NCBI RefSeq assembly: GCF_014905135.1
Contig: NZ_CP041406.1
Coordinates: 930,001 to 994,000, forward strand
Direction of reading: 5' to 3'
Length of the DNA: 64,000 bases
Source of the DNA: Sulfurimonas paralvinellae
Lineage (GTDB): Bacteria > Campylobacterota > Campylobacteria > Campylobacterales > Sulfurimonadaceae
Shown: piece by piece, positions 1 to 64,000 of the stretch
Layout: each line of letters starts with the position of its first letter
Position numbering within the stretch: the first letter of the stretch is position 1
The notes under the pieces: model-generated
Seen by the model: only the letters and a program-made list of their open reading frames with translations
Told to the model about the DNA's origin: nothing
Databases searched by the model: none
Program-made: the position numbers and the translations under genes

Positions 1-1162
1 TGTTTAAGTGCTGTGCCGTCTCTACGGCTTTATCAAGCACTGCATAGTCAAATTTTTGTGCAACTTTTTCCATTCTTTTGAAAGAGCCGTGCGTGATAGG
101 GTTTTGAGAAATGACACCGCAATACTCCGGCATGTTCTCTGCGAAATGTCGTGTGCCTATCTCATTTGCTATACTGATGATCTCTGGTTTATTGACTGTT
201 GCCAATGGACGCAGAACAAGTTTGTTCGTTACCTGGTCGATGAGGGCAAGGTTGCGCAGTGTCTGACTTGAGACCTGTGCGACACTCTCTCCTGTGACAA
301 GTGCATCTATCTCCATTGCATCGGCAACTTTCTCCGAAGCGATAAGCATGAGACGTTTGAGTGTTACCCCCATGTACGTAGGAGGAGTGGAGTGAAATAT
401 CTCTTCTATGACATCATCAAAAGGTACAGAGATAAATTTGACCTTATGTGAAGAGCCAAATTTACTCCAGAGATAGAGTGCCACCTGTTTAACACCGATC
501 TCATGTGCCATACCACCGAGATTAAAGAAGATGAAATGTGTTTTTATACCCCGTTTCATTGTCAGGTAAGAGGCAACTGTCGAGTCAAATCCACCGGACA
601 TCAAGGAGAGGATATCTCCCTGTGTTCCTATTGGAAAGCCGCTTAATCCTTTATATTTTGCCGTGATGACATTGAGCTGATTCTCAATAAGCTCCATCTG
701 TACAACAACATCAGGATTTTTAAGATCGACATTTTTTGCTTCGGAGTTTGCAAGGAGATGTCCGCCGACAGTTCGCTCTATATCTATTGAGGTAAAAGAG
801 TGCTTTCCTGAACGTTTGACACGGACGACAAAAGTTTTATCTTTGAGTGAATCGGCAACAAGCTCACGCACTTTGACCTTTATCTTCTCAATCGTATCCA
901 TCTCATCAAACTGTAAAACTTCAAGGATCATCTCTATACCGGGAGTGTCAAGTAGTTTTTGTCTTACTTCGGGAAGAAATTCCTGAGGCGAAAAAACTTC
1001 AAGTTTATCAGAGAATTTAGAGACATCGACAGATTCATCGATGCGTTTTAAAATGGTTAAAAGATTGTTATAAAGCTGTCCGGTCATCTGACGTTTGGCA
1101 GAGGAGCCTTTGATCATTATCTCGGGAAACAGCTTGAGTATGAATTTTTGTTTTTGTTGCAA
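1..1162 (-). CDS. thiI: tRNA 4-thiouridine synthetase ThiI (partial, C-terminus outside window)
   Basis: ThiI adenylates U8 of tRNA and transfers sulfur to make 4-thiouridine; in many bacteria it also feeds sulfur to thiazole synthesis. The reading frame is open from 1162 to the left edge (387 codons). It begins LQQKQKFILKLFPEIMIKGS, the usual ThiI N-terminus leading into the ferredoxin-like and THUMP domains. The PP-loop signature SGGFDS lies around 587-611, and a CGVIS stretch near 113-121 holds the conserved catalytic-type cysteine. The start is a TTG at 1160-1162 with a TAAGG-like ribosome site just upstream; no ATG fits. It lies 15 bp after adk in the same direction, so the two are probably co-transcribed. 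Whether a C-terminal rhodanese domain is present cannot be seen here. Confidence 0.93.
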   Translation of the reverse strand, partial: MQQKQKFILKLFPEIMIKGSSAKRQMTGQLYNNLLTILKRIDESVDVSKFSDKLEVFSPQEFLPEVRQKLLDTPGIEMILEVLQFDEMDTIEKIKVKVRELVADSLKDKTFVVRVKRSGKHSFTSIDIERTVGGHLLANSEAKNVDLKNPDVVVQMELIENQLNVITAKYKGLSGFPIGTQGDILSLMSGGFDSTVASYLTMKRGIKTHFIFFNLGGMAHEIGVKQVALYLWSKFGSSHKVKFISVPFDDVIEEIFHSTPPTYMGVTLKRLMLIASEKVADAMEIDALVTGESVAQVSSQTLRNLALIDQVTNKLVLRPLATVNKPEIISIANEIGTRHFAENMPEYCGVISQNPITHGSFKRMEKVAQKFDYAVLDKAVETAQHLN

Positions 1163-1177
1163 TGGGGTGCCTTACTT

Positions 1178-1747
1178 TTAGAGTCTGGAGTTTATAAAAC
1201 TTTCCATCTCTTGGACTATTTTATCAATAGAATCTTCACCTGAAATAACTACAAGACGATTTATACTTGAATAAAATTTACGAATCTCTTCAAGAGGCTC
1301 TCTGTAAACTTTCATTCGGTTGTTAAATACCTTCTCATCATCATCGGCACCACGGGCGCGGCCAAGCACTCTCTTTCTTGCTGTCTCTTCACTGACTCTG
1401 ACTTCTATAACGGAGACCAGCAGTACTTCATCTGTCTTTTGGAGATATTTGTCAAGTTCTATCATCTGCTCTATACTGCGTGGATAGCCGTCAATGATGA
1501 CAACATCCGTAGGTGCTGATTTAATTGCATTTACGATTGTCTCTATGACGATCTCAATAGGAACGATAAGCCCTTGAGAGATATATTTTTCAATTATCTT
1601 GCCTCGTTCGCTGCCGCTTGCCACTTCAGCACGAAGCATATCACCTGTTGAGTAGTGGGTAATGTTGTCGTTGTGTTTGGCTATAAGTTCTGCGTCGGTA
1701 GTTTTACCGGAGCCGGGTGCTCCGATGATCAAAAAGAGTTTTTTCAT
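1178..1747 (-). CDS. adk: adenylate kinase
   Basis: Adenylate kinase interconverts ATP plus AMP and two ADP. The 189-residue protein starts [17 protein letters not shown], with the P-loop at residues 9-17. It has the AMP-site motif DGYPRS and a short lid region ([13 protein letters not shown]), so it is the short-lid form without zinc cysteines. It lies 3 bp after aspS and 15 bp before thiI, all on the minus strand. The order aspS-adk next to nadK matches the Campylobacter jejuni arrangement as I remember it (established knowledge, recalled, not checked). Confidence 0.96.
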
Positions 1748-1750
1748 TCT

Positions 1751-3508
1751 CTACGCTTTTGTCTGCTCACGCAGTCTAATGTGCAGGTCACGTAGTTGAG
1801 TGTTGTCTACAGGAGATGGTGCATCTGTTAAGATACAAGAAGCTTTTTGTGTTTTAGGGAAAGCGATGACATCACGGATAGATGCAGTTTTAGAAATAAG
1901 CATCATAAGTCTGTCGAAACCGATCGCGAAACCACCATGTGGAGGCGCACCAAATTTAAGTGCATCGAGTAAGAAACCAAATTTCTCCTGCGCTTCTTCT
2001 TCTTCGATTCCAAGGAGTTTAAAGACACTCTCTTGAATATCTTCTTTATGGATACGGATAGATCCGCCACCAAGCTCGACACCGTTAAGAACGATATCGT
2101 AAGCGATAGACTCTATCTCCTCCACATCATCACAATCCAAACTTTTTGGCATTGTAAATGGATGGTGCAGTGCTTTTACGCGGCCATCTTCGACTTCGAA
2201 CATCGGGAAGTCAACAACCCATACAAACTCATACTTGTCTGGATCGATAAGATTCATTTTCTCATGTTCTGCAATGAAGTTTCTAAAGCGTCCCATGTAG
2301 TCCCAGACAACTTTTTTCTCACCTGCACCAAAGAACACAACATCACCGACTTCAAGTTGAGTTCTTTCTATGATGAGTTGAATATCTTCTTCAGTGAAGA
2401 ATTTTGTAAGCGGGCCTTTGAGACCATCTTCTTTCATCTGGAAATATCCAAGACCATGGGCACCGAACTTACGTACGAAATCTTCAAAACCTTTCATTTC
2501 GCGTTTTGAAAATATCAAATCGGCACCAGGAACGCGAAGCGCTTTGATGCGGTTAATGTGAGGATTTTTAGCGATGTTTGTAAATATCTCATTGTCACAA
2601 CGCTCAAAAATGTCGATAACATCGACCATCTCAAGTCCATAGCGAAGGTCTGGTTTATCTGAACCATATTTTTCCATAGCTTCTTTGTATGTGATGCGGT
2701 TAAACGGTGCTTTCACCTCAACGTCACATGCCGCGAACATTGCACTAAGGAGATCCTCTGCTACTTTGATGACATCCTCTTGGTTACAAAAGCTCATCTC
2801 GACATCTATCTGAGTGAATTCCGGTTGTCTGTCTGCACGTAAATCTTCGTCACGGAAACATTTTGCTATCTGGAAATATCTGTCAAAACCGCCAACCATT
2901 AAAAGTTGTTTGAAAAGTTGTGGAGATTGTGGCAGCGCATAGAATTCACCGCTGTGAACACGAGACGGCACGAGATAATCACGAGCACCTTCCGGTGTTG
3001 ATTTTGTTAAAATAGGTGTCTCAACTTCAAGGAATCCATTTGCATCAAGGATGTTTCTAGCTGCTATCGCCGCTTTTGAACGAAGACGGAAAGCTTCATA
3101 TTTTGACGGGTCACGCAGTTCGAGGTAACGGTACTTAAGCGTTGTCTCTTCACCGACCTTCTCATCACCGATGACAAACGGAAGCGGCGCTGATTTGTTT
3201 TCAATGATTAGCTCTTTGACAACTACTTCGATAGCACCTGTTTTAAGGCGTGGATTTGTAAGTCCTTCACCACGGAGACGGATCGTTCCTTTTGCAATAA
3301 GAACATACTCGTCACGAACACTGTCTGCAACTTTATGTGCCTCTTTTGAATCCTCAGGGTCACAAGTAAGCTGGATAAGACCAGTTTTGTCACGTAAATC
3401 TATGAAGATGATCCCACCATGGTCGCGGTAGCTGTTCGCCCAACCGGTAAGTGTGACCTCTTCGCCAACATTTTTTTCACTTAAATCTGTACAGTAATGA
3501 CTTCTCAA
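1751..3508 (-). CDS. aspS: aspartyl-tRNA synthetase
   Basis: Class II synthetase that attaches aspartate to tRNA-Asp. The N-terminal OB-fold anticodon-binding domain (about residues 15-105) contains [19 protein letters not shown]. Motif 2 is seen as [19 protein letters not shown] and motif 3 as [13 protein letters not shown], with the bacterial GAD insertion between them. The length of 585 residues is normal. In Campylobacterota AspRS is usually the non-discriminating type that also makes Asp-tRNA-Asn for GatCAB; that specificity is inferred, not read from the sequence. It is divergent from nadK, with 92 bp between the two starts. Confidence 0.97.
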
Positions 3509-3565
3509 GGTTAAAGTCCTATTTAAAAATTTTTGCGATTATATCCAAAAAGTCCTTATCTGTTG

Positions 3566-3571
3566 TATAAT
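3566..3571 (+). promoter_or_regulatory. probable -10 box of nadK
   Basis: A TGTATAAT sequence (TATAAT at 3566-3571) lies 30 bp upstream of the nadK TTG start in the aspS/nadK divergent gap. No -35 box is evident, as is usual for sigma-70 promoters in this phylum. Confidence 0.5.
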
Positions 3572-3600
3572 TAAGAAAATATTTCATTAAAAGAGCCATT

Positions 3601-4455
3601 TTGCAAGCAGAAAAAATAAAAAAAGTGGGTGTTGTTTTACGCCCATCTTCACCGGAACTCAAACAAAATTATTTTGAACTTGAAAAGATTTTCAACAAGT
3701 ACGGCATAGAGACGACCATTGAGAGTATAAGCGGGGCAATGATAGGCATCATGGGTATGGAATTTGATAATCTCTGTCAAAGCTGTGATGTTTTGGTAAC
3801 ACTCGGCGGTGACGGAACACTTATCTCTGCCGTGAGACGTTCTTTTAAGCATGATGTTCCTGTTTTTGGCATCTATGCAGGTAATCTTGGTTTTTTGGCT
3901 GATATCAACATGGGTGAACTCGAAGCTTTTGTAAAAAGTCTTGTAAAAGGGGAGTACAGAGTTGATGAACGGGCTATTTTGGAAGCGACATTTCAAGAGA
4001 ATGAGAACGAAGTTACCATTTATGCTTTTAACGACATTGTCCTCACGAGACCTTCGGTTTCAAATATGATACATATCGAAACACTTGTCGATTCCAAGGC
4101 TTTTAATACCTATTATGGTGATGGTGTTATCGTCTCGACGCCGACGGGTTCGACTGCGTACAATCTTTCTGCAGGCGGTCCGGTACTGTTTCCGCTTACA
4201 AATGTATTTGCTCTCACGCCTATCTGCCCGCATTCCCTCACGCAGCGACCTGTTGTTTTACCAGGAAAGTTTTCTATAGAGATGAAAACACCGCAAGATA
4301 GAGCTTTGGTTATTATAGATGGGCAGGATAAGCATGAACTTGAAGCAGGGGAGAGCATTCACATTCAGCTTGCCCGCAAAACGGTCAAGCTTATTCACAG
4401 AGAAGAGTTTAACTACTTTGATGTTCTCAAAGAGAAACTCAACTGGGGTGATTAG
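3601..4455 (+). CDS. nadK: NAD kinase
   Basis: Phosphorylates NAD to NADP. The protein has the diagnostic GGDGT motif (residues 69-73), the GNLGFLADI segment and the glycine-rich TPTGSTAYNLSAGGP motif. Its 284 residues match the family length. Translation starts at a TTG preceded by an AAAAGAG ribosome site. In C. jejuni and H. pylori nadK is followed directly by recN (recalled); here the two are about 5.3 kb apart. Its last 4 bases overlap the stop of the convergent membrane-protein gene. Confidence 0.95.
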   Translation: MQAEKIKKVGVVLRPSSPELKQNYFELEKIFNKYGIETTIESISGAMIGIMGMEFDNLCQSCDVLVTLGGDGTLISAVRRSFKHDVPVFGIYAGNLGFLADINMGELEAFVKSLVKGEYRVDERAILEATFQENENEVTIYAFNDIVLTRPSVSNMIHIETLVDSKAFNTYYGDGVIVSTPTGSTAYNLSAGGPVLFPLTNVFALTPICPHSLTQRPVVLPGKFSIEMKTPQDRALVIIDGQDKHELEAGESIHIQLARKTVKLIHREEFNYFDVLKEKLNWGD

Positions 4456-5054
4456 TCTATATTGATGTTTGAAGAGCTGTCAGAGTTCTTTTTGATCATT
4501 CTTTTAATCTGCTCTGCCGAGTAGGACTTTTGTGCATGGTTCTCATTTAATAGATCGAACCTTATCTGCACAGTCAGTTTTCCGAGTGCTTCTGAGAGTT
4601 TATGGTCATCATTGCTGAGTGTTCCGTCTTTTGAAAGTTCAGAAACTACAGTTAAAAAGTTATTGTACTCATTGAGTACGGCAGGTGAAGCAAAGATCGC
4701 AAGTCTATGGGTGATAAACTGCAGTTTTGTAATGTCTTTACCGGTTAAGAGTGCCTCATCGGACATATTTTCCATAAGATCCAAAAGTCTTTCGTATGTT
4801 GCCGCTTTGAGGTCCAAAAACTTTATATTTTGTTCTTTTTCTATCTCAACTTCTGTCTGTTTGTTAAGTAAAAGTGCTGTTATGAAGACCGTCGCGATCG
4901 TTCCTAATATGATAAGAACGATCTCTTGTGTAAAAGGTGTTGAGTCCGTTACCTTATAAGCATATCGCAAATACGCATAACCTGCTATGAGGGTCATTAA
5001 TGTTAAAATAAGATAGAGTAGCTTTTTTGGAACGTTATTCATTAGTATATACAC
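4452..5054 (-). CDS. hypothetical membrane protein, two N-terminal TM helices
   Basis: I do not recognise a named family. The 200-residue product has two hydrophobic helices (about residues 10-30 and 43-63). A predominantly helical, charged cytoplasmic part follows (about 65-200), rich in Lys, Glu and Leu and possibly forming a coiled coil. It is the first of several genes that separate nadK from recN. It is convergent with nadK (4-bp overlap) and divergent from the polysaccharide deacetylase gene. Function unknown. Confidence 0.75.
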   Translation of the reverse strand: MYILMNNVPKKLLYLILTLMTLIAGYAYLRYAYKVTDSTPFTQEIVLIILGTIATVFITALLLNKQTEVEIEKEQNIKFLDLKAATYERLLDLMENMSDEALLTGKDITKLQFITHRLAIFASPAVLNEYNNFLTVVSELSKDGTLSNDDHKLSEALGKLTVQIRFDLLNENHAQKSYSAEQIKRMIKKNSDSSSNINID

Positions 5055-5097
5055 CTTATAATTAGTACCATGATTATATCGAAAAGGAAATATAAAA

Positions 5098-6144
5098 ATG
5101 CTTCAAAAAACAGTGTTGTTTGTACTTGTAAGTATGTTTTTAACGAGTACATTGTTTGGTATGCAAAAACATGTAGTCATCTTGCAGTATCACAGGTTCG
5201 ATGAGAACAAATACCCGACAACGAGTATCTCAATGAAGCTTTTTACACAACAGATGGAGTATCTCACGCAGCATCATTATAATATATGGCCGCTTTCCAA
5301 AGTAGTGCGCTATCTGCAGCAAAAAAAACCGCTTCCGGATAAGACAGTTGTTATAAGCATTGATGATGCCTATAGAAGTACTTATACCAAAGCGTACCCG
5401 CTGTTAAAGAAATATCATCTGCCGTTTACACTTTTTGTCAGTACTCTGCCTGTTGATCACGGTTCCAAAAATTACTTAACCTGGGATATGATGCGTGAGA
5501 TGGCTAAAAACGGTGCCGAATTTGCCAATCATACCTATTCGCATCAGTATCTTGTTCGAGACAGATTGAAAGATCCACAAGATAAACAATATATTGTCGA
5601 TGAAATCCAAAAATCTCAAGAAAAGCTGGAAAAAGAGCTAGGCAACAGTGTAGCAACAAAGCCGAAGATGCTGGCATATCCTTTTGGTGAATACGATAAA
5701 AATCTTATGCATATAACAAAAGAGCTTGGCTATGTCGGTGTTGCCCAGAATTCCGGACCCATTTCAAGCGAAAGTGATTTTATGGCTTTGCGACGTTTTC
5801 CAATGTCGGGAGGGTATGGAGAGATGGAACAGTTTGTAGTGAAGATAAATACACTGCCGCTTCCTTTGTTATCGGTTGAGGATGAAGATACCATTGTAGA
5901 TGAAAGTAATAATCCGCCGCTTTTAACGTTGAGCTTGCAAAAACCGCTTAAAGGCTTTCAATGTTTTAATGCCAATGGAGAAAAGTTGAAGATGCAGTGG
6001 ATGAGTGATACTCAGGTGACAGTCCAGTCATCAAAGCCTTTGGCGTATCCGAGAGATCACTATACTTGTACCGCACCTACTCAAAATAAAGAGAGTTGGT
6101 ACTGGTACTCTCATCTCTGGGTTGTTCTTCAAAAACAGCCTTAA
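5098..6144 (+). CDS. polysaccharide deacetylase (NodB fold), exported
   Basis: The 348-residue protein has a signal peptide (residues 1-21, ending LFG) followed by a NodB-type carbohydrate esterase 4 domain. The metal-binding Asp-Asp pair is seen as VISIDDAY and the His pair as NHTYSH; a later AYPFGEYD stretch is also typical. Such enzymes remove N-acetyl groups from surface polysaccharide or peptidoglycan. About 90 C-terminal residues lie outside the recognisable domain, perhaps a small beta domain. It is convergent with the MEMO gene (4-bp overlap). The substrate cannot be told from the sequence. Confidence 0.85.
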   Translation: MLQKTVLFVLVSMFLTSTLFGMQKHVVILQYHRFDENKYPTTSISMKLFTQQMEYLTQHHYNIWPLSKVVRYLQQKKPLPDKTVVISIDDAYRSTYTKAYPLLKKYHLPFTLFVSTLPVDHGSKNYLTWDMMREMAKNGAEFANHTYSHQYLVRDRLKDPQDKQYIVDEIQKSQEKLEKELGNSVATKPKMLAYPFGEYDKNLMHITKELGYVGVAQNSGPISSESDFMALRRFPMSGGYGEMEQFVVKINTLPLPLLSVEDEDTIVDESNNPPLLTLSLQKPLKGFQCFNANGEKLKMQWMSDTQVTVQSSKPLAYPRDHYTCTAPTQNKESWYWYSHLWVVLQKQP

Positions 6145-6938
6145 CTAAAAGCCGCACTCATATAGCCGACGACCTGTGATTTGTCACCACTGGCATCTGC
6201 ACTTGTGCGATAATCCAGCAGAGTCGCTTGATAGCCTCTTTTTTTGGCGACATGCAGTATGGCTTCCACACCTATTTTTCCACACGCTTCACACCCCTGA
6301 TGTAACTCTGCAGGGTTGAGACTGGCGACGGCATCGAGGCAGATGCTGTCAAGTTTATTTGCTTTGTCGATGTCGTAGTAGTGACTCAGGTCTGTACTGA
6401 TAACGACGACAGTATCTTTGTCTTCTAAAAGATAGTCAATGATCTCTGCGAGATGTGCCGGATCTTCTTGACCATAAACAAGTTCTAGGACAGATACATC
6501 ACCCATATAGTTCTTGATAAAAGGCATTTGCACCTCTGTCGAGTGCTCTGCGTGAGCATCACTTTGAAATATAACTCCAAAGCGCTTCATTAATTCATCT
6601 GCTAAAGTGATGTCTATCTTTAAATTTCCAAAAGGTGTTTCGTAGCTGTCATATTTGGCTACGCTTACCCCCTTAAGATAGACCCGATGACTAGGTCCTA
6701 TGACAACCACACGTTTTGCATGCGTATTTTGCAGTACCCGAAAAGCGATGTTTGCCGTAAAAGCGGAGTAAACATACCCTGCGTGAGGTACAATGATGGC
6801 ACGTGGCTTGATCGCAAGAATGGATTTGTCCTGCAGGGCATCATCTATGATCTTGTTGTAATGATCGAACATTTGTGTTATCTCTAATTTGTCAACCGGA
6901 TAAAACTGTCCGGCAACAGCGTCTTTTCGTAAACTCAT
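6141..6938 (-). CDS. amrB: MEMO1-family protein (AmmeMemoRadiSam system protein B)
   Basis: The product has the MEMO fold, related to extradiol dioxygenases. It starts MSLRKDAVAGQFYP and contains IIVPHAGYVYS, IGPSHRVYL and STDLSHY, which carry the conserved His residues, then SGDKSQVVGYMS near the end. I chose the second ATG (6938) because AAGGAG lies 7 bases before it and only 1 base before the first ATG. That choice gives an ATGA overlap with the upstream radical SAM gene, so the two are translationally coupled. The biological reaction of the pair is not established. No AMMECR1 (component A) gene is present in the window. Confidence 0.88.
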   Translation of the reverse strand: MSLRKDAVAGQFYPVDKLEITQMFDHYNKIIDDALQDKSILAIKPRAIIVPHAGYVYSAFTANIAFRVLQNTHAKRVVVIGPSHRVYLKGVSVAKYDSYETPFGNLKIDITLADELMKRFGVIFQSDAHAEHSTEVQMPFIKNYMGDVSVLELVYGQEDPAHLAEIIDYLLEDKDTVVVISTDLSHYYDIDKANKLDSICLDAVASLNPAELHQGCEACGKIGVEAILHVAKKRGYQATLLDYRTSADASGDKSQVVGYMSAAFS

Positions 6939-7927
6939 TTCCATACTCCTTCTATCTCTCTGTTACATTTTGGACAGTGTCCGTCAACGAGCAGATTTTT
7001 CGTTATGCTGTAACCTGTTCTGTCTATTAAAAGTGTTCCGCAGTCCGGACAGTACGTGTCCCCATGAACAGGAACATTGCCTAAGTAAACATACTCAAGT
7101 CCTGCTTCTTTGGCAATTTTCTGTGCACGTTCCAAAGTCTGCAGTTTGGTGTACTCATGATCCTGCATCTTATAGTCAGGATGAAATGCACTCAAATGCC
7201 ATGGAACATGCTTTCCAAGTTCGTCGGCTATGAATGACGCCATAGCTTTTAAGTCTGCGTCACTGTCGTTTTCACCTTCGATGAGCAGTGTGGTTACCTC
7301 TACCCAGATACCTTCTTTAACCATGCCGCGAAGTGTCTCTTTGACAGCTTCAAGACCGCCTTTGAGTATTTTTTTATAGTAGGCATCATCCCAGCTTTTG
7401 AGGTCGACATTTGCCGCATCAAGCCAGGAAGCCATATCTTTGACAACTTCGGGTGATTCAAAACCATTGGTCACAAAGATATTTTTAAGACCTTTGGCTT
7501 TTGCAATAACCCCGATATCTTTGGCATAAGGGTAGAAGATAGTCGGTTCATTATAGGTATAGGCAATAGAATCCGATCCGTTTTCAATGGCCAACTCGAC
7601 CATTCGCTCCGGAGAGATGTATACACTCTCATCTACTTTTCGTTCCTGCGATATCTGCCAGTTTTGACAAAACGGGCATTGGAAATTGCACCCGACCGTT
7701 CCGAGTGAGAGAGCAGTAGTGCTGGGTAAAAGGTGGTAAAGAGGTTTTTTCTCGACAGGATCAACATTTAAAGCACTTGGATGTCCGTAAACAAGTGTTT
7801 TTAGCTCTCCGTTTTCATTTTTATTGACACCGCAGATACCGACTTGCCCCTCTTTCATCTGACAATAATGCTGACACAGTAGACACATAATTTTTTCTTT
7901 ATTAGGTATATTTTTATAATAGTTCAT
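6935..7927 (-). CDS. amrS: AmmeMemoRadiSam system radical SAM enzyme
   Basis: A radical SAM protein of 330 residues. The cluster cysteines are C80, C84 and C87 in GCNFQCPFCQNW. An N-terminal CLLCQHYC...GICGV segment carries further cysteines. The C-terminus has a zinc-ribbon-like CPDC...CPKC pair. This layout is that of the AmmeMemoRadiSam (PflA-related) family. GAGGAG lies 7 bases before the ATG. It forms a two-gene operon with the MEMO gene. The upstream side (above 7927) is the end of the cassette-like region. Confidence 0.9.
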   Translation of the reverse strand: MNYYKNIPNKEKIMCLLCQHYCQMKEGQVGICGVNKNENGELKTLVYGHPSALNVDPVEKKPLYHLLPSTTALSLGTVGCNFQCPFCQNWQISQERKVDESVYISPERMVELAIENGSDSIAYTYNEPTIFYPYAKDIGVIAKAKGLKNIFVTNGFESPEVVKDMASWLDAANVDLKSWDDAYYKKILKGGLEAVKETLRGMVKEGIWVEVTTLLIEGENDSDADLKAMASFIADELGKHVPWHLSAFHPDYKMQDHEYTKLQTLERAQKIAKEAGLEYVYLGNVPVHGDTYCPDCGTLLIDRTGYSITKNLLVDGHCPKCNREIEGVWK

Positions 7928-8098
7928 ATTTAACTCCTCGAGTCAAGTATATTTATACACTTAGGCTCAACTTAAAGTTAATTCTAGCTTAATTTTTAGA
8001 GAATGTCAAGAAAAGTGTTACTAAAAGTAGCATGTTGAAAACTGAGTAAGACTACTATTTTGTATATTTAATTAGTGTTATGGCTTCAGGAATGTACT
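7928..8098. other. non-coding AT-rich spacer
   Basis: Between the amrS start and the first attC-like site I see no gene. The stretch is AT-rich. A minus-strand CCATAACAC near 8077-8085 resembles the beginning of another attC-like arm, but no partner arm was found. Confidence 0.4.
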
Positions 8099-8233
8099 GT
8101 ATAACGGTCGAGTACAAAAATATGTTACCTCTTTTTGTAGTCTTTTAAGTTTTACAATGGTAGCTAAATCTTTAAGGTTTTTAAAGTTTAAAATCGGCGA
8201 GGGTAACATATTTTTGTTGCTACGATTTGTTAT
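8099..8233 (-). repeat. attC-like recombination site A
   Basis: On the minus strand this runs from ATAACAAATCG to CGACCGTTATAC and lies immediately 3' of the small membrane-protein gene. It contains a perfect 15-base inverted repeat, CAAAAATATGTTACC, with arms at 8115-8129 and 8202-8216 on the plus strand, and TAAC/GTTA at its ends. The first ~33 bases match the start of site B (ATAACAAAT... then AAAATATGTTACC). This is the architecture of integron attC sites: gene-distal, foldable, with conserved ends and a variable centre. The assignment is inference. Confidence 0.55.
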
Positions 8234-8242
8234 GTAGATAAC

Positions 8243-8440
8243 TCAGTCTCCTCCACCTGCATCACCACTAAATGAAGTATCAAAACTAGATGAATCATCT
8301 CTGTCAGAGTCCCCCGTAAAACCAGGGCTGTCTATCCCGATGCCACCTTTTTTATTTTCTTTATTAGTAGAAGTTGCATCAAAATATACCCATGCGAGTA
8401 TAGCAATTAGAATAATTATATATAAAAATATAGCATACAA
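8243..8440 (-). CDS. small membrane protein with acidic Ser/Gly-rich tail (cassette gene)
   Basis: A 65-residue product with one N-terminal TM helix (residues 3-19). A hydrophilic tail rich in Asp, Ser and Gly follows, ending SGDAGGGD. It is unknown as a family, but small proteins of this shape are common in gene cassettes. It follows the DUF6194-like gene by 54 bp in the same direction and is followed directly by attC-like site A, so the two genes probably share one cassette. Confidence 0.6.
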   Translation of the reverse strand: MYAIFLYIIILIAILAWVYFDATSTNKENKKGGIGIDSPGFTGDSDRDDSSSFDTSFSGDAGGGD

Positions 8441-8494
8441 AATAATTTCCTTTTATTCATCATCCAAGGATTTGTTAGCATTTGTATTATTCTA

Positions 8495-8944
8495 TTACTT
8501 TATTTTCTTATCAAACTTCTCAACAGCTAACCCATAACTTTCATCCAAAAAGTCTTTTATATCATCAAAGCTTTCCTTGGTTGGATTTAAAATACAAATC
8601 CAATTCATCCATCCATATATTGGATGTGGAGTAATCAAATCAAGTTCTTTAAAATTAAAACTACTTTCTATGATATCACCTTTGGCTGGTCGTTTAAATT
8701 TATTATTAAAAAGATTTTGAAAACTTTGCTTTGAAATTCCAATACTAAATCTAAACACATTGTCTCTATCTAAATATGATGCTTTATCATTATCTCCATC
8801 TTTTTCTTTGATAGTACAAAAATAAACACCATTTGGTAAAGCTTTATTTGGATTATAAAAAAATGAAGTTTCACCCCAACTTGATTTAGGGATTACTCCT
8901 TCAAAATTTTCAATGATATATTCTTTTATATCTTTTGGTGTCAT
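8495..8944 (-). CDS. DUF6194-like protein (cassette gene)
   Basis: A 149-residue cytoplasmic protein. The pattern W-GETSFFYNP, LDRDNVFRFSIGI, PHPIYGWMNWICILNP resembles the DUF6194 family, whose function is unknown (identification from memory of the family pattern). Its ATG is only about 14 bases after the GTTAGC end of attC-like site B, as expected for an integron cassette gene. It uses AT-rich codons and contains none of the TGCGTGAG octamers found in the backbone. Confidence 0.7.
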   Translation of the reverse strand: MTPKDIKEYIIENFEGVIPKSSWGETSFFYNPNKALPNGVYFCTIKEKDGDNDKASYLDRDNVFRFSIGISKQSFQNLFNNKFKRPAKGDIIESSFNFKELDLITPHPIYGWMNWICILNPTKESFDDIKDFLDESYGLAVEKFDKKIK

Positions 8945-8957
8945 CTCTTTATTCCTA

Positions 8958-9158
8958 TGCTAACGGCGAGGCTGAGCACCATCAAGATATAATCCAGAAA
9001 ACCCTTCGGGATTTTATGAATTATATCTTGATGTGTGTTCTCCTGTCAATTGTTGTATGTAGCGAAGTGAAATACAATAATCTGGCAAGAAGATGTATCT
9101 CACCATTGTATGTGTTCGTAAAGCGGTGGTAACATATTTTATTGCCGTTATTTGTTAT
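8958..9158 (-). repeat. attC-like recombination site B (long)
   Basis: On the minus strand it begins ATAACAAATAACGGC right after the stop of the 117-aa gene and ends GCCTCGCCGTTAGCA just before the next gene. TAACGGC/GCCGTTA form the outer pair. The inner part has a perfect 14-base inverted repeat, CATCAAGATATAAT, at 8980-8993 and 9020-9033, and a second imperfect hairpin near 9048-9081. About 200 bases is long for an attC; the half at 8958-9055 alone has a typical attC size, and the rest may be a remnant of another site. Confidence 0.5.
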
Positions 9159-9159
9159 A

Positions 9160-9513
9160 TTACTTGTTCTCATAAGCATCAAATGTTGCTGTAAAATAAT
9201 ACATTTTATCGGTTTGTTGCCATTGTATTTTATAATTTGCTACGCCGTCTAAGCCCTTTTCCTTGCAAATAGTATCTTTAAACCATTTTCTAGTATTCTT
9301 TTCAAATTCTTGATAAGCATCAAAGAAAGAAGTGTATTTAAATGTTTTTCCAGCGACTATAGGTATAGTTTGTAAATAATAACTTGAACCTGCGAATGTC
9401 ATTCTAGATAAATCTATTGGCGATGTCATTATGTTACAATCTTTTGCGAAACTGTTTGTTCCTGCTGATGCTATGAAGATTGCTATTAATAACTTTAGAC
9501 TAATTTTTTTCAT
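9160..9513 (-). CDS. small exported protein of unknown function (cassette gene)
   Basis: A 117-residue product with a signal peptide (residues 1-23, ending NSFA) and two Cys in the mature part (near residues 26 and 98) that could form a disulfide. I recognise no family. It is followed within 2 bases by attC-like site B, so it looks like the upstream cassette of the array. No attC-like site was found on its other side, where recN starts 227 bp away. Confidence 0.65.
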   Translation of the reverse strand: MKKISLKLLIAIFIASAGTNSFAKDCNIMTSPIDLSRMTFAGSSYYLQTIPIVAGKTFKYTSFFDAYQEFEKNTRKWFKDTICKEKGLDGVANYKIQWQQTDKMYYFTATFDAYENK

Positions 9514-9740
9514 GTTTTTTCCATGTTATAATATTGTAAATAAATAATCCTTTTCTTATATGACCATTTATTTAACAGATATTTTATCCAAAACTATTTT
9601 ATAAATCAAATTTAACAAACATTATAATTATATGTTAATCATTGAAATTATTGCATTATGTCATATTTTTGGTATATATTTTAAATAATAGCTATTATAC
9701 TTAAAAATAAAATGTGTTTTTATTATAAAAAGGCAAAAAA
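9514..9740. other. AT-rich intergenic region before recN
   Basis: A very AT-rich stretch between two divergent genes. It presumably holds both promoters; I see no attC-like site, tRNA or terminator. Confidence 0.4.
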
Positions 9741-11273
9741 ATGATAGAAAGATTTTACTTAAAAGATTACCTTAGTTTTGAAGAGAGTGAGCTTGAGCTG
9801 AAAAGTGGGCTTATTGTTTTTACGGGGCCGAGTGGGAGTGGGAAGTCCATACTTATGGAGTCCATTTTGTCTTCTGTTGGTGGATCTTCGTGTGATGCTT
9901 CTGTTTGTGAGTCGAGTGTCACATGGGAGATAGATGAGGATGCCTGCGGGATAGAAAACGATGATATCAATGTCTTTAAGCACATCAAAAAAGAGAAGTC
10001 ACGTTACTTTATCAACAACCAATCTCTCTCACGCAAGGCCATTTCTGCTGTAGCTTCAAAGTATCTGCGTCATTTGAGCTTGAAAGATTTTTCTGACTTT
10101 GAAAATGAGAACCTGCTCAATATCTTGGATGCGCGCATCGAAGCGAAGTCACATGACATCATGGCTTTAAAAGAGAAATATAGAGAGACATTTACAGAGT
10201 ACCACTGGACGCAGCATGAACTGCAGGTCATAGAAGAGGAAGAGAAAAAGATAGTTGAACTCAAAGAGTTTGCGGCCTTTGAGATACAAAAGATCGAAGA
10301 TGTCAATCCTGCTGCAGGTGAAGATGAGGATCTTTTGGAGATAAAAAAAGAGCTCTCACGCAAGGAGAAAGTGCTTGAGAGCATCGGTGGGGCTACGGAG
10401 ATATTTAACTATGAGCACTTGGTCTCATCGGCTTTGGAGAGTTTGGATGTGGAAAGCAGCTTTTTTGATGATGCCATGAATGAACTGCGTGCTGTTTTTG
10501 ACAGTGCAGAGGAGCGATTTAATGCGCTTGAAGATGTAGATGTAGAAGAAGTTCTTAACCGCATTGAAGAGCTTGGCGGCTTGAAGCGTCGTTATGGAAG
10601 CATTGAAGAGGCTTTGGAGTACAAAGAGCAGAAGAAAATAGAACTAGCAAAGTATGAGAACATAGAGATAGAAAAACATGGTCTTGAGCAGAAGTACGAG
10701 CAGTTGTCAGAAGAAGTTACGGCTTTGGCCGATGAACTCTCAAGCCTGCGTGAGGCAGAGCTGCCGTTTTTTGAAGCAGATCTCAATGCTTACTTGAAGA
10801 GTCTCTATCTGCGTGAGGCAAAAGTTACAATGCAAAAGAGATCATACGACAAAGCAGGGCAGGATGCAATCAACATAGAGCTAAGCGGTACAAAACTGGA
10901 CAAGATCTCTACGGGGGAGTTCAATCGTCTTCGCTTGGCTGTACTGGCACTCAAGTCAGAATTTATGAATAAAAACGGCGGTGTATTGATGCTTGATGAG
11001 ATAGATGCAAACCTCAGTGGTGAGGAGTCTATGAGTGTGGCAAAAGTGCTCAAAAAGCTCTCCAAACATTTTCAGATCTTTGTCATTTCACACCAACCGC
11101 AGCTTACTTCCATGGGCGATCAGCACTTTTTGGTCTATAAAGATGGTAATATTTCAAAAACAAAAGAGCTCAACTTGCAAGAGCGTGTTGATGAGATAGC
11201 AAGAATCATTAGTGGTGAAAACATCTCAGACGAAGCGAAAAAATTTGCAAAAGAGCTTCTGGAGGCAAGTTAG
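9741..11273 (+). CDS. recN: DNA repair protein RecN
   Basis: An SMC-like ATPase involved in double-strand-break repair. The Walker A GPSGSGKS (residues 29-36) lies in the N-terminal half-ATPase. A long charged coiled-coil region spans roughly 140-360. The C-terminal half carries STGEFNRLRLAVLAL (signature-like) and Walker B VLMLDEIDANLSG. At 510 residues it is slightly shorter than E. coli RecN. The stop TAG is directly followed by the tatD ATG, which suggests co-translation. Four TGCGTGAG octamers lie in this gene. Confidence 0.94.
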   Translation: MIERFYLKDYLSFEESELELKSGLIVFTGPSGSGKSILMESILSSVGGSSCDASVCESSVTWEIDEDACGIENDDINVFKHIKKEKSRYFINNQSLSRKAISAVASKYLRHLSLKDFSDFENENLLNILDARIEAKSHDIMALKEKYRETFTEYHWTQHELQVIEEEEKKIVELKEFAAFEIQKIEDVNPAAGEDEDLLEIKKELSRKEKVLESIGGATEIFNYEHLVSSALESLDVESSFFDDAMNELRAVFDSAEERFNALEDVDVEEVLNRIEELGGLKRRYGSIEEALEYKEQKKIELAKYENIEIEKHGLEQKYEQLSEEVTALADELSSLREAELPFFEADLNAYLKSLYLREAKVTMQKRSYDKAGQDAINIELSGTKLDKISTGEFNRLRLAVLALKSEFMNKNGGVLMLDEIDANLSGEESMSVAKVLKKLSKHFQIFVISHQPQLTSMGDQHFLVYKDGNISKTKELNLQERVDEIARIISGENISDEAKKFAKELLEAS

Positions 11274-12050
11274 ATGATAATAGATACACATATACATTTG
11301 GATGATGCAAGATATGATGAAGATTTGGATGATGTTCTAGATCGTGCGCGTGAGGGTGGGGTAGAGCGTTTCATCATTCCAGGTGCAGATATAAGTACGC
11401 TTGAAAAAGCTGTCGGCATAGCCGAGAAGTATGATGATGTCTATTTTGCAATTGGTGTGCATCCTTATGACAAAGAGGGGTATGATGAGAGCTATTTTAC
11501 CAAGTATGTCGGGCATGAGAAGTGTGTGGCTATCGGTGAATGCGGGATGGATTACTTTCGTTTAGAAGGGAGTGATGAGGAGAAAGAGCGCGAGAAAGAG
11601 GAGCAAAAGAGAGTCTTTGTTGCGCAGATAGAACTGGCAAAGAGGTACAAAAAGCCGCTTATAGTACATATTCGCAATGCTTCACATGATGCAAAGATGA
11701 TACTTTTAGAACATAATGCCGGTGAAGTCGGCGGTGTTCTGCATTGTTTCAATGCTGATGACGAGCTTTTAAGTCTGGCGGATGAGAACTTTTATTTCGG
11801 TATTGGCGGTGTGCTGACATTTAAGAACGCTAAGAAGCTTGTAAATATACTGCCTCGCATTCCAAAAGAGAAGTTAATTATTGAAACAGATGGGCCGTAT
11901 CTCACGCCGACACCTCACAGAGGGGAGAGAAATGAGCCGTTTTATACAACATTGGTTGCTGATAAAATGGCAGAATTACTCAATATGTCCCGTGAAGAAA
12001 TTGAAAATTTGACCACGCAAAATGCCCTAAAACTCTTTCATATTTCTTAA
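11274..12050 (+). CDS. tatD: TatD-family metal-dependent DNase
   Basis: A 258-residue TIM-barrel hydrolase. It has the metal-binding DTHIHLDD at the start, AIGECGMDYF, VHIRNASHDA, LHCFNAD and LIETDGPYLTP, all TatD hallmarks. The family has 3'-5' exonuclease and RNase activity linked to repair and RNA quality control. It abuts recN with no gap, as in C. jejuni (recalled), except that the cbrR regulator found there is absent here. Confidence 0.93.
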   Translation: MIIDTHIHLDDARYDEDLDDVLDRAREGGVERFIIPGADISTLEKAVGIAEKYDDVYFAIGVHPYDKEGYDESYFTKYVGHEKCVAIGECGMDYFRLEGSDEEKEREKEEQKRVFVAQIELAKRYKKPLIVHIRNASHDAKMILLEHNAGEVGGVLHCFNADDELLSLADENFYFGIGGVLTFKNAKKLVNILPRIPKEKLIIETDGPYLTPTPHRGERNEPFYTTLVADKMAELLNMSREEIENLTTQNALKLFHIS

Positions 12051-12124
12051 TATTAGCTCGTTTACAACTTTTTTTAATGAATTTTTAGATAAAATCTACA
12101 AAAATTTAATAAAAAAGTTGCCTA

Positions 12125-13351
12125 ATGATAATAAGATATTTAATTACACTATTTTTCCCTTTCGTTCTTTTTGCAAACCTCACTTATGATGTAAATACAG
12201 ACAAAGAGTTAGAGCTTTTAAACTCTTTTGACATAGAACCCTCATTTCTTTATGACCCGGTCATGAACAGCATGAAAAGAAAGACGCTTTCAAAGGACAA
12301 ACACTTCTTTCGTGCGATGAAAGATGCGTATCTCTTTATACCTGCCATTAAAAATACACTCTCAAAATATGACGTACCGCAGGAGTTTTTGTACCTTGCT
12401 ATGGCAGAGTCGAACTTTCATACAAAAGCCTATTCTAAAAAACGTGCAGCAGGTCTATGGCAGTTTATGCCGGCTACAGCGAAACATTTTCATTTAAAAA
12501 TTGACGAATACGTTGATGAGCGACGTGACCTTATCAAGTCAACTGAAGCTGCTGCAAAATATCTCTCCGCGCTTCACAAGCGTTTTGGAAAGTGGTACTT
12601 GGCTGCCATTGCGTACAACTGTGGCGGCGGAAGACTGAATCAGGCGATTAAAAAAGCGGGTACGGACGACCTTGCTGTTCTTTTGGATCAAAAAAAGAAG
12701 TACATTCCACGTGAGAGCAGAAACTATATTCGTAAGATCGTTGCACTTGCTTTGATCGGCAGTGATGAGCAGTATTTACTGCATAGTGAGTACGAATACC
12801 TTTTAAATCGTGCAAATGCTTACTCAATCTCTACCGTAAAGCTTTCAAGCGGAGAGTCATTGGCTAGAATCTCAAAGCTCATCCATATTCCGTTAAAAGA
12901 TCTCAAAAAGCTTAACAGACACCTGAAATATGACTTCGTTCCGCCATATAAAAAAGGATGCAATGTCTACATTCCATACATCAAGTTGGCAGAATTCAAG
13001 CAAAAGTATACAAAAGAGTCTATAAAAAACATCTACAGAGTACATGTTGTCACTCGAGGGGATAATCTTTCGTACATCGGTAAAAAGTATGGTGTCTCTT
13101 ATCGTGTCATCAAAGATTTCAACCATTTGAAAAGCAACAGGCTTCATTTAAAACAAAAGATCATTATTCCTATTCCTAAAAAAAGTGCGCTTAAAAAGAT
13201 ATCTTCGAAGCATTACTATATGGTTAAAAAAGGAGACTCTTTGGAGTCTATAGCAAAGGCACACAAAATAAGTGTTCAAAATATACGCCTGCAAAACCAT
13301 ATTCGCGGTTCTTTGATAAGAGTCGGGGACAGGTTGAGATTATATGAGTAG
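12125..13351 (+). CDS. mltD: membrane-bound lytic murein transglycosylase D-like, with LysM
   Basis: An exported peptidoglycan lyase of 408 residues. A signal peptide covers residues 1-17. The SLT domain contains the catalytic Glu (E95, in LAMAESNF) followed by [15 protein letters not shown] and [12 protein letters not shown]. Two LysM peptidoglycan-binding repeats lie at about 302-345 and 362-408. Its 3' end overlaps rlpA by 8 bp, so these two wall-remodelling proteins are coupled. There is no clear lipobox, unlike E. coli MltD. Confidence 0.92.
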
Positions 13352-14171
13352 AAGTCTCTGTTTTTTAGCAATAGCGACGCTCTTTTTTAGTGCCTGTAGT
13401 ACAAGAGGGCCGGGGGCATTCAGAAGTTACAACTATGCACCATCTTCAACATCAAAAACATACTGTGACGATAAAAGTGCCTACTGTGCAACGCCGCCGA
13501 AAAAGAAGTACTCAAAAGCGACGATGCGTCCTTATGTCGTTCACGGGAAAAAATACTATCCGCAGGTTGTCAGCGTAGGAGATACTTTCCGTGGGAATGC
13601 AAGCTGGTATGGTCCGAACTTTCATGGAAAATATACATCTAACGGTGAGAGATACAATATGTGGGCAATGACAGCGGCACACAAAACACTGCCGATGAAC
13701 ACCATTGTAAAAGTGACCAACAGAAGAAACGGAAAAAGTACTGTTGTGCGTATTAACGACAGGGGTCCATTTGTCTCTACAAGGATCATTGACCTTTCAA
13801 AAGCAGCGGCTTCGAAGATAAGTATGATTGGAACGGGGACTGCTCCTGTGACTTTGGAAGTGCTTGGGTTTGAAGGAAAAGGCAAGCGAAGTATTCCAAC
13901 GAAAAAAGAGCTGAAAAAGTTACCGCAGAAGATGTCCATGACAGGAAAATATGCAATTCAAATCGGTTCATTTTCCAAGATACAAGGCGCACTGCTCACG
14001 CAAGAGAAGTATGACAATACGGATGGATATAAAACCATCATCAAAGATGTGGATGGTGATGACGGGCGTATGTTTAAGGTATGGTTGACAGGTTTTAAAG
14101 GTGAGCAGGAAGCCAGAGACTATAAAGCAAACGGAAAATTTAGAAATGCATTTATTGTACGGGAGGATTAG
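13344..14171 (+). CDS. rlpA: RlpA-like septal ring lytic transglycosylase lipoprotein
   Basis: A 275-residue lipoprotein with lipobox FSAC (lipidated Cys at residue 18). A double-psi beta-barrel domain is seen as [19 protein letters not shown] through INDRGPF and [10 protein letters not shown]-terminal SPOR domain (about 205-275, from [11 protein letters not shown]) binds denuded glycan at the septum. It lies between the MltD-like gene and hisB. The SPOR domain suggests septal localisation. Confidence 0.92.
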
Positions 14172-14174
14172 AGG

Positions 14175-14747
14175 ATGATAACAAAGACGAGAACAACAAA
14201 AGAGACAGATATAACAGTAGCGATGGATATCAATGGAGTCGGGAAAAGCAATATAGATACAGGTGTGGGTTTTTTAGATCACATGCTTGAGAGTTTTTCA
14301 AAACACTCGTTGATCGATCTTGACATCACTTGTAAAGGTGATACGCACATAGATGACCACCACAGTGTAGAAGATGTTGGTATTGTGTTGGGTTCTTTAC
14401 TTGCTGAAGCTATTTATCCTGTGCAAAATATGGAGCGTTTTGGGAGTGCAAATATTGTTATGGATGAAGCCTGTGTGAGCTGTGATCTTGATCTTTCCAA
14501 TCGTCCATTTTTGGTTTATGAACTTGATGTCCACGGAAAAGTAGGGCAGTTCGATACGGAACTTGTTGAAGAGTTCTTTAGAGCCTTTGTTTTGAATGCA
14601 CGTATTTCAATGCACATCATAGAGTTGCGAGGAAAGAACAAGCACCACATCATTGAAGCGGCTTTTAAAGCTGTAGCCGTAGCCATTCGCCGTGCAACAG
14701 CAAAAAATGAGCGTGTCGGTATACCTAGCACGAAAGATGTTCTATGA
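14175..14747 (+). CDS. hisB: imidazoleglycerol-phosphate dehydratase
   Basis: Catalyses the sixth step of histidine synthesis. The 190-residue protein is the monofunctional form. Its two metal-binding repeats are seen as GFLDHMLESFSKH...HIDDHHSVEDVGI and MHIIELRGKNKHHIIEAAFKA. It overlaps kdsC by 4 bp. No other his gene is near, so a biosynthetic gene sits inside an envelope operon here. Confidence 0.95.
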   Translation: MITKTRTTKETDITVAMDINGVGKSNIDTGVGFLDHMLESFSKHSLIDLDITCKGDTHIDDHHSVEDVGIVLGSLLAEAIYPVQNMERFGSANIVMDEACVSCDLDLSNRPFLVYELDVHGKVGQFDTELVEEFFRAFVLNARISMHIIELRGKNKHHIIEAAFKAVAVAIRRATAKNERVGIPSTKDVL

Positions 14748-15244
14748 TTAAGCTGTTGGTTCTAGATGTCGATGGTTGTTTAACCGATGGTAAAATTATA
14801 TACACCAGCAACTCTTCTGAGATAAAAGAGTTCAATGTAAAAGACGGGTTGGCAATCGCAAGCTGGATAAAAATGGGACATCATGTTGCCATTATTACGG
14901 GAAGAAACTCTGCTATCGTCAAAAGACGCTCAGATGAGTTGCAAATTCAACACCTGCAACAGGGTGTCAATGACAAAGCGACGGCACTGCGTGAGCTTGT
15001 TAGTTCTTTAGGGTTGGAGTTCTATGAAGTGGCTGCTATCGGTGACGATTTGAATGATTATGAGATGCTCTCTATGGCTGGGCGAAGCTTTACGCCAAAA
15101 GATGGTGTAAAAGATATACAAGAGATCGTCGATACGGTGCTTAGTAAAAAAGGCGGTGATGCAGCGGTGCGTGAGATGATTGATATTATCATTGAAGAAA
15201 ATGACCAAAAAGATGAATTTTTATCTCTTTGGATCAAGGAGTAG
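14744..15244 (+). CDS. kdsC: 3-deoxy-D-manno-octulosonate 8-phosphate phosphatase
   Basis: HAD-superfamily phosphatase that makes KDO for lipopolysaccharide. Motif I is LLVLDVDGCLTDG, motif II appears as IITGRNS and motif IV as IGDDLNDYEML. The 166-residue length fits the cap-less KdsC type. An AAGGAG near its 3' end (15236-15241) serves as ribosome site for the following lptC. Neighbours lptC and lptA support the LPS role. Confidence 0.93.
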   Translation: MIKLLVLDVDGCLTDGKIIYTSNSSEIKEFNVKDGLAIASWIKMGHHVAIITGRNSAIVKRRSDELQIQHLQQGVNDKATALRELVSSLGLEFYEVAAIGDDLNDYEMLSMAGRSFTPKDGVKDIQEIVDTVLSKKGGDAAVREMIDIIIEENDQKDEFLSLWIKE

Positions 15245-15247
15245 GTT

Positions 15248-15766
15248 ATTAAAATTTCTCTTTTATTCGCAGGTATTTTAGTTGTGCTGGCAAGTATCTA
15301 TATCTTTTTTAAGCCTTTGAACATCAAACAGCAGGCTTTTGTCGATGTGCCTCTTTTTGAAATCAAAGATTTTACTATGTATGAGCTTGACCCAACAGGA
15401 CTGCATACTATAATGCTTGGAAGTACTGCTACACGTTACTCAAACAGGTATACGGTAAAAGATATAGACTATACTGATAATAAAAACAAAGAGTACATTG
15501 CAAATATGCAGGCAAATAACGGGATATATAAAAATGACATTGTAACATTGACGGGGAATGTCACTTATACGAGAGATGACGGCCTCACTTTTAAAACGCA
15601 AAAAGCAGTTTATAACAAAAAAACTTCCGATGTCGTCAGTAATGTAGGTTATGTTGCCTACATGAATGACAGCGTTCTCAGAGGTTCATATATAAAATAT
15701 AACAATGAGAAAAATAGAATTTTTTCAAAAAATGTTAGAGCAAAAATTCAACTACAAGAGAGATAA
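15248..15766 (+). CDS. lptC: LPS transport protein LptC (probable ATT start)
   Basis: The bitopic inner-membrane LptC links the LptBFG transporter to LptA. A frame open from the kdsC stop encodes IKISLLFAGILVVLASIYIF, the single TM anchor, followed by a periplasmic beta-jellyroll of about 140 residues. The first conventional start (GTG, 15284) would cut the TM helix in half. An ATT at 15248 lies 6 bases after AAGGAG and restores the whole anchor, so I place the start there. It is followed by lptA after 3 bases. The sequence is weakly conserved, as usual for LptC; context carries much of the call. Confidence 0.8.
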   Translation: MKISLLFAGILVVLASIYIFFKPLNIKQQAFVDVPLFEIKDFTMYELDPTGLHTIMLGSTATRYSNRYTVKDIDYTDNKNKEYIANMQANNGIYKNDIVTLTGNVTYTRDDGLTFKTQKAVYNKKTSDVVSNVGYVAYMNDSVLRGSYIKYNNEKNRIFSKNVRAKIQLQER

Positions 15767-15769
15767 GCA

Positions 15770-16243
15770 ATGAAAAATTCGATAATACTTCTTTTACTGT
15801 CAAGTTTCATACTGCTGCTTGATGCGCAGGAGCTTAAGGTGAAATCTAACTCTTTTACATCTGATCAAAACAGTGGTATATCTGTTTTCAGTGGTGATGT
15901 AAACATCTTAAAAGGGCAGGATGAATTGAATGCTTCAAAGGTAACTATCTATGTAAACAAAGAGAAAAAACCTACAAAGTTCGTAGCAGACGGCAATGTC
16001 TCTTTTAATATAACGAGTAAAGATGGTGCTGTTTACAAAGGCGTCTCCGGAAGAGCGATTTATCTACCAAATACAAAAGAGTACTATTTTTATGAAAATG
16101 TACACTTGCAGCAACTCAATGATAAAAAAGAGATTATGGGTGATGAAGTTGTCCTAAAAACTACTGATGGCAAGGCATATGCAAAAGGCATGAAAAAAGA
16201 GCCGGTCATTATGATATTTAATATAGATGAGGAAAAGAAATAG
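15770..16243 (+). CDS. lptA: LPS transport periplasmic protein LptA
   Basis: A 157-residue periplasmic protein with a signal peptide (residues 1-19, ending LDA). One OstA/LptA beta-jellyroll domain follows (ELKVKSNSFTSDQNSGISVF...LNASKVTIYV). It bridges LPS from LptC to the outer-membrane LptD. Its stop codon is directly followed by the engB ATG. Confidence 0.9.
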   Translation: MKNSIILLLLSSFILLLDAQELKVKSNSFTSDQNSGISVFSGDVNILKGQDELNASKVTIYVNKEKKPTKFVADGNVSFNITSKDGAVYKGVSGRAIYLPNTKEYYFYENVHLQQLNDKKEIMGDEVVLKTTDGKAYAKGMKKEPVIMIFNIDEEKK

Positions 16244-16870
16244 ATGGTTGATATCGTTGATGCAAAATTCATAACATCGGCTCCAAATTATAAAGCGGCA
16301 CCCGAATCGGACGAAAATAATGAAGTTGTCTTTATGGCACGTTCAAATGTCGGAAAAAGCTCACTTTTAAATGCTTTGACGGATCATAAAGGACTTGCAA
16401 AGGTCTCTTCTACACCGGGAAAGACAAAGCTGATAAACTATTTTGATGTGACATTTATGAACAGAGAGACTTCTGAAAAACTTGTAGCCAAGTTCGTAGA
16501 TTTGCCTGGTTTTGGTTATGCGAAGGTTTCAAAGGCACAGAAGCATGACTGGGAGAAGAATCTCACTGATTATATATCAAACAGAGAGCAGATAAAGATA
16601 TTTATTCATCTTATCGATTGCCGTCATCCGCATCTTGAGATCGATACACAGGTAAGCGAGTTTTTATTTGCTCACGCAAGAGAAGATCAGTATATCATTC
16701 AGATATTTACAAAGATCGATAAACTCAACCAAAAAGAGCAGAGTGCCCTGCGACGTGAGTTTCCAAATGCTCTTATGGTCTCAAGCGCTAAAAAACGCGG
16801 GACAAAAAAGATCATCAAAGAGATCTATGATATCTTAAAAGAGAGTGAAGACGCAATCGATGAAGATTGA
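16244..16870 (+). CDS. engB: ribosome biogenesis GTPase EngB (YihA/YsxC)
   Basis: An essential GTPase of large-subunit assembly. The G motifs are seen in order: ARSNVGKSS (G1), TPGKTKLIN (G2), DLPGFGYAKV (G3), FTKIDKLN (G4), SSAKKRG (G5). The length of 208 residues is normal. It overlaps the downstream argA-like gene by 11 bp. Confidence 0.95.
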   Translation: MVDIVDAKFITSAPNYKAAPESDENNEVVFMARSNVGKSSLLNALTDHKGLAKVSSTPGKTKLINYFDVTFMNRETSEKLVAKFVDLPGFGYAKVSKAQKHDWEKNLTDYISNREQIKIFIHLIDCRHPHLEIDTQVSEFLFAHAREDQYIIQIFTKIDKLNQKEQSALRREFPNALMVSSAKKRGTKKIIKEIYDILKESEDAIDED

Positions 16871-17321
16871 ATTTGTAAAAGCGACATTGTCCGATATTCC
16901 AAGAATGCAGGAGTTGGTTCTTCCTGAAGTGCAAAGCGGTGTTATTTTAGAGCGTAATGATGATGAAGTGGCAACAAATATACGTTCGTATACTTTGGCA
17001 CTTATTAATAACGAACTTGTCGGATTCTGTGCACTGCATGTACACACTGCCGATCTTGGAGAGATTCGTTCTTTAATCATAAAAGAAGGATTTCGTGGTA
17101 AAAAAATAGGAGAAAAACTAATAAATAAAGTTTTAGAAGAAGCTGCATCACTGGGACTCAAACGAGTTCTCAGTCTCACATATAAACAATCCTTCTTCGA
17201 GCGATTGGGCTTTGTAGAAATACCAAAAGAGTCACTCCCGGAACATAAGATCTGGGCTGATTGTATCAAATGTAAACATTTTCCGATATGCAACGAAGTA
17301 TCTCTGATCAAAAACCTATAG
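16860..17321 (+). CDS. argA: short-form N-acetylglutamate synthase (GNAT family)
   Basis: A GNAT acetyltransferase of 153 residues. The acetyl-CoA motif is EIRSLIIKEGFRGKKIGEKL. The family-specific segments ALHVHTADLGEIRS, LSLTYKQSFFERLGF and a C-terminal CIKCKHFPIC match the stand-alone ArgA form known from several phyla, which makes N-acetylglutamate for arginine synthesis. I chose the ATG at 16860 over a GTG 15 bases earlier, since conserved sequence starts there. It overlaps engB by 11 bp and the next gene by 34 bp. Confidence 0.82.
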   Translation: MKIEFVKATLSDIPRMQELVLPEVQSGVILERNDDEVATNIRSYTLALINNELVGFCALHVHTADLGEIRSLIIKEGFRGKKIGEKLINKVLEEAASLGLKRVLSLTYKQSFFERLGFVEIPKESLPEHKIWADCIKCKHFPICNEVSLIKNL

Positions 17322-17740
17322 TACCTTTTTTCTATATTGTACTTTACATTATTTATAGCTCTATAGGCAGTATATATCCGTTCCTGCCGCCGCTGTTGTC
17401 GGTTTTGTTTGTATTGTTCTCTCGTGCACTCAACAGAGGGGATTCTATCGCGGTACTATTCATCTCGTTTTGTCTTCTTGTTTTTGAAGCAAATTACGGA
17501 TACCTGCTTTTTAGCTCTATCATCTACTTTTATATTCAACATAAGTTCATTATGCCTAAGATCAATCAAAACTTTTCCTGTAATTTTTGTATAAAAATAT
17601 CCTATGTGCTTTTTACATATCTGGGATATTTTGCATTTTTAACACTTGTTTCAAATATCTTTTTGCTAGAAGCTCCCGAACTCAATTACTATATAGTATA
17701 TTATATAGTAATTGAGTTTTTTATAGTGAGTCTGCTATGA
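17288..17740 (+). CDS. MreD-like integral membrane protein
   Basis: A 150-residue, very hydrophobic protein with about five TM helices. There is no firm sequence motif. Its size, topology and place directly before mrdA (4-bp overlap) suggest an MreD-like partner of the elongasome, as in mreD-mrdA operons; this is inference from context. C. jejuni has a similar membrane protein in the same place (recalled). A frame from the ATG at 17288 overlaps argA; a later non-ATG start cannot be excluded. Confidence 0.7.
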   Translation: MQRSISDQKPIVPFFYIVLYIIYSSIGSIYPFLPPLLSVLFVLFSRALNRGDSIAVLFISFCLLVFEANYGYLLFSSIIYFYIQHKFIMPKINQNFSCNFCIKISYVLFTYLGYFAFLTLVSNIFLLEAPELNYYIVYYIVIEFFIVSLL

Positions 17741-19524
17741 AAATAAAATTTATAATTTTACTTTTTGCATCAGTCTGGCTGGCACTTCTTGTACGTGTTT
17801 TTTTTCTTGCTGTAGAGTCCAACAGTTACTACTCAAGACTTTCACAGCAAAATACAATAAAGCATGAAAAGATAGCACCGGTTCGCGGAGAGATAGTCGA
17901 TACAAAAAACAGACCTATAGCCATAAACAAACTGGGCTTTAAGGTACAGCTTGCACCACATCTACTGACCAAGAAATATAAAAATGAGTTTGAAGAAGAG
18001 GTTGCGATTTTAACAAAACTGCTGCCATCACTTGACAAAGAAAAAATCATTAAAAATTATAAAAAGAAAGATTCCTTTTATAATCACAATTTTATTGATG
18101 TTGTACAGTTTATTCCTTATGAAGAGATGATGCCTGTATACTCGGTACTCAATCTAAGAAAAAATATGAAAATAGTTTCTGCACCAAAACGCTATTATCC
18201 TTACAAGAATATAGCTGCACATATGATAGGGTATGTAGCACGCGCAAACCAAAAAGATATTGATAGAAATCAAGTACTGGATCTTATTGGTTATACCGGT
18301 AAAACAGGTATAGAAAAATATTACAATGATTACCTGCAGGGAAATCCGGGTGAGCGTGAGATAAAAGTGAATGCGAATAATCAGGAGATAGAACAGTTAT
18401 CCTACAAAAGTCCGCAGGAAGATAGAAAGCTGACACTCAGCATGGATATAGAATTACAAAAGTATATATCTTCGCTCTTTTTGGGAAGAGTCGGTGCTTT
18501 TGTCGTTATGAAGGTTGACGGCTCCATTCTTGCTGCAGGAAGTTTTCCAAACTATGATCTGAATATATTTGTAAACGGTATGAGCTATAAGATGTATAAT
18601 AAGCTCTCATCAAGTCTGGATCACCCTTTTACAAACAAATTGACGCATGGGCTCTATCCTCCCGGATCGTCTATTAAACCGCTTTTAGGCCTTTTGTATA
18701 TTACCACGAAGCTAAATGAACGATGGAGTGTGGACTGTCGTTCAAATTTACGAATCGCCAATAGAACTTTTCGCTGTTGGAAAGCAAAAGGTCACCGTCA
18801 TACGGATATCGTAAAAGCTATTCGTGAGAGTTGCGATGACTATTTTTACGAAGGCAGTCTTATTCTAGGTAATGAGGCTATGAGTAAAGGCCTTAAACGT
18901 TATGGTTTTGGTGAAAAGACGGGCGTTGATATGCCCAATGAATTCATCGGTGTAGTGCCGTCACGTTTATGGAAGCTTAGAAAATACAATCGTTCCTGGA
19001 ACATTGGAGAGACGGCTAATATGTCGATAGGACAAGGGGACTTTCTTGTAACTCCATTGCAGATCGCACGTGAGACAGCTTTAGTAGCAACCGGAAAACT
19101 TGTGACACCGCATTTTGCGAAATATATTGGCGATGAACCTTATAAAGTGAAATATAAGGATGTATTGACACAAAAAGAGAAGAGAAAACTTCCTATTATA
19201 CGTAAAGCAATGTATCAGGTCTGTAACTCCCCGCATGGGACGGCGACAAATTATTTAAGTTCAAAAGTGACAATATCTGGAAAAACCGGAACGGCACAGG
19301 TGATTGGAATTAAACAGGATATAGAAAAAAGAAAGCTTGAGCATGAACTCTCTTACTATAACCGTTCTCATGCATGGTTTACAACCTATGGACCTTCAAA
19401 GAAACCACAGTATATTGTGACTGTTATGGTAGAGCATGGCGGGCATGGTGGACATGCCGCCGGTAAGATTGTCTCAGATATATACAATAAGCTGTTGGAG
19501 CTTGGGTATATTAAGAAGCGTTGA
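17737..19524 (+). CDS. mrdA: penicillin-binding protein 2 (elongasome transpeptidase)
   Basis: A class B PBP of 595 residues that cross-links peptidoglycan during side-wall growth. One N-terminal TM (residues 3-23) is followed by the PBP dimerisation domain, including APVRGEIVDTKNRPIA, and then the transpeptidase domain. The nucleophile motif SSIK is at S311-K314 and KTG at 516-518 in SGKTGTAQ. It ends the plus-strand run and overlaps the convergent TgpA-like gene by 14 bp. Confidence 0.94.
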   Translation: MKIKFIILLFASVWLALLVRVFFLAVESNSYYSRLSQQNTIKHEKIAPVRGEIVDTKNRPIAINKLGFKVQLAPHLLTKKYKNEFEEEVAILTKLLPSLDKEKIIKNYKKKDSFYNHNFIDVVQFIPYEEMMPVYSVLNLRKNMKIVSAPKRYYPYKNIAAHMIGYVARANQKDIDRNQVLDLIGYTGKTGIEKYYNDYLQGNPGEREIKVNANNQEIEQLSYKSPQEDRKLTLSMDIELQKYISSLFLGRVGAFVVMKVDGSILAAGSFPNYDLNIFVNGMSYKMYNKLSSSLDHPFTNKLTHGLYPPGSSIKPLLGLLYITTKLNERWSVDCRSNLRIANRTFRCWKAKGHRHTDIVKAIRESCDDYFYEGSLILGNEAMSKGLKRYGFGEKTGVDMPNEFIGVVPSRLWKLRKYNRSWNIGETANMSIGQGDFLVTPLQIARETALVATGKLVTPHFAKYIGDEPYKVKYKDVLTQKEKRKLPIIRKAMYQVCNSPHGTATNYLSSKVTISGKTGTAQVIGIKQDIEKRKLEHELSYYNRSHAWFTTYGPSKKPQYIVTVMVEHGGHGGHAAGKIVSDIYNKLLELGYIKKR

Positions 19525-22084
19525 TTTTCCCTTTGGAAAACAGAAGTACAATGTAAAAAACAAAGCTAATGTAGGGAATAAATAGCAAAATACTCCACCA
19601 TCCTGATTTCCCCATATCTTTAAGTCTTTTAATGCTGAGAACCACCATAGAATAGGTGCATAAAAGTATGATAATAAGTGCCATTGCATAGCTGATCGGT
19701 TCAAATGGATTGATTTTGAACAAGATCATGACTATACCAATAAGAAATGAGAGAACCCCCAGGGTATTTATCATTAAGCTGCGACGAAAAAATGTACCTC
19801 TGTCTATGGTGCTGTTTGTAAGGAAATACCTTCGGATAACATTATCTTGATCGATATTTTTATATTTAAAAAATTTTCTAGCTATGAAAATATCAAAAGG
19901 TTCCAAATCAAAAGGCATATTTACAAGAAATAGAGCAGCTTCAAGATATCGGCTCTTATCAAAGTCAATATCTACCTCTCCATTGTAAATAGCCTGATTC
20001 GAATAAAAACTTATATACTCTATTAGATAGCTGTTCTCAGGCATTAATGTTTGAATGTAACGTGCATATTCCTGTAGCGTAAAGTTTGCTTTTTGCCCTT
20101 TATGAAAATGGCTATAATATTTTTCTACTTCTTTATAAGCGGCGATAACAAAGTCTACATTGTTTTTTTGAGCATGTTTTTCTATACGGTTTTTTGCTGT
20201 ATATGTCCAGAAATATTTTCTGGCATAATACAAAAATACAACTAAAAAAGAGAAAAAGATTACAACAAGTGGTATCAATTGTGTTTTGGTAAGCAGTCTC
20301 TCTTCTATCTTTTTGTCTGTTTTTTCTCCTTTAAAAGGGATATCGTCCGCTGCGTGAAAACTGACCCAGCCTATCCCTTTGACAAAGACTTCAGTCCATA
20401 CTGCTTTGTTTTTACTTTCAATCAGATAGGAGTGTGTGGCTAGATTGTACTCTCCAGGAGCATAACCTGTGACAAGTCTGGCGTATTCACCTGTGGAACG
20501 AAGCATAATGACAAGGGCTGAATTAAACTGCAAAGCGTTTCCTGTTTTTGTCTTAAAAAGCATTTCTGAGAGTGTCTGATTTTGTATCGGGCTGTTTATG
20601 GAAGCGTGTTGGTAAAAGTAGTTCATTTTAAAATAGTTGATTATACTTTGCGCTTTTTCAAATGAATTATCCCCTCTTTTTGTAATATATCTGGCCAATT
20701 TGTAGATCTTTGGATCAGAATGATATCCCGGTCTGGAGTATGCCTTTTTGTACCAGACATCAGCATAGCTGATAACATCGTGTCTATAATATTTATCTCT
20801 TTCTACGCATGCCGTATAATAAGTGCCGGTTTCAAGTTGTGACGGAGCATAAATGGTTCTTGCGGCATCTTCATAAAAGGTGTCCGATGGAAACTGTAGT
20901 CTCAGCAGACCTTCAGGAGTGTATATAATGGGTTTTCCGGAGAGCTTTCCTTTGACAGTAATGGTGTAGTTGTCACTCTGTTTTGTAAAATATTCGTTGT
21001 AATAAAATTCATTGGGCTTAAAAGGCCGTGTTCGCTTTTGCCATTTTTTGCCATTCCAATAATCATAATAGTCTCTACTGTTTCGTTGAATGGTATACAT
21101 TTTTGTCAAAACTTTTTTCCAGCTTTTTCCGTTAAATGATGCATAGGTTTCACCGCGTAAAAATCGTGCCTCTTTGCCTTTTACCTTAAAGAGTATTCTG
21201 TTTGAACTTTTGCTTGAGCCATCACGTATGCTGGAATAATAAGCCCGTTTGTTCTTCTCTTTTAATTTTCTTTCGAAAATAATGTTATGTTCTTGATCTG
21301 TTTTGAGTGAAGCAGTTGAGTGTTTCATATTGCTATGAAAAGGCAAGGTGAGCGAAGAGTGCGCTGTTGTACTGCCATCTTTTGTGTAGCTAGGCAGGTC
21401 TGTGACCCTTTCTTTATGATCTTTGTTCTTTGTATTGCTCTCTCCGCTTACTCCCTTATACTCTTTTTTACCGCCAAAAGGCAAAATACCATAGTGTATA
21501 GCTTTTGGCTGCGGCAATAGATAGTATAAAAGGGCAGTTAAAATAGAGACCACTATAAGAAGTGTAAAAGTCGTTCCGAAAAAATGTGTGTTTGTTTTAT
21601 AATTATATGCAGTGTGGAGTTGCAATCTTGCAGTGTAATACTCAGCTACAACTACGGTGAGAAAGGAAAAAGTAAAGAGTATGATACTCACAACTGAATA
21701 TTTGTTGGAGATGATGGAACTTGCATACAAAAAAAGTAAGAATGAAAAGATTAGAAGATATGCCAACATCCTTCTCTCACGCAAGGAGATATTTACCCCT
21801 GTTATGACCGAAAGCGAAACAATCAATATACCGATATCTGAGTTATAGTTCATAAAGTAACGAACAGAAAAGGCTATACCTATGAGCATACCAATATAAC
21901 CGATATTTTTTATGGTCTTAGCATGTTTTTCGGCAAAAAACCATGAAAGCAGCAGCGAAGCTGCCAAAAGAAAAAGAATAGCAGCTGTAATAATGCTGTT
22001 TCCGGCATATATGTCATTAGAGACCATAAAGGCCGGGATGGCTTCACAAAAGAAAAGGGCGATGTAGAGTGTCGGTGTTTTCAA
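19511..22084 (-). CDS. TgpA-type transglutaminase-fold membrane protein, catalytic triad lost, with C-terminal DUF805
   Basis: An 857-residue membrane protein. Roughly six N-terminal TM helices (about 1-215) are followed by a periplasmic region with a transglutaminase-like domain (about 465-580), one TM (about 605-625), a DUF4129-like cytoplasmic part, and a DUF805-like end (KRLKDMGKSGWW). In active TgpA proteins the catalytic Cys lies in a GYCEHFASA-like motif. Here the aligned segment is GNALQFNSA, with Ala517 in place of Cys. The usual AHAWVEV is KAVWTEV (Ala561 for His), and GWVRVDPT is GWVSFHAAD (His577 for Asp). The frame is intact, so it is a pseudoenzyme rather than a pseudogene. It overlaps the DUF58 gene by 4 bp. 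Confidence 0.85.
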   Translation of the reverse strand: MKTPTLYIALFFCEAIPAFMVSNDIYAGNSIITAAILFLLAASLLLSWFFAEKHAKTIKNIGYIGMLIGIAFSVRYFMNYNSDIGILIVSLSVITGVNISLRERRMLAYLLIFSFLLFLYASSIISNKYSVVSIILFTFSFLTVVVAEYYTARLQLHTAYNYKTNTHFFGTTFTLLIVVSILTALLYYLLPQPKAIHYGILPFGGKKEYKGVSGESNTKNKDHKERVTDLPSYTKDGSTTAHSSLTLPFHSNMKHSTASLKTDQEHNIIFERKLKEKNKRAYYSSIRDGSSKSSNRILFKVKGKEARFLRGETYASFNGKSWKKVLTKMYTIQRNSRDYYDYWNGKKWQKRTRPFKPNEFYYNEYFTKQSDNYTITVKGKLSGKPIIYTPEGLLRLQFPSDTFYEDAARTIYAPSQLETGTYYTACVERDKYYRHDVISYADVWYKKAYSRPGYHSDPKIYKLARYITKRGDNSFEKAQSIINYFKMNYFYQHASINSPIQNQTLSEMLFKTKTGNALQFNSALVIMLRSTGEYARLVTGYAPGEYNLATHSYLIESKNKAVWTEVFVKGIGWVSFHAADDIPFKGEKTDKKIEERLLTKTQLIPLVVIFFSFLVVFLYYARKYFWTYTAKNRIEKHAQKNNVDFVIAAYKEVEKYYSHFHKGQKANFTLQEYARYIQTLMPENSYLIEYISFYSNQAIYNGEVDIDFDKSRYLEAALFLVNMPFDLEPFDIFIARKFFKYKNIDQDNVIRRYFLTNSTIDRGTFFRRSLMINTLGVLSFLIGIVMILFKINPFEPISYAMALIIILLCTYSMVVLSIKRLKDMGKSGWWSILLFIPYISFVFYIVLLFSKGKINAS

Positions 22085-23277
22085 AGAAACATCCTTTGGA
22101 TGTCACATCCTTTTTTGAGTGTGTATTTATTATATTTCGGGTGATTGTTCAAAGTGAAATTTTCATCGGTTTTATTATTTATAAAACTCTCTGCCTGAAT
22201 ATCAAACAAAACAGGTTTTGAGGACCTTGCACTCAAAAGATCTATGTTTTGTTCCACTTTACCGCTTCCATTGTCAAATAAAATAAGTGTACCGCCTTTT
22301 TTAAGACCATGAAAGTATTTTACTGCATCAAGATAGCGTACATCTCCATTGCCTTTGACATGGGCTAAGGCCTTGAGTATTTCCATCTGATTGTGTGACC
22401 CTTTGATGTCAATGAGCTTTATTTCCTCTTCATCTTTACCGAAGATACTCACGCTGTAGCCATTGTCAAGACCATAAACAGCGAGCGATGCGGCAATGCT
22501 TATGGCATATTCGAGTGTTGTCTCAGTAAAAGAACCTCTATTGAACTCTTTATCTAAATCAAGCATTATAATTAAGCTCGATGATAAAAAATCCTGATAC
22601 TCTCTTACGATGAGTTCACCTTTTTTTGCACTGCTAGGCCAGTGAATATGGCGTGGAGAATCGCCACGTTTATATTCTCTGATAGATACAAACTCTCCTT
22701 CTCCTCCTTTTTTCTTGCTTTTGTTCTCTCCATAAAGCATAGCATACTCATCGCTTATAAAAGGAAAGTGAATTACTTCCAGTGGTTTTGGATAGACAAC
22801 AATCTCGCCTTTTGTCTCTTCGAAGGTTTTGCTGAAAGTTTGAAGCCCCATAGGAAATCCTGTTTGTATGATTAGAGGACCTATTGAATGCACACCGCGC
22901 AGCTCTAGTGACAACTCGCTCTTTATTGTCAGTTTGCTATTGAGTACTTTTACAAAAAACATATGCTTTTCATTGGAAGAAAATGGTGTTGGCAGCCAAA
23001 GTTCAAGAAAGAACTTGTTAAAAAAATTAGCTGAGGAGAGTTCTATACTTATAGGCATGGATTTTCTCTGCTGAGCATATTTTGGATGCTTCAAAGACGC
23101 ATGAATCCCCAGTAGATTAAAATAGGGTGCTATCAAAGATAAAATGAGCATAGATAAGGAGAGTTCAGCTATAACATAGAGAAGCTCAATACCTCTGTTC
23201 ACGGCAATCAGATAGATGATGACAAAGGTTGTAAATAGTAGTATGACGATTTTATTTTTTGCAAAGAATTGCAGCAT
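22081..23277 (-). CDS. DUF58 domain protein (MoxR-associated, vWA-like)
   Basis: A 398-residue protein with two TM helices near the N-terminus (about 10-50). The DUF58 signature is seen as REYKRGDSPRHIHWPSSAKKG, followed by VREYQDF and MLDLD. DUF58 proteins usually work with MoxR ATPases and TgpA-like membrane proteins; the molecular role is poorly known. It overlaps the TgpA-like gene by 4 bp and abuts moxR, so the three are a tight operon. Confidence 0.9.
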   Translation of the reverse strand: MLQFFAKNKIVILLFTTFVIIYLIAVNRGIELLYVIAELSLSMLILSLIAPYFNLLGIHASLKHPKYAQQRKSMPISIELSSANFFNKFFLELWLPTPFSSNEKHMFFVKVLNSKLTIKSELSLELRGVHSIGPLIIQTGFPMGLQTFSKTFEETKGEIVVYPKPLEVIHFPFISDEYAMLYGENKSKKKGGEGEFVSIREYKRGDSPRHIHWPSSAKKGELIVREYQDFLSSSLIIMLDLDKEFNRGSFTETTLEYAISIAASLAVYGLDNGYSVSIFGKDEEEIKLIDIKGSHNQMEILKALAHVKGNGDVRYLDAVKYFHGLKKGGTLILFDNGSGKVEQNIDLLSARSSKPVLFDIQAESFINNKTDENFTLNNHPKYNKYTLKKGCDIQRMFL

Positions 23278-24200
23278 TACTTGGGAACTTCTATCTTTGC
23301 CAGTACATCAGCGATGATGTCTTCATTTGTCAAACTTGCGCTGTATTGTGGTTTAATAACAATGCGATGAGATAAAACAGGTACGGCAATCCTTTTGATG
23401 ATATCGGGGTCGACAAAATCTTTTTTTTCTACAAGAGCAAAAGCTTTTGAAGCGTGCATTAAAGCAAGTGAACCTCTCGGACTTGCTCCGTAAGCCAGAG
23501 AGTTGTGTTTGCGAAGTGCCTGCATAATTAATGCGATGTACTTTAAGACGATTTTATCTATTTTAATATTGAGGACTTGTTTTTGCAGCTCCAAAAGTTC
23601 CTGTGACGATATAACGGGCTTCAGGTTCTCTATTGGATGTTCTTTTTCCTGCATCTGCATGATTTCTATCTCATCTTCTACCGTTGGATAACCCATGCCG
23701 ATTTTCATAAAAAAGCGGTCAAGCTGTGCTTCTGGAAGCGGGTAGGTACCATGGAACTCTATCGGGTTTTGTGTAGCTATTACCATAAAAGGAGAGGGGA
23801 GTTTATATGTTTTTCCATCTACAGTAACTTGCTCCTCCTCCATCGCTTCAAGCATACTTGATTGTGTTCGCGGTGTAGTACGGTTTATCTCATCAACTAA
23901 AAGGATATTTGTAAAAATTGGCCCGGCTTTAAATTCGAAACTTCTTTCCTGTTCATTATAGATAGAGACACCCGTAATGTCCGATGGCAAAAGGTCGGGA
24001 GTACACTGGACGCGTTTCAATCGTGTACTTATGGATTTTGAAAGTGCTCTTGCAAGGATGGTTTTTCCCAATCCCGGAGTATCTTCTATGAGGATGTGTC
24101 CTTTTGCCAAAAGAGAAACAATAAGCAATTTGATAGGTTCCTCTTTGCCGACTATGACGCTTTGTATATTTTTAATGAGTTTATTTAAATTATGTGACAT
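23277..24200 (-). CDS. MoxR-family AAA+ ATPase
   Basis: A 307-residue AAA+ chaperone-like ATPase. Walker A is EDTPGLGKT (GLGKT at residues 43-47), Walker B ILLVDEINR, and the sensor region VIATQNPIEF. The C-terminal lid contains AYGASPRGSLAL, typical of MoxR. It shares one base with the DUF58 gene and lies 20 bp after the YWTD/cytochrome gene. MoxR proteins are thought to mature or regulate partners with vWA/DUF58 domains. Confidence 0.94.
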   Translation of the reverse strand: MSHNLNKLIKNIQSVIVGKEEPIKLLIVSLLAKGHILIEDTPGLGKTILARALSKSISTRLKRVQCTPDLLPSDITGVSIYNEQERSFEFKAGPIFTNILLVDEINRTTPRTQSSMLEAMEEEQVTVDGKTYKLPSPFMVIATQNPIEFHGTYPLPEAQLDRFFMKIGMGYPTVEDEIEIMQMQEKEHPIENLKPVISSQELLELQKQVLNIKIDKIVLKYIALIMQALRKHNSLAYGASPRGSLALMHASKAFALVEKKDFVDPDIIKRIAVPVLSHRIVIKPQYSASLTNEDIIADVLAKIEVPK

Positions 24201-24220
24201 CTATTTTTTCCTTTTATATT

Positions 24221-25876
24221 TTACTGCCAAGCAGTAATAGCTTGAGATATTTGTTCGAGTTCTGTATCAGAGTAGCGTACCACCTGTCCCTTCATAACGC
24301 CTTTCATAGGACCTCCGTAAGTGCCGTTTTTGTAGCCTTTTAGGGCTTGATAGATATCTTTCTGCGACATATTTCTAACAATTTTTGATTTACCTAAAGC
24401 AGCGCGGGACCAGTTTTGCCCATGACAGGCAAGACAGCTTTTTAATTTTGGAATAATGGTGAGATTATTGCTTTTAGCGATTATCTTTTTTTGCTTCATT
24501 TCATTTTTTTTGGAAACTATGAATTGGTTGTTGAAAAATGAAAAGGAGTCAAGAGAGTTTTGATTTGTTTTTTCTATTTCTCTTCCATCTAGATCTGTTA
24601 TTTCTAAAATAAATTGATTATGCTGGGCATTGTTGGCATCTGTTTGCAGACGAAGATACCCAAAGAGAAGATGATTGTTTGTTGTGTCTATGGAAACTGT
24701 AGCCAGTATTTTCTTCTCTCCGTTAGCCGGTATGATGATTTTTTTATCGGAACCGTCTAGGTTTGCGCTGTAAACATCATTGTCTGCCCAGATGACTCTA
24801 TGGTTGACGTTATCCACAACAATGCCTGCAGGGCGATTTGAAGAGACTACTTTTTGTAGCTCTTTTGTATTTAAATTAAGCGTAACAATCTGATGATTTG
24901 TTCCGTCGCTGATATAGAGTTTATCGTCAGCATCATTATAAAACAAGCCTTCAACAGAACGCAAGAGGGCTCTGTTTGAAAAAAGTATGGTCTTGTTATT
25001 CCCGTTGAAATCAGAAGAGACAATATCGTGATGTTTTCTTTGGGTATTCCACTGTGCAGAGTAGATTTTCTCTCTTTTGTTGTCAATCGCAAGACCGGCT
25101 GCTAAAATTGGTAATGCCATTATTCTTCTACTGTTTGTTCCGTCCAGATTCGCTTTAAATAAGCCAGGATCATTTACTCTGTTTACCCAGTAAAGCGCTC
25201 CGTATTTATCTACATTACAGGCCATTGTTTGTTTATTAAAAATATCAACTACTTTTGTTTGATTGCTAATGTCTTTCGTATTGGATAGGTAAATCCCGTT
25301 ATACTCAACAAGACAAAGGTTGTATTTTGATTGTACAGTAGCTGTTTTTTGAGAAGTTCTGTTGTTATCATTTTTTATAATGGAGCTGATTTTTTTATCA
25401 TTAGCGATGTAAAATAAAATAACAAGACCGGCAGCAGACGTCAGGATGTTGAAATAGGGTACTTTTCTTTTGGAAGTTCGTTCAGACTCTGTTGCTTTTT
25501 CAACACTCTTCTTTTTAGGCTGCTTTACTGCTCTTTCTTTGGGAGATTTTATGCTTGTGTCGGCTAAAACTTTCAGTGCATCTCTGAGTGTACTTATCAC
25601 TACTTGGTTATTGTATGGATTATCTTCTATGGAGAGCAGATCCCAACCATCATCTGATTTGTAGAGCTTAATCTCTATATTTGTGTCTCTATAGTGAAAG
25701 ATCCAGATAACTTCAGAGTCGCTCAGTTCTTTTACCGGAAGCAGCCAATTCCCTGTACTCTTATCTATGGTCCAGTGATGTTCATACGCACCGTTTGTAT
25801 GGTTATATTGATTCCAGAGTTCATCTAATTGAAACTTGCTTGCGTCGCTTTGTGATACATTTTCATTTATAAACAT
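24221..25876 (-). CDS. membrane protein with YWTD-like propeller repeats and a C-terminal c-type cytochrome domain
   Basis: A 551-residue protein with an unusual order of parts. A cytoplasmic N-terminal region of about 140 residues resembles nothing I can name. One TM helix (about 145-165) follows. A periplasmic set of YWTD/NHL-like propeller repeats comes next (KYGALYWVNR, KREKIYSAQW, ADDKLYISDG, VNHRVIWADN), and last a class I cytochrome c domain. The heme motif is C481-L-A-C484-H485 (SCLACHG), and GGPMKGVMKG supplies a likely axial Met, as in epsilonproteobacterial c553. It lies between telA and moxR. A heme-bearing sensor or redox partner is possible but unproven. Confidence 0.82.
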   Translation of the reverse strand: MFINENVSQSDASKFQLDELWNQYNHTNGAYEHHWTIDKSTGNWLLPVKELSDSEVIWIFHYRDTNIEIKLYKSDDGWDLLSIEDNPYNNQVVISTLRDALKVLADTSIKSPKERAVKQPKKKSVEKATESERTSKRKVPYFNILTSAAGLVILFYIANDKKISSIIKNDNNRTSQKTATVQSKYNLCLVEYNGIYLSNTKDISNQTKVVDIFNKQTMACNVDKYGALYWVNRVNDPGLFKANLDGTNSRRIMALPILAAGLAIDNKREKIYSAQWNTQRKHHDIVSSDFNGNNKTILFSNRALLRSVEGLFYNDADDKLYISDGTNHQIVTLNLNTKELQKVVSSNRPAGIVVDNVNHRVIWADNDVYSANLDGSDKKIIIPANGEKKILATVSIDTTNNHLLFGYLRLQTDANNAQHNQFILEITDLDGREIEKTNQNSLDSFSFFNNQFIVSKKNEMKQKKIIAKSNNLTIIPKLKSCLACHGQNWSRAALGKSKIVRNMSQKDIYQALKGYKNGTYGGPMKGVMKGQVVRYSDTELEQISQAITAWQ

Positions 25877-25923
25877 TACTATTTATCCAAAGATTTAAGA
25901 TACGTGAGAACACGCTTATAGGG

Positions 25924-27075
25924 TTATATTTCTAAGTTTGGTACTTTGGAAGCTGTTATGTTCTCTATCGCCTCGACTTCTTGTATCTTATTTTCCAGTT
26001 TTTGGCTGATATCTCGCATGACGGAGACTTCTTCTTTTGCCTGCTTTAATGCTTCTGACTTTAATGTATTTATTTTTGTCATAGCTTCATCAATATGTGC
26101 AAATGCTTCTTTAAGTGAAGCGACATTGAGCGTTGCTTCTCCTGCTTTTTTGTAGATTTCCGTTCCTTGTTCGTTCATACGTTTTGCATTGCCTACGATA
26201 AGCTCATTGGTAGCTTCTTTTGTTTTTTCGACCGCTTCGATGACATTCTTTTGGTTCTCAAGGGCTACCAGCATACTGACACCTATCTCAAGCGCTCTTT
26301 TTGTTACGACTTTGACGTTGGAGATGTTATCTATAAGCTCCCAGTTCGTATTAATAATAAAATCGTTTGAAAGAAAACTCTCCTGTGTCACTATAAGAAT
26401 TTCGTAGATGCTTCGTATCTTTTTTTGAAGATTTAACATAAGATTGTTTACATAAAACTCTTTTTCTTTTTCATCAAGATTTTCTATGTTTTCTTCAATT
26501 GCATTGATAACGTGCTGCATGACAAGAGCTTTTCTCTGCAGGTTGATAGCTGCTTTTTTATAGCGTTCTTTATCGTGCTGTAGAACAACGTTGTCGTCAC
26601 GAAGGAGCTTCTCTCCCTCATCAAGAGAGTTTAAAATCTCATCTATAAGCTCTGAAGCCGATTTGAATTTTGTGAGATATCTGTTTATTGGTGTGCCTAT
26701 GAACGGCAGCATTGAAAAAAAGCTTTTTGCAGAGAGGTTGTGTTTGTTTGGATTGATGTCGGATATCTCATTACTGAGCGTCACAAGTGTTTTCGCAATA
26801 TCATTAGACTGCGTATCATCTATTGACTGCATATCTGATATTTTACTTCCAAGAAGCTCTGATGAGTTCTCAAGTGACTCAACATCTTCAAGTGTTACGC
26901 TCTCAAGAATACCTCTAATCTCACTTTTGTCTTTTCCTTCAAAAAATCCCAAGAACTCTTTTGCTTTTTCTTTAATGCTTGCAAGCTCGTCAGAAGAGAG
27001 TTTATCTTCAAAAACAGTCACCTCTTCTGTATTCGTTATTTCATTTTGTCCAATGGATTTTTTAATGTCCGTCAT
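25924..27075 (-). CDS. telA: TelA-family protein (toxic anion resistance family)
   Basis: A 383-residue, helical, cytoplasmic protein. The TelA family pattern is seen in FFSMLPFIGTPINRYLTKF, VLQHDKERYKKAAINLQRK and TNWELIDNISNVKVVTKRALEIG. TelA proteins were first linked to tellurite resistance and are often encoded beside XpaC-like membrane proteins; their function is unclear. Downstream is the YWTD/cytochrome gene, and 6 bp upstream the two-TM gene. Confidence 0.88.
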   Translation of the reverse strand: MTDIKKSIGQNEITNTEEVTVFEDKLSSDELASIKEKAKEFLGFFEGKDKSEIRGILESVTLEDVESLENSSELLGSKISDMQSIDDTQSNDIAKTLVTLSNEISDINPNKHNLSAKSFFSMLPFIGTPINRYLTKFKSASELIDEILNSLDEGEKLLRDDNVVLQHDKERYKKAAINLQRKALVMQHVINAIEENIENLDEKEKEFYVNNLMLNLQKKIRSIYEILIVTQESFLSNDFIINTNWELIDNISNVKVVTKRALEIGVSMLVALENQKNVIEAVEKTKEATNELIVGNAKRMNEQGTEIYKKAGEATLNVASLKEAFAHIDEAMTKINTLKSEALKQAKEEVSVMRDISQKLENKIQEVEAIENITASKVPNLEI

Positions 27076-27081
27076 ATGTTT

Positions 27082-27744
27082 TTACCTTTTTTTGATTTTA
27101 CTTACTATTTGGGTTGAGTGCTCAAACTCATTGAGAAGCATATCTATCTTTTTATCATTGTTGTTTTTACTCATAAGTTCTTCTATCAGGTTTTCCAAGC
27201 TCGCTTCTATAGCAACATTTTGTTCTATGTTCTTTTGAATTTCACTTTTGTAGAGCTCTCTCTTTGTTTCGTCTGAGCTTAGAGAGAAGGCTTTTGTCAG
27301 TCTATCTTTTATTTTTAAATTTTCAAGATACAAAGAGAGGGATGTATTGGCAATATTGACAACCCTTACAGTCAGTAAACTTTTACTAGAAAATTTTTCT
27401 TTCATAAAAGCAGTGATAAGATCAATTTTTGAAAAAATATTGTCTTTGATGTCAAGTCCGTATTGCAATGTTGCATTATGCCGCAACAGTTTGTATTTCT
27501 CCTCTTCTCTTGCATAGGCATAGTTTTGTTTATGTTTTTTAAAAAGGATATAGCATAGAACAAAACATAGAATGCTAAAGAGTGACAACACATTAAATAT
27601 ACTGATATCAAAAGATGATAAATTTAGAAACATAATGGATAAAGCATAACTGTATACTACGGTAAATGATGCTAAAAAAGCATACAGCAAAAGCCGCTGC
27701 CGTCTAAAAAAATATAAAATCAGGTCCAAAGTATAAACATCCAA
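27082..27744 (-). CDS. two-TM membrane protein next to telA (XpaC-like by position)
   Basis: A 220-residue protein with two TM helices (about 18-42 and 48-67) and a long helical cytoplasmic tail. I cannot assign a family from the sequence. In other bacteria the gene beside telA is often xpaC-like, with a similar TM-plus-helical layout, so that is the best guess from context. The only start that keeps the TM region is a TTG at 27744; an in-frame stop lies shortly upstream. It heads the six-gene minus-strand run. Confidence 0.65.
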   Translation of the reverse strand: MDVYTLDLILYFFRRQRLLLYAFLASFTVVYSYALSIMFLNLSSFDISIFNVLSLFSILCFVLCYILFKKHKQNYAYAREEEKYKLLRHNATLQYGLDIKDNIFSKIDLITAFMKEKFSSKSLLTVRVVNIANTSLSLYLENLKIKDRLTKAFSLSSDETKRELYKSEIQKNIEQNVAIEASLENLIEELMSKNNNDKKIDMLLNEFEHSTQIVSKIKKR

Positions 27745-27837
27745 TATGAAAATTCGTTTATTCTAACATAAGAAGTTTTAAGTTAATGTTATAAATATTT
27801 TGATACTATCCTTTTAGTTATGAAGCAGGGATAAAAT

Positions 27838-28902
27838 ATGATTGATTATCAAGAGGCATTTAAAAAAAGAGTTTTTATCTTATTTTTACTGATTCTTATT
27901 ATAACACCAATCACCGTTATCTATTTGGGTAAAAAGAGCAGCACCCTAAATGAGAAAGCTCCCGGCTTGTCTGTAAAAAATAGTTTCGCACTTCATTTAC
28001 GGGGGTCTGTACAAGATATAAAGCTTTCAAAAAACTCAAAAACCGCATATACAGCAGCAGGAAGCAGAGGCATTTATATACTCGATGTTGAGAACTCAAT
28101 GAAGCCAAAGCTGATAGGGCAGTTTAAATACTTCAGTAACTCCTATGACAAAGCCAGAAGCGTAGAACTTGCAGAAGAGAGAAATATGCTTTTTGTCAAA
28201 GATGCACAGGCAGGCATATATAGTATTGATATAACAAATCCTGTAGAACCCAAACTCCTAGATACCTATAAATCAGAAAATCCTATATATGCCTTTTGTC
28301 TCTCAGAAGATTTAAAAACTATTTACATAGCTGATAAAAAAGGGATTGCAGTTGCAGATATTCAAGATCCTGATGCTATCAACGTAATTGCTTATCACAG
28401 TATAGAAAAAAGATATATCAATCTCATTGAGGTCAACAAAAATACGCTTTATCTTTTGTGCGAAAGCGGCATAGATATTCTATACACAGATGGATCTCAA
28501 CCGGCAAAGCTGATCGGTAGTTATACAACAGCCGGTGATGCAAAGAAAATGACACTTTCAAAAGACAAAACAAAAGCATTTGTTTCAATCGGAAATAGCG
28601 GCGTAGAAATATTAGATATTGCCAACAAACTATATCCAAAACCTCTTGGAATATTTAAAACGTCTGCCGCTGCAGATAAAACAATAGTATCAAGAAATGC
28701 AAAGATCATTTATGTGGCTGATACCAATGGAGATATTGAGATAGCAGATATTCAAAACCCCGACAGCGGGGAATTGTTACAAAAGATAAGAACTAAACTA
28801 TCTGCTCAGGAAAAATTATGGGATATTGCTTTGTCTGTGGATGAAAAGAAGCTTTTTACAGCTTCAGGTATTGAAGGTGTAAGAGTTGTCAAGCTGAAAT
28901 AG
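27838..28902 (+). CDS. membrane-anchored LVIVD-repeat beta-propeller protein
   Basis: A 354-residue protein with an N-terminal TM/signal anchor (residues 12-30). Six or seven repeats of about 42 residues follow, with patterns such as SRGIYILDVENSMKPKLIG, QAGIYSIDITNPVEPKLLD and NSGVEILDIANKLYPKPLG. These are LVIVD repeats that form a periplasmic propeller. The role is unknown, probably protein-protein interaction. It is divergent from the six-gene run (93 bp apart) and convergent with the antiporter gene. Confidence 0.85.
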   Translation: MIDYQEAFKKRVFILFLLILIITPITVIYLGKKSSTLNEKAPGLSVKNSFALHLRGSVQDIKLSKNSKTAYTAAGSRGIYILDVENSMKPKLIGQFKYFSNSYDKARSVELAEERNMLFVKDAQAGIYSIDITNPVEPKLLDTYKSENPIYAFCLSEDLKTIYIADKKGIAVADIQDPDAINVIAYHSIEKRYINLIEVNKNTLYLLCESGIDILYTDGSQPAKLIGSYTTAGDAKKMTLSKDKTKAFVSIGNSGVEILDIANKLYPKPLGIFKTSAAADKTIVSRNAKIIYVADTNGDIEIADIQNPDSGELLQKIRTKLSAQEKLWDIALSVDEKKLFTASGIEGVRVVKLK

Positions 28903-28914
28903 TCAATGACTTTA

Positions 28915-29841
28915 TCAGATTGAGTGTGTGATAAAAAGCGCCAAAATAGTCAATAAAAAGATTCCGCCGGCTTTGTTATAGATTTTATTTGCTAAAATAA
29001 AGAGCAGGGCAATGGATGCTGATGCTAAGATCATAATATCATAATTTGTTGCCTGCAGGTCAATAGTAAGCGGGTTTATAAGTGCTGAACCGCCAAGAAC
29101 CATAGAGAAGTTGGCGACATTAGAGCCGATAATATTGCCGATGCTCATCTCTGCATTTCCTTTTTTCACAGCGACAAGCGAGACTACAAGTTCCGGAAGC
29201 GATGTACCCAAAGAGATGAGAAAAAGTCCGATGATCCACTCGCTGACACCGAGTGAATGGGCAATGTTCGTTCCACTCTCAACAACATAGTTTGCACCGC
29301 CGATAGTGAAAAGAAAACCTATACTAAGCAGCAGGATACTTTTTGGCCAGTTAAATTTTTCTTGTTCGAGATCTTCATCTATTTCACCTTCTAAGTCATC
29401 TTTTGAACTACTAAAGAGAAACAGAAGGTACGACACCATCATGAGAAGAAATAAGACACCGTCAAATCGGCTGATTTCTCCGTCTTGGATCATGATGTAG
29501 AAGATGACAACAGGAACAATGACCCAGGCGCTGTCTTTTGCAAAAAGGTTTCTTTGTGGGTTCATCGATTTTGCTATCATGAAGACAACACCAAGAACAA
29601 GAGAGATGTTAAATATAACACTACCGACGACATTGGCAACGGCCATATCGCTTTTACCATGGTATGATGCCATCATAGAGGCTGCCATTTCAGGAAGGGA
29701 AGTTCCAAAAGCGATGAGTGTCGCACCGATGACAAAGTGTGAGATGTTAAAATGGAGTGCAATTCTTTCACTCTCTTTTATGATGAAACCTGCGCCGTAA
29801 ATGAGTGCAGCCATAGCTGCTAAAAATACAATATAATCCAT
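28915..29841 (-). CDS. calcium/sodium antiporter, CaCA family (YrbG-like)
   Basis: A 308-residue integral membrane protein of about ten TM helices. The two alpha-repeats are seen as IAFGTSLPEMAASMMA...VVGSVIFNI and ISLGTSLPELVVSLVA...IIGSNVANF. A central acidic loop (DDLEGEIDEDLEQE) may bind cations. It exchanges Ca2+ for Na+ or H+. It follows ybeY by 2 bp. Confidence 0.92.
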   Translation of the reverse strand: MDYIVFLAAMAALIYGAGFIIKESERIALHFNISHFVIGATLIAFGTSLPEMAASMMASYHGKSDMAVANVVGSVIFNISLVLGVVFMIAKSMNPQRNLFAKDSAWVIVPVVIFYIMIQDGEISRFDGVLFLLMMVSYLLFLFSSSKDDLEGEIDEDLEQEKFNWPKSILLLSIGFLFTIGGANYVVESGTNIAHSLGVSEWIIGLFLISLGTSLPELVVSLVAVKKGNAEMSIGNIIGSNVANFSMVLGGSALINPLTIDLQATNYDIMILASASIALLFILANKIYNKAGGIFLLTILALFITHSI

Positions 29842-29843
29842 AA

Positions 29844-30263
29844 TCAGCCCTCAGTTCTTACTATTAAACTTTTTGGAAGTTTGAATTTACTAATGAGTTC
29901 TTCTTCCTTTGAACGCATCTCTCCATCGTCACATTCATGGTCATAACCAAGCAGATGCAGTAGTCCGTGGATAAACAGCAAGGAAAATTCGTCATCTTCT
30001 TCATGTCCAAACTCTTTTGCTTTGTTTTGAACATGATCCACTGAAATAATAATGCTTCCAAGCGGTGCCATAGGCATATCTTCATATGGAAAACTAAGAA
30101 CGTCAGTTGGTTTATCTATATTTCTGTACTCTTTGTTGATCTCTTGAATCTTCTCATTGGTAGTGACAATTAATTCTATCTCTTTATCTGTCAAATCAGA
30201 AACGATCTGTTTTAAAAAATCTTCATTAATTGTGTATGTTGTTTGGTTATCTATATCAATCAT
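29844..30263 (-). CDS. ybeY: endoribonuclease YbeY, rRNA maturation factor
   Basis: A 139-residue metalloprotein needed for 16S rRNA 3'-end processing and 70S quality control. The zinc motif HGLLHLLGYDHE is present, and TDVLSFPYED is also typical. Translation is probably coupled to the antiporter gene downstream. Confidence 0.95.
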   Translation of the reverse strand: MIDIDNQTTYTINEDFLKQIVSDLTDKEIELIVTTNEKIQEINKEYRNIDKPTDVLSFPYEDMPMAPLGSIIISVDHVQNKAKEFGHEEDDEFSLLFIHGLLHLLGYDHECDDGEMRSKEEELISKFKLPKSLIVRTEG

Positions 30264-30305
30264 AAGTGAAATTATAGCGAAAGAGAGGTGTTAAAAGTAG
30301 GAAAA

Positions 30306-30494
30306 TTAGGCAGTAAGGTTAATATTGCCGCCAATTCCTGTTTTTTGTGCAGTTACCTGCTGTGATTGTTGCTGTGCACTTTCTAAAATCTGTTCCATTT
30401 GTTTTTTTTGAACATCCATGGATTTTTTCATTACTTCTATAGATGCTGATTGTGACGTACCGGCGGATGAACTGCTATTAGATGAAATTTCCAT
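30306..30494 (-). CDS. small YjfB-like putative motility protein
   Basis: A 62-residue, Gln/Ser-rich polypeptide. The centre, SIEVMKKSMDVQKKQMEQIL, fits the short YjfB_motility family pattern (IDs from memory). Function is not established. It stands alone between ybeY and the divergent queC, and its ATG follows an AAAGGA. Confidence 0.65.
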   Translation of the reverse strand: MEISSNSSSSAGTSQSASIEVMKKSMDVQKKQMEQILESAQQQSQQVTAQKTGIGGNINLTA

Positions 30495-30590
30495 TGCAAA
30501 TCCTTTTTTATAAATTATCTTTACTCATTTTATTGTTATTTATATTTAAAAAAGATTAAAAAAATATTTTACTTATGTTAAAATCACATT

Positions 30591-31265
30591 ATGAAAAACA
30601 GAAATAGAAAAGCAGTCTGCATTATGAGTGGTGGTATGGATTCCACTTTGGCAGCCTATATGATGCAAGAACAGGGCTATGAGATCATTGCAGTTCATTT
30701 TAATTATGACCAAAGAACGCAGCAAAAAGAGCTGCAATGCTTTGAATCAATAGCATCGGTTCTGCAGGTTCAAGAGAAATATGTTCTTGATATTGATTTT
30801 TTTAAACAACTTGGTGCCTCTGCATTGACAGATAAAAATATTGACGTTCCTACAGATGGTCTTGAAGAGGGTGTTCCTGTGACCTATGTACCTTTTAGAA
30901 ATGGTATTTTTCTCTCCATGGCAGCAGCTATTGCTGAAAAAGAGAGTGCTGAAGTGATTGCCATCGGTGTCGTTGAAGAAGACAGCAGTGGCTATCCGGA
31001 TTGCCGTGAAGATTATATAACGGCTATGCAAAGAGCCATTAACCTTGGAACAAAAGATGAAACCAATATAGAGATAAAAATGCCTCTGGTTCACCTGAAA
31101 AAATCTGAGATCGTGAGAGAAGCTCTAAAACTGCATGTTCCTTTGGAATTTACATGGAGTTGTTATAAAAATGAAGATAAAGCATGTGGTGTTTGTGACA
31201 GCTGTCGATTGCGATTGGCTGGTTTTGAAAAAGCAGGAGTAAAGGACCCTATTGCATACCTCTAA
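30591..31265 (+). CDS. queC: 7-cyano-7-deazaguanine synthase
   Basis: Makes preQ0, the precursor of queuosine in tRNA. The N-terminal PP-loop is VCIMSGGMDSTLAAY; the zinc-binding end is CYKNEDKACGVCDSCRLRL. The 224 residues match the family. It overlaps the following YgjP-like gene by 14 bp. No other que gene and no preQ1 riboswitch was seen nearby. Confidence 0.95.
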   Translation: MKNRNRKAVCIMSGGMDSTLAAYMMQEQGYEIIAVHFNYDQRTQQKELQCFESIASVLQVQEKYVLDIDFFKQLGASALTDKNIDVPTDGLEEGVPVTYVPFRNGIFLSMAAAIAEKESAEVIAIGVVEEDSSGYPDCREDYITAMQRAINLGTKDETNIEIKMPLVHLKKSEIVREALKLHVPLEFTWSCYKNEDKACGVCDSCRLRLAGFEKAGVKDPIAYL

Positions 31266-31917
31266 AATCAATTTTAGAGAATATGAAGTAGAGGTTATAT
31301 GTAATCCCCGCTTAAAAAACAGCTATATACACATCAGCCATAGCGGAGTTATTACGGTAAAAACCCCTCATAAATCCAAACGTTTTGTATCGGCTCTTTT
31401 AAATGATAAAAGCAGTTGGATAGAGAAGCAGATAGAAAAAAATGCTCTTCGTTCAAAAATTACAATAAATTTGGAAGATGAAGTGCTTCTTTTTGGTGAG
31501 ATATACAGCATTGACAGTGCTGAAGCGACAAAACTGCGTGAGAAGCTGCATAGACTGCGCACTGCAACCAAAGAAAAGGTTTTAAAGGCATATGACACTT
31601 TTTACAAAGAAGCAGCAATGCTATATCTCACGCAGGAGGCAAATAGGCAGGCAAAGAGAATGAATCTGCAGTTTAGTGGACTCAAATTTCGAAAAATGAA
31701 AAGCAGGTGGGGCAGTTGCAGTTCCAAAGGTATTGTTACATTCAACACCAAACTTATGAAACTTGAAAAAGAGTTGATACTTTATGTCGTGATTCATGAA
31801 CTTGCACACTTGGTGCACATGAACCATTCAAAGGCATTTCATGATCTGGTTGAAGCGTATCTTCCCAACTCAAAAGAAATTCGAAAACGCTTAAAAGCAG
31901 TAAGTATCGTCTCCTAG
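31252..31917 (+). CDS. YgjP-like zinc metallopeptidase (DUF45)
   Basis: A 221-residue protein with an HExxH site in YVVIHELAHLVHMNHSKAFH and a preceding MKSRWGSCSSKG, both characteristic of the YgjP/WLM group often associated with type I restriction systems or tRNA/repair neighbours. The start is TTG at 31252, preceded by AAAGGA inside queC. Its 3' end overlaps the convergent GH-like gene by 27 bp. Confidence 0.88.
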   Translation: MHTSKINFREYEVEVICNPRLKNSYIHISHSGVITVKTPHKSKRFVSALLNDKSSWIEKQIEKNALRSKITINLEDEVLLFGEIYSIDSAEATKLREKLHRLRTATKEKVLKAYDTFYKEAAMLYLTQEANRQAKRMNLQFSGLKFRKMKSRWGSCSSKGIVTFNTKLMKLEKELILYVVIHELAHLVHMNHSKAFHDLVEAYLPNSKEIRKRLKAVSIVS

Positions 31918-33132
31918 ACATTTTAGAGAGTATTTGCTAGAAGGTGACCACATCATCCAGCCATCTGTTCCTGCATCTTCAGTAGCTTTTATCTGTGCCT
32001 GAATCTCTTCTCTGTCATACTCTTTTTTTCTTCGTGTATAATCTCTAAAATATTGCAGCCACGGCCTTACACGCTGGCTGGGAATTCTGTCCTGAATTGT
32101 TTTGACACTTCTAAAAACCACTTCATAAGGATATTCGGAAGGGTGTTCGAAATAGAACGAACCACTGGAAAACCCTGAAGGATAGAGCATCGGTGCCAAA
32201 TAGTCTGCGTGAGCCGCAAGGGAGGTAACAGTCTGTCCTATCCCGTTATCATCTTTTGCCCAACAGATATTTCCGTAGGTATCAACAGAGATAAAAACGC
32301 CGTATTTTCGCAGTCTTACTCTTGCTTCATCCAAAAAACTCTCTATGGCTAAAATACGGTTTTTTTGTGTATTTTCTTTAGAGTAGAGCAGGCCTGTTTT
32401 TGCGGGAAAGCGAATATAATCGAAATTGATCTCGTCATAACCTACTTTGGCAGCTTCTTCTGCAATACTGATCGCATAATCATGAGAGCGTTTGTCAAAT
32501 GGATCGACCCAGGCCATATTGTCGTGATTACGCCATATAGTTTGATTTTCATCATCTTTTTTTATAGCATAGTCAGGATTATTAGCAGCTTGAAGTTCAT
32601 CTTTAAAAGTCACTATTCTGGCAATGGTATATATGTTCCTTGCTTTGAGTGTTGCTATAAATTTTTGAATATTTCTGTTGGTTCGATTCTTATGTGCGCC
32701 GTATGAGTTCGCCTGCTTGAATCCTGTTAAAAACTGCGTTGAACCATATTCGTTTTTTACATCGACTACCACGGCATTTGCCTCGGTTTGGTCGATGAGT
32801 TCAAGGATATTGCGAAATGTTTTTGAATTGTTGCTAGCACCCCAAAAAGTAAGATACAGTGCTTTTACTTTTATGGGTTGAAGATAGATTGTCGTTTCAT
32901 TGGTGTCTGTATGAAAAGAGTAGGGTCTGTAGCCATAAGCTTTGACATGCAGGAGTGTTTCATCTGAATTGATAGAAAAAGAGCCGTTTGCATCACTTCT
33001 AACATCATGTGTTGCATCACTGATAATTGCATTTTTTACAGGAAGTGAACTGTTTACATCAATGAGAGTTCCTGAAAAAGAGGCAAAAAGAAGTGATTGC
33101 ATGAGCAATAAAAATAAGAAAACTGTTTTCAT
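31891..33132 (-). CDS. putative glycoside hydrolase (DUF4015), exported
   Basis: A protein of about 413 residues with a signal peptide from MKTVFLFLLLMQ. Next is a carboxypeptidase-regulatory-like beta domain of about 75 residues (SGTLIDVNSSLPVKNAIISD...VRSDANGSFSI). A GH-like TIM barrel of the DUF4015 type follows: ALYLTFWGAS, AVVVDVKNEYGS, YDEINFDYIRFPAK, DYLAPMLYPSGF. The catalytic residues are not certain. I prefer the ATG at 33132 because it starts the signal peptide; an ATG at 33162 is also in frame. Confidence 0.83.
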   Translation of the reverse strand: MKTVFLFLLLMQSLLFASFSGTLIDVNSSLPVKNAIISDATHDVRSDANGSFSINSDETLLHVKAYGYRPYSFHTDTNETTIYLQPIKVKALYLTFWGASNNSKTFRNILELIDQTEANAVVVDVKNEYGSTQFLTGFKQANSYGAHKNRTNRNIQKFIATLKARNIYTIARIVTFKDELQAANNPDYAIKKDDENQTIWRNHDNMAWVDPFDKRSHDYAISIAEEAAKVGYDEINFDYIRFPAKTGLLYSKENTQKNRILAIESFLDEARVRLRKYGVFISVDTYGNICWAKDDNGIGQTVTSLAAHADYLAPMLYPSGFSSGSFYFEHPSEYPYEVVFRSVKTIQDRIPSQRVRPWLQYFRDYTRRKKEYDREEIQAQIKATEDAGTDGWMMWSPSSKYSLKCLGDDTYCF

Positions 33133-33193
33133 CTGATCCACCATAAATATTATGCGAATCATACTCTACTTTGATTAATAAATGCCTGCAAAG

Positions 33194-34324
33194 CTAGCGA
33201 ATATTTAAAAAATATCCCAGGCTTGCATCGCTCCACTCTTTAGATAGCTGCAGATAGTTGGCAATTGAACTATATACTGTTTCAAAGTCTTTGTTTGCAG
33301 CGCTAAATTCATCAATGACTTCACGTAATCCTTTTTTTCCTGCTTCTGTTACATCAGCAGGGAACTGTGCGAGTTTGACATCCAGTGATTTTAATTTTTG
33401 CAGTGCTTGAATATTTTGTGCATGAAACTCATACGTCATATTTGAGTTCATTTCACTTGAGGCTACTTCGATCATCGACTGATGCTCACGCGGCAATTTT
33501 TCCCACGAGTGCTTATTGAAGGTGAGTTCTAAAACAGAACCGGGCTCATGCCATCCAGAGTAATAATAAGGTGCGACTTTGTAAAATCCCATTTTAATAT
33601 CAAGTGCAGGTCCAACCCATTCGGTAGCATCGATTACACCGCGTTCAAGAGAAGTGTATATCTCACCGGCCGGCAGCAGAATAGGATTAACACCCATTTT
33701 TGCAAAAACTTCGCCTCCAAGCCCTGGGATACGCATCTTTAATCCCTGCATATCAGCCAGTGAGTTAATAGGTTTGCGGAACCATCCGCCCATTTGTATG
33801 TTTGTGTTACCGCCTAAAAGAGGGTAGAGGTTATACTTGGTATACTGCTCACGCCAAAGCTCAAGTCCGCCACCAAAGAGCATCCAGGAGTTTACCTCTT
33901 CGGCGGTAAAACCAAAAGGAATACCGCTAAAAAGAGAAAAAGCAGAGTTCTTACCTTTCCAATAGTAAGGACCTGAGTGAAAAGCATCGATCTGTCCGCT
34001 GCTTGCCGCATCAAAAACAGCTAATGCAGGAACAAGTACATTTTTTGCATAGATCTTGATCTCTAACGACTCGCTGCTGATCTCTTTTAGGCGTTGTGCG
34101 AATTTTTCAACACCGGTTCCCATAATAGGAAAGTGTGCCGGCCAACTTGTAGCCAACTTGATTGTTGTTTTTTTGTTTCTGTTGATATTGACGCGTTTTG
34201 TCTCATCACTCTTTTTAGGATGTTTGGAGTAGTCGATGGCCTGACGGTTGTTTTCATTACATCCGCCAAGTGCCAAAGCTGCCGAAGCTGTTGTTGCCGT
34301 TGTTAAAAAGTCTCTACGATTCAT
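33194..34324 (-). CDS. dctP: TRAP transporter substrate-binding protein (DctP type), Tat and lipobox signal
   Basis: A 376-residue solute-binding protein. The N-terminus MNRRDFLTTA carries a twin-arginine motif and then ALGGC, a possible lipobox (Cys22), so it may be exported folded and lipidated. The mature part has DctP features: KLATSWPAHFPI, MRIPGLGGEVFAKMGVNP, EIYTSLERGVIDATEWVGP. The ligand cannot be deduced, perhaps an organic or keto acid. No DctQ or DctM membrane subunit is in the window. Confidence 0.88.
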   Translation of the reverse strand: MNRRDFLTTATTASAALALGGCNENNRQAIDYSKHPKKSDETKRVNINRNKKTTIKLATSWPAHFPIMGTGVEKFAQRLKEISSESLEIKIYAKNVLVPALAVFDAASSGQIDAFHSGPYYWKGKNSAFSLFSGIPFGFTAEEVNSWMLFGGGLELWREQYTKYNLYPLLGGNTNIQMGGWFRKPINSLADMQGLKMRIPGLGGEVFAKMGVNPILLPAGEIYTSLERGVIDATEWVGPALDIKMGFYKVAPYYYSGWHEPGSVLELTFNKHSWEKLPREHQSMIEVASSEMNSNMTYEFHAQNIQALQKLKSLDVKLAQFPADVTEAGKKGLREVIDEFSAANKDFETVYSSIANYLQLSKEWSDASLGYFLNIR

Positions 34325-34346
34325 ATTGGTAACCTTTTATCTGAAT

Positions 34347-35366
34347 TTATGAAAAGTCAAACAGTGAAATTTGTGTTTGTCTGACAAGCGGTTTGTCAAG
34401 TATAGATTTGTCCGCCCCGACGATAAGAGCAAAATTGAAATTATGCTCACGAAGAAGGTTTTTAATCTCATGTTCGTTTTTATAAGTGATGATACTTGGA
34501 TTGTTTCGCTGTGGGGCATCAAGAGAGTCGAAAATGGTGTGCGGAATAATATAGAGTATATTGGCCCAGGTCGCCTGCTTTTGTAAAAATTCTATCTCTT
34601 TTTGAATTAAAGTGCTGTTTTTTTCAAATATTAGCACTTTATCACTTGTTCCGAACTCTTTTATTTCGAAGTTATTATTGGTAAAAACAGCTTCAAAGTG
34701 CTCTATAGGTGTGAATTTTCTTAGACGAAAATTGATCTTGAGTACTTTGAAAAGATGGAGAAGCTGCTCAAGATAAGGGATAAAAAAAGGAGAGATAAGC
34801 TGTCTTTCGTAAAAAATATTATCGTAGATAAAAGAGGTCTCAAAAAGCGTCTGCTCAATAATGTTGATGTTTTCATTCGGATTTGTTGGAAGTTTTTTGA
34901 TGTTTGTAAAAAGATCGCCCGATGTCAGAGCAGGGCTGAAAAGAACAGTTGATCCATTTTGTAAGTCGCTTAACATCTTGTAGAGTTCTCTAATGTTTCC
35001 ATGCAATGCAATGAAGTTTGGTTCAGTAACAACTTGAAGCGCAAGCTTGAGAATGATCTCATTGCATTCGTAAACCTCTATCTCTTTGTCAATTAAAACG
35101 AATCGCAAAATACGCTTGAGTGCTTCTTCTAGATTTGAAACTTTTATCCAGGCAATTTCACTGTCACTGATCTGTGTCGGTTTGTCAAAAACAACACCAT
35201 AAGCACCATTGAGTATAGCATCTTCTATCATCTCTTCATCAAAAGCGACAAAGAGATCACCTCTTTTTACCGCTTTTACTTCAAAAACAATATTTTCAAA
35301 ACTATTTACAAAAGGAGAATTTATAAGTTCTCCGTGTGTAAGTGCTAGAATATTTTCAAGTCTCAT
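34347..35366 (-). CDS. Mur-ligase N-terminal-domain-like protein, ATP-binding motif absent
   Basis: A 339-residue protein. Residues ~1-95 resemble the N-terminal UDP-substrate domain of MurF/MurE (VKAVKRGDLFVAFDEE, ILNGAYGVVFDKP, VSNLEEALKRI). The central region lacks the GTNGKT-type P-loop expected of a Mur ligase, so ligase activity is unlikely. It overlaps metG by 4 bp. C. jejuni has an unnamed gene after metS in the same place (recalled), so it seems conserved in the phylum. Function unknown. Confidence 0.6.
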   Translation of the reverse strand: MRLENILALTHGELINSPFVNSFENIVFEVKAVKRGDLFVAFDEEMIEDAILNGAYGVVFDKPTQISDSEIAWIKVSNLEEALKRILRFVLIDKEIEVYECNEIILKLALQVVTEPNFIALHGNIRELYKMLSDLQNGSTVLFSPALTSGDLFTNIKKLPTNPNENINIIEQTLFETSFIYDNIFYERQLISPFFIPYLEQLLHLFKVLKINFRLRKFTPIEHFEAVFTNNNFEIKEFGTSDKVLIFEKNSTLIQKEIEFLQKQATWANILYIIPHTIFDSLDAPQRNNPSIITYKNEHEIKNLLREHNFNFALIVGADKSILDKPLVRQTQISLFDFS

Positions 35367-37294
35367 CCAATAGGTGTGCCTGCTTTTTTAGGTTTTTCCG
35401 GTCTTATTAAACATAAACCGTCTTCATCCTTAGCAGCAAGAAGCATTCCTTCACTTATCATACCCATGAGTTTTGCAGGTTTGAGGTTGGCTACAACACA
35501 AACCTGAGTATTTTTCAGTTCTTCCGGAGAGTAGAATTCTTTGATACCTGCAACAACTTGTCGCGTTTTATCTTCCCCTAAATCTACCTGTAGTTTTAAG
35601 AGTTTTTTACTTTTTGGAACTTCTTCGGCTTCAACGATTGTACCGACTTTCAGAGATGTTTCAAAGAACTGTCCTATCTCTATAAGATTATCTTGGCTCT
35701 GTGTTGTTTTTTCCTCTTTTTTTGTTTCTTTTGGAGGATTTGGTTCCGATTTCGGTGCTTCTGTCATTAAAGGCTCTTCAACACGAGGGAAGAGAGGCGG
35801 AACTTTTTCTATAGTAAACACCTTGAGAAGTTTTTTGTCAACAACAAGTTCTTTATAACTTTCATTATTGATTTCAAAAGAGAGTGCGTTAGCAATGATT
35901 TTAGTCGTTTCAGGCATAACAGGGTGCAGCATTACAGCTGCTTTTGCCAATATATTGGCAACAACGGCAACTGTTGCAAGCGCTTCATCTTCTTGATTGT
36001 TTTTCATTTTTACCCATGGCTCATACTCTTGAATAACACCATTACCGATGGCAAAAAGTTTCCATAGCTCTTCAAGATATCTATGTGTTTGCAGATTTTC
36101 CATAAAAGAGTCAAGTGAATCAAGAACACTGTTCATATTTTCGAGCTCTTTTGCATGGTATTTTTCGGCATCTTTAGAATCAATGACGAACTCACTGTAT
36201 TTGCCGCTCATACCGATGATACGGTTTAGGAGGTTACCAAGGTCATTGGAGAGTTCTGAATTGATACGATCTATAAATGCACGCTGGGAAAAGTCACCAT
36301 CTTGTCCAAAAGGAACCTCACGCAGCATAAAATAGCGAAGATTTTCTACTCCATAAGCATCGGCAACCTCTTTAGGAGAGACGACATTGCCTTTTGATTT
36401 ACTCATTTTTTCGCCGTCACGTGTCCACCATCCATGCGCACCGATGTGTTTTGGAAGCGGCAGGTCGAGGCTCATTAAAAATGCCGGCCAGTAGATAGCG
36501 TGAAAACGCAGAATGTCTTTTCCTACAAAATGCACATCGGCAGGCCAGTAGTTCATCAGCGCTTCATCTGAGCCATATCCAAGTGCTGTTACATAGTTGA
36601 GCAGGGCATCAAGCCATACATACATAACATGCTTGTCATCATTGATACTTGCAGGCATCTTGACACCCCAGCTAAATGAAGTACGCGTCACAGAGAGGTC
36701 ACGCAGTCCGCCTTTTACAAAGTTAACAACTTCATTTGCACGGGATTTAGGCATAATAAATTCAGGGTTCTCTTCATAATGCTTGAGTAGTCTGTCTTCA
36801 TATTTTGAAAGTTTAAAGAAATAACTCTCTTCTTTTACAACACTTGTACTGCGACCGCAGTCAGGACAGAATTCACCATCGACAAGCTGTGTTTCAGGAA
36901 AGAATGTCTCACAGCTCACGCAGTAATGTCCTTCGTAAAAATCTTTATAAATATCACCTTTTGCATACATCACTTCGAAGGCTTTTTGTACACCTTTCAT
37001 GTGTGCTTCATCTGTTGTACGGATAAATTTGTCATAACTGATGCCAAATTCATCCCAAAGATTTTTAAAAGTCGCACTTATCTCATCTGCAAACTCTTGT
37101 GTCGGCTTGCCTGCTTTTTCAGCTGACTCTTCAATCTTTTGCCCGTGTTCATCCGTACCGGTAAGAAAGAATGTATCTTCGCCCTTCAGTCTTTCATATC
37201 GCGCCATCGTATCGGCGATAAAAGTAGTATAGGCGTGCCCAATATGGGCTTCTCCGTTAACATAGTAGATAGGTGTTGTTATATATTTACTCAA
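35363..37294 (-). CDS. metG: methionyl-tRNA synthetase
   Basis: A class I synthetase of 643 residues. HIGH is at residues 17-20 (GEAHIGHAYTT). A zinc-binding knuckle CVSC...CPDCG follows, and the KMSKS loop is GEKMSKSKGN. The C-terminal EMAP/Trbp111-like tRNA-binding domain (about 535-643) contains LKVGTIVEAEEVPKSKKLLKLQVDLG. It makes Met-tRNA for initiation and elongation. It is downstream of the small Cys-rich gene and fbp. Confidence 0.96.
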   Translation of the reverse strand: MSKYITTPIYYVNGEAHIGHAYTTFIADTMARYERLKGEDTFFLTGTDEHGQKIEESAEKAGKPTQEFADEISATFKNLWDEFGISYDKFIRTTDEAHMKGVQKAFEVMYAKGDIYKDFYEGHYCVSCETFFPETQLVDGEFCPDCGRSTSVVKEESYFFKLSKYEDRLLKHYEENPEFIMPKSRANEVVNFVKGGLRDLSVTRTSFSWGVKMPASINDDKHVMYVWLDALLNYVTALGYGSDEALMNYWPADVHFVGKDILRFHAIYWPAFLMSLDLPLPKHIGAHGWWTRDGEKMSKSKGNVVSPKEVADAYGVENLRYFMLREVPFGQDGDFSQRAFIDRINSELSNDLGNLLNRIIGMSGKYSEFVIDSKDAEKYHAKELENMNSVLDSLDSFMENLQTHRYLEELWKLFAIGNGVIQEYEPWVKMKNNQEDEALATVAVVANILAKAAVMLHPVMPETTKIIANALSFEINNESYKELVVDKKLLKVFTIEKVPPLFPRVEEPLMTEAPKSEPNPPKETKKEEKTTQSQDNLIEIGQFFETSLKVGTIVEAEEVPKSKKLLKLQVDLGEDKTRQVVAGIKEFYSPEELKNTQVCVVANLKPAKLMGMISEGMLLAAKDEDGLCLIRPEKPKKAGTPIG

Positions 37295-37309
37295 TTTTTC
37301 AATCCTTCT

Positions 37310-37516
37310 TTAAAATTCAAATCCACCAGTATCTCCCTTGGACATACTGTTGTAGACCGCTTTGACATACTCATCCCTGAGCTGGCAGCCTATATAGAGT
37401 TCGCATGCAGAACAGCTTTTGTGTCCTTTTTCGTTCTGACATGCTTGAACTTTCTTTATCATCTCGTCAAGATGCAGTTCAAATTTATCTTTTGCGTCGT
37501 TATGCATTGTCTGCAT
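37310..37516 (-). CDS. small cysteine-rich protein of unknown function
   Basis: A 68-residue protein with four cysteines arranged C-x9-C-x2-C-x6-C ([19 protein letters not shown]), probably binding zinc or an iron-sulfur cluster. It starts inside the fbp 3' end (17-bp overlap) and ends 15 bp before metG, so all are one operon. A small gene occupies the same place in C. jejuni (recalled), which argues that it is real. Confidence 0.75.
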
Positions 37517-38342
37517 AGACCTCTTTTACACGCTTGACTTCATATTCTGTTCCAAAAAAACATGGAGATGTGTCATGTAGGTGTGCATAACCAAGGTCTA
37601 ACAGTCTTTCATGACCATTTATAGCGATACCGCCTGCTTTTTCATACACAAAAGCAAAAGGAAAGACCTCAAAAAGACGGCGTAGTTTTCCTTCAGGTTT
37701 GTCACTTGTCGCAGGATAGCTGAAAAGTCCACCGCCTTTGAGGAGTATTTGATGCAGGTCTGGAACCATGCCTCCGGAATAACGCAAACGATAGCCTTCA
37801 GCAAAAAAACCGTCTATCATTGCCTTATGGTAGAGAGGCCAGTTTTGCTGTGTGCCTCCCGGTGCCATAAGTTTGCCCTTTTGCGTGAGGCGTACTTCTT
37901 TTACAAATTCAAAATCACCGGCTTGCAGCAGGTAAAGTTTTACTTTATTATATGCAAAGACCATTTCCACACGCGGACCATAGACAACATAACAGGCCGC
38001 AACCATATTCTGTGAACCAAAATTACCTTCATAGATGCCAAAAATAGAACCGACACTCAGGTTTACATCTATAAGTGAAGAGCCGTCAAGTGGATCATAA
38101 GAGATGAAATATTTGCCGTTTTCATGCAGTACTTCTGCGTGTTCTTTCTCTTCTGAAGATATGGTATTTACATCTTCTACGCGTGAGAACTCTTCTGCAA
38201 TTATCATGTCGCATTTGATATCAAGCTCAAGTTGTGTCTCTCCGGAAGAATTCTCCTGTTGGGAGTAACCTATGTCTTTTACATCTATCGCTGTTTTTAT
38301 TCTTTTTGCGCTGATCTGTATCGCTTCAAATATTTTATCCAT
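37500..38342 (-). CDS. fbp: fructose-1,6-bisphosphatase, class I
   Basis: Gluconeogenic enzyme, needed in an autotroph to build hexoses. Class I motifs are [22 protein letters not shown] (metal and substrate site), [14 protein letters not shown] and [15 protein letters not shown] start at ATG 38342 ([11 protein letters not shown], 280 residues), since AGGAAG lies 7 bases before it; a longer in-frame reading would run into mobB. The mobB stop lies just 2 bases before this start. Confidence 0.94.
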
Positions 38343-38344
38343 TC

Positions 38345-38848
38345 TTACACTTCCTTTGCGTTGTTTAGTATCCACTCTATGACTTCATTTGTGTCATTGA
38401 GATTTAATATATCTACATTCTCTGGCACGGCATATTTTTTCATATCTATCGAGTCATCGACAGCCAAGGCATTCATATAGGGAAAATAATCCTCATCTAT
38501 TTCATTGCGAAAGATGCTTATGCGAGGAAGCGGGAGATTTTTGAGCCCCTCGACCAACAAAATATCGAACCTGTCAAAAAGTCGTATCATATCTTCTAGT
38601 TCCGAATGTCTGTTCGAGAAGTATGTTGTACGATTAGGGGAGGTCACTATCACTTCCGCACCTGTATCGCTGAATTTGTAACTGTCTTTTCCTTCTACGT
38701 CAAAACGGGCTTTATCTTTTGGATCATGTTTTATAATAGCAACTTCAAGCTTATGTTCGTGAATCAATTTTCTTGCGACTTTTAGGATCAAAGTCGTTTT
38801 TCCACTGTTTGAAGGGCCGGTAAATGCTACTGCTAATCTTTTATTCAA
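38345..38848 (-). CDS. mobB: molybdopterin-guanine dinucleotide biosynthesis adapter MobB
   Basis: A P-loop GTPase that supports attachment of GMP to molybdopterin. The P-loop is [11 protein letters not shown] near the N-terminus, followed by AIIKHDPKD and [16 protein letters not shown] place the start at a TTG (38848, NKRLAVAF...). The extra 22 residues of the longer ATG frame would run into the upstream intergenic region and look unlike MobB, though that start cannot be excluded. Next gene downstream is fbp, as in C. jejuni (recalled). Confidence 0.85.
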
Positions 38849-38933
38849 ATGAGACTCGGTTATTAAAATATATGAGATTATACAAAAGAAGAGTTTAATA
38901 AGATATAATTTCATCTAAAATTTAAGGTAGAAA

Positions 38934-39392
38934 ATGAAAACTTTTGCAATTATTTTACTTATAACGATACTTTTTAACGGTTGTGCACAGCAAAATGCAT
39001 TTGAAAAGTTTGATCTCAGTGCTACAAGAGAGTTGAGTGAAGATTCCATCCAGAGTCTAAAGATTACACAGGGTGATAAAATTATAGGCATAGTCAACGC
39101 TATTTATCTCAATAAAGTCTTACCGAATGAATACAAAGACAATGAATATTTTTATGTTTACTATTATATGAAAGAGGGCGATATGAATGTAAGTTTTACA
39201 CTTAACGGTGAGCCAAGTATGCTGCGTGAGGAACTCCCTGCCCAAAATGAGTTTTCAAACTTGACATCGTTCTTAGCCCCTTGGAGCAAATATTATCTGC
39301 TTGGATTTAAAAAGCAGGGAAATGTATTGAAATTATCAATTAACACCAATGTAGCAGCAAATGCTACTTTGGAGTTCGTAAAAGACAAATAA
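38934..39392 (+). CDS. small lipoprotein of unknown function
   Basis: A 152-residue protein with lipobox LFNGC (lipidated Cys17). The mature part is beta-rich, with a region of about 110 residues that may form an Ig-like fold. It is divergent from mobB and convergent with yggT. A lipoprotein gene in the same neighbourhood exists in C. jejuni (recalled). No motif suggests a function. Confidence 0.75.
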   Translation: MKTFAIILLITILFNGCAQQNAFEKFDLSATRELSEDSIQSLKITQGDKIIGIVNAIYLNKVLPNEYKDNEYFYVYYYMKEGDMNVSFTLNGEPSMLREELPAQNEFSNLTSFLAPWSKYYLLGFKKQGNVLKLSINTNVAANATLEFVKDK

Positions 39393-39397
39393 ATAAA

Positions 39398-39676
39398 CTA
39401 TATACTTCGCAGTATGGACGATAAGACAACAATAAGAACCTGCAGGGCAATGATGATAATCAACGGTGCAAAGTCCAATCCGTTGAGATTTGTCGGCATA
39501 AATCTACGTATAAAGGCATATGCCGGCTCTGTAACTCTATATAAAAACTGAACGATTGGATTATATGGATCAGGATTGACAAAACTAAGCAGCGCTGCAA
39601 TAATAATAACCCAAATATAAACGTTTATAAGACTAATAACGATTCCGCCGATCCCTTGAATAATATCTACTATCAT
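39398..39676 (-). CDS. yggT: YggT family membrane protein
   Basis: A 92-residue protein with two hydrophobic stretches around LINVYIWVIIIAALLSFV and FAPLIIIIALQVLIVVL, flanking the family motif DPYNPIVQFLYRVTEPAYAFIRR. YggT proteins are linked to membrane or osmotic functions and, in chloroplasts, cytochrome assembly; the bacterial role is unclear. It overlaps the GluRS-like gene by 4 bp. Confidence 0.88.
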   Translation of the reverse strand: MIVDIIQGIGGIVISLINVYIWVIIIAALLSFVNPDPYNPIVQFLYRVTEPAYAFIRRFMPTNLNGLDFAPLIIIIALQVLIVVLSSILRSI

Positions 39677-40887
39677 TTTTTGATAATCTCCCCAATATAG
39701 TTTTTAAGATGCTTGTAAACTTCCGGAAGTTCAGGTGCATCTTGTGAGTTTGTAAGTAAAATTGACATGATTTTTGCTAATTCCGATTCTTCCAAACCTG
39801 TTCTTTGTTCTAACATATTTGCAAAGGCATCATATGTATCATAATGAGACTCGTCTTCTTTAATGACCTGCGTGACCTCTTTATAGTGTTTTGCAAGCTT
39901 CTGCGGCACTTCTCTTGTCTCAAAGACAGGTTTTATCTTCTCTTTGAGTTCTTTTGTGGTGCTTACTTTATCTAAATAAAGCTTTGCCAAGCCGCCAATG
40001 TCGGCATCTGCAAAGCCGACATAACGTGAAAGTTCTTTATTTGACATTTTTCTTAAATGTTCACGGTTTATCTTTTTGAGTTGTTCTTTATCAAACTTTT
40101 CACTGCTTTTAGAGATGCTGTCTATATCAAAGAACTCTATTGCATCATCAAGCGTGAAGATTTCTTTGTCTACCTCAAATACGGTTGATACTAAATAATT
40201 TGAAATAGCTTCCGGTAGAAAACCTTCTTCTAAAAGTGATGTAATTGTCGGTAGTTCTTCACCTGTAATTTCAGGAATATAAACATACTCTATGGTTTTG
40301 TTGTAACCGAGTTGTTTGCGTATATGTTCCTGTTTAAGCGTGTTAATTTTATTCTTTTCATCTGTGATAACAAAAGAGATGTCACTCAGCATATCATCAA
40401 CAGCAGCGGCAAAATCCGGTGTGGAAGTTTTATCGCGATTGAGGATAATAAAACTGTCAAAAGAATTCGAATCATTGCTACTTTCAGGACGCTTGATACG
40501 TACGACAAAAGGATGTTCATTGTCAATAACAAGCTCTGCAGGCAGATTTGCACAGGCATCATCATACATATAGGGTTTGCCGGCTTCATGAGCCTCTTGA
40601 CGCTTTTTTTCGATCCACTCATCTGAACAAAAACAGTTAAATGCTTTTTTTTCATGCAAAAGCTGCAGTGCCATTGCTGCATGAAAGCGGGCATTTTGAC
40701 TTTTACTGATGATCTGTGAATACTCTAATGAAAAAAGTGTTAAAAGTTCGGGGCTTTGTCTGTCTTCGTCATCAATTACTATAGCAAAATTCTCATCTCT
40801 TTGCTTTGAAACAATATAATTCAACAGTGCTGTTCTTAAGTCGTTGATATTCATTTCACCTTGAGAATCCGGTGCATATCTAAGCAT
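39673..40887 (-). CDS. glutamyl-tRNA synthetase-like protein lacking catalytic signature motifs
   Basis: A 404-residue protein clearly of GluRS descent. The N-terminus LRYAPDSQGEMNINDLRTAL aligns with the canonical RFAPSPTGYLHIGGLRTAL, but HIGG is NIND. The RGDDH segment is TDEKN. The KLSKR loop before EEGYLPEALLNYL is missing: EITGEELPTITSLLEEGFLP is seen instead. FTLDDAIEFFDIDSISKSSEKFD keeps the GluRS-specific helical region. The frame is intact and slightly short. It overlaps yggT, the place that C. jejuni gltX occupies (recalled). Aminoacylation is unlikely; a tRNA-binding or regulatory role, or slow decay, are alternatives. Confidence 0.82.
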   Translation of the reverse strand: MLRYAPDSQGEMNINDLRTALLNYIVSKQRDENFAIVIDDEDRQSPELLTLFSLEYSQIISKSQNARFHAAMALQLLHEKKAFNCFCSDEWIEKKRQEAHEAGKPYMYDDACANLPAELVIDNEHPFVVRIKRPESSNDSNSFDSFIILNRDKTSTPDFAAAVDDMLSDISFVITDEKNKINTLKQEHIRKQLGYNKTIEYVYIPEITGEELPTITSLLEEGFLPEAISNYLVSTVFEVDKEIFTLDDAIEFFDIDSISKSSEKFDKEQLKKINREHLRKMSNKELSRYVGFADADIGGLAKLYLDKVSTTKELKEKIKPVFETREVPQKLAKHYKEVTQVIKEDESHYDTYDAFANMLEQRTGLEESELAKIMSILLTNSQDAPELPEVYKHLKNYIGEIIKK

Positions 40888-40984
40888 TAAACTTCCTAAA
40901 TTTTTTTTGAAATTCTAACAAAACTTTACTTAACATCTAAGGGTATTTTGATAAAATATCATTTTATTAAAAGGTTTTACAAGA

Positions 40985-43243
40985 ATGAGCAAAAAGAAAG
41001 ATTTTTTACATACAATAGTTGAAGAAGACCTCAAAGCAGGTAAATATAAAGAGATCGTGACAAGGTTTCCTCCTGAACCAAATGGTTTTCCCCATATAGG
41101 TCATGCGAAATCTATATATATAAATTTCGGTATTGCGCGTGATTTTCACGGTCGATGTAATCTCAGAATGGATGATACCAACCCAACAGCAGAAGAGACA
41201 AAATATGTTGAAGCACTTGAAGATGCCGTAGAGTGGCTTGGTTTTGAATGGGATAAACCGGTGCGTTTTACATCTGATTATTTTTCCAAACTCTATGAGT
41301 ATGCGCAAGAACTCATCAAAATGGGTAAAGCATATGTTGACAGTTTAGATGAAGAGCAGATGCGTGAGTACCGCGGGACTGTTACACAGCCGGGAAAAAG
41401 AAGTGTCTATGCCGAGCGTAGTATTGAAGAGAATTTAGACTTGTTTGAGAGAATGAAAAAGGGCGAGTTTAAAGACGGTGAACATGTTTTACGAGCCAAA
41501 ATCGATATGAGTGCGGCAAATATGAAGATGAGAGACCCACTGCTTTATAGAATTAGACACGTGCATCATCACAGAACGGCTGATGAGTGGTCTATCTACC
41601 CAATGTATGACTTTGCTCACTGTCTTTCTGATTATATAGAAGGTGTAACGCACTCCATCTGTACTTTAGAGTTTGAAAACAACCGTGATATCTATGACTG
41701 GGTACTTGACACACTTGAACTTAAGCCGCCACGTCCATACCAGCATGAGTTTGCAAGGCTGAATATTACCTACACGGTAATGAGTAAGCGAAAACTTTTG
41801 GAACTGGTTGAAGGCAAGTATGTTAACGGCTGGGATGATCCTCGTCTTCCTACTATTGCAGGATACAGAAGAAGAGGGTACACACGCGAAGCTATACTTA
41901 ATTTTTGTGAGCAGATCGGTGTAGCCAAAGCAAATTCGACAGTTGATGTTTCACAACTTGAATTTTGCATAAGAGATGACCTTAACACCAAAGTGCCTCG
42001 CGTGATGTGTGTGCTTAACCCTCTGAAAGTGACAATAGAGAACTATGAGGGCAGGGAAGAACTCGAAGCCTCTTATTATCCGCAGGATGTACCAAAAGAG
42101 GGTTCAAGAAAGATACCTTTTTCAAAAGAGATATATATTGACCGTGAAGATTTCAATGAAAATCCTCCAAAAGGTTACTTCCGTCTGACACCAGAGCAGC
42201 CTGTACGATTGAAAAGCGCTTATATCATCAAGTGCAAAGAGATCATCAAAGACGAAGATGGAAATATAACTGAGATAAAAGCGGAATATTTCCCTGATTC
42301 CAAAAGTGGTGAAGATAAAAGCGGCATCAAAGTAAAAAGCGCCATCCAATGGGTGAGTGCAGCAGATGCAAAACAGGTGGAGGTAAGACTCTATGACAGA
42401 CTCTATAAGAGTGAAGCACCCGAAAGTATTGAGGATCTCAATCCCAATTCCTTAAAGATTATAAAAAATGCACTTATTGAACCTGCCGTCATTACTCAAA
42501 AACCGGATGAAAGATTTCAATTTGAGAGAGAAGGGTACTTTTATGCTGATCCGGTTGACTATAGCGATGAAAATCCAGTATTTAACAAAATTGTCGGATT
42601 GAAAGACTCTTGGGGTAAAAAGACAGAAAAAAGAGCACCGAGAAATCAGCGTAAACCTAAAGAAAAACCGGTACAGGTTGATGGCGAAGTCGTATCAATG
42701 ACTGAAAAAGAGCAGGCTCTCTATGATGACTACACAAAAAGACTCGATCTTAACACTGAAGTGGCAAACACCATAGCCAGAGATGAAAAACTGGCATCGT
42801 TCTTTGCAGATGCATTGGCACAATGCACATCTTCTACAATCTTAGCCAACCTTGTGGCAAATGAAGTTGCCAGAGAGTTAAAAGATAAAGAACTCACTGA
42901 GGTGAAATTTGACGCTAAAGGCGTAGCAGAGCTTGCCAAGATGATCGATGAAGAGATTATCTCAAATAAAATTGCCAAGCAGGTCTTTGAATCAATGGCA
43001 AAAACTGGAGAAAATCCTACACAGATCGTTGAAGAAAAAGGCCTTGTACAGATCAGTGACCCAGCTCAAATTTTACCAATCATTGAAGATGTTATGACAA
43101 AGAACCCTGATAATGTAAGTAAATTTAAAGCGGGCAATACAAAACTGCTCGGTTTCTTTGTAGGACAGGTACTTAAAGCAACAGGTGGCAAAGCAAATCC
43201 AAAAGTTGTTAATGAGCTTGTAGCAAAAAAATTACAGGAGTAA
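40985..43243 (+). CDS. glnS: glutaminyl-tRNA synthetase with C-terminal YqeY domain
   Basis: A class I synthetase of 752 residues that charges tRNA-Gln directly. HIGH is at residues 37-40 (EPNGFPHIGHAKS); the KMSKS-type loop is VMSKRKL. The two beta-barrel anticodon domains extend to about 560. Residues ~575-752 form a GatB/YqeY tail (ARDEKLASFFADAL...NKIAKQVFESMAKTGENPTQIV), an extension also known from Deinococcus GlnRS. Campylobacter and Helicobacter lack GlnRS and use GatCAB, so this gene is notable for the phylum. It is divergent from the GluRS-like gene. Confidence 0.95.
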   Translation: MSKKKDFLHTIVEEDLKAGKYKEIVTRFPPEPNGFPHIGHAKSIYINFGIARDFHGRCNLRMDDTNPTAEETKYVEALEDAVEWLGFEWDKPVRFTSDYFSKLYEYAQELIKMGKAYVDSLDEEQMREYRGTVTQPGKRSVYAERSIEENLDLFERMKKGEFKDGEHVLRAKIDMSAANMKMRDPLLYRIRHVHHHRTADEWSIYPMYDFAHCLSDYIEGVTHSICTLEFENNRDIYDWVLDTLELKPPRPYQHEFARLNITYTVMSKRKLLELVEGKYVNGWDDPRLPTIAGYRRRGYTREAILNFCEQIGVAKANSTVDVSQLEFCIRDDLNTKVPRVMCVLNPLKVTIENYEGREELEASYYPQDVPKEGSRKIPFSKEIYIDREDFNENPPKGYFRLTPEQPVRLKSAYIIKCKEIIKDEDGNITEIKAEYFPDSKSGEDKSGIKVKSAIQWVSAADAKQVEVRLYDRLYKSEAPESIEDLNPNSLKIIKNALIEPAVITQKPDERFQFEREGYFYADPVDYSDENPVFNKIVGLKDSWGKKTEKRAPRNQRKPKEKPVQVDGEVVSMTEKEQALYDDYTKRLDLNTEVANTIARDEKLASFFADALAQCTSSTILANLVANEVARELKDKELTEVKFDAKGVAELAKMIDEEIISNKIAKQVFESMAKTGENPTQIVEEKGLVQISDPAQILPIIEDVMTKNPDNVSKFKAGNTKLLGFFVGQVLKATGGKANPKVVNELVAKKLQE

Positions 43244-43249
43244 GTTTAT

Positions 43250-43280
43250 AAAAAAGCTGATTTTCTTATTGGCTTTTTTT
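43250..43280 (+). terminator. probable terminator of glnS
   Basis: An inverted repeat AAAAAAGC (43250-43257) and GCTTTTTT (43272-43279), with a run of T, lies 7 bases after the glnS stop. Stem composition is AT-rich. Confidence 0.5.
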
Positions 43281-43541
43281 CTTACGCGTTTTATACGCTA
43301 ATTGAATAATCCTCATGTGCTTCAAAAATGTGTACACAAATGCAATGTGCTCAATCAAGTGTTTATGAAAGTACTTATTTTAGGGAGTTTTTAGAGAAAA
43401 GTTGGTGACCCCGAGGAGAGGGTCACCTACATCTCAAAACACCCATAAACAGGGCTCTTAATTGAGTGTCAAAGAGTTTGTGTGCACAAAATTTGTGCCT
43501 AAATTTTATGAAAATATTGTACACTGTTTTTATATCTCAAG
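43281..43541. other. non-coding region with left att repeat
   Basis: Between glnS and the first element gene I see no reading frame of note. The stretch contains the left direct repeat (listed separately) and an inverted GGTGACCC/GGGTCACC at 43404-43411 and 43420-43427. Confidence 0.5.
43315..43419 (+). repeat. left direct repeat of integrative element (att side)
   Basis: This ~105-bp stretch is nearly identical to 47438-47541, with about six differences. Its last part, TTGGTGACCCCGAGGAG (43402-43418), copies the 3' end of the tRNA-Glu gene. This is what integration at a tRNA 3' end by a tyrosine recombinase leaves behind. Confidence 0.8.
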
Positions 43542-44420
43542 TCAAGAAAACTTAGCTAAATAATACTCAGTTATTTGTATGCGATGATGATTAATCTCTT
43601 TACTCACGAATTGACAGGCTTCAATATGAGATAAACCTTCTTCTCTTTTTTCTTCATATAATTCTTTTGTGTAAAATGCTCTTATGTCGTGTGAAGCCAT
43701 ATCGTACTTCTGCAAGTGCCTGTAATAAGTGCTTTGATGTGGTATTTTGACATTTTGTGCTTTAAGTTTTAAGAGCATGAGTTTTAATTCAAGAGAGATA
43801 ATTTTTGCATTGTACATCTGTCCGCCTTTACCTTTTACTGAGTGTAGTTTTAAATTATCAAGATGTTTCTCTAAGTCATTGATGACTGTATATGCTTCTG
43901 AAACTCGAAAGCCTGTCTCGTATTGCACTTGTGCTATTACACTAAGTGGAGAGTTTAATTCATTGATTACATCTGTGGGATGAAACGAAGTTGTTATAGG
44001 TTTAGGCTCTCCGAATGTGTCGCCTCGTTCAATCGCATCTTCTTTATAAATTGCAACTATTTCATTAAAAATGCCTCTATCCAAATCAATACTAACGTTA
44101 CTCTGTTGTAAACCTTGAACAAGCCCAGACCATCCTCTAATATAGTCCTCTTGGGCAGAAAAAGAGGAGATGCTCTGTAATCTCTGTTCCAAAAACATAC
44201 TCATATTTTCTTCTGTCATAAGTTCATTTAGTTTTCCATCTAGTTCTTGTTCTTCTGCAAACTCCTTAAAGTCTTTGAAGTAACTATCTCGTTTTATTCT
44301 CGTTGCATCTGAGTGAGTTCTATTGGAATTTGTACCGTTTCTTTTCTCTTTAAAACCTGCAAGACGAAAGTTTGCATCTCGCACCTGTTTTTCAAATGTT
44401 GATCCTTTTAGATTAGCCAT
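43542..44420 (-). CDS. tyrosine recombinase-like protein
   Basis: A 292-residue protein. The catalytic pattern of tyrosine recombinases can be followed: Arg in YETGFRVSEA, Lys in VKGKGGQ, HDIRAFYTKEL (HxxR), a His in EINHHRIQITEYYL and the final Tyr there. The N-terminal half (about 1-145) is a helical SAM-like core-binding region. It overlaps the HTH gene by 8 bp. It differs strongly from the element's other integrase, so its target may be different. Confidence 0.72.
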   Translation of the reverse strand: MANLKGSTFEKQVRDANFRLAGFKEKRNGTNSNRTHSDATRIKRDSYFKDFKEFAEEQELDGKLNELMTEENMSMFLEQRLQSISSFSAQEDYIRGWSGLVQGLQQSNVSIDLDRGIFNEIVAIYKEDAIERGDTFGEPKPITTSFHPTDVINELNSPLSVIAQVQYETGFRVSEAYTVINDLEKHLDNLKLHSVKGKGGQMYNAKIISLELKLMLLKLKAQNVKIPHQSTYYRHLQKYDMASHDIRAFYTKELYEEKREEGLSHIEACQFVSKEINHHRIQITEYYLAKFS

Positions 44421-44799
44421 TGTTACTTCTCCATTCCTGCAATGATTTTATATATCTTTTTATAGTTGAAAGCGATGGTGCATCTTTTTTGTTGAGTTTT
44501 AAATTTTTGTGTATTTCGTGTGTACTTTTCCCTTCATCGTGAAGTTTTACTATGTTTCCTTTGTATTGTTCTATCCCTTTATTCTTAAAGCCTAAGAGTG
44601 GGGCAGTGGTTTCAAGTCTTATTTTTTCTTTTCTTATTTTTATGTCGTTGAGAATAAAAAATGATTTTACAATTTCATCTTTTGCAAAGCCATTCTTATT
44701 AAAATGCCCATACATTCGTTTTACAAGTTCATTGACTTCATATTCTTCAATCTCTAATATCTGAGAAGCTCTTTTTGTGTAGTTTATTTTTGTACCCAT
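44413..44799 (-). CDS. putative helix-turn-helix DNA-binding protein
   Basis: A 128-residue basic protein. Its C-terminal part (IVKLHDEGKSTHEIHKNL...PSLSTIKRYIKSL) looks like a resolvase-type helix-turn-helix. I recognise no named family. It is coupled to the recombinase-like gene downstream, which suggests a role in excision or regulation of the element (inference). Confidence 0.6.
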   Translation of the reverse strand: MGTKINYTKRASQILEIEEYEVNELVKRMYGHFNKNGFAKDEIVKSFFILNDIKIRKEKIRLETTAPLLGFKNKGIEQYKGNIVKLHDEGKSTHEIHKNLKLNKKDAPSLSTIKRYIKSLQEWRSNNG

Positions 44800-45342
44800 T
44801 GGTAAATCCTTTTGTTTGTTTTATTTTTTATATAACAATCCATTAAGGATTTTTTCTATCAAGTAGTCAAATTCAAAAATGTGCTTTTTGTTTTACAAGC
44901 GTAAAGCAACGAAAAATCTTGATACAACAACTGTCGATAACATTTGTGTTGGTAGGATAGAGTTAAATATGCAAATTGCATATGTCAGCTAGATAGCTTA
45001 AAGTAGTTAATATCATTCAATGCACCGATTAGTTTATGTAAGTTATATTGTAAACTTCACGAAAAAAATAAAAAAATGATGTCAGTTGAGTTGCTACGCC
45101 ATCTCTTTTGCAAAAAATTTATGTGTGAATTTTTAGAAGAATTTTTTTGTGAAATTTGAAATGAGCCAAAAAAGAGCCACCCTGTTTTGCAAAAGAGATG
45201 GCGAAGCCTAAGTTTTGAAAAAAACTTGAACCAAGTATGCCCTTTACGGGGCTATGGCTTGGTTTAAAAGTGGGTCAATTTTGAGCAAATCGGTTTATTT
45301 AATAAAGCTAATTAATACTTGACTTTCATTGTATTATGGCTA
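44800..45342. other. 540-bp non-coding region with strong inverted repeats
   Basis: No coding frame is convincing. It holds a perfect 19-bp inverted repeat, CGCCATCTCTTTTGCAAAA, at 45097-45115 and 45185-45203. It also holds a hairpin with arms AACCAAG (45229-45235) and CTTGGTT (45258-45264), strengthened by an inner GCCC/GGGC. An element origin, a recombination directionality site or a small RNA are possible. Confidence 0.55.
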
Positions 45343-45747
45343 TTAAAAGCCTTTTTCATTTAGATCTTTGTATGCTTCACAACCTAGTTGTAAACCATTA
45401 TCGCAAGCCTGTCCATAGAACTCTTTTGCCTGCGATTTGTTTTGTCGTACACCTCTGCCATTTTCATACATGATTCCCAAATTGTATTGTGCGCTAGCAT
45501 CCCTATGATCAGCAGCTATTTGAAACCATTTTAGAGCTTTTGTGAAATCTTGTCTTACACCCTTACCATTGGCATACATGACTCCCAAATTGTATTGTGC
45601 ATTAGTATTCCCTTGAAGAGCAGCTTTTTCATATAATCTCATAGCTTCTTTGTAATTTCCATTCTCATATGCCTTTACTCCATCATTAAATAAATCTGCA
45701 TGTACTAATGTCGTAAATAGCGATAAAGCTATAAATGTTTTTTTCAT
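45343..45747 (-). CDS. Sel1-repeat (TPR-like) secreted protein
   Basis: A 134-residue protein with a signal peptide (residues 1-17, ending VHA) and about three Sel1-like repeats of 36 residues (AMRLYEKAALQGNTNAQYNLG, ALKWFQIAADHRDASAQYNLG). Two C-terminal cysteines (CDNGLQLGC) resemble those of Campylobacterota Hcp/Sel1 proteins. It would mediate protein contacts in the periplasm. It is the only cargo-like gene of the element. Confidence 0.8.
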   Translation of the reverse strand: MKKTFIALSLFTTLVHADLFNDGVKAYENGNYKEAMRLYEKAALQGNTNAQYNLGVMYANGKGVRQDFTKALKWFQIAADHRDASAQYNLGIMYENGRGVRQNKSQAKEFYGQACDNGLQLGCEAYKDLNEKGF

Positions 45748-45847
45748 TTTTTTCCTATTCTTTTTGTTTTTTTGTATTCTAACATTTTTTTTAAATTTTA
45801 TTAACTGCTTAACACTCCGAGCTTAAATCATCTGGTAGATCTATATT

Positions 45848-47425
45848 TCAATAAAATAAATCAAATTCCAAAGTACAAACCCCAATAAAAAGCTCTTCAA
45901 TCCCATATCCGCAAGAATAAGTTCTTGATGTTTCATCTTTATCAGGCTCGTGTCCTAAAATTTGATTCATCAAGTCTTTTGGCAGTTTGTGCTTGACAGC
46001 ATTTTTAAGCAATTGGTCGCCGACAGTATGGCGGAAGCTGTGAAAAACCTGTGTAGGATCTTTTGTTACATGAGTTCTAAAATATTTCATAAATGTTTTA
46101 TTGTAGTCTGTGTTATATCTTTTTTGAGTAGGGTGCAGTCGCAGGTTATCCCATAGTCTCTCTTGTTTCTCTTTTATAGAGTTAAAATAGTCAATAAATC
46201 CGAGTTCTATGAGCTTTGGATGAATAGGTATTAATCTGTAAGCATTATCATTTTTTAGATGTTTGTCCTTATCTTCATTCAAATCAAAGTAATAAACTGT
46301 TTCTCCTGTGCTTATCACTTCACTTTTGACATCTTCTATGTAGAGCTGACAAATTTCATTTTGTCTCATCCCTGTGTAGAGGGCAATAAGTGGTATCCAG
46401 TATTTTTCCGGTTCGTATTTTAAAGTGCTTTTTTTATGTGTAGTGTAGAGTTTGGAGTTAAAGAGTTTCTCTTGATTTGTATCAGTAAGCGGAGTTCTTT
46501 TTGGTTGTTCATTCTTTTTGCTTTTTGTCTCTTTAATTAAAAAAGCTTCTGCATAGTTTGTCTCAATATAGCAATATCTTGCATCCATGGCAATATCAAA
46601 CATCTGTTTAATAGTAGACATTTTCTTTTTCTTTGTGTTGGATGCAAGTTTTTCATCTTCTGTAAGCTCCATATCTTTGAGTGTAGAGTAGGGGAGTGAT
46701 TTAAACTGTTTGAGTTTCGTTCTACTTTTTGGAAGATGATTGTGTAAAGCATCCACAAATGTTCTAAAATCTTCCCGTGTGAAGCTTGATATATCCCTGT
46801 TATCTGCATCTTCGATTACATAAATGAAATCATTGTAAGAGGATTGATAGTCTCTCCAAGTGCTCTGTGCTATATCTTCGCCAGACTCCTGTTGTTTTTC
46901 TCTGATAAATATTTCATAGAGTTCTTTGAGTGTAATATTTGCTTTTTGCATTTGTGATGCAGTTGATTGGGCAGAGTTGTAATTGGCAAAATCTTTTTTT
47001 GGATCTATAATATGAATAAGCTTATCAAACACATCTAAATTCTCTAAAAGCTTCTTCTTTTCTTTAAAAGTAAGATTGTCAATTTTTTCGTGTAGTTTTT
47101 CATTCAGCTCTTCATTCTTTTTTTCCAAATCTGGAACTGTAATTGGTATTGTATATTTTCGACTGCTGTTATTTGAGTAGCAGTACATAGCATCTGTATA
47201 TTTGGAAACTAGCTCGTTTTTGTTGGTTGTATCGGATTGTAACATAGTGATTAACTCCTCGAACATAAAGTTCAGTTCTTTGGCATACATGTTACCATGG
47301 AAATGAGATATTGCTCCAAATTTTATTCTCAGCTCGGATTTACCGTTAAAATAGTGTGAGAGAGCCTGTGGAATTCTTTTACGAAAGTAGAGAGATTTGT
47401 TGATTTGCATTATGTATTTACCCAT
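45848..47425 (-). CDS. int: tyrosine-type site-specific integrase
   Basis: A 525-residue integrase. The C-terminal catalytic domain shows Arg in ALYTGMRQNEICQL, HSFRHTVGDQ (HxxR), GHEPDKDETSRTYSCGY (His and likely Tyr nucleophile). The N-terminal ~330 residues include an arm-binding part and a core-binding SAM-like domain (STWRDYQSSYNDFIYVIEDA). The gene begins 13 bp from the right att repeat beside tRNA-Glu, the usual place for the integrase of a tRNA-targeted island. Start could also be the ATG at 47410. Confidence 0.88.
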   Translation of the reverse strand: MGKYIMQINKSLYFRKRIPQALSHYFNGKSELRIKFGAISHFHGNMYAKELNFMFEELITMLQSDTTNKNELVSKYTDAMYCYSNNSSRKYTIPITVPDLEKKNEELNEKLHEKIDNLTFKEKKKLLENLDVFDKLIHIIDPKKDFANYNSAQSTASQMQKANITLKELYEIFIREKQQESGEDIAQSTWRDYQSSYNDFIYVIEDADNRDISSFTREDFRTFVDALHNHLPKSRTKLKQFKSLPYSTLKDMELTEDEKLASNTKKKKMSTIKQMFDIAMDARYCYIETNYAEAFLIKETKSKKNEQPKRTPLTDTNQEKLFNSKLYTTHKKSTLKYEPEKYWIPLIALYTGMRQNEICQLYIEDVKSEVISTGETVYYFDLNEDKDKHLKNDNAYRLIPIHPKLIELGFIDYFNSIKEKQERLWDNLRLHPTQKRYNTDYNKTFMKYFRTHVTKDPTQVFHSFRHTVGDQLLKNAVKHKLPKDLMNQILGHEPDKDETSRTYSCGYGIEELFIGVCTLEFDLFY

Positions 47426-47437
47426 GGAATGACCCCG

Positions 47438-47541
47438 ATGTGCATCAAAAATGTGTACACAAATGCAATGTGCTCAATCAAGTGTTTGTAAAAGTGCTTA
47501 TTTTAGGGAGTTGTAGAGAAAAGTTGGTGACCCCGAGGAGA
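47438..47541 (+). repeat. right direct repeat of integrative element (tRNA side)
   Basis: Partner of the repeat at 43315-43419. Its last 17 bases are the 3' end of the tRNA-Glu gene. A further short copy, TGACCCCGA (47430-47438), at its outer edge matches the tRNA 3' end again, so a second crossover site may lie there. Confidence 0.8.
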
Positions 47542-47599
47542 ATCGAACTCCTGTAACATGGATGAAAACCATGGATCCTAACCGCTAGACGACGGGGCC
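47525..47599 (-). tRNA. tRNA-Glu (anticodon TTC)
   Basis: A 75-base cloverleaf on the minus strand with CCA encoded. The acceptor arms are GGCCCCG and CGGGGTC. The anticodon stem CATGG/CCATG encloses TTTTCAT with anticodon TTC. The T-arm reads AGGAGTTCGATTCTCCT. It is the integration site of the neighbouring element and stays complete after insertion. Confidence 0.95.
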
Positions 47600-47637
47600 A
47601 CTTTGTAGTGAAAGTTCAACTGTTTTGTTGAGCCGAA

Positions 47638-47643
47638 ATTATA
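47638..47643 (-). promoter_or_regulatory. probable -10 box of tRNA-Glu
   Basis: TATAAT on the minus strand about 39 bases before the tRNA 5' end. Confidence 0.45.
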
Positions 47644-47688
47644 TAGATTTTACTCTTAAAATGAGATAAAATCTATATAAAAATATAT

Positions 47689-48234
47689 CTACTCGTAAAA
47701 ACTACGAAGTGCTCTAATAATTACAGCATTTTTAGAAATGCTTTCAGCTTTCGCGTTGTCATTTACAGTTTCATAAAGATCTAAAGGAAGAGAGATAGAG
47801 AACGTTTTTGTTTCAACTTTTTTCTTTTTAGCAATCATAGAAACGACATTGTTTAAAAGTTCAATGATTTTTTTCGTATCGATTGGTTTTTGGATAAAGC
47901 TGTTGACACCAACCTCGATAGACTCAGAGATTTTTTCCATGTCATTACTTGCTGAGATAACGATGATGATTTGAGAAGGATTGATTTCACGAATCTTACG
48001 AGCTAACTCGATACCATCCATTCCTGACATGATAATATCTACAAAAACTACATCCGGTTTTTTCTCTTCATAAATTTTAAGTGCTGTCTCACCATCAAAG
48101 CATGAATCTACATCTGCAAAAAAGTTTTTAAAAGTAGAACTTAAAAGTTCATTTGTTACTTTTTCATCTTCTACAACCATTGCTGTCAGTTTTTTTGTTT
48201 GCTCAGTTAATTGAATTAAATCTACATTGCTCAT
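47689..48234 (-). CDS. response regulator with CheY-like receiver and ribbon-helix-helix output domain
   Basis: A 181-residue protein. The receiver domain (about 15-130) has acidic pocket VVEDE, phospho-acceptor Asp in VVFVDIIMSG, Ser in VISAS and Lys in IQKPID. The last ~40 residues, KTFSISLPLDLYETVNDNAK and then SKNAVIIRALRSFYE, match the ribbon-helix-helix (MetJ/Arc/CopG) pattern. A receiver with an RHH output is uncommon. No histidine kinase is adjacent. A TGTATAAT box (48263-48268 on the minus strand) precedes it. Confidence 0.85.
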   Translation of the reverse strand: MSNVDLIQLTEQTKKLTAMVVEDEKVTNELLSSTFKNFFADVDSCFDGETALKIYEEKKPDVVFVDIIMSGMDGIELARKIREINPSQIIIVISASNDMEKISESIEVGVNSFIQKPIDTKKIIELLNNVVSMIAKKKKVETKTFSISLPLDLYETVNDNAKAESISKNAVIIRALRSFYE

Positions 48235-48310
48235 TGTTGCCCCTATTATGTTAATTTGTGAAATTATACACTATTAATAGTAAATAACGATAACAAAATG
48301 AAACAATGAT

Positions 48311-48517
48311 TTATTTTGTTTTGAATTTTTCCAGCCATTCTGTATCGGCTTCTTTGTTGTCTTCTTTTTGATCAAGGAGTGAATCTATAATGCTTATAAG
48401 TGTTTCTTCATCCATAAACTCAAGTAGATCAGGGTTTATAGAAGTTGGGCGTATACCTTCATAATTATTCAAAAGATTTTGGATATCTGTAATAAGTTGT
48501 TCTTTTCTTTGTGTCAT
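48311..48517 (-). CDS. small acidic protein of unknown function
   Basis: A 68-residue, helical, acidic protein without cysteines or TM segments. It lies 2 bp after the Bax/FlgJ-like gene and is probably translated with it. No family recognised. Confidence 0.55.
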   Translation of the reverse strand: MTQRKEQLITDIQNLLNNYEGIRPTSINPDLLEFMDEETLISIIDSLLDQKEDNKEADTEWLEKFKTK

Positions 48518-48519
48518 AT

Positions 48520-49308
48520 TTATCTTTTATCCTTCCAGGCTTCATCAAAACCCATTTTATTTTTTTCCATTTTTTGCACCAGTACAACAAGTCCAGCTCT
48601 TTTCATAATGTTTTTTACTTTTTTAGGCCATGATTTTCTGTAGTTAAATGAGTGAGGCTTCCCTCCAATGTAATCGATAAAATCATTATTTACTTTATGC
48701 GTGAGCAGGGCAGTATACCCATGATCAGCTATTATAGTGTTGAGCCATATTCGGGCTTCTTTGAAACTTTTTATATTTGAATCAGCACTTATCCATTTAG
48801 TGGCAAAATCATTAATGCATGCAGTATACGCTTTTTCTCGTAAGGTTTTATTGTATTTTAACAGTGCCAGATTTTCATAAGAACCAGCATAGGGTGATGG
48901 GCGGTAGTCTTTTTTAAGGCTTGGTGCTCTTGTTTTATAAGAAAGATCACTTTTTTTGCTTTTCTTTATCTCTTGTGGGTCAAAGAGGATCTTGTTTTTG
49001 GATTTTGAGTAGGGCAGATAGAGTGCTGGCAGTTCCGGATCACTCTTGTATGCCCCAAGACTTAAGATATTTCCTGTAATTTGAGAAACATATCCTCTTC
49101 CGTAGCCAGATTCTACACCAGCTATGGCAAGTATGGCAGCAGGAGGAACATGCTTTTCTTTGGATATTTTTATGGCTATAGGTGTAATCGTTTTATAAAA
49201 CTCTTTTACATGTTGGTATTTTCGAAGGCTGTATTGACTTGAAGCATTCAGCGTGCTCAATATGCAAAACAATAGAAATATATATGGTACGAGATATCGT
49301 GTATTCAT
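48520..49308 (-). CDS. Bax/FlgJ-like glucosaminidase domain protein, exported
   Basis: A 262-residue protein with a signal peptide (residues 1-24, ending LNASS). A glucosaminidase-type domain follows, with the catalytic Glu probably in AIAGVESGYGRGYVSQITGN. The later YENLALLKYNKTLREKAY and ADHGYTALLTHKVNNDF fit the Bax/LytG group. It likely cleaves peptidoglycan glycan strands. Confidence 0.78.
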   Translation of the reverse strand: MNTRYLVPYIFLLFCILSTLNASSQYSLRKYQHVKEFYKTITPIAIKISKEKHVPPAAILAIAGVESGYGRGYVSQITGNILSLGAYKSDPELPALYLPYSKSKNKILFDPQEIKKSKKSDLSYKTRAPSLKKDYRPSPYAGSYENLALLKYNKTLREKAYTACINDFATKWISADSNIKSFKEARIWLNTIIADHGYTALLTHKVNNDFIDYIGGKPHSFNYRKSWPKKVKNIMKRAGLVVLVQKMEKNKMGFDEAWKDKR

Positions 49309-49467
49309 AGAAAAATCCTATAGTTAGTATTTTATATTGTACCAAAATTTTAATTCTACTGGTGTTATCCCTAAAAAATACTAAATTGGAGATCCGTTAT
49401 TGTTCTATGATACTCACACTATGCTTATTTTATAACAATAAATACACTGATTTTATTTGTGGAGATT

Positions 49468-50091
49468 TTAAATAAAACTAACACATTCTTTGAAGCTTTT
49501 TTCATTTTCCCAAGATAGAGTTTTTAATTCAGGTTCATCTAAAAACTCACGTACAAAACCGAGACATAGATAAGCTATAAGCTTTGTGTTTTTTGGCGCA
49601 TCTATTGTATTCAAGACTTCTTTTTCATCTAAAATACTAACCCAACCAAGTCCAATATTTAAAGATCTTGCCATTAACCACATGTTTTGAATAGCGCAAA
49701 CAACACTGTATTCACCCATCTTTTTCATACTTGTCATACCAAGAACTTCTTTATCTCTCTCTATATATAAAACAGCTATGTTTATGGGTGCTTCTTTAAT
49801 ACCTTCGAGCTTTAATTTTTGATATAAATCTTCACTTTTGAAAATTTCTTTTGCTTTTTCATTTTCATTTTGAAAGTTATCAAAAACCTTTTCTTTGATA
49901 GTTTCATCTTTTATAACTATAAATTTCCATGGCTGAGAATAGCCTACTGATGGAGCAGTTAAACCTGCTTTTAGTATAAACTGAAGTTGATTATCTTCAA
50001 TTGTTTTAGATAAAAAGTGATTACCACGAACATCTCGTCTGTTTTTCATAATCTTTAAGAGGGTTTTTGAGTCATCTGTATTGAATTTCAT
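49468..50091 (-). CDS. bluB: 5,6-dimethylbenzimidazole synthase BluB (nitroreductase fold)
   Basis: A 207-residue flavoprotein that breaks FMNH2 to form the lower ligand of cobalamin. BluB-specific segments are RRDVRGNHFLS, APSVGYSQPWKFIVI, LKLEGIKEAPINIAVL, CAIQNMWLMARSLNIGLGWVSILD and AYLCLGFV. It stands alone, with no other cob genes and no cobalamin riboswitch visible in the 96 bp upstream. Confidence 0.88.
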   Translation of the reverse strand: MKFNTDDSKTLLKIMKNRRDVRGNHFLSKTIEDNQLQFILKAGLTAPSVGYSQPWKFIVIKDETIKEKVFDNFQNENEKAKEIFKSEDLYQKLKLEGIKEAPINIAVLYIERDKEVLGMTSMKKMGEYSVVCAIQNMWLMARSLNIGLGWVSILDEKEVLNTIDAPKNTKLIAYLCLGFVREFLDEPELKTLSWENEKSFKECVSFI

Positions 50092-50187
50092 ATGTAATTA
50101 TATCTTATTATATAATTACATAGAAAGTACTATAAAGTATGGACCAAAGAATTGGTTAACATAATGTAAATTCTCTTGAAAAAATTA

Positions 50188-50814
50188 TTATCTTCCAACG
50201 GGTCCTCTTCCAATCGGTCTTGCAACTAACTGATCTATGATGATTAGCTTTGGTGACCATTTTGTCTGGATATACGCAGACATGTCTTTTTCAAGCACAG
50301 TATTATTCTTGATTTTATTTCTACTATTGTTTATGACCTGTTTATTCTCCTTGACAGATGCCATAATTGCATCATAGCTCTCTTTTTCAAAACCATAAAT
50401 AAGTTTCAATGCTGATGAGTTAATATTTTCAACTATGAGATAAAGCTTTTTTTTGTCTTGTTGCAATGTAAAAAAATAAAGATTTCCTTTTTGGTACTCT
50501 AGGTTATATGCATTTGTATTAAATATAATTGATATAGAACGTTTAACGCCTTTAGAAAATTTGTATCCATTGGTTGCTTTTGCGTACTCGTATGTTAGAC
50601 ACTGATTTTGAGTATCGTATATAGATTGATATATATTAATATTAGATAAATAGATTTTATTTGTATTGACCTGTTTGGCATTTCCTGAAATTAGAACAGT
50701 GTTTTTATAGCTGATATTGAGTTCGTTATTGTCTTTTTGGTTTATATGAGGTGAAGAGCAGCTACTAAGAGCCAGTAGCGTAAAAAAGAAAATTATACTT
50801 TTTAGCATATACAA
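50188..50814 (-). CDS. lipoprotein of unknown function
   Basis: A 208-residue protein with lipobox LALSSC (lipidated Cys19). The mature part is beta-rich and basic at the C-terminus (VARPIGRGPVGR). No family recognised. It begins 22 bp after the rnpB 3' end on the same strand, so it may be expressed by read-through. Confidence 0.7.
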   Translation of the reverse strand: MYMLKSIIFFFTLLALSSCSSPHINQKDNNELNISYKNTVLISGNAKQVNTNKIYLSNINIYQSIYDTQNQCLTYEYAKATNGYKFSKGVKRSISIIFNTNAYNLEYQKGNLYFFTLQQDKKKLYLIVENINSSALKLIYGFEKESYDAIMASVKENKQVINNSRNKIKNNTVLEKDMSAYIQTKWSPKLIIIDQLVARPIGRGPVGR

Positions 50815-50836
50815 TTTCCCCTACTTCTTTATTTAC

Positions 50837-51156
50837 AGGTATAGGATAAGCCGAGTTTTGTAGTGATAGCATTAATCTACTGCATGTTTTGCAACATGCC
50901 TCTAGCGAAACAATAGCACTGTAAGACGCTAACCATCTGTTTCTTGCTGCCATGTTGGGTTTACAAGCTCTCTATGTTGCCATAAAGACTGGTGGTCTCT
51001 TACTCCACCTTTTCACCTTTACTGCATTGCTGCAGAAGTCTAGTCTCTGTTGCACTTTCCCTCGTATTACTACGGCCATTCGTTAAATGGAACATTGTCT
51101 TACGGCAGCTCGGACTTTCCTCTTGGATCATCTCCAAGTCACTATCTCCTATACCT
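50837..51156 (-). ncRNA. rnpB: RNase P RNA
   Basis: Bacterial type A RNase P RNA on the minus strand, about 320 nt. Landmarks are the conserved GAGGAAAGTCCGAGC near the 5' end, the AAGGTGAAAAGGTGGAGTAA and GAGACCACCAG region, AAACCCAACATGG-type P7-P10 bases, and a 3' part AAACTCGGCTTATCC. The ends pair as P1 (AGGTATAGGA with TCCTATACCT), which sets both boundaries. It is the catalytic part of the tRNA 5'-processing enzyme. Confidence 0.94.
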
Positions 51157-51163
51157 AAGTGTA

Positions 51164-51169
51164 ATTATA
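51164..51169 (-). promoter_or_regulatory. -10 box of rnpB
   Basis: TGTATAAT on the minus strand (TATAAT at 51164-51169), 7 bases before the predicted rnpB 5' end, so it agrees with the P1-based boundary. Confidence 0.65.
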
Positions 51170-51200
51170 CATCATAATTCATTTACGGCAAAACAGTAAA

Positions 51201-51312
51201 ATGAACAATCGTTCATACTTGCTAAAACATACATGAACATCTGTTCTTTTTAACTAAGGATATATTAACACTTGTTCATATATAATTAGAGATATATTAA
51301 CAAATGTTCATA
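51201..51312 (+). promoter_or_regulatory. operator array for the TetR regulator
   Basis: Four related sites precede the tetR-family gene. Two are palindromes: ATGAACAATCGTTCAT (51201-51216) and ATGAACATCTGTTCTT (51233-51248). Two are direct copies, ATATATTAACNNNTGTTCATA, at 51260-51280 and 51292-51312, spaced 32 bp apart. The shared core is TGAACA-N2-TGTTCA or its TGTTCA half. Autoregulation is likely; the array also lies close to the rnpB promoter. Confidence 0.7.
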
Positions 51313-51331
51313 ACAGAAAAAGGAGCTTGAA

Positions 51332-51952
51332 ATGTCGCAAAACAGGGATATAAATAAAGGAACAAAAACAAAAGAAAAAATCTTAAAAGTAGCTGCTTCT
51401 CTCTTTTCTCAGCTGGGATATAGAGGTGCAAGTGTACGTAAGATAGCTGCAGAAGTAGGCATAAGAGAGAGTGCTCTTTACAATCATTTTAAAAACAAAG
51501 AAGAGATATTTTTAGAAGTAGCAAAAGACATATTTTCATCGCCCTTCTCTCTTTCAAATGATGAGATTAAAGAGTTAGCATTACGAGGGAAGCCATTTTT
51601 GCAAAAGTTTACTATGCAGTATAAAATGCTTACATTTGATAAAAGCAACGAAGGCATGTTTAGACTACTCATGATCGAACTTATGCAAAATAGACTGCTT
51701 AGAGAGCAGTTTATAAGTGAATTTCATAACAAGAATATTAAAACGCTCTCAGAGGGCTTTTTTATCATGATGCAGAACTCTTTGATACGTTCTAGTGATC
51801 CTATGTTGGTTGCATATGAGTTTATAAGCACCCTATTCTACATACGATTGCAAGTAACAATGTTGAAATTTGATGCCAATTCTGTTAATCATTTGTCAAC
51901 ACAATTTGAAAAACATGTGGATTTTTTCTGGGAAAGCATTAAAATAGGATAG
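51332..51952 (+). CDS. TetR/AcrR family transcriptional regulator
   Basis: A 206-residue repressor. The N-terminal HTH is seen in ILKVAASLFSQLGYRGASVR followed by KIAAEVGIRESALYNHFKNKEEIF. The C-terminal ligand domain is unspecific. AAGGAG lies 7 bases before the ATG. No efflux pump or enzyme gene lies beside it in the same direction, so its targets other than itself are unknown. Confidence 0.92.
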   Translation: MSQNRDINKGTKTKEKILKVAASLFSQLGYRGASVRKIAAEVGIRESALYNHFKNKEEIFLEVAKDIFSSPFSLSNDEIKELALRGKPFLQKFTMQYKMLTFDKSNEGMFRLLMIELMQNRLLREQFISEFHNKNIKTLSEGFFIMMQNSLIRSSDPMLVAYEFISTLFYIRLQVTMLKFDANSVNHLSTQFEKHVDFFWESIKIG

Positions 51953-51977
51953 ATATTATTTAATATCAGTATGAAAA

Positions 51978-52012
51978 TTTAAAAAAAGCAGCTCCATAAA
52001 GGAAACTGCTTT
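51978..52012 (-). terminator. terminator after oorC
   Basis: On the minus strand AAAGCAG (52012-52006) pairs with CTGCTTT (51991-51985) and is followed by a run of T, 25 bases after the oorC stop. It separates the oor operon from the convergent tetR-family gene. Confidence 0.65.
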
Positions 52013-52036
52013 CACATAAAGGTTAAAAGCTTATGT

Positions 52037-52588
52037 TTAATTCATAGCTTTTAAAGCATATGCTTTACCTAGCGCATATGCTTTTTTGTTTGCTTCATGA
52101 ACTTTTGGCGGAACTTTTGAAAGCATTGTCTCAATTAGAGACTCTTCCGGAAGTACGCCTGTCATTGTATTTGTAATTGCAAGAGCAACAACTGATTGAG
52201 TAATTACATTACCAACCTCTTCTTTTGCAATTGTAATAATAGGAATCTCATGGATAGTCCATTTTTTTCTATCTTCATCTGTTGGGTGAACAAGGTTAGG
52301 ATCTACTACAATGATTCCACCTGGTTTTACACCATTTTTAAATTGCTGATATGAAACATCTGCAACTGAAAGCATGAAATCAATTTCACCTTCATTTGCA
52401 TACGGGTAACGAATTTCATTGTCATCCAATGTAATGTCAACTACTGTTGCACCACCACGAACTTGAGAAGTATAAGTAGCAGTTTTTAGACCATAACCAC
52501 CATTTTTAATCTTACAAGCAGCCATAATCTCACCAGCTAGTAGAACACCCTGTCCACCAACACCGGTAAATCTTAAAGTATGTCTCAT
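52037..52588 (-). CDS. oorC: 2-oxoglutarate:acceptor oxidoreductase, gamma subunit
   Basis: A 183-residue gamma-type subunit with the typical start MRHTLRFTGVGGQGVLLAGEI and TYTSQVRGGATVVDI. It is the last gene of oorDABC. The complex joins 2-oxoglutarate and succinyl-CoA with CO2, CoA and ferredoxin/flavodoxin as partners; in the reductive TCA cycle it fixes CO2. Confidence 0.94.
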   Translation of the reverse strand: MRHTLRFTGVGGQGVLLAGEIMAACKIKNGGYGLKTATYTSQVRGGATVVDITLDDNEIRYPYANEGEIDFMLSVADVSYQQFKNGVKPGGIIVVDPNLVHPTDEDRKKWTIHEIPIITIAKEEVGNVITQSVVALAITNTMTGVLPEESLIETMLSKVPPKVHEANKKAYALGKAYALKAMN

Positions 52589-52602
52589 TTATAACTCCTT
52601 AC

Positions 52603-53460
52603 TTATATTTTTTTCTCAAAGTCATCTTGAGTAATTTTAGCACGTTGTCCTTGTGCAGCTTTTTGAATCTCTGCGTACATCTCACAGTACTCTTCTTGAT
52701 CTACATCTCTTAGTACACCTGTAGGCAGAAAATTTGCTTTTTCATCTGGGTCTTCAAGTGCTTCCCATTTTTTTAGCGGCATAGTGATACTGTCAATCCA
52801 TGCAAGATTTTCCATCGCATTTGCCATTTTATTTTTACGGCCAAGGTTGATGTGACAGTTTGAAAGAACTTCAATGAAACTAAAACCTTTATGAGAGAAT
52901 GCTTTTACAAGAATCTTCTCTAATTTTTTAGGGTCTATCATTGCTTCACGAGCAACAAATGAAGCTCCTGCCCCAATTGCCAAATTAGAAGCATTGAAAG
53001 TCGGGTCAATATTACCGTTTTTCTGAGAAACAGTCCAGAAACCACGAGGTGTAGTTGGACTTGTTTGAGAATTTGTAAGACCATAAATAAAGTTGTTAAT
53101 TAAAATAAAGTTTAAATCAATATTTCTTCTACAACCATGAATAGTATGGTTACCACCAATAGCAAGACCATCACCGTCACCAGCAACTACAATTACATTC
53201 GCGTGAGGCTTAGCAAGTTTGATACCTGTAGCATAAGCAATTGTGCGGCCATGTGTAGTGTGAACTGTATTACAGTCTATATATGAAGAGAAACGTCCGG
53301 AACAACCTATTCCTGAAACGACACAAACATTGTCCATATCCCATCCCATCTTTTCAATAGCACGAATAGTAGCTTTTAAGATAACACCATCACCACAACC
53401 CCAACACCAAAGTGTCGGCATTTTGTTTACACGTAAATATTTGTCATAATTAAATGCCAT
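52603..53460 (-). CDS. oorB: 2-oxoglutarate:acceptor oxidoreductase, beta subunit (TPP-binding)
   Basis: A 285-residue thiamine-diphosphate-binding subunit. CWGCGDGVILKATIRA and the TPP motif VVAGDGDGLAIGGNHTIHGC with RRNIDLNFILINN are visible. CVVSGIGCSGRFSSYIDCNT is also conserved. It shares one base with oorA. Confidence 0.95.
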   Translation of the reverse strand: MAFNYDKYLRVNKMPTLWCWGCGDGVILKATIRAIEKMGWDMDNVCVVSGIGCSGRFSSYIDCNTVHTTHGRTIAYATGIKLAKPHANVIVVAGDGDGLAIGGNHTIHGCRRNIDLNFILINNFIYGLTNSQTSPTTPRGFWTVSQKNGNIDPTFNASNLAIGAGASFVAREAMIDPKKLEKILVKAFSHKGFSFIEVLSNCHINLGRKNKMANAMENLAWIDSITMPLKKWEALEDPDEKANFLPTGVLRDVDQEEYCEMYAEIQKAAQGQRAKITQDDFEKKI

Positions 53461-54614
53461 TACATCATCTCCTTAACTTTTGCTACCATTTCAGCAGGTG
53501 CGATAGGACGCCCGTTTGCTTTTAGTAACGTTGTAAAATCATTACGTTTAATTACACGCTCGATCTCTTTTGAGTACTGACCCATATTAAGTTCAGTAAC
53601 CATAATTCTGTTTTCAAATTGCTTTCCAAGCTCTTCAAGTCTTTTGATTGGGCTTGGCCATAGCATAATTGGTCTGAAAAGTCCTGCTTTGATGCCTTCA
53701 CTTCTTAGTTTTTTAACAGCTTCATATGCACCAAGTGCAATAGAACCGTAAGCGATGATACAAACATCAGCATCTTCAAGATCAACTTCCTCATAGTCAG
53801 GTAAATCATCAAGGCCACCATTTTCGAGGTGAACTGTATTTATTTTGCCAACAAGACGTTCGATGTTAAATTCACATTGCGCAGCATCTTCCGTAGGAAA
53901 ACCTTCGTCACCGTGATGAAGACCTGTAATATGATACTTGTAACCTTCAAACATAGGGTTGAGTACTGCAGGCTTGTTCATCGGAACATCATATGGTTTG
54001 TAGTCAGCTGGGTCACCATGGAACTTTTCACGATCTACAATACTTGCTTCAATCTCTTCGATATCAGGAAGCTCTGCTTTTCCATGCATATGTCCAATAG
54101 TTTCATCAAGTAAAACAAATACCGGAGTCATATACTTCTCAGCTAAGTTGAATCCACGTACTGTTTCAGTATAACATTCACTTAAGCTTCCTGCACATAA
54201 AGTAATAGAAGCATAATCACCATGAGTTGGATACTGCGCTTGACCGATATCTGCTTGAGAAACACGAGTAGGAAGACCAGTTGATGGACCACCACGCATA
54301 ACATTAATAATTACTAATGGAATTTCAGCAATAAAACCAAGACCAATTTGTTCAGCTTTAAGCGAAATACCAGGACCTGATGTCGCAGTAAATGATTTAA
54401 CACCAGCCATAGATGCACCAAGTGCTGCTGAGATACCTGCTATCTCATCTTCCATTTGAATTGCAGTTCCACCAACTTTTGGTAACAAGTCTGAAGAAAC
54501 GTGCATTACCTCTGAAGATGGAGTAATTGGATATCCACCAAAAAATCTAGCACCAGCTTCAATGGCTGCTTTTGCAGCAAGCTCATTACCAGTTGAAATT
54601 ACTTCTCTTGCCAT
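53460..54614 (-). CDS. oorA: 2-oxoglutarate:acceptor oxidoreductase, alpha subunit
   Basis: A 384-residue subunit. GYPITPSSEVMHVSSDLLPK, TATSGPGISLKAEQIG and PTGLPTRVSQADI-like text (GLPTRVSQADIGQAQY) mark the pyrimidine-binding domain; the C-terminal domain contains LFRPIMLWPSP. It overlaps oorD and oorB by one base each. Confidence 0.95.
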   Translation of the reverse strand: MAREVISTGNELAAKAAIEAGARFFGGYPITPSSEVMHVSSDLLPKVGGTAIQMEDEIAGISAALGASMAGVKSFTATSGPGISLKAEQIGLGFIAEIPLVIINVMRGGPSTGLPTRVSQADIGQAQYPTHGDYASITLCAGSLSECYTETVRGFNLAEKYMTPVFVLLDETIGHMHGKAELPDIEEIEASIVDREKFHGDPADYKPYDVPMNKPAVLNPMFEGYKYHITGLHHGDEGFPTEDAAQCEFNIERLVGKINTVHLENGGLDDLPDYEEVDLEDADVCIIAYGSIALGAYEAVKKLRSEGIKAGLFRPIMLWPSPIKRLEELGKQFENRIMVTELNMGQYSKEIERVIKRNDFTTLLKANGRPIAPAEMVAKVKEMM

Positions 54615-54964
54615 TATTTAGCTCCTTTATGTTTTACAGACATATAATTGTTTGCAACAATTTCTTCTTGTCTTTTCTTCGCTTCATCAGTTAATTTAGC
54701 AAAGCTTTTTCCAGCTGCTTTCAACTCTTTTCTATCTGCTACATAAATAGCAAAATCAGGACAAGATAACTCACATTCCATACAGCCAATACAAGCGTCC
54801 GGATAATCGACAGAGATCATTGCGCCAAGTGTCGATGTCGGTTCATAAACCATTCCAAGTACACCTGAAGGACATACTGATACACAAATATCACATGCTT
54901 TACAGTTGCTTGTGTTCACCCATACAGGTTGATCACCAGGGTTTTCAGTCTTAAAAGTTCCCAT
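54614..54964 (-). CDS. oorD: 2-oxoglutarate:acceptor oxidoreductase, delta subunit (4Fe-4S ferredoxin)
   Basis: A 116-residue subunit with two 4Fe-4S clusters: CKACDICVSVCPSGVLG and CIGCMECELSCPDFAIY. It passes electrons between the catalytic subunits and the external carrier. It is the first gene of the oor operon. Confidence 0.94.
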   Translation of the reverse strand: MGTFKTENPGDQPVWVNTSNCKACDICVSVCPSGVLGMVYEPTSTLGAMISVDYPDACIGCMECELSCPDFAIYVADRKELKAAGKSFAKLTDEAKKRQEEIVANNYMSVKHKGAK

Positions 54965-55039
54965 TTATTCTCCTATTGTTTAAATACAAATTAACTTTGT
55001 ATATTACTTTTCTACTCATAGAGTATCCAAGTTTTGATA

Positions 55040-55045
55040 ATTATA
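55040..55045 (-). promoter_or_regulatory. probable -10 box for oorDABC
   Basis: AATATAAT on the minus strand (TATAAT at 55040-55045) about 76 bases before the oorD ATG. A hairpin AGCGTAAC/GTTACGCT (55074-55081, 55087-55094) precedes it, so oor can be started separately from sucCD. Confidence 0.5.
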
Positions 55046-55119
55046 TTCTAAAATGTGCTCGTATCGCCCATCTAGCGTAACAAAAAGTTACGCTGAAAGG
55101 CTCACACTAAGATAGAAAA

Positions 55120-55995
55120 TTATTTTTTTGCTAAAACTTCTGCTACTGCTTTACCAATCTCTGCCGGTGAAACAACAACTTTAACGCCAGCTGCTTCAAG
55201 TGCTGCCATTTTTTCAGCTGCAGTTCCCGCACTTCCAGAGATGATTGCACCAGCATGCCCCATTCTTTTACCTTTAGGAGCAGTTTGCCCTGCAATAAAC
55301 GCAACAACAGGTTTTGTAATCTGCTCTTTGATGAGTTTAGCTGCTTGAATCTCAAGGTCACCACCGATTTCACCAATCATTACGATTGCTTCTGTATCCG
55401 GATCTGCTTCAAACATTGGTAAAATCTGTTTATAAGAGAGTCCAATGATCGGGTCTCCACCGATACCAACAGCTGTAGTAATTCCAAAACCTTCTCTAAC
55501 TACCTGATTTGCACCTTCATACGTCAATGTACCAGATTTAGAAATAAGTCCTACATTTCCTTTTTTGAAGATCATACCCGGCATAATTCCGATTTTACAC
55601 TCTTCAGCAGTGATAATACCTGGACAGTTTGGCCCAATAGTTTTCATATTGTGTTTTGTAGCGTATTGTTTTGCATACATCATATCACGAACAGGAGCAC
55701 CTTCTGTAATAATTACAGCAAGTTCTACACCTGCATCAGCAGCTTCCATAACAGCATCTGCAACAAATGCAGGTGGAACGAAGATCATAGAAACCGTTGC
55801 GCTTGTTGCATCAATGGCATCTTTAACAGTGTTGAAAACTGGTTTGCCAAGATGTTCTTGTCCACCCTTGTTTGGTGTAACACCACCTACAATGTTTGTA
55901 CCATACGCTAAACATTGTTCAGCATGGAAAGTACCCTCTTTACCAGTAAAACCTTGAACGATAACTTTTGTATCTTTATTTACTAAAATTGACAT
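55120..55995 (-). CDS. sucD: succinyl-CoA synthetase, alpha subunit
   Basis: A 291-residue subunit. The N-terminal CoA-binding domain starts with [20 protein letters not shown]. The phospho-histidine loop is [15 protein letters not shown]. With SucC it converts succinyl-CoA and succinate with ADP/ATP; in the reductive cycle it makes succinyl-CoA for Oor. Confidence 0.96.
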
Positions 55996-56001
55996 ATTTT
56001 A

Positions 56002-57174
56002 TTACTCTCCCTTCGCTGCTGCAACTGCTTTTGCTGCACCATCAGCTAAATCTGTAGCCGGTATAACATTTGCAATATTTGCATTTTTAAGAATTTCTGC
56101 CGCTTCAGGTGCATTTGTACCATCAAGACGAACAATAACAGGAACATGAACATCTACAAGTTTTGTAGCTTCAAGAATTCCGTTCGCAATACGATCACAA
56201 CGTACAATACCACCAAAGATATTTACAAAAATAGCTTTTACATTTGGATTTTTAAGAATAATCTCAAAACCTTTTGCAACAGTTTCTGCATTTGCAGATC
56301 CACCAACATCAAGGAAGTTAGCAGGTGTACCACCCATGTAGTTGATAGTATCCATTGTACCCATAGCAAGACCGGCACCATTTACCATACAACCGATCTC
56401 ACCGTCAAGTGCAATGTAAGAAAGGCCATACTGTGCAGCTTCACGTTCATCAGGATCTTCTTCAGAGATGTCTCTCATTGCTTCGATATCCGGATGACGT
56501 CCAAGTGCAGAGTCATCAAAGCCCATTTTTCCATCAAGTGCAAGGAAGTCTCCTGAACCTGTTTTGATCAAAGGATTGATCTCGATCATCTCTGCATCTT
56601 TATCCATGTAAACATTGTAAAGTTTTGATGCGAAATCGATCATTTTTCTTTGCTCATTCTTATCAGTGATGCCAAGACCAAAAACCAATTCACGACCGTG
56701 AAAGCCTTGAAAACCGATTGATGGGTCAACTTGAACCTTAATGATTTTTTCAGGAGTCTTCTCTGCAACAGTCTCGATGTCCATACCACCTTCAGTAGAA
56801 GCCATAATAATAGGCATCTCTGCAGCACGGTCAAGAACAACTGAAAGATAAAGCTCATCTTTGATGTCAGCACCCTCTTCTATGTAAACCTTTTGAACAA
56901 GTTTACCTTCTGGACCTGTCTGGTGAGTCACAAGCGTCATTCCGATGATCTCATCAGCAAGACTTTTAACTTCTTCTAGACTTTTAGCAAGTTTTACACC
57001 GCCTCCAAGTCCACGTCCACCTGCGTGAATCTGAGCTTTTACAACCCAAATGTTTCCACCAAGTTGCTTCGCAGCTTCTACTGCTTCATCCGGTGTATTA
57101 GCAATAATACCTTTAGGTGTAGGCACACCATACTCAGCAAAAACCTGTTTTGCTTGATATTCATGTATATTCAT
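56002..57174 (-). CDS. sucC: succinyl-CoA synthetase, beta subunit
   Basis: A 390-residue subunit with an ATP-grasp fold. MNIHEYQAKQVFAEYGVPTP starts it; VKAQIHAGGRGLGGGVKLAK and the late IFVNIFGGIVRCDRIANGI are typical. It lies 6 bp before sucD. Confidence 0.96.
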   Translation of the reverse strand: MNIHEYQAKQVFAEYGVPTPKGIIANTPDEAVEAAKQLGGNIWVVKAQIHAGGRGLGGGVKLAKSLEEVKSLADEIIGMTLVTHQTGPEGKLVQKVYIEEGADIKDELYLSVVLDRAAEMPIIMASTEGGMDIETVAEKTPEKIIKVQVDPSIGFQGFHGRELVFGLGITDKNEQRKMIDFASKLYNVYMDKDAEMIEINPLIKTGSGDFLALDGKMGFDDSALGRHPDIEAMRDISEEDPDEREAAQYGLSYIALDGEIGCMVNGAGLAMGTMDTINYMGGTPANFLDVGGSANAETVAKGFEIILKNPNVKAIFVNIFGGIVRCDRIANGILEATKLVDVHVPVIVRLDGTNAPEAAEILKNANIANVIPATDLADGAAKAVAAAKGE

Positions 57175-57204
57175 CTATTCTCCTTGTTTTAAGTTGGGTT
57201 GTAA

Positions 57205-58596
57205 TTACGCCTTGGGCGCAATCATCTCTTCTGGTTTAACATACTCATCGAACTGCTCAGCAGTTAAAAGACCAAGCTCGATAGCCGTCTCTTTTAGCGT
57301 TGAGTTGTTTGCGTGAGCTGTTTTAGCGATTTTTGCAGCATTTTCATACCCAATATATGGATTTAACGCTGTTACAAGCATAAGTGAATTATGTAAGAAA
57401 TAATCTATTTTTTCTTCTACCGGTTTGATTCCTACTGCCGCATTATCATTGAACGATACAATTGAATCACTTAAAAGTCTTACAGACTGCAAGAAGTTAT
57501 ATGCAATTACCGGTTTAAAAACGTTGAGTTCAAAATTTCCTTGAGATGCTGCAATACCGATAGTTGTGTCATTACCCATTACTTGGCATGCAACCATAGT
57601 CACTGCTTCACTTTGTGTAGGATTTACTTTACCTGGCATGATTGAACTTCCCGGCTCATTCGCAGGGATCTCTATCTCCCCTATTCCACAACGAGGACCT
57701 GATGCCAACCATCTTACATCGTTCGCTATTTTCATCATATCTGCTGCAAGTGCTTTTAATGCTCCGTGAGCAAACACTAAAGCGTCATGTGAAGTTAAAG
57801 CGTGAAATTTATTTGGTGCGGTAATAAACTCATGACCTGTAAGTTCACTTAGTTTTTTAGCAACTCTTTCACCAAGTTCCGGGTGAGCATTTAACCCTGT
57901 TCCGACAGCTGTACCGCCAAGAGCAAGCTCACGCACAGCTTCGAGTGAATCTTTTGCCATTTTTTCAGACTTGTTAAGCATCTCGACCCAACCGCTGATC
58001 TCTTGACCAAGTGTTAAAGGTGTAGCATCTTGAAGGTGTGTACGACCAATTTTTACAATGTTGGCGAACTCTTCACTTTTTGCCTGAAGTGTTGCTTTAA
58101 GTTTTGCAATTGCCGGAAGAAGCTGTTCTTCAACTGCAATAACCGAAGCAACATGAAGTGCAGTCGGATAAGTATCATTTGAAGATTGAGACTTGTTTAC
58201 ATCATCATTAGGATGAACAAGTTTCTCTTTTTTGAAATCACCGCCAAGAATCTCTGTAGCACGGTTTGCAAGCACCTCATTGTTATTCATATTTGATTGT
58301 GTACCTGAACCTGTCTGCCAAACAACAAGTGGATAGTTCCCGTCAAGTTTCCCTGCAAGCATATCATCAGCAGCCTGTGCAATAGCATCTGCTTTAGCGG
58401 CATCAAGTTTTCCAAGGTCTTTATTGACAAGCGCCACTGCTTTTTTCAGGTAAGAAAATGCACGTGTAATTTCATACGGCATTTTTTCTTCACCGATTTT
58501 GAAATTTTGAATACTTCTTTGAGTCTGAGCACCCCAGTAAGCATCCTGTGGAACTTCAATCTCTCCCATAGTGTCTTTTTCTATACGAGTTTTCAT
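57205..58596 (-). CDS. fumC: fumarate hydratase, class II
   Basis: A 463-residue homotetrameric hydratase of malate and fumarate. The superfamily signature is [35 protein letters not shown] and [16 protein letters not shown] are also seen. It follows mdh by 3 bp. Three octamer-like TGCGTGAx copies (two exact) lie nearby in this gene and sucC. Confidence 0.96.
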
Positions 58597-58599
58597 TTT

Positions 58600-59556
58600 T
58601 TATTTCCCTTCAAAAAAATTATTTTTATTTAATGTGTCTATAAGTGTTTGCACTGATGCGCATGATTGTGCGAACATTGCGTTCTCTTTTTCATCTAGTG
58701 TAACTTCAATGATCTTTTCAGCACCTTTGGCACCAAGCATGACAGGTACACCGGAAACTACATCATTGTAACCATATTCACCATCAAGGCAAACTGCACA
58801 TGGATGAATCTGCTTTGTGTCCTTTAAAATTGCATCTACCATAATAGCTGTAGATTTTGCAGGAGCATAATAAGCTGAACCTGTTTTTAGGTAACCTACA
58901 ATCTCTGCTCCACCATGACGTGTTCTATCTACTATCTCATCGATCTCATCTTGCGTGAGGACATCTGAAAGTGGCACACCTGCAACTGTTGAGTAACGAG
59001 GCAGAGGAACCATGTCATCACCATGACCACCCATAACAGAAGCACGTATCTGTCCACCGCCGTATCCAAGTTTTTCCTGAATAAATGCAGCCATACGTGA
59101 GCTGTCCAAGATTCCGGCCATACCGATAACACGACTTCTGTCAAAGCCGCTTTCTTTGAGTGCTACATATGTCATTGCATCAAGTGGATTTGAAACCATA
59201 ATAACAATAGCATTCGGAGAATATTTTGCAATACCTTTGATTACATCTTTTGTAATGTTGGCATTTATCATAAGCAGATCATCACGACTCATTCCTGGAA
59301 GTCTCGGACTTCCTGCTGTTACTACAACAACATCACAATCGACTAAATCAGACATCTCTTCTGCAACACTAACAACGGTGTGACTTCTGACTGCTGACGC
59401 CGCTTGAGACATATCAAGCGCTTTTCCCTTTGCAACATCGATTTTGTTGTCACGAAGAATAATTTCGTGACAAGATCCAAGCATAGCAAGAGAGTAAGCT
59501 ACCGTTGCACCAACGTTTCCGGCACCTACTATTCCTACCCTTTTTCCTTGACTCAT
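58600..59556 (-). CDS. mdh: malate dehydrogenase (LDH-like type)
   Basis: An NAD-dependent dehydrogenase of 318 residues. The nucleotide motif is [20 protein letters not shown], then [18 protein letters not shown] (substrate Arg) and [15 protein letters not shown] (catalytic His). I use the ATG at 59556, 5 bases after GGAG, rather than the GTG at 59562 that touches the ribosome site. Confidence 0.94.
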
Positions 59557-59562
59557 ATACAC

Positions 59563-59744
59563 TCCTTCATATTAAGTACTATGATGCTTATTTTAGATAC
59601 ACTTAAACAATATGTGCGAACACATAACACTTAAGTATACTAAGCATCATGATAAGGTGAATTTTCACCTTTTATATGAAACATATTCACTGTTTCATAT
59701 AAAAAATGAAAAAATCATGCACCCTAAGGTGCATAAAACGATAA
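59563..59744. other. icd-mdh intergenic region with several hairpins
   Basis: Three inverted repeats lie here: ATGATGCTTA/TAAGCATCAT (59581-59590, 59641-59650), AGGTGAA/TTCACCT (59655-59661, 59664-59670), and a 13-bp pair TTTATATGAAACA/TGTTTCATATAAA (59671-59683, 59691-59703). The last could stop transcription or stabilise RNA ends. The icd terminator is listed separately. Confidence 0.55.
59711..59733 (-). terminator. terminator after icd
   Basis: On the minus strand the hairpin TGCACCTTAGGGTGCA (59733-59718) is followed by TGATTTTTTC, a clear intrinsic terminator 11 bases after the icd stop. Confidence 0.75.
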
Positions 59745-61922
59745 TTATATAGAACTAATAATATCGTTTAACGTTTTAGAAGGACGCATTGCAGCTTCTG
59801 CTTTTGCATCATCAGGGTGAAAATAACCACCGATATCTTGTGCTTTACCTTCAGCAGCAGCTAATTCAGAGAGAATTTTTTCTTCATTTTTAATAAGAGC
59901 TTCAGCAACTGGAGTGAACTTTTCAGCAAGAGCGGTGTCCGCAGTTTCTGTACTAAGTGCTTCAGCCCAGTAACGTGCTACCCAGTAGTGAGATGCCTTA
60001 TTATCTGCTTCTCCACATTTTCTTGAAGGTGCTTTGTCGTTATCAAGGTAACCTTCATTTGCTTTATCCAAAGCTTCAGTCAATGCGCCAATCTTAGTGT
60101 CCTCAGATTTTTGGTACATCATTCTAAGAGATTCTGCAAGTGCCAAGAACTCTCCTAATGAATCCCAGCGAAGGTGACCACATTCTAAGAATTGATCAAC
60201 GTGTTTTGGAGCAGATCCGCCGGCACCTGTTTCAAACAGACCGCCACCAGCTAACAACGGAACGATTGAAAGCATTTTAGCAGATGTTCCAAGCTCTAAG
60301 ATCGGATACATATCAGTAAGATAATCACGAAGAACATTTCCAGTTACAGAGATCGTGTTTTTACCGGCTCTTACTCTTTCATTTGTAAATCGTGTTGCAG
60401 AAGCAACATCCATGATTTTAATATCAAGACCAGTAGTATCATGATCATTTAGATATAGATTTACTTTTTTGATCATCTGTGCATCATGAGCACGATTTTC
60501 ATCTAACCAGAATACTGCAGGATCACCCGTAAGTTTTGCACGTTCAACTGCTAAGCGAACCCAGTCTTTGATTGGAATATCTTTTGCACGAGACATTCTC
60601 CAGATATCACCTTTTTCTACTTCAAAACTCATAAGAACAGTTCCGTCTTCTGCTGTAACTGTTACAGTACCGTCTTCAGCCATTTCAAAAGTAGTTGGGT
60701 GAGAACCATACTCTTCCGCTTTTTGTGCCATAAGACCGACATTTGCAACATTACCCATCGTAGTAACATCATATTGACCGTTTTTAACACAGTCTTTGAT
60801 CATTTCATCATAGAAGACACCGTAAGATGCATCTGGAATAACAGCAACACACTCTACTGCATCACCTTTACGATTCCACTGTTTACCACCTTCACGTACA
60901 ACAACAGGCATAGAAGCATCGATAATCACATCATTCGGAGCATTGAAGTTTGTTGTCCCTTTGTCAGAATCAACCATTGCAATTTCTGGATTATCAGAAT
61001 CAACTACTGCTTGAAAAGCTGCTTTTATTTCAGCTTCTTTTGCATGACCGGCGATTTTTTTCTCAAGATCAGCCATACCAAGATTAGGATTGACGCCAAC
61101 TTTTGCAAATACATCTGCATATTTATCAAATACTTCTTTGAAGAACACTTCAAAAGCATGACCGAACATAATAGGGTCAGAGATTTTCATCATAGTTGCT
61201 TTTAAGTGAATAGACCATAAAACACCATTTGCTTTTGCATCATCAATTGTTTTTTGAATAAACGCACGAAGTTTTTTAGCAGACATGAATGTACCGTCTA
61301 AAATCTCAGCATCAAGTGCATCAATAGTTTTAAGTTCTTTTCCATTTAAAGCGATTGTAACTTTTTGAGCTTTGTCCATTGTTACAGACTTTTCATTCCC
61401 GTAAAAATCACCGTCTCCATTCATATGTGCAACATACGCTTTTGAATTTTCAGAGAAAGGCTTCAATCTGTGTGGATGCTCTTGTGCATATTTTTTAACT
61501 GCGTGAGCTGCACGTCTGTCAGAGTTCCCTTCACGAAGAACAGGGTTAACCGCTGAACCAAGACATACGCTGTATTTTTCCTGAATAGCTTCTTCTTCTG
61601 CATTTGCAGGATTCTCAGGATAGTTCGGAATATCATATCCTTGAGATTGTAGTTCAGCAATACAATCTTTTAGTTGACCAACTGAAGCTGAGATGTTTGG
61701 AAGCTTAATAATGTTCGCTTCTGGTTTTTGTACCAGTTCACCCAGTTTAGAAAGTTCATCTTCAGCAAGACCCATTGCCGCTAAAACTCTACCTGCTAGT
61801 GAAATATCACTAGTTACAACTTCTACGCCTGCTTCTTTTGTAAAAGCATTTACGATAGGTAAAAGTGAATACGTTGCCAAAGCCGGAGCTTCATCAATTT
61901 TTGACCAAATAATTTTTGACAT
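59745..61922 (-). CDS. icd: isocitrate dehydrogenase, NADP-dependent monomeric type
   Basis: A 725-residue monomeric IDH; such large IDHs are unrelated in length to the ~400-residue dimeric type. SKIIWSKIDEAPALATYSLLPI, LGSAVNPVLREGNSDRRAA, WSIHLKATMMKISDPIMFGHAF and TGAGGSAPKHVDQFLECGHLRWDS are typical (each read in parts). It interconverts isocitrate and 2-oxoglutarate, the step next to Oor. Its terminator separates it from mdh, so it has its own transcript. Confidence 0.95.
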   Translation of the reverse strand: MSKIIWSKIDEAPALATYSLLPIVNAFTKEAGVEVVTSDISLAGRVLAAMGLAEDELSKLGELVQKPEANIIKLPNISASVGQLKDCIAELQSQGYDIPNYPENPANAEEEAIQEKYSVCLGSAVNPVLREGNSDRRAAHAVKKYAQEHPHRLKPFSENSKAYVAHMNGDGDFYGNEKSVTMDKAQKVTIALNGKELKTIDALDAEILDGTFMSAKKLRAFIQKTIDDAKANGVLWSIHLKATMMKISDPIMFGHAFEVFFKEVFDKYADVFAKVGVNPNLGMADLEKKIAGHAKEAEIKAAFQAVVDSDNPEIAMVDSDKGTTNFNAPNDVIIDASMPVVVREGGKQWNRKGDAVECVAVIPDASYGVFYDEMIKDCVKNGQYDVTTMGNVANVGLMAQKAEEYGSHPTTFEMAEDGTVTVTAEDGTVLMSFEVEKGDIWRMSRAKDIPIKDWVRLAVERAKLTGDPAVFWLDENRAHDAQMIKKVNLYLNDHDTTGLDIKIMDVASATRFTNERVRAGKNTISVTGNVLRDYLTDMYPILELGTSAKMLSIVPLLAGGGLFETGAGGSAPKHVDQFLECGHLRWDSLGEFLALAESLRMMYQKSEDTKIGALTEALDKANEGYLDNDKAPSRKCGEADNKASHYWVARYWAEALSTETADTALAEKFTPVAEALIKNEEKILSELAAAEGKAQDIGGYFHPDDAKAEAAMRPSKTLNDIISSI

Positions 61923-62056
61923 ATTATGTCCTCGTGAATAATATTTTTTTCATGACACTCGCTAAAGTCCATGAATTTTACAAGATTAATAATAACACTA
62001 AGATAGGTAATATTTGCTAAGCTTTTGAAAAGATTTATCTATATTTATGATATGTT
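61923..62056. other. icd upstream / mltG downstream spacer
   Basis: A 134-bp AT-rich spacer. It presumably has the icd promoter; I see no gene. Confidence 0.35.
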
Positions 62057-63001
62057 TCATTTTGTAGCACGCTTTATATTACGTAAATGTGTAGAATAGT
62101 TACATGTAAAATCGTGTGTTCCATTTTTTGATTTCATAAAATAGAGATAATCTGTATTTGCAGGGAATATAGCTGCTTTTATAGCATCAATGCTTACGTT
62201 GCAGACGGGAACAGAAGGAATGCCTTTATGAAGATATGTATTATACAGAGAGTTGTCATGTTTGATTCTATCTGCTGTGATCTTTATGTGAGAGTATTTT
62301 CCGTAATTGAGACTGCCGTCCATCTGCAGTTTCATCCCTTTACGTAACCTGTTGTATATAACTGAGCTTACTAACGGCATCTCTTTATTGTTTGCTGATT
62401 CTTTTTGTATTATAGATGCGATTGTTACATAATGAAACCATTTTTTTTCATTATAGGCTCCAAATATTTTAATAGAAAGTTGTTCCATCTTTTTTAAAGA
62501 GATCTTTAAAAGCAAAGAAATGAGTGCTTTTTCAGATATGCCTACTGGTATTTTGTAAGTATTTGGCACAAAGACACCCTCCTTAACAGGAGATTGTTTC
62601 TCAAACTCTTCTTGAAGTTTCTTTCTGTCAAGTCCAAGATTTTGAGCTAATTGATTTAAAAAGACATAAGTTGTCTCTCCGGGTATAAGTGTTACATCTC
62701 TTAATGCCGCTTTTGCAGTTGTTAACTTAATCAGAAAATCAGCTCTTGTATTCGTGGTAGATCCTAAATTTATCCACCCGCTTTGAGGCTTTCCGATAAA
62801 ACGTAAAATTAATGAATCAAGTTTGCAAACATCGTAATTTTTGTCTGCTAGTTGTGTTATAATTTGATTAATCGAACCCTGCGGTATATAGAGTACTTTT
62901 GGGGTCTTAACAGGTTGGATTAGGTAGTAGATGAAAGATAAAAAAGTTATTAGTATAATTTCAAAAACATATTTAGCGATTATTAGTTTTTTATCTTTCA
63001 T
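62057..63001 (-). CDS. mltG: endolytic transglycosylase MltG
   Basis: A 314-residue inner-membrane enzyme that ends glycan chain growth. One TM helix (about 9-28) is followed by the YceG domain: LIPGETTYVFLNQLAQNLGL, IIQKESANNKEMPLVSSVIYNRL (catalytic Glu), MKLQMDGSLNYG and the late NTYLHKGIPSVPVCN. The start ATG (63001) lies inside the divergent AsmA-like gene; the two overlap by 71 bp. Confidence 0.93.
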   Translation of the reverse strand: MKDKKLIIAKYVFEIILITFLSFIYYLIQPVKTPKVLYIPQGSINQIITQLADKNYDVCKLDSLILRFIGKPQSGWINLGSTTNTRADFLIKLTTAKAALRDVTLIPGETTYVFLNQLAQNLGLDRKKLQEEFEKQSPVKEGVFVPNTYKIPVGISEKALISLLLKISLKKMEQLSIKIFGAYNEKKWFHYVTIASIIQKESANNKEMPLVSSVIYNRLRKGMKLQMDGSLNYGKYSHIKITADRIKHDNSLYNTYLHKGIPSVPVCNVSIDAIKAAIFPANTDYLYFMKSKNGTHDFTCNYSTHLRNIKRATK

Positions 63002-64000
63002 TCTTTTGTCACTTATTGTAATCTTTATCGTTCTTCAAAATGGATTATACCTTGAAAAAGTTTCCATTGCCAATCTTACAATAAAAAATGCATATATTAA
63101 ATGGAATGAAAAATTAAATATCTCCATTGAAGAGCTTGATATTGCCAAAAACAAGAAAAAAAAGGCAAAATTAGACTATAAAGATATCAGCCGATACCTT
63201 AAAGCTACTTCCCAGTTTTTTCTTTTAACTGAATCTATTGTAATTAAAAAACTTCGCTATGACAATGTGACTATACACTTAAAGCACAATCTCAAAGAAA
63301 AAGGGTTTCTTCTAGCATCCTCCCCTGCTTTTAATTTTGATGCGCATTTTAAATTTTATGGTCACAACTTCTTCTTTACTATTGATAAATTGCAAACAAT
63401 GGACAATAAAGTCAATATAAACGGCAGTATTGTTGCGAACATGCAAGAAAAAAAGATTTACTCAAAACTGCACGCCGTTTTGAACAATGATGCAGATCTT
63501 ATACTTTATGGTATTGCTGATAGAACACACTTTTGCTATACAATTGAAACAAAAAAAGATATTGAACACATTCGTGAACTTGTCAAACTCTTTGGTCTTC
63601 CAAAAGAGATCAAGTATTGGACTGTAGATGCTATAGATGCTCCAAGTGTAACTCTTCAAAAGGCAGAAGGATTTGTTCAATATAATGATATTGCTTCTGC
63701 CTATAGACACCTTCATCTAACAGCAACTGTCAACAGACTCAACTATATGTATAACCCGCAGCTTGATGCGATACATACGCAAAGAACTGAACTGGAGTTT
63801 TTAAATGGTGTTTTATATATTCGACCAAAAGAGGCTTACTCATACGGAATGTATCTCAATAAAAGCTGGTTGAAGATTGATTTTACAAAGCCGCAGGAGA
63901 TATTGACGCTTCATCTGCTTTTTGACGGTATGCTCAATAAAAACATGCTTCATATCCTCGATACCTATCATATAAATTTGCCGTTTTTACAGCATTGGGG
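62931..64000 (+). CDS. AsmA/YhdP-like (DUF3971) membrane-anchored protein (partial, C-terminus outside window)
   Basis: The frame is open from ATG 62931 to the right edge (over 356 codons) and begins MKDKKVISIISKTYLAIISF. One TM helix (about 14-35) is followed by a long beta-rich periplasmic part with repeated hydrophobic strands (GLYLEKVSIANLTIKNAYIK, KINISIEEL-type text near 63116-63135). This shape fits the AsmA-like/YhdP proteins thought to carry phospholipid to the outer membrane. An in-frame TAG at 62928 excludes a longer start. The family call rests on shape and strand pattern. Confidence 0.7.
   Translation, partial: MKDKKVISIISKTYLAIISFLSFILLSLIVIFIVLQNGLYLEKVSIANLTIKNAYIKWNEKLNISIEELDIAKNKKKKAKLDYKDISRYLKATSQFFLLTESIVIKKLRYDNVTIHLKHNLKEKGFLLASSPAFNFDAHFKFYGHNFFFTIDKLQTMDNKVNINGSIVANMQEKKIYSKLHAVLNNDADLILYGIADRTHFCYTIETKKDIEHIRELVKLFGLPKEIKYWTVDAIDAPSVTLQKAEGFVQYNDIASAYRHLHLTATVNRLNYMYNPQLDAIHTQRTELEFLNGVLYIRPKEAYSYGMYLNKSWLKIDFTKPQEILTLHLLFDGMLNKNMLHILDTYHINLPFLQHW

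Follow-up and report, generated by a model that had tools for sequence, protein, structure and literature searches.

An exact eight-letter word of Sulfurimonas paralvinellae looks like a tag for DNA uptake

Introduction

Uptake sequences have so far been found only in the Neisseriaceae and the Pasteurellaceae, and we came across nothing to the contrary (PMC1626085). The DUS of the former family and the USS of the latter occur at about one copy per kilobase without orientation bias, have few one-base variants, are over-represented in relatives and prefer intergenic DNA (PMC1626085). DUS dialects differ within a single family (PMC3630211), and the receptor of the USS is predicted to be ComN (PMC12616744). 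In C. jejuni, which belongs to the same phylum as the organism studied here, uptake is motif-dependent and proceeds via methylated RAATTY and CtsM (PMC10046745); it is sequence-dependent and relies on a pilus-like system of type IV that involves comE and comEC. An initial annotation of the DNA analyzed here knew of no such word for Campylobacterota, and in the literature searched we found no description of an uptake sequence for the phylum, nor any report on DNA uptake in Sulfurimonas or Sulfurospirillum. Other frequent words serve as points of comparison, namely Chi sites, which prefer the leading strand and whose densities span about one per 2.2 kb, and HIP1 of cyanobacteria, an octamer that reaches a very high genome-wide frequency.

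Here we analyze the octamer TGCGTGAG of Sulfurimonas paralvinellae, starting from a stretch of 64,000 nucleotides (the window). Like the DUS, it is a short exact word, strand neutral, found some thousand times or more in a genome and thin in foreign DNA, with species dialects in one family. Its sequence and phylum are nevertheless unrelated to those of the DUS, the CTG core is not shared, it has no association with intergenic inverted pairs, and the words of Sulfurimonas (TGCGTGAG, ACATGTA, GGATGTA, AGATGCW) diverge more from each other than DUS dialects do. With the USS it has in common a strong consensus, few one-base variants, the lack of orientation bias, an origin by substitution and a density of about one copy per 1–2 kb, but it lacks flanking AT-rich motifs and is depleted, not enriched, in intergenic DNA. 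The motif of C. jejuni comes from the same phylum, yet it has six letters and is degenerate and palindromic, whereas TGCGTGAG has eight letters and is non-palindromic, which also sets it apart from the palindromic HIP1, likewise a highly frequent octamer. Finally, it resembles the Chi of RecBCD and AddAB in being a short word that is over-represented and not palindromic, in a genome that has AddAB; unlike Chi, it shows no replication-strand bias and is missing from sister species that bear AddAB. TGCGTGAG looks like a self-recognition tag for DNA uptake of a kind not previously known from the phylum.

Results and Discussion

A recount of the window returned the 29 exact copies that had been reported between positions 863 and 61507, 16 as TGCGTGAG and 13 as CTCACGCA. 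The accompanying estimate of about one chance copy per window proved accurate, as dinucleotide shuffles gave a mean of 1.07 and a maximum of 8, and under a Markov model the word ranks first among all octamers of the window (29 against 1.1). The counts of six one-base neighbors agreed with those noted before (TGCGTGAA 2, TGCGTGAC 3, TGCGTGAT 1, CGCGTGAG 4, GGCGTGAG 3 and AGCGTGAG 2), and all 24 neighbors together sum to 36. The 2.08 Mb genome contains 962 copies, one per 2.2 kb, while the reversed word used as a control occurs 33 times, so the genome-wide count lies 29-fold above the control and not near expectation. Nor are one-base variants equally enriched: in a 464 kb sample the exact word was found 231 times against 9.9 expected, and its 24 neighbors were in small excess only, the most enriched being CGCGTGAG (28 against 3.5). 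The extended form of the word is YTGCGTGAGV, and flank information is near zero outside positions −1 and +8. The initial observation is correct, and the signal is stronger than was claimed. A minor companion word, the palindrome CTCACGTGAG, has 13 sites in the same 464 kb against about 0.2 expected, and in genome G031 it stands 41-fold above codon usage.

The copies are spread over the whole chromosome on both strands and lie almost entirely inside genes. Four of those in the window fall within a recN/SMC-like gene (9741-11273, +), at 10028..10035 (-), 10355..10362 (-), 10747..10754 (+) and 10810..10817 (+). There is one in aspS (1751-3508, -) at 1766..1773 (-), two in metG (35363-37294, -) at 36317..36324 (-) and 36915..36922 (-), and one in a glutaminyl/glutamyl-tRNA synthetase gene (40985-43243, +) at 41361..41368 (+). 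Toward the end of the window, a fumarase-type lyase gene (57205-58596, -) holds copies at 57310..57317 (+) and 57928..57935 (-), a lactate/malate dehydrogenase-type gene (58600-59562, -) one at 58952..58959 (+), and the isocitrate dehydrogenase gene (59745-61922, -) one at 61500..61507 (+). Further plus-strand copies are found at 5492..5499, 6549..6556, 6780..6787, 14988..14995, 15168..15175, 31535..31542, 32206..32213, 37882..37889 and 39223..39230, and minus-strand copies at 863..870, 4237..4244, 5263..5270, 13995..14002, 16671..16678 and 31627..31634. By crude gene calls, intergenic DNA makes up 8.7% of the bases and has only 5 of 202 copies, although in one relative (G047) the word ACATGTA is enriched there (14 of 76 against 10.8%). 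Spacing showed no regularity beyond random (CV 1.27), and close pairs were not in excess, with 15 gaps below 100 bp against 13 expected.

A word that sits in genes might reflect codon-pair or peptide bias in expressed genes, or chance, and its commonest reading is indeed L-R-E (CTG CGT GAG). However, it exceeds the codon-usage expectation 22-, 14-, 19-, 17- and 47-fold across the five encodable frames, it does so on both strands, and close relatives of similar proteome outside the four species that carry it are devoid of it. Codon usage accounts for only about 6% of the coding copies. This frame-by-frame test refutes codon or peptide bias, to which we assign a negligible probability, and bears out the claim that no single peptide or codon pair lies behind the word. 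The enrichment acts at the DNA level, since it is 14- to 47-fold above codon usage in every readable frame. Among the coding places where the protein would permit the word, 217 of 414, about half, are occupied. The placement over the whole chromosome, on both strands and nearly always in genes, would also suit a binding site of a chromosome-organizing or regulatory protein. Nevertheless, binding sites normally tolerate variants and here a single exact word dominates, about half of the permissible coding places (53%) are filled, and sister species carry unrelated words, all of which makes such a site improbable.

Occupancy is not even. The stretches at 16.7-31.5 kb and 41.4-57.3 kb had been described as poor in copies, and both are sparse: the first has a sole copy at 21776..21783 (-), and the second, which contains an integrase gene, a sole copy at 48698..48705 (+), so that the region of the integrative element is not wholly empty as had been stated. 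In these parts of the window one of 8 permissible coding places is used at 16.7-31.5 kb and one of 8 at 43.3-52 kb, against 13 of 19 and 7 of 11 in dense stretches. Likewise, the plasmid (50 kb) had no copy in a 20 kb stretch (0 of 19 permissible places), nor had a polysaccharide island of 29.5% G+C (0 of 9). TGCGTGAG is thus thin in recently acquired DNA, as expected of an uptake sequence. The avoidance of plasmid and island could, however, fit recent arrival under any model in which a word is maintained in the core genome.

The copies are also kept. In a sister species at 77.3% DNA identity, 23 of 47 (49%) are exactly conserved, compared with 6 of 59 neighbors and 40 of 351 permuted words (about 11%) at the same identity. 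When sites were aligned to relatives without the word, near-misses were found, with 14 of 265 gapped and 3 exact. Copies arose via in-place substitution and not by insertion, because the word-less relatives show near-misses at the matching positions and few gaps. A small inserted repeat element is ruled out by the same mostly gap-free alignments and by flanks that are uninformative beyond −1 and +8.

The initial annotation had suggested searching relatives for the same word. TGCGTGAG is present in only 4 of 151 genomes of the family, all of one genus, and nowhere else in our sample of the phylum does it rise above about 4-fold over the control; the four species apparently correspond to one Sulfurimonas clade, with which the data are compatible. 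Other Sulfurimonas species carry other words, namely ACATGTA (up to 1764 copies), GGATGTA, AGATGCW and AAACGCCA, and the words are mutually exclusive among relatives. S. autotrophica is among the carriers of ACATGTA. ACATGTAR also fills another family of Campylobacterota, and its maximum is 3443 copies in a 3.0 Mb genome. Weak words of 20 kb samples include CAAACCGTCA in genome G073 and some that proved codon-driven, such as GGTCGT in genome G131, which is confined to the sense strand. The words of the relatives contain ACATGT, GGATG and GATGC, which resemble methylase or restriction-type sites, and the companion palindrome CTCACGTGAG is enriched too; both observations would suit a methyltransferase target that is kept, much like HIP1, for some purpose unrelated to uptake. 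On the other hand, TGCGTGAG with its Y and V flanks is neither a palindrome nor a usual methylase site, and we know of no case in which methylation alone raised a word 20- to 30-fold. We regard this explanation as unlikely.

The balance of orientations seen in the window holds genome-wide, with 488 forward and 474 reverse copies, and relative to genes 107 are sense and 123 antisense. Leading and lagging copies number 121 and 110 (52%, 95% interval 46–59%, p 0.51), with no skew toward the terminus, which rules out KOPS-type polarity, as had been argued from the window. These figures bear as well on a Chi-like role, by which TGCGTGAG would switch AddAB from degradation to recombination and selection for the repair of double-strand breaks would keep it frequent. 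In favor of this role, 17 genomes out of 18 have an AddB-type gene, among them the four that carry TGCGTGAG (open frame of 782 aa in three of these and 644 aa in G019), the density of the word is within the range of Chi, and coding-rich placement suits Chi. Even so, we consider it rather doubtful. The even strand distribution departs from the preference of known Chi sites, near relatives that have AddAB either lack a word of this kind or carry markedly different ones, and TACATGTA, a word of relatives, is near-palindromic and so not directional. Moreover, genome G123 has ACATGTAR at 7-fold and gave no AddB match, although a gap in the draft is possible.

Genes for pilin, comEA and comEC were found across the genus. 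In this strain comEC has one in-frame TGA, whereas it is intact in G031 and G019, which also carry TGCGTGAG; in the sister G147 it is broken in several places, and yet TGCGTGAG is at full density. An N-methyl pilin gene adjoins comEA in this strain, but the comEA-linked pilin was dropped as a receptor marker, as the linkage is absent in 24 other genomes. None of the competence genes searched for tracked the dialect, and the presence of AddAB, comEA or comEC was discarded as its determinant, each occurring in genomes that have a word as well as in genomes that have none.

We propose, with a probability of about 0.6, that the clade has in TGCGTGAG (YTGCGTGAGV) a DNA uptake sequence of its own for natural transformation. 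DNA bearing it would be bound or imported by preference, fragments with the word would be recombined into genomes more often, and point mutation together with biased uptake would have spread it until about half of the protein-tolerated positions were filled. Sister species would recognize other words, and these words may act as dialects that favor exchange with close kin and disfavor plasmids and foreign islands. DNA uptake would be the selecting step, and the dialect may be set by a pilin-type receptor or by an orphan methylase acting like CtsM of C. jejuni. The options offered initially were an uptake sequence, a Chi-like site and a modification target; the first is favored and the second disfavored, the word may be methylated, and a candidate uptake word read directly or in methylated form is the best explanation. 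Uptake is preferred over Chi because there is no replication-strand bias, because sister species have other words in its place although nearly all of them have AddAB, and because the commonest word of sister species is near-palindromic. Intergenic depletion, spacing no more regular than random, the lack of an excess of close pairs, the comEC stop in this strain and the broken comEC of G147 count against uptake, as does the occurrence of competence genes in species that have no word.

The wider proposition, for which we see even odds, is that Campylobacterota have their own family of uptake dialects, which bear no relation to the ones known from Neisseriaceae and Pasteurellaceae. It would comprise at least four to five exclusive words in Sulfurimonas (TGCGTGAG, ACATGTAR, GGATGTA, AGATGCW and AAACGCCA), one of them common to a second family, with repeated switches between sister species, a large share of permissible positions filled, and a recognition that is either new or a methylation-coupled extension of CtsM. 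If true, this would be a third independent origin, and several dialects in a single genus would allow tests of how specificity evolves, of switching and of species isolation. It would also show which word to add when transforming these environmentally important sulfur-oxidizing bacteria, and TGCGTGAG would be a ready marker of recently acquired DNA in their genomes.

Abundance and Location of the Octamer

Among the window's octamers, TGCGTGAG ranks first in over-representation when counts are set against a Markov model. It occurs 29 times (16 forward and 13 reverse), against a mean of 1.07 and a maximum of 8 in dinucleotide shuffles. Our recount agrees with the initial annotation, which had reported the same 29 copies, about equally divided, where roughly one was expected, and whose counts of one-base neighbors were each exact. 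The window spans C1:930001-994000 of its genome, which was placed in Sulfurimonas through named relatives of the window's aspartyl-tRNA synthetase (identity up to 95%). Over the two contigs of the genome (G000; 2,029,060 and 49,811 bases) we counted 488 forward and 474 reverse copies, compared with 16 and 17 of the reversed word, which served as control. In a 464 kb sample of this genome, made up of the window and twenty 20 kb stretches, there were 231 exact copies against the 9.9 expected from a third-order Markov model, and one-base neighbors were only slightly raised, the highest being CGCGTGAG (28 vs 3.5). Clear flank information was confined to positions −1 (C in 112 and T in 83 of the 231) and +8 (T in only 20 of the 231), and these preferences give an extended consensus, YTGCGTGAGV. 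The sample also held, on contig C1, 13 sites of a companion palindrome, CTCACGTGAG, which contains the same CGTGAG half and for which about 0.2 were expected (an enrichment of about 50-fold). This palindrome, also enriched in genome G031 and with no occurrence in the window, may be a second recognized form, or it may point to a methylase.

Nearly all copies lie within genes, 107 in sense and 123 in antisense; by crude gene calls, and with intergenic DNA lower in G+C, only 5 of 202 copies were intergenic against 8.7% of bases, fewer than predicted. Neither regularity of spacing beyond random nor an excess of close pairs was found. At about window position 35,000 the cumulative GC skew reaches its maximum, which probably places the replication terminus in or near the window. 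Leading and lagging strands carry 121 and 110 copies, respectively (p = 0.51), which, like the genome-wide counts, bears out the earlier observation that the two orientations are about equal.

Codon Usage and Foreign DNA

For each permissible place in predicted proteins, that is, each coding position where the encoded amino acids would allow the word, we computed its chance from the genome's own codon usage. One of the six frames would include a stop codon; in each of the five that can encode the word, observed copies were 14 to 47 times the expectation, which rules out codon bias as their source and upholds the claim that no single peptide or codon pair explains them. All frames together, 217 of 414 permissible places were filled against about 13 expected, so about half of the tolerated coding positions are occupied. 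The variants CGCGTGAG and TGCGTGAA stood at 0 to 14-fold over codon expectation, with low counts. A genome-wide protein-binding site would leave this exactness and saturation unexplained, and we consider it very improbable.

Most other stretches use 40–70% of their permissible places, but the word was found at 0 of 19 in 20 kb of the plasmid and at 0 of 9 in a cluster at C1:1120001-1140000 (29.5% G+C), to which a surface-polysaccharide function was assigned from protein sequences. Within the window, one of eight places is used at 16.7–31.5 kb and one of eight at 43.3–52 kb. The first region had been described as poor in copies, as it is; the second bears a phage-type integrase gene (45848-47425, minus strand), and the integrative element, which had been described as devoid of copies, is not wholly empty. 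The integrase stretch has 32.6% G+C, includes a Sel1-repeat protein and proteins without a Pfam match, and is likely an integrated element.

Clade Restriction and Alternative Words

When the related genomes were searched for the same word, only 4 of 151 from the family carried TGCGTGAG well above control: G000 (962 copies), G031 (757), G019 (621 in 1.3 Mb), and G147 (688 in 1.5 Mb). In a set of 259 genomes from the whole phylum, none besides these exceeded about fourfold control. In an aspartyl-tRNA synthetase tree the four stand together at an unresolved fork, which is consistent with one clade, though only 32% of bootstraps give them a single branch.

Unbiased searches for enriched words in further Sulfurimonas genomes, with enrichment demanded on both gene strands, returned ACATGTA (G059, G047, and G131), GGATGTA (G083), AGATGC (G087, G097, and G101), and AAACGCCA (G001); GGATGTA, AGATGCW, and AAACGCCA are based on samples of 47–124 kb and are less secure than TGCGTGAG and ACATGTA. 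Whole-genome counts of ACATGTAR bear this out: G059 has 1764 copies against 100 of the control, G139 has 1527 against 167, and G047 has 1120 against 138, while all four TGCGTGAG genomes are at or under control for it. On the same tree this label needs at least four changes. It is also abundant in most genomes of a second Campylobacterota family, f10, reaching 3443 copies vs 159. A codon-corrected matrix of species by word is nearly diagonal, each species using its own word at 20–80% of permissible places and those of others at about the chance level. For G053 no clear word emerged from this matrix. G071, G079, and G039 show only a faint ACATGTA excess (about 1.5–1.7-fold) while their near relatives are fully enriched, possibly as relics decaying after the drive was lost. 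Several f10 members (G261, G313, G428, G440, and others) hold about 2,500–3,400 ACATGTAR copies per genome, the densest case seen. In G083 (sampled stretches L045, L062-L065, L187, and L188), GGATGTA extends to a consensus near CTTNGGATGTAG, which exceeds the other dialects in length.

Maintenance, Origin, and Interpretation

In an alignment with G031 (77.3% identity, 82 kb), 23 of 47 TGCGTGAG copies were exactly conserved, compared with 6 of 59 one-base-neighbor words and 40 of 351 permuted words of the same composition; with G147 the figures were 8 of 13 copies vs 28 of 96 permuted words. In relatives without the word, homologous sites are mostly one to four changes off, with 3 of 251 ungapped sites exact and 14 of 265 gapped. 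Hence the copies originated by in-place base substitution in a single lineage, where they have been held since.

A word that is exact, strand-neutral, core-coding, thin in foreign DNA, born by substitution, and swapped in sisters fits molecular drive by biased uptake: preferential uptake of word-bearing DNA would drive its accumulation in the core genome. The evidence from sequence supports the view that TGCGTGAG works like an uptake sequence, one of three options in the initial annotation, and makes it a candidate member of that class; it shows the features of such sequences, but differs from them in lacking the non-coding preference, regular spacing, and inverted pairs that they generally have. 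Sequence-selective uptake of the kind proposed has a precedent in the phylum, as Campylobacter jejuni chooses DNA via a methylated RAATTY motif and a type IV pilus-like system (PMC10046745). By this analogy, recognition of TGCGTGAG may be direct or may depend on its methylation, and the near-palindromic sister word TACATGTA and the companion CTCACGTGAG lend some weight to the latter. A modification target with no link to uptake seems unlikely. The initial annotation knew of no such description for Campylobacterota, and our literature search found no uptake sequence described for Sulfurimonas, Sulfurospirillum, or the phylum, a negative that is not proof of absence, since subscription journals were mostly outside the search.

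Competence and Recombination Genes

N-methyl pilins were found in 10 of 10 genomes searched, comEA in 29 of 30 (in a few as a weak match inside a larger protein only), and comEC in 20 of 20, and 17 of 18 genomes encode an AddB-type nuclease; none of the four follows the presence of a word in these 10–30 genomes per gene. The remaining option, a Chi-like recombination site, is weakened because AddAB-bearing relatives have different words, leading-strand bias is absent, and TACATGTA is near-palindromic. In G083, which carries GGATGTA, comEA is represented by a weak match inside another protein, with no clear gene.

The comEC gene of G000 (C1:254671-255942) retains full-length similarity and shows a single in-frame TGA, whose estimated position falls within about the final 10–15% of the gene, and that of G147 (C74:7242-8495) is broken by several stops; it is intact in G031 and G019. 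Either competence was lost recently in G000 and G147, with words that have not yet decayed, or the word is independent of comEC, or the G000 stop is a sequence error; a recent loss of transformation in both genomes is possible. A pairing not conserved in the other species examined was seen in G000, where comEA adjoins a gene for a 219-aa N-methyl pilin-like protein (sampled stretch L101, 1617-1865 and 916-1575, respectively; C1 near 1382800).

Follow-up and report, generated by a model that had tools for sequence, protein, structure and literature searches.

The stretch of DNA analysed here (the window, 64,000 nucleotides, positions 930001-994000 of contig C1 in a two-contig, 2.08-Mb genome rated 100% complete) carries between amrS and recN what is, with a probability of about 0.92, a resident chromosomal integron of a Sulfurimonas lineage that has become integrase-less (CALIN) through deletion of its integrase gene, intI, in place. 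This reading is built on the identity of the recombination sites, the absence of intI from the genome, a remnant of the attI region, the junction at which intI is missing and the gene order in sister genomes, all of them observed directly. An earlier note on the same DNA had proposed that a CALIN was inserted between amrS and recN. The integron reading and the lack of intI have been upheld, but the array was not inserted as an orphan cluster; it occupies its original locus, from which intI has been deleted.

Layout of the locus and cassette genes

RecN places the window with Sulfurimonas, the nearest named genomes being a Sulfurimonas MAG (L012, 89%), a symbiont MAG (L011, 88%) and S. indica NW8N (L013, 84%). 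On the minus strand, from recN toward amrS, three ORFs of 117, 149 and 65 codons are found, with foldable sites after the first and the third; these are the three small same-strand ORFs that the earlier note had described. The features of the locus are the following:

6935-7927, minus strand: amrS (AmmeMemoRadiSam radical SAM enzyme; TIGR04337, 369 bits against a cut-off of 220)
8099-8235, minus strand: attC site A, intact, of the ~130-nt type, with its core from TAAC at 8232 to GTT at 8103 (covariance model and alignment)
8243-8440, minus strand: cassette gene 3, a 65-aa protein with an N-terminal membrane-type segment and a Gly/Asp/Ser-rich tail (ORF)
8463-8480, minus strand: truncated attC between cassette genes 2 and 3, left end alone, (TGC)TAACAAATCCTTGGA, with TAACAAATCCTTGGA at 8463-8477
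8495-8944, minus strand: cassette gene 2, a DUF6194 protein of 149 aa (PF19694, 161 bits against a cut-off of 27)
8959-9158, minus strand: attC site B, a composite that has probably decayed (its halves match two attC types)
9160-9513, minus strand: cassette gene 1, a 117-aa protein with a signal-peptide-like N-terminus (ORF; no known family above cut-off)
9560-9727, no strand assigned: attI/intI-promoter remnant (alignment to relatives)
9727-9740, plus strand: intI deletion scar and recN ribosome-binding region, with one copy of the AAAARGCAAA microrepeat left (both flanks align to G047)
9741-11273, plus strand: recN, the anchor gene (SMC_N/RecN match)

As in a cassette array, the genes are short, lie on the same strand and point away from attI and intI; the attC after gene 2 is a fragment. 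This orientation agrees with that of the relatives, in which intI faces recN and the cassettes are on the other side. On its distal side the array is bounded by amrS, as is that of S. indica (L013, 430-1422).

All three cassette genes have the look of accessory cargo and are orphans, or nearly so, in the family. The 117-aa protein has weak relatives in four other family genomes. The DUF6194 assignment already suggested for gene 2 is borne out by Pfam, and this family is present in one of 228 family genomes, that is, absent from all the others. The 65-aa protein, the tail of which is acidic and glycine-rich, resembles the YxzE-like putative bacteriocin family PF25184 (E 5e-6, 27.9 bits), below the curated cut-off of 40. 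Searches of the cargo with PADLOC, NCBIfam and PDB sequences returned no function, and no defence family was matched. None of the three proteins has a match in the arrays fetched from relatives.

Identity of the attC sites

Regions beside intI were taken from 20 relatives and screened for AAC...GTT palindromes. Their arrays contain dozens of regularly spaced sites of 61-66 nt together with a type of ~130 nt, TAACAAATCGTAGCAACAAAAATATGTTACC ... GGTAACATATTTTTGTACTCGACCGTT, the arms of which match site A almost letter for letter; the identity of site A to an attC of L135 reaches 90% over 134 bases. Copies of this longer type differ past a conserved CGTT (ATAT, ATGT, AGCT, GTAC, GCCT), and such variable bases are expected of cassette junctions. 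By its homology to these sites of integrase-bearing arrays, site A is a genuine attC.

The covariance model used (R2), which stands in for IntegronFinder, was made from ten attC of intI-bearing Sulfurimonas arrays, with the window left out. It gives site A 146.5 bits (E 2e-29), bearing out the attC call by the kind of search that the earlier note had advised. This is the single strong R2 match in the genome; the second match is the same palindrome on the other strand. A weak match at 51295-51421 (21 bits, E 0.037), in which several stem pairs are broken, was taken as chance. Among the 228 family genomes, R2 matches are found in 53. The 130-nt type required this separate model; that of the short attC (61-66 nt) is devoid of base pairs, because MAFFT fails to align the palindromic centres, and it detects the ends of site A alone, weakly. 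In Rfam no family calls the sites, the best being microRNA families far below threshold that reflect the hairpin alone.

Site A begins ~10 bases past the stop of the third ORF (TAAC from 8232). It contains a perfect 16-bp inverted repeat (8114-8129/8202-8217), and its fold has z = -4.7 against dinucleotide shuffles, 0 of 200 shuffles being as stable. The attributes of an attC, namely an imperfect palindrome with R''/R' ends (AAC...GTT) that is foldable as a single strand, are present in site A by both fold and alignment. The site is fully conserved in sequence and fold, and an IntI provided in trans could in principle still recombine it.

Site B starts 2 bases past the stop of the first ORF (ATAAC at 9158). 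Between its end and the next ATG (8944) there are ~15 bases. The placement of A and B after the stops, their foldable centres and their common start of ~33 bases had all been reported earlier and were found again in this analysis. The common start, TAACAAAY-N(10-25)-TATGTTACC, occurs at these two places alone in the 2.08-Mb genome, its reversed control giving 0 matches, and site B, like A, folds far better than its dinucleotide shuffles (z = -4.8; 0 of 200 as stable). The earlier report of two attC-like sites stands in that A is genuine and B is real, but B does not simply repeat A. Its first ~35 nt resemble the A type, and its last ~115 nt (8961-9075) resemble the attC of a different Sulfurimonas cassette (L140), with 73.5% identity to the L140/L032 attC over 117 nt (E 3e-11). 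The palindrome of site B consists mainly of the outer AACGGC/GCCGTT and a 3' hairpin pair. Site B is best read as a putative composite, which would have arisen by deletion or aberrant recombination of an A-type attC with a second attC.

Where one would look for a third attC, from the DUF6194 gene to the 65-codon gene, only the left end of a short attC remains, in agreement with the 5' end of short Sulfurimonas attC. The motif TAACAAAWCCTTGGA, in which one position may be A or T, has no second copy in the 2.08-Mb genome; it lies at this truncated site, on the cassette strand. Site A alone is a textbook attC, B fits no single type and the third is a fragment, so that strict calling might yield one or two sites. 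The revised list thus comprises one good attC (A), one composite (B) and one truncated, plus the attI remnant; the truncated attC (8463-8477), the remnant (9560-9727) and the intI scar (~9727-9740) extend what had been listed for this locus before. In S. indica, half an attC of the site-A type (L013, 3288-3338; 79% over 53 nt) lies inside its own locus, a further sign of attC decay.

The attI remnant and the deletion scar

Sixteen relatives have, upstream of intI, a region to which the segment 9560-9727 can be aligned. Against G047, where this region lies beside an intact intI, the identity is 87.8% over 172 nt, with an alignment score of 240, where 300 dinucleotide-preserving shuffles reached no more than 44. 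The remnant stops 46 bp before the first cassette gene, the attI boundary having been placed by conservation, and its attI edge, ACCATTTATTTAAC, corresponds to ACTATTTATTCAAC in the relatives. A promoter-like TATTAT is kept at 9693-9698, which in A+T-rich DNA is weak evidence (6 matches against 3.2 expected).

Directly beyond the remnant, positions 9728-9752 align to the junction between the end of intI and the start of recN. In G047, intI is followed by recN, the two starting at 2814 and 3843 of its locus, and the left and right flanks of the scar both align to G047 across AAAAAGCAAA / AAAAGGCAAA. In G047, the two sequences that are joined at the scar read AAAAAAAGCAAAT (left) and TTAAAAGGCAAAG (right), and a single copy, TAAAAAGGCAAAA, is present in the window. 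The location of the junction within this short repeat (AAAAAGCAAA / AAAAGGCAAA) suggests a deletion by slippage or microhomology across the AAAARGCAAA microrepeat.

It has to be noted that the attI region is 88% identical to that of G047, with a RecN identity of 77%, and that L012 and L013, which are nearer by RecN, have ~70% attI identity. Lineages may have exchanged the attI-intI module before intI was lost. Since the best attI match, G047, is not the nearest by RecN, the exact sequence that this lineage carried before the deletion is one that we infer.

Absence of an integron integrase

No match to TIGR02249 above its cut-off of 265 was found in the 2.08-Mb genome, the best being of 59.8 bits. 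With sister IntI as query, short partial matches were obtained genome-wide, none of them full-length, and the best (47 bits) corresponds to a C-terminal tyrosine-recombinase segment. The search covered the whole genome, and no integron integrase lies near the array, as in a CALIN; the functional intI of a complete integron has been deleted. The genome-wide searches for intI and for the shared site that the earlier note had put forward thus ended with no intI and with the site pattern at two places. IntI above cut-off is present in 62 of 200 family genomes. The second contig, of 49.8 kb and possibly a plasmid, encodes a 332-aa tyrosine recombinase (G000:C2, 33764-34282) that is distant from IntI, with 31 bits to TIGR02249.

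intI at recN in related genomes

Of the recN loci that bear intI, most have this gene 14-18 bp upstream of recN (last IntI codon to recN start) and in the same direction, and in the sister genomes attI and the cassettes are on its far side from recN. At loci other than recN, the gene next to intI is often convergent with it. The operon-like spacing is found in L012 (2890-3869), L013 (5022-6001), L018, L019, L021, L022, L026, L029, L030, L032 and L141, the IntI of L012 and L013 reaching 417 and 408 bits, respectively, against the integron-integrase model. In S. indica the other side of the locus is closed by amrS, 4.6 kb from recN. The comparison with sister genomes, also advised earlier, places intI arrays at the same recN locus, and it has changed the proposed history to one of loss in place.

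The RecN tree, of 41 rows, joins the window to L011 and L012 (100/98 support), both with intI at recN, that of L011 being cut by a contig edge. The clade of 27 rows to which it belongs comprises 14 loci with intact intI, 7 with broken intI and 5 without intI, in addition to the window. The broken genes (L014, L015, L016, L020, L023, L027, L034) retain recognisable reading frames or C-terminal tails, and their damage consists of internal deletions, frameshifts, insertions and C-terminal stubs. The presence of intI at recN is probably ancestral to this clade, having decayed several times, and the window is the cleanest intI loss seen.

A survey of the 3' neighbours of intI covered 30 loci, 28 of them with a neighbour ORF. 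The neighbour is recN in six, and in seven (L095, L097, L101, L102, L103, L106, L117) intI is convergent with an ileS-like gene, named by eye from the protein sequence, which constitutes a second recurrent anchor. The relatives' arrays also contain ORF-less mini-cassettes of ~152 nt, occupied nearly entirely by a long G+C-rich attC after a small hairpin (e.g., GTTGTCTGAA...TTCAGACAAC). These recur within and between arrays: L131 (four copies, about 10650-14632), L125 (three), L124, L126, L133, L135 and L139.

Origin of the array

We infer the order of events, the deletion mechanism and the loss of function as follows. The ancestral order would have been amrS - cassette array - attI/intI promoter - intI - recN, with intI and recN co-directional and 14-18 bp apart, and with the cassette genes directed away from intI. 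In the simplest account, one deletion of ~1.1 kb, which began shortly past the promoter region of intI and reached its stop codon, would have taken the 5' leader and the whole coding sequence, keeping the ribosome-binding site of recN, which would now stand directly behind the attI/promoter remnant. Without IntI, the array would be unable to take up, shed or shuffle cassettes on its own, the three genes would be fixed, and it should be static apart from ordinary mutation or the action of IntI in trans. Unused sites would then erode, site B having turned composite, the middle site having lost its right half and the attI edge having mutated, with A remaining intact; the damage to B and to the middle site fits disuse.

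A simple insertion of the cluster between amrS and recN was rejected on account of the attI remnant and of the order in sister genomes. It is highly improbable that an IntI from another locus or cell inserted the cassettes at a site that never had its own integrase, even taking into account that off-target insertion is among the proposed origins of CALIN (PMC8618304) and that the genome is now devoid of detectable intI. An off-target (attG-type) array has neither attI nor a former intI; here, however, an intI-recN scar is present, the remnant, which has 88% identity to a region adjoining an intact intI, ends at the intI-recN junction, and the nearest relatives have intI at the same spot. A reading outside integrons, in which A and B are a dispersed REP- or MITE-like palindromic repeat that flanks small genes by chance, is barely credible: the shared 33-base start and the hairpins are what such a repeat would give, but there are two copies in the whole genome, and the same sites serve as attC beside intI, with variable bases after CGTT.

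The array might also be still in use, its cassettes being mobilised in trans by foreign IntI from plasmids or transient elements. Functional IntI can mobilise CALIN cassettes (PMC12444791), and the conservation of site A in sequence and fold is consistent with this. Nevertheless, the other sites are composite or truncated, as disuse predicts, and the 49.8-kb second contig has merely the distant tyrosine recombinase (31 bits to TIGR02249), which makes continued use unlikely. The deletion of a resident intI in place is thus the preferred explanation.

Comparison with known integrons

The locus exposes a conserved, recN-anchored integron in Sulfurimonas, in which intI precedes a repair gene in an operon-like arrangement. 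Among the papers searched, none reports intI adjoining recN, an absence that is weak evidence. No match to the LexA DNA-binding domain above cut-off was found in the window genome, and this makes intI regulation outside the LexA paradigm testable. Judging from the gene arrangement, it is conceivable, though doubtful, that in a clade of Sulfurimonas intI and recN would form one transcription unit, coupling cassette shuffling to DNA repair without LexA. If this were true, the window would represent a naturally occurring knock-out, with recN in the place of intI behind the intI promoter.

The intI of Xanthomonas, which has its anchor at ilvD, was inactivated in most lineages by stops, frameshifts or large deletions, leaving arrays without integrase (PMC12444791). 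The recN-linked system resembles the ilvD-intI one in the location of intI beside one conserved housekeeping gene, in mostly vertical inheritance and in repeated inactivation (PMC12444791). It differs in its anchor, recN, which lies downstream of a co-directional intI, and in that the coding sequence of intI is fully gone, with a readable scar and an attI remnant in its place. With the intact recN-linked integrons (S. indica NW8N, L013; G047, L141/L133), the window has in common the locus, the attI/promoter region and the recN junction, and the attC type of site A is common in other Sulfurimonas arrays; by contrast, those integrons keep IntI, and the three cassette proteins of the window are unmatched in the fetched arrays.

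The locus agrees with CALIN as defined for IntegronFinder, that is, attC sites and cassette genes with no intI nearby or in the genome, and its few cassettes are those expected of degraded integrons (PMC9024848). The loss of a recognisable intI is one published route to CALIN (PMC8618304), and S. autotrophica already appears in a survey as a carrier of In0 and CALIN elements (PMC10295459). CALINs are common and can arise in more than one way, so where a given one came from is usually uncertain; unlike CALINs in general, this one has a resolved origin, loss in place, and one fully intact site only. Sisters with an intact intI at the locus, several intermediates in which it is broken, and the scar and attI remnant of the window make this origin readable, base by base. 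In sum, the array is a relic of a known kind, and what is unusual in it is the completeness of the readable event and the anchoring at recN.

What the first reader, a model, noticed from the sequence alone, without database searches (positions are those of the whole stretch)
24221..25876. YWTD-like propeller, TM anchor and c-type cytochrome in one protein
Seen: a cytoplasmic N-terminal domain, one TM helix, propeller-type repeats, then C481xxC484H485 and a GGPMKG Met-ligand region. Inference: a periplasmic sensor or electron-transfer protein whose signal could pass to the cytoplasmic side. I do not know a characterised protein with this order.
Basis: partly seen in the sequence, partly recalled or inferred. 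Interest (0 to 1): 0.52.

Follow-up and report, generated by a model that had tools for sequence, protein, structure and literature searches.

The report
Anchored propeller-cytochrome in a stress operon
A bacterial membrane protein really does join an inside domain related to toxin-immunity proteins, one membrane span, a receptor-like propeller and a respiratory cytochrome, and it sits in a conserved cell-envelope stress gene cluster, so it may let the cell read its outer surroundings or their redox state.

Summary
The ORF at 24221-25876(-) encodes 551 aa: an N-terminal domain (1-106), one TM helix (142-162, N-in), a YWTD/LDL-receptor-type propeller (181-455; model Z 29.0 to LRP4) and a complete c553-type cytochrome c (478-547; gapless match to Desulfovibrio c553, E 3.6e-16). 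One correction: the axial Met is probably M528, not the M524 of GGPM. Three things were missed. (1) The gene lies inside a tight operon: small TM protein, TelA, this gene, MoxR, DUF58, transglutaminase, with a divergent anchored LVIVD propeller. Sulfurospirillum arcachonense has the same cluster, but two relatives of this gene there have no heme. (2) The N-domain belongs to a standalone family encoded beside, or fused to, a toxin-like domain, once on an XVIPCD T4SS effector, so it is probably immunity-derived. (3) The cytochrome resembles the genus's own secreted c553. Best reading: a variable periplasmic sensor/adaptor of a TelA/MoxR envelope-stress module that gained a redox (heme) domain in this lineage. 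Function is inferred; heme binding and signalling are untested. New variant of known kinds, not a new class.

The parts
24221..25876 (-). P0001, 551 aa: immunity-like N-domain, TM, YWTD propeller, cytochrome c553
25559..25876 (-). N-terminal domain, residues 1-106 (alpha-beta5-alpha in the model, pLDDT 81); standalone relatives are immunity-like
25391..25453 (-). TM helix, residues 142-162, preceded by a K/R-rich stretch
24512..25336 (-). YWTD/LDLR-b type propeller, residues 181-455
24236..24445 (-). class I cytochrome c (c553 type), residues 478-547
24422..24436 (-). heme motif C481-LA-C484-H485
24293..24295 (-). M528, probable axial heme ligand
25924..27075 (-). TelA (toxic anion resistance family), 383 aa
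   Evidence: PF05816 131.9 bits, cut-off 30
27082..27744 (-). small TM protein, 220 aa, constant partner of this TelA; XpaC-like by position only, no Pfam hit
23277..24200 (-). MoxR AAA+ ATPase, 307 aa
   Evidence: AAA_3 215 bits, AAA_lid_2 72.6 bits
22081..23277 (-). DUF58 protein, 398 aa
   Evidence: PF01882 45.5 bits
19511..22084 (-). membrane transglutaminase-like protein (TgpA-like) with C-terminal DUF805, 857 aa from a TTG start
   Evidence: Transglut_core 64.9 bits, DUF805 43.3 bits
27838..28902 (+). N-terminally anchored LVIVD propeller protein, 354 aa, divergent, kept beside TelA in relatives

Best explanation
P0001 is the variable, membrane-anchored periplasmic sensor/adaptor of an envelope-stress module made of a small TM protein, TelA, MoxR, DUF58 and a membrane transglutaminase. 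Shown by sequence or model: one membrane span with a small immunity-family domain in the cytoplasm and a YWTD-type propeller plus a c553-type cytochrome in the periplasm; membership of a closely packed gene cluster conserved across two families. Inferred: the propeller binds a periplasmic protein or ligand; the cytochrome carries covalent heme and exchanges electrons with the local c-type cytochrome pool, so the receptor's state depends on periplasmic redox; a change on the periplasmic side is passed to, or scaffolds, TelA/MoxR through the N-domain. The heme module was added in this lineage, apparently from the genus's own secreted c553; the chassis exists without it in Sulfurospirillum.
For: Six same-strand genes with gaps of 47 bp or less, two pairs overlapping. 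The same cluster in Sulfurospirillum arcachonense (L044 = L120) with identities MoxR 85%, TelA 81%, DUF58 65%, TGase 62%, small TM protein 60%, LVIVD 51%, P0001 39%: the machinery is conserved, the anchored part varies. S. arcachonense has two P0001-type genes, one with two propellers and one with a different outer part, both keeping the N-domain and a TM and neither with CXXCH. All 8 loci inspected with TelA at 43% identity or more (window, L044, L101-L106) carry the small TM gene and a TM-anchored LVIVD-like protein (limits of the LVIVD calls under Tried and rejected). Cytochrome 55-67% identical to 29 secreted c553 proteins, 24 of their 29 invariant positions kept. Own genome has a cytochrome c assembly protein (PF01578). 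Precedents: PFNA operon pkb2-fn3-MoxR-DUF58-tgm with a surface protein upstream of the same three genes, proposed to recognise host signals (PMC8430577, passages); a TelA disruption in Listeria raises nisin and tellurite sensitivity (PMC12791056, passages).
Against: No expression, heme or phenotype data. MoxR-DUF58-TGase accompanies TelA in only 2 of the 8 close loci, so the module is not fixed. The full architecture with cytochrome was found in one genome only (1 of 228 family genomes; none of the other 4 matching genomes among 397 of the phylum), so selection on the heme domain cannot be measured; its branch is long (1.07). No known output domain on the cytoplasmic side. The own genome lacks the toxin-like partner of the N-domain family, which leaves that domain's role open.
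Confidence: 0.45

Rival explanations
1. A tethered electron carrier, like Rhodobacter cyt cy: the TM anchors, the propeller acts as docking spacer, and the c553 domain shuttles electrons between membrane complexes.
For: Cytochrome complete and close to the genus's c553 carriers; cyt cy is TM + 69-residue linker + cytochrome domain (PMC7876108, passages); own genome has 15 places matching the Cytochrome_CBB3 profile.
Against: The operon has no respiratory genes; heme-less relatives keep the rest; a cytoplasmic domain and a propeller are not needed for shuttling; the unfused c553 is also present (L002).
Confidence: 0.2
2. A membrane-tethered immunity protein: the cytoplasmic N-domain neutralises a toxin at the inner membrane, and the propeller and cytochrome are accessory or anchoring parts.
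For: N-domain relatives sit directly upstream of an XVIPCD (T4SS) effector with a toxin-like domain, flank a homologous toxin-like ORF in L109, lie 10 bp from one in L108 and share an ORF with one in G532.
Against: No toxin-like partner in G000 or G380; N-domain only 27-28% identical to the L121 immunity-like proteins; does not explain propeller, heme or operon.
Confidence: 0.15
3. A periplasmic dehydrogenase of quinohemoprotein type: substrate oxidised on the propeller, electrons passed to the fused cytochrome.
For: Propeller + C-terminal cytochrome order is known for quinohemoprotein dehydrogenases (recalled); weak SGL/gluconolactonase match, E 0.062.
Against: Best folds are protein-binding YWTD receptors; no PQQ or dehydrogenase family at E 1 or better; heme-less relatives with tandem propellers.
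Confidence: 0.1
4. A recent accidental fusion in which the cytochrome adds nothing to a working propeller receptor.
For: Heme domain absent from every other N-domain/TM/propeller relative found; long branch.
Against: Heme site and 24 of 29 invariant positions intact; a second, separate TM-anchored protein of the genus (G127, L035 8111-10441) also ends in such a domain.
Confidence: 0.1

Closest known systems
LDL-receptor class B (YWTD) propellers of LRP4, LRP6, LDLR, nidogen
   Same: Propeller fold, Z 26-29 over about 245-250 residues; Pfam Ldl_recept_b above cut-off
   Different: Bacterial, single, no EGF-like neighbour found, YWTD motif degenerate (YWVN 229, YISD 321), fused to a cytochrome
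Cytochrome c553 (Desulfovibrio) and secreted c553 of the same genus
   Same: Complete domain, CXXCH, aligned Met, 55-67% to the genus's carriers
   Different: No own signal peptide; C-terminal module of an anchored protein
Cyt cy of Rhodobacter capsulatus
   Same: TM-tethered cytochrome c
   Different: Propeller in place of the linker, extra cytoplasmic domain, non-respiratory operon
PFNA operon of bifidobacteria (pkb2-fn3-aaa-duf58-tgm)
   Same: Surface-protein gene directly before MoxR, DUF58, transglutaminase in that order
   Different: No kinase, no FN3; TelA and small TM protein instead
MoxR-vWA-beta-propeller ternary systems (PMC7159879)
   Same: MoxR, a globular N-domain with a TM segment, propellers
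   Different: MoxR has an ordinary P-loop (GLGKT, not GXXXTAKS) and the DUF58 protein has no propeller
Immunity proteins of XVIPCD T4SS effectors (X-Tfi)
   Same: Same sequence family as the genes upstream of such an effector in L121
   Different: Fused to TM, propeller and heme; no toxin partner in the genome
Cytochrome cd1 nitrite reductase and quinohemoprotein dehydrogenases (recalled)
   Same: Cytochrome c plus propeller in one periplasmic protein; a cd1-like ORF is in this genome (L131; naming recalled)
   Different: Different propeller type, no anchor with cytoplasmic domain

Membership tests
YWTD/LDLR-b propeller | Sequence repeat family and six-bladed fold | tested here: met
   Pfam 26.3 bits vs 21; Z 29.0 to LRP4; 23 strands 187-436
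YWTD/LDLR-b propeller | YWTD motif in each blade | tested here: not met
   Only YWVN 229 and YISD 321 matched a loose pattern; I therefore say YWTD-type
Class I cytochrome c (c553) | CXXCH, gapless alignment over the domain, axial Met | tested here: met
Class I cytochrome c (c553) | Covalent heme, redox activity | not testable with these tools
   PF01578 assembly protein present in the genome makes it possible
TelA family (neighbouring gene) | PF05816 above cut-off | tested here: met
   131.9 bits vs 30
XpaC family (small TM partner) | Pfam match | tested here: not met
   No XpaC hit at E 1 for the window gene or the S. arcachonense one
PFNA operon | MoxR, DUF58, TGase in this order | tested here: met
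   gaps; definition
PFNA operon | pkb2 kinase and FN3 protein | tested here: not met
   No such family among the seven genes scanned; only a sub-cut-off fn3_5 match in P0001, 20.3 vs 27.6 bits
MoxR-vWA-beta-propeller ternary system | MoxR P-loop GXXXTAKS (described as frequent) | tested here: not met
   P-loop reads EDTPGLGKT; definition
MoxR-vWA-beta-propeller ternary system | vWA component with a C-terminal propeller | tested here: not met
   DUF58 protein gives DUF58 only; definition
Immunity protein family (N-domain) | Homologues encoded next to a toxin domain | tested here: met
   L121, L109, L108
Immunity protein family (N-domain) | Cognate toxin in the same genome | tested here: not met
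   No match in G000 or G380
Immunity protein family (N-domain) | Neutralises a toxin | not testable with these tools
   needs an assay
Cyt cy type tethered carrier | Electron transfer between respiratory complexes | not testable with these tools
   needs spectroscopy and mutants
Quinohemoprotein dehydrogenase / cytochrome cd1 | Enzyme-type propeller with PQQ or heme d1 | tested here: inconclusive
   No family match at E 1; not among the 50 best folds shown, which does not exclude it

The most novel reading that the evidence does not exclude
A redox-gated envelope receptor: a periplasmic propeller fused to a respiratory-type heme couples the state of the electron-transport chain to a TelA/MoxR stress machine, through a cytoplasmic domain borrowed from toxin-immunity proteins. 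It would be a one-component receptor whose sensory cofactor is a recruited electron carrier.
Probability: 0.2. Interest if true: 0.75.

Novelty: new variant of a known kind. Interest (0 to 1): 0.5.

Why it matters
TelA is known from envelope and bacteriocin stress, and the MoxR-DUF58-transglutaminase set from a proposed signal-recognition operon, but what feeds them is unknown. This cluster supplies a concrete candidate: conserved machinery with a fast-changing anchored propeller, and one version with a built-in heme. That makes the input side of both systems testable. It also shows an immunity-like domain used as the inside part of a membrane protein, and a soluble electron carrier turned into a module of anchored proteins in at least two genomes of one genus.

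Tried and rejected
Whole-protein search of genome contigs with P0001 alone found no relative. N-domain: no Pfam, NCBIfam or PDB-sequence family above cut-off; its model (pLDDT 81) has no clear fold match (Foldseek best E 0.14; best Z 6.0), which does not show a new fold. Plasmid search with the L108 N-domain found nothing; with L111 two Acinetobacter plasmids, whose neighbours included ordinary type II toxin-antitoxin genes but no recognised partner. L108_5515 against L121_5930: no significant pairwise match; L108_5515 against L109_4681 E 8e-4 and a profile hit E 1.6e-4 support it weakly. The toxin-like domain was found in only 4 of 8 N-domain genomes searched, one of them the query's own; G422 with nine N-domain places has none, so the immunity reading rests on the linked cases. 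In G532 the N-domain match is weak (E 0.005). Sister grouping of the P0001 and L007 cytochromes (92/84) may be long-branch attraction: with either left out the other moves, so 'two independent fusions' versus 'one fused lineage' is open. Distant TelA loci L107, L118, L119: 7 flanking proteins scanned, no propeller; other distant loci not inspected. PADLOC: nothing convincing (weak AAA matches to MoxR only). The anchored LVIVD-like proteins of L044 and L104 were not Pfam-scanned; they are called by 51% identity to the window's gene and by similarity to the L103 protein; L106's LVIVD score is under the cut-off (18.5 vs 20.2). Viral-contig scans with A5 and A4 found no relative. Organism: Sulfurimonas-like is my recall; the computed fact is same order as S. 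arcachonense. One search's match list was cut, so other cytochrome fusions in those 151 genomes cannot be excluded.

Full report
Observation. The ORF at 24221-25876 on the minus strand is intact (551 aa). It starts where its relatives start (M-FINE against MAFINE). CXXCH is at 481-485, and residues 478-545 align without gaps to D. vulgaris cytochrome c553 (E 3.6e-16). That Met57 is the ligand there is recalled. One TM helix (142-162) follows a K/R-rich stretch, so the N-terminus should be inside. Residues 181-455 model as a propeller of the LDL-receptor YWTD type, Z 29.0 to LRP4 over 248 residues, in agreement with sequence.

Surroundings. Six genes lie on the minus strand with gaps of 47, 20 and 6 bp and two overlaps: small TM protein (27082-27744), TelA (25924-27075), P0001, MoxR (23277-24200), DUF58 (22081-23277), transglutaminase-like (19511-22084); families. 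A TM-anchored LVIVD protein (27838-28902, +) is divergent. TelA of this kind is rare here: 2 of 228 genomes of the family, 19 of 397 of the phylum (weaker members included).

Relatives. A search with residues 1-469 matched 2 of 228 family genomes (the own one, and G094 by the propeller only) and 5 of 397 phylum genomes. One has two propellers; the other has a different outer part with a GDGI...DKNNNGKID stretch, weakly EF-hand-like. Neither has CXXCH. Identities fall from MoxR 85% and TelA 81% to P0001 39%. Standalone YWTD proteins occur in G439 (two, starting with a lipoprotein-like signal, my reading) and an anchored one in G546. In six further loci with TelA at 43-70% identity (L101-L106), the small TM gene and one or two anchored proteins are present. 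LVIVD scores over the cut-off in L101, L102, L103 and L105, under it in L106, and was not scanned in L104. MoxR-DUF58-TGase is beside TelA only in the window and S. arcachonense (2 of 8). So the repeated theme is a small TM protein and TelA with anchored propellers; the window is its most elaborate version seen. In three distant TelA loci none of 7 scanned flanking proteins was a propeller.

The N-domain. It belongs to a family of about 150-160 aa standalone proteins (15 of 397 phylum genomes have a match to profile A1). In a viral-collection contig (L121) two such genes stand directly upstream of a 958-aa protein with an XVIPCD (Pfam X-Tfes_XVIPCD, E 2.2e-24), the mark of antibacterial T4SS effectors (PMC10933484, abstract start and passages). 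The effector's N-terminal domain is homologous (E 7e-19) to an ORF of L109 that lies between two N-domain genes. A profile of the two finds the same domain in 4 of 8 N-domain genomes: the query's own G274, adjacent to the N-domain gene in G046 (L108), in the same ORF in G532, and near a contig end in G442; none in the own genome, S. arcachonense, G422 or G234. I infer an immunity-protein origin. Toxin neutralisation is untested, and at 27-28% identity to the L121 members the function may have changed to that of an adaptor. The model of the domain (alpha-beta5-alpha, pLDDT 81) has no clear PDB match.

The cytochrome. Of 31 loci fetched for cytochrome matches, 29 are secreted c553-like proteins of about 95 aa at 55-67% identity to P0001's domain; the other two are L003 (42%, used as outgroup) and L007. 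24 of the 29 positions invariant in the 29 proteins are kept. Equally close (67%) is L007, the C-terminus of another anchored protein of the genus (G127, L035 8111-10441: kinase-like start by my reading with no Pfam kinase hit, TM, Sel1 repeats, cytochrome). The tree joins P0001 with L007, but both branches are long and the placement changes when one is dropped. The domain therefore appears to come from the genus's own periplasmic carrier family, once or twice. A cytochrome c assembly protein is encoded in the genome.

How it probably works. Shown: domains, topology signals, operon layout, conservation of the machinery, variability of the anchored part. From literature: a TelA disruption in Listeria increases sensitivity to nisin fourfold and tellurite twofold (PMC12791056, passages); bifidobacterial PFNA operons place a surface protein before MoxR-DUF58-transglutaminase and are proposed to recognise host signals (PMC8430577, passages). 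Inferred: P0001 senses or scaffolds at the periplasmic face, the heme makes it responsive to or active in periplasmic electron transfer, and the N-domain links it to TelA/MoxR inside. I put this at 0.45. Rivals: a tethered electron carrier like cyt cy (PMC7876108, passages), a membrane-held immunity protein, a dehydrogenase, or an accidental fusion.

Known or new. Each part is known; cytochrome-plus-propeller proteins exist (a cd1-like one is in this very genome, L131; naming recalled), and tethered cytochromes exist. I found no paper describing this order or the TelA-propeller association (search listings; open-access papers only). The MoxR ternary conflict systems with propellers (PMC7159879, passages) were considered and two of their features are not met. 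I file it as a new variant of known kinds, worth a bench test for heme and for partner binding.

Noticed in passing
L035:8111-10441 (G127): 776-aa protein: kinase-like start, one TM, Sel1 repeats (seven stretches) and a C-terminal c553-type cytochrome with CXXCH; a second anchored-cytochrome fusion in the genus.
   Followed up: partly
L036:6579-8654 (G094): 691-aa protein: weak kinase match, TM, Sel1 repeats and a YWTD-type propeller; suggests shuffling of outer modules on anchored proteins.
   Followed up: partly
L044:8144-9793 = L120:4309-5958: 549-aa S. arcachonense sister of P0001 with the same N-domain and TM but a calcium-binding-like outer part (weak EF-hand match).
   Followed up: partly
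L121:4917-8806: Two immunity-like genes directly before an XVIPCD T4SS effector with an uncharacterised toxin-like domain on an IMG/VR contig.
   Followed up: partly
L109:4132-6154, L127:835-2202: The same toxin-like domain between two immunity-like genes in one Campylobacterales genome, and fused to such a domain plus a TM segment in another.
   Followed up: partly
L047 and other G422 loci: Nine places for the immunity-like family in one genome without a recognised toxin-like partner.
   Followed up: no
L131:157-1896 (G000:C1:664515 region): Cytochrome cd1-like protein in the window's genome, a classic cytochrome-plus-propeller protein (naming recalled).
   Followed up: no
window 27082-27744 and alignment A11: Small TM protein always beside this TelA (8 loci), no Pfam family found; a candidate new family.
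   Followed up: partly
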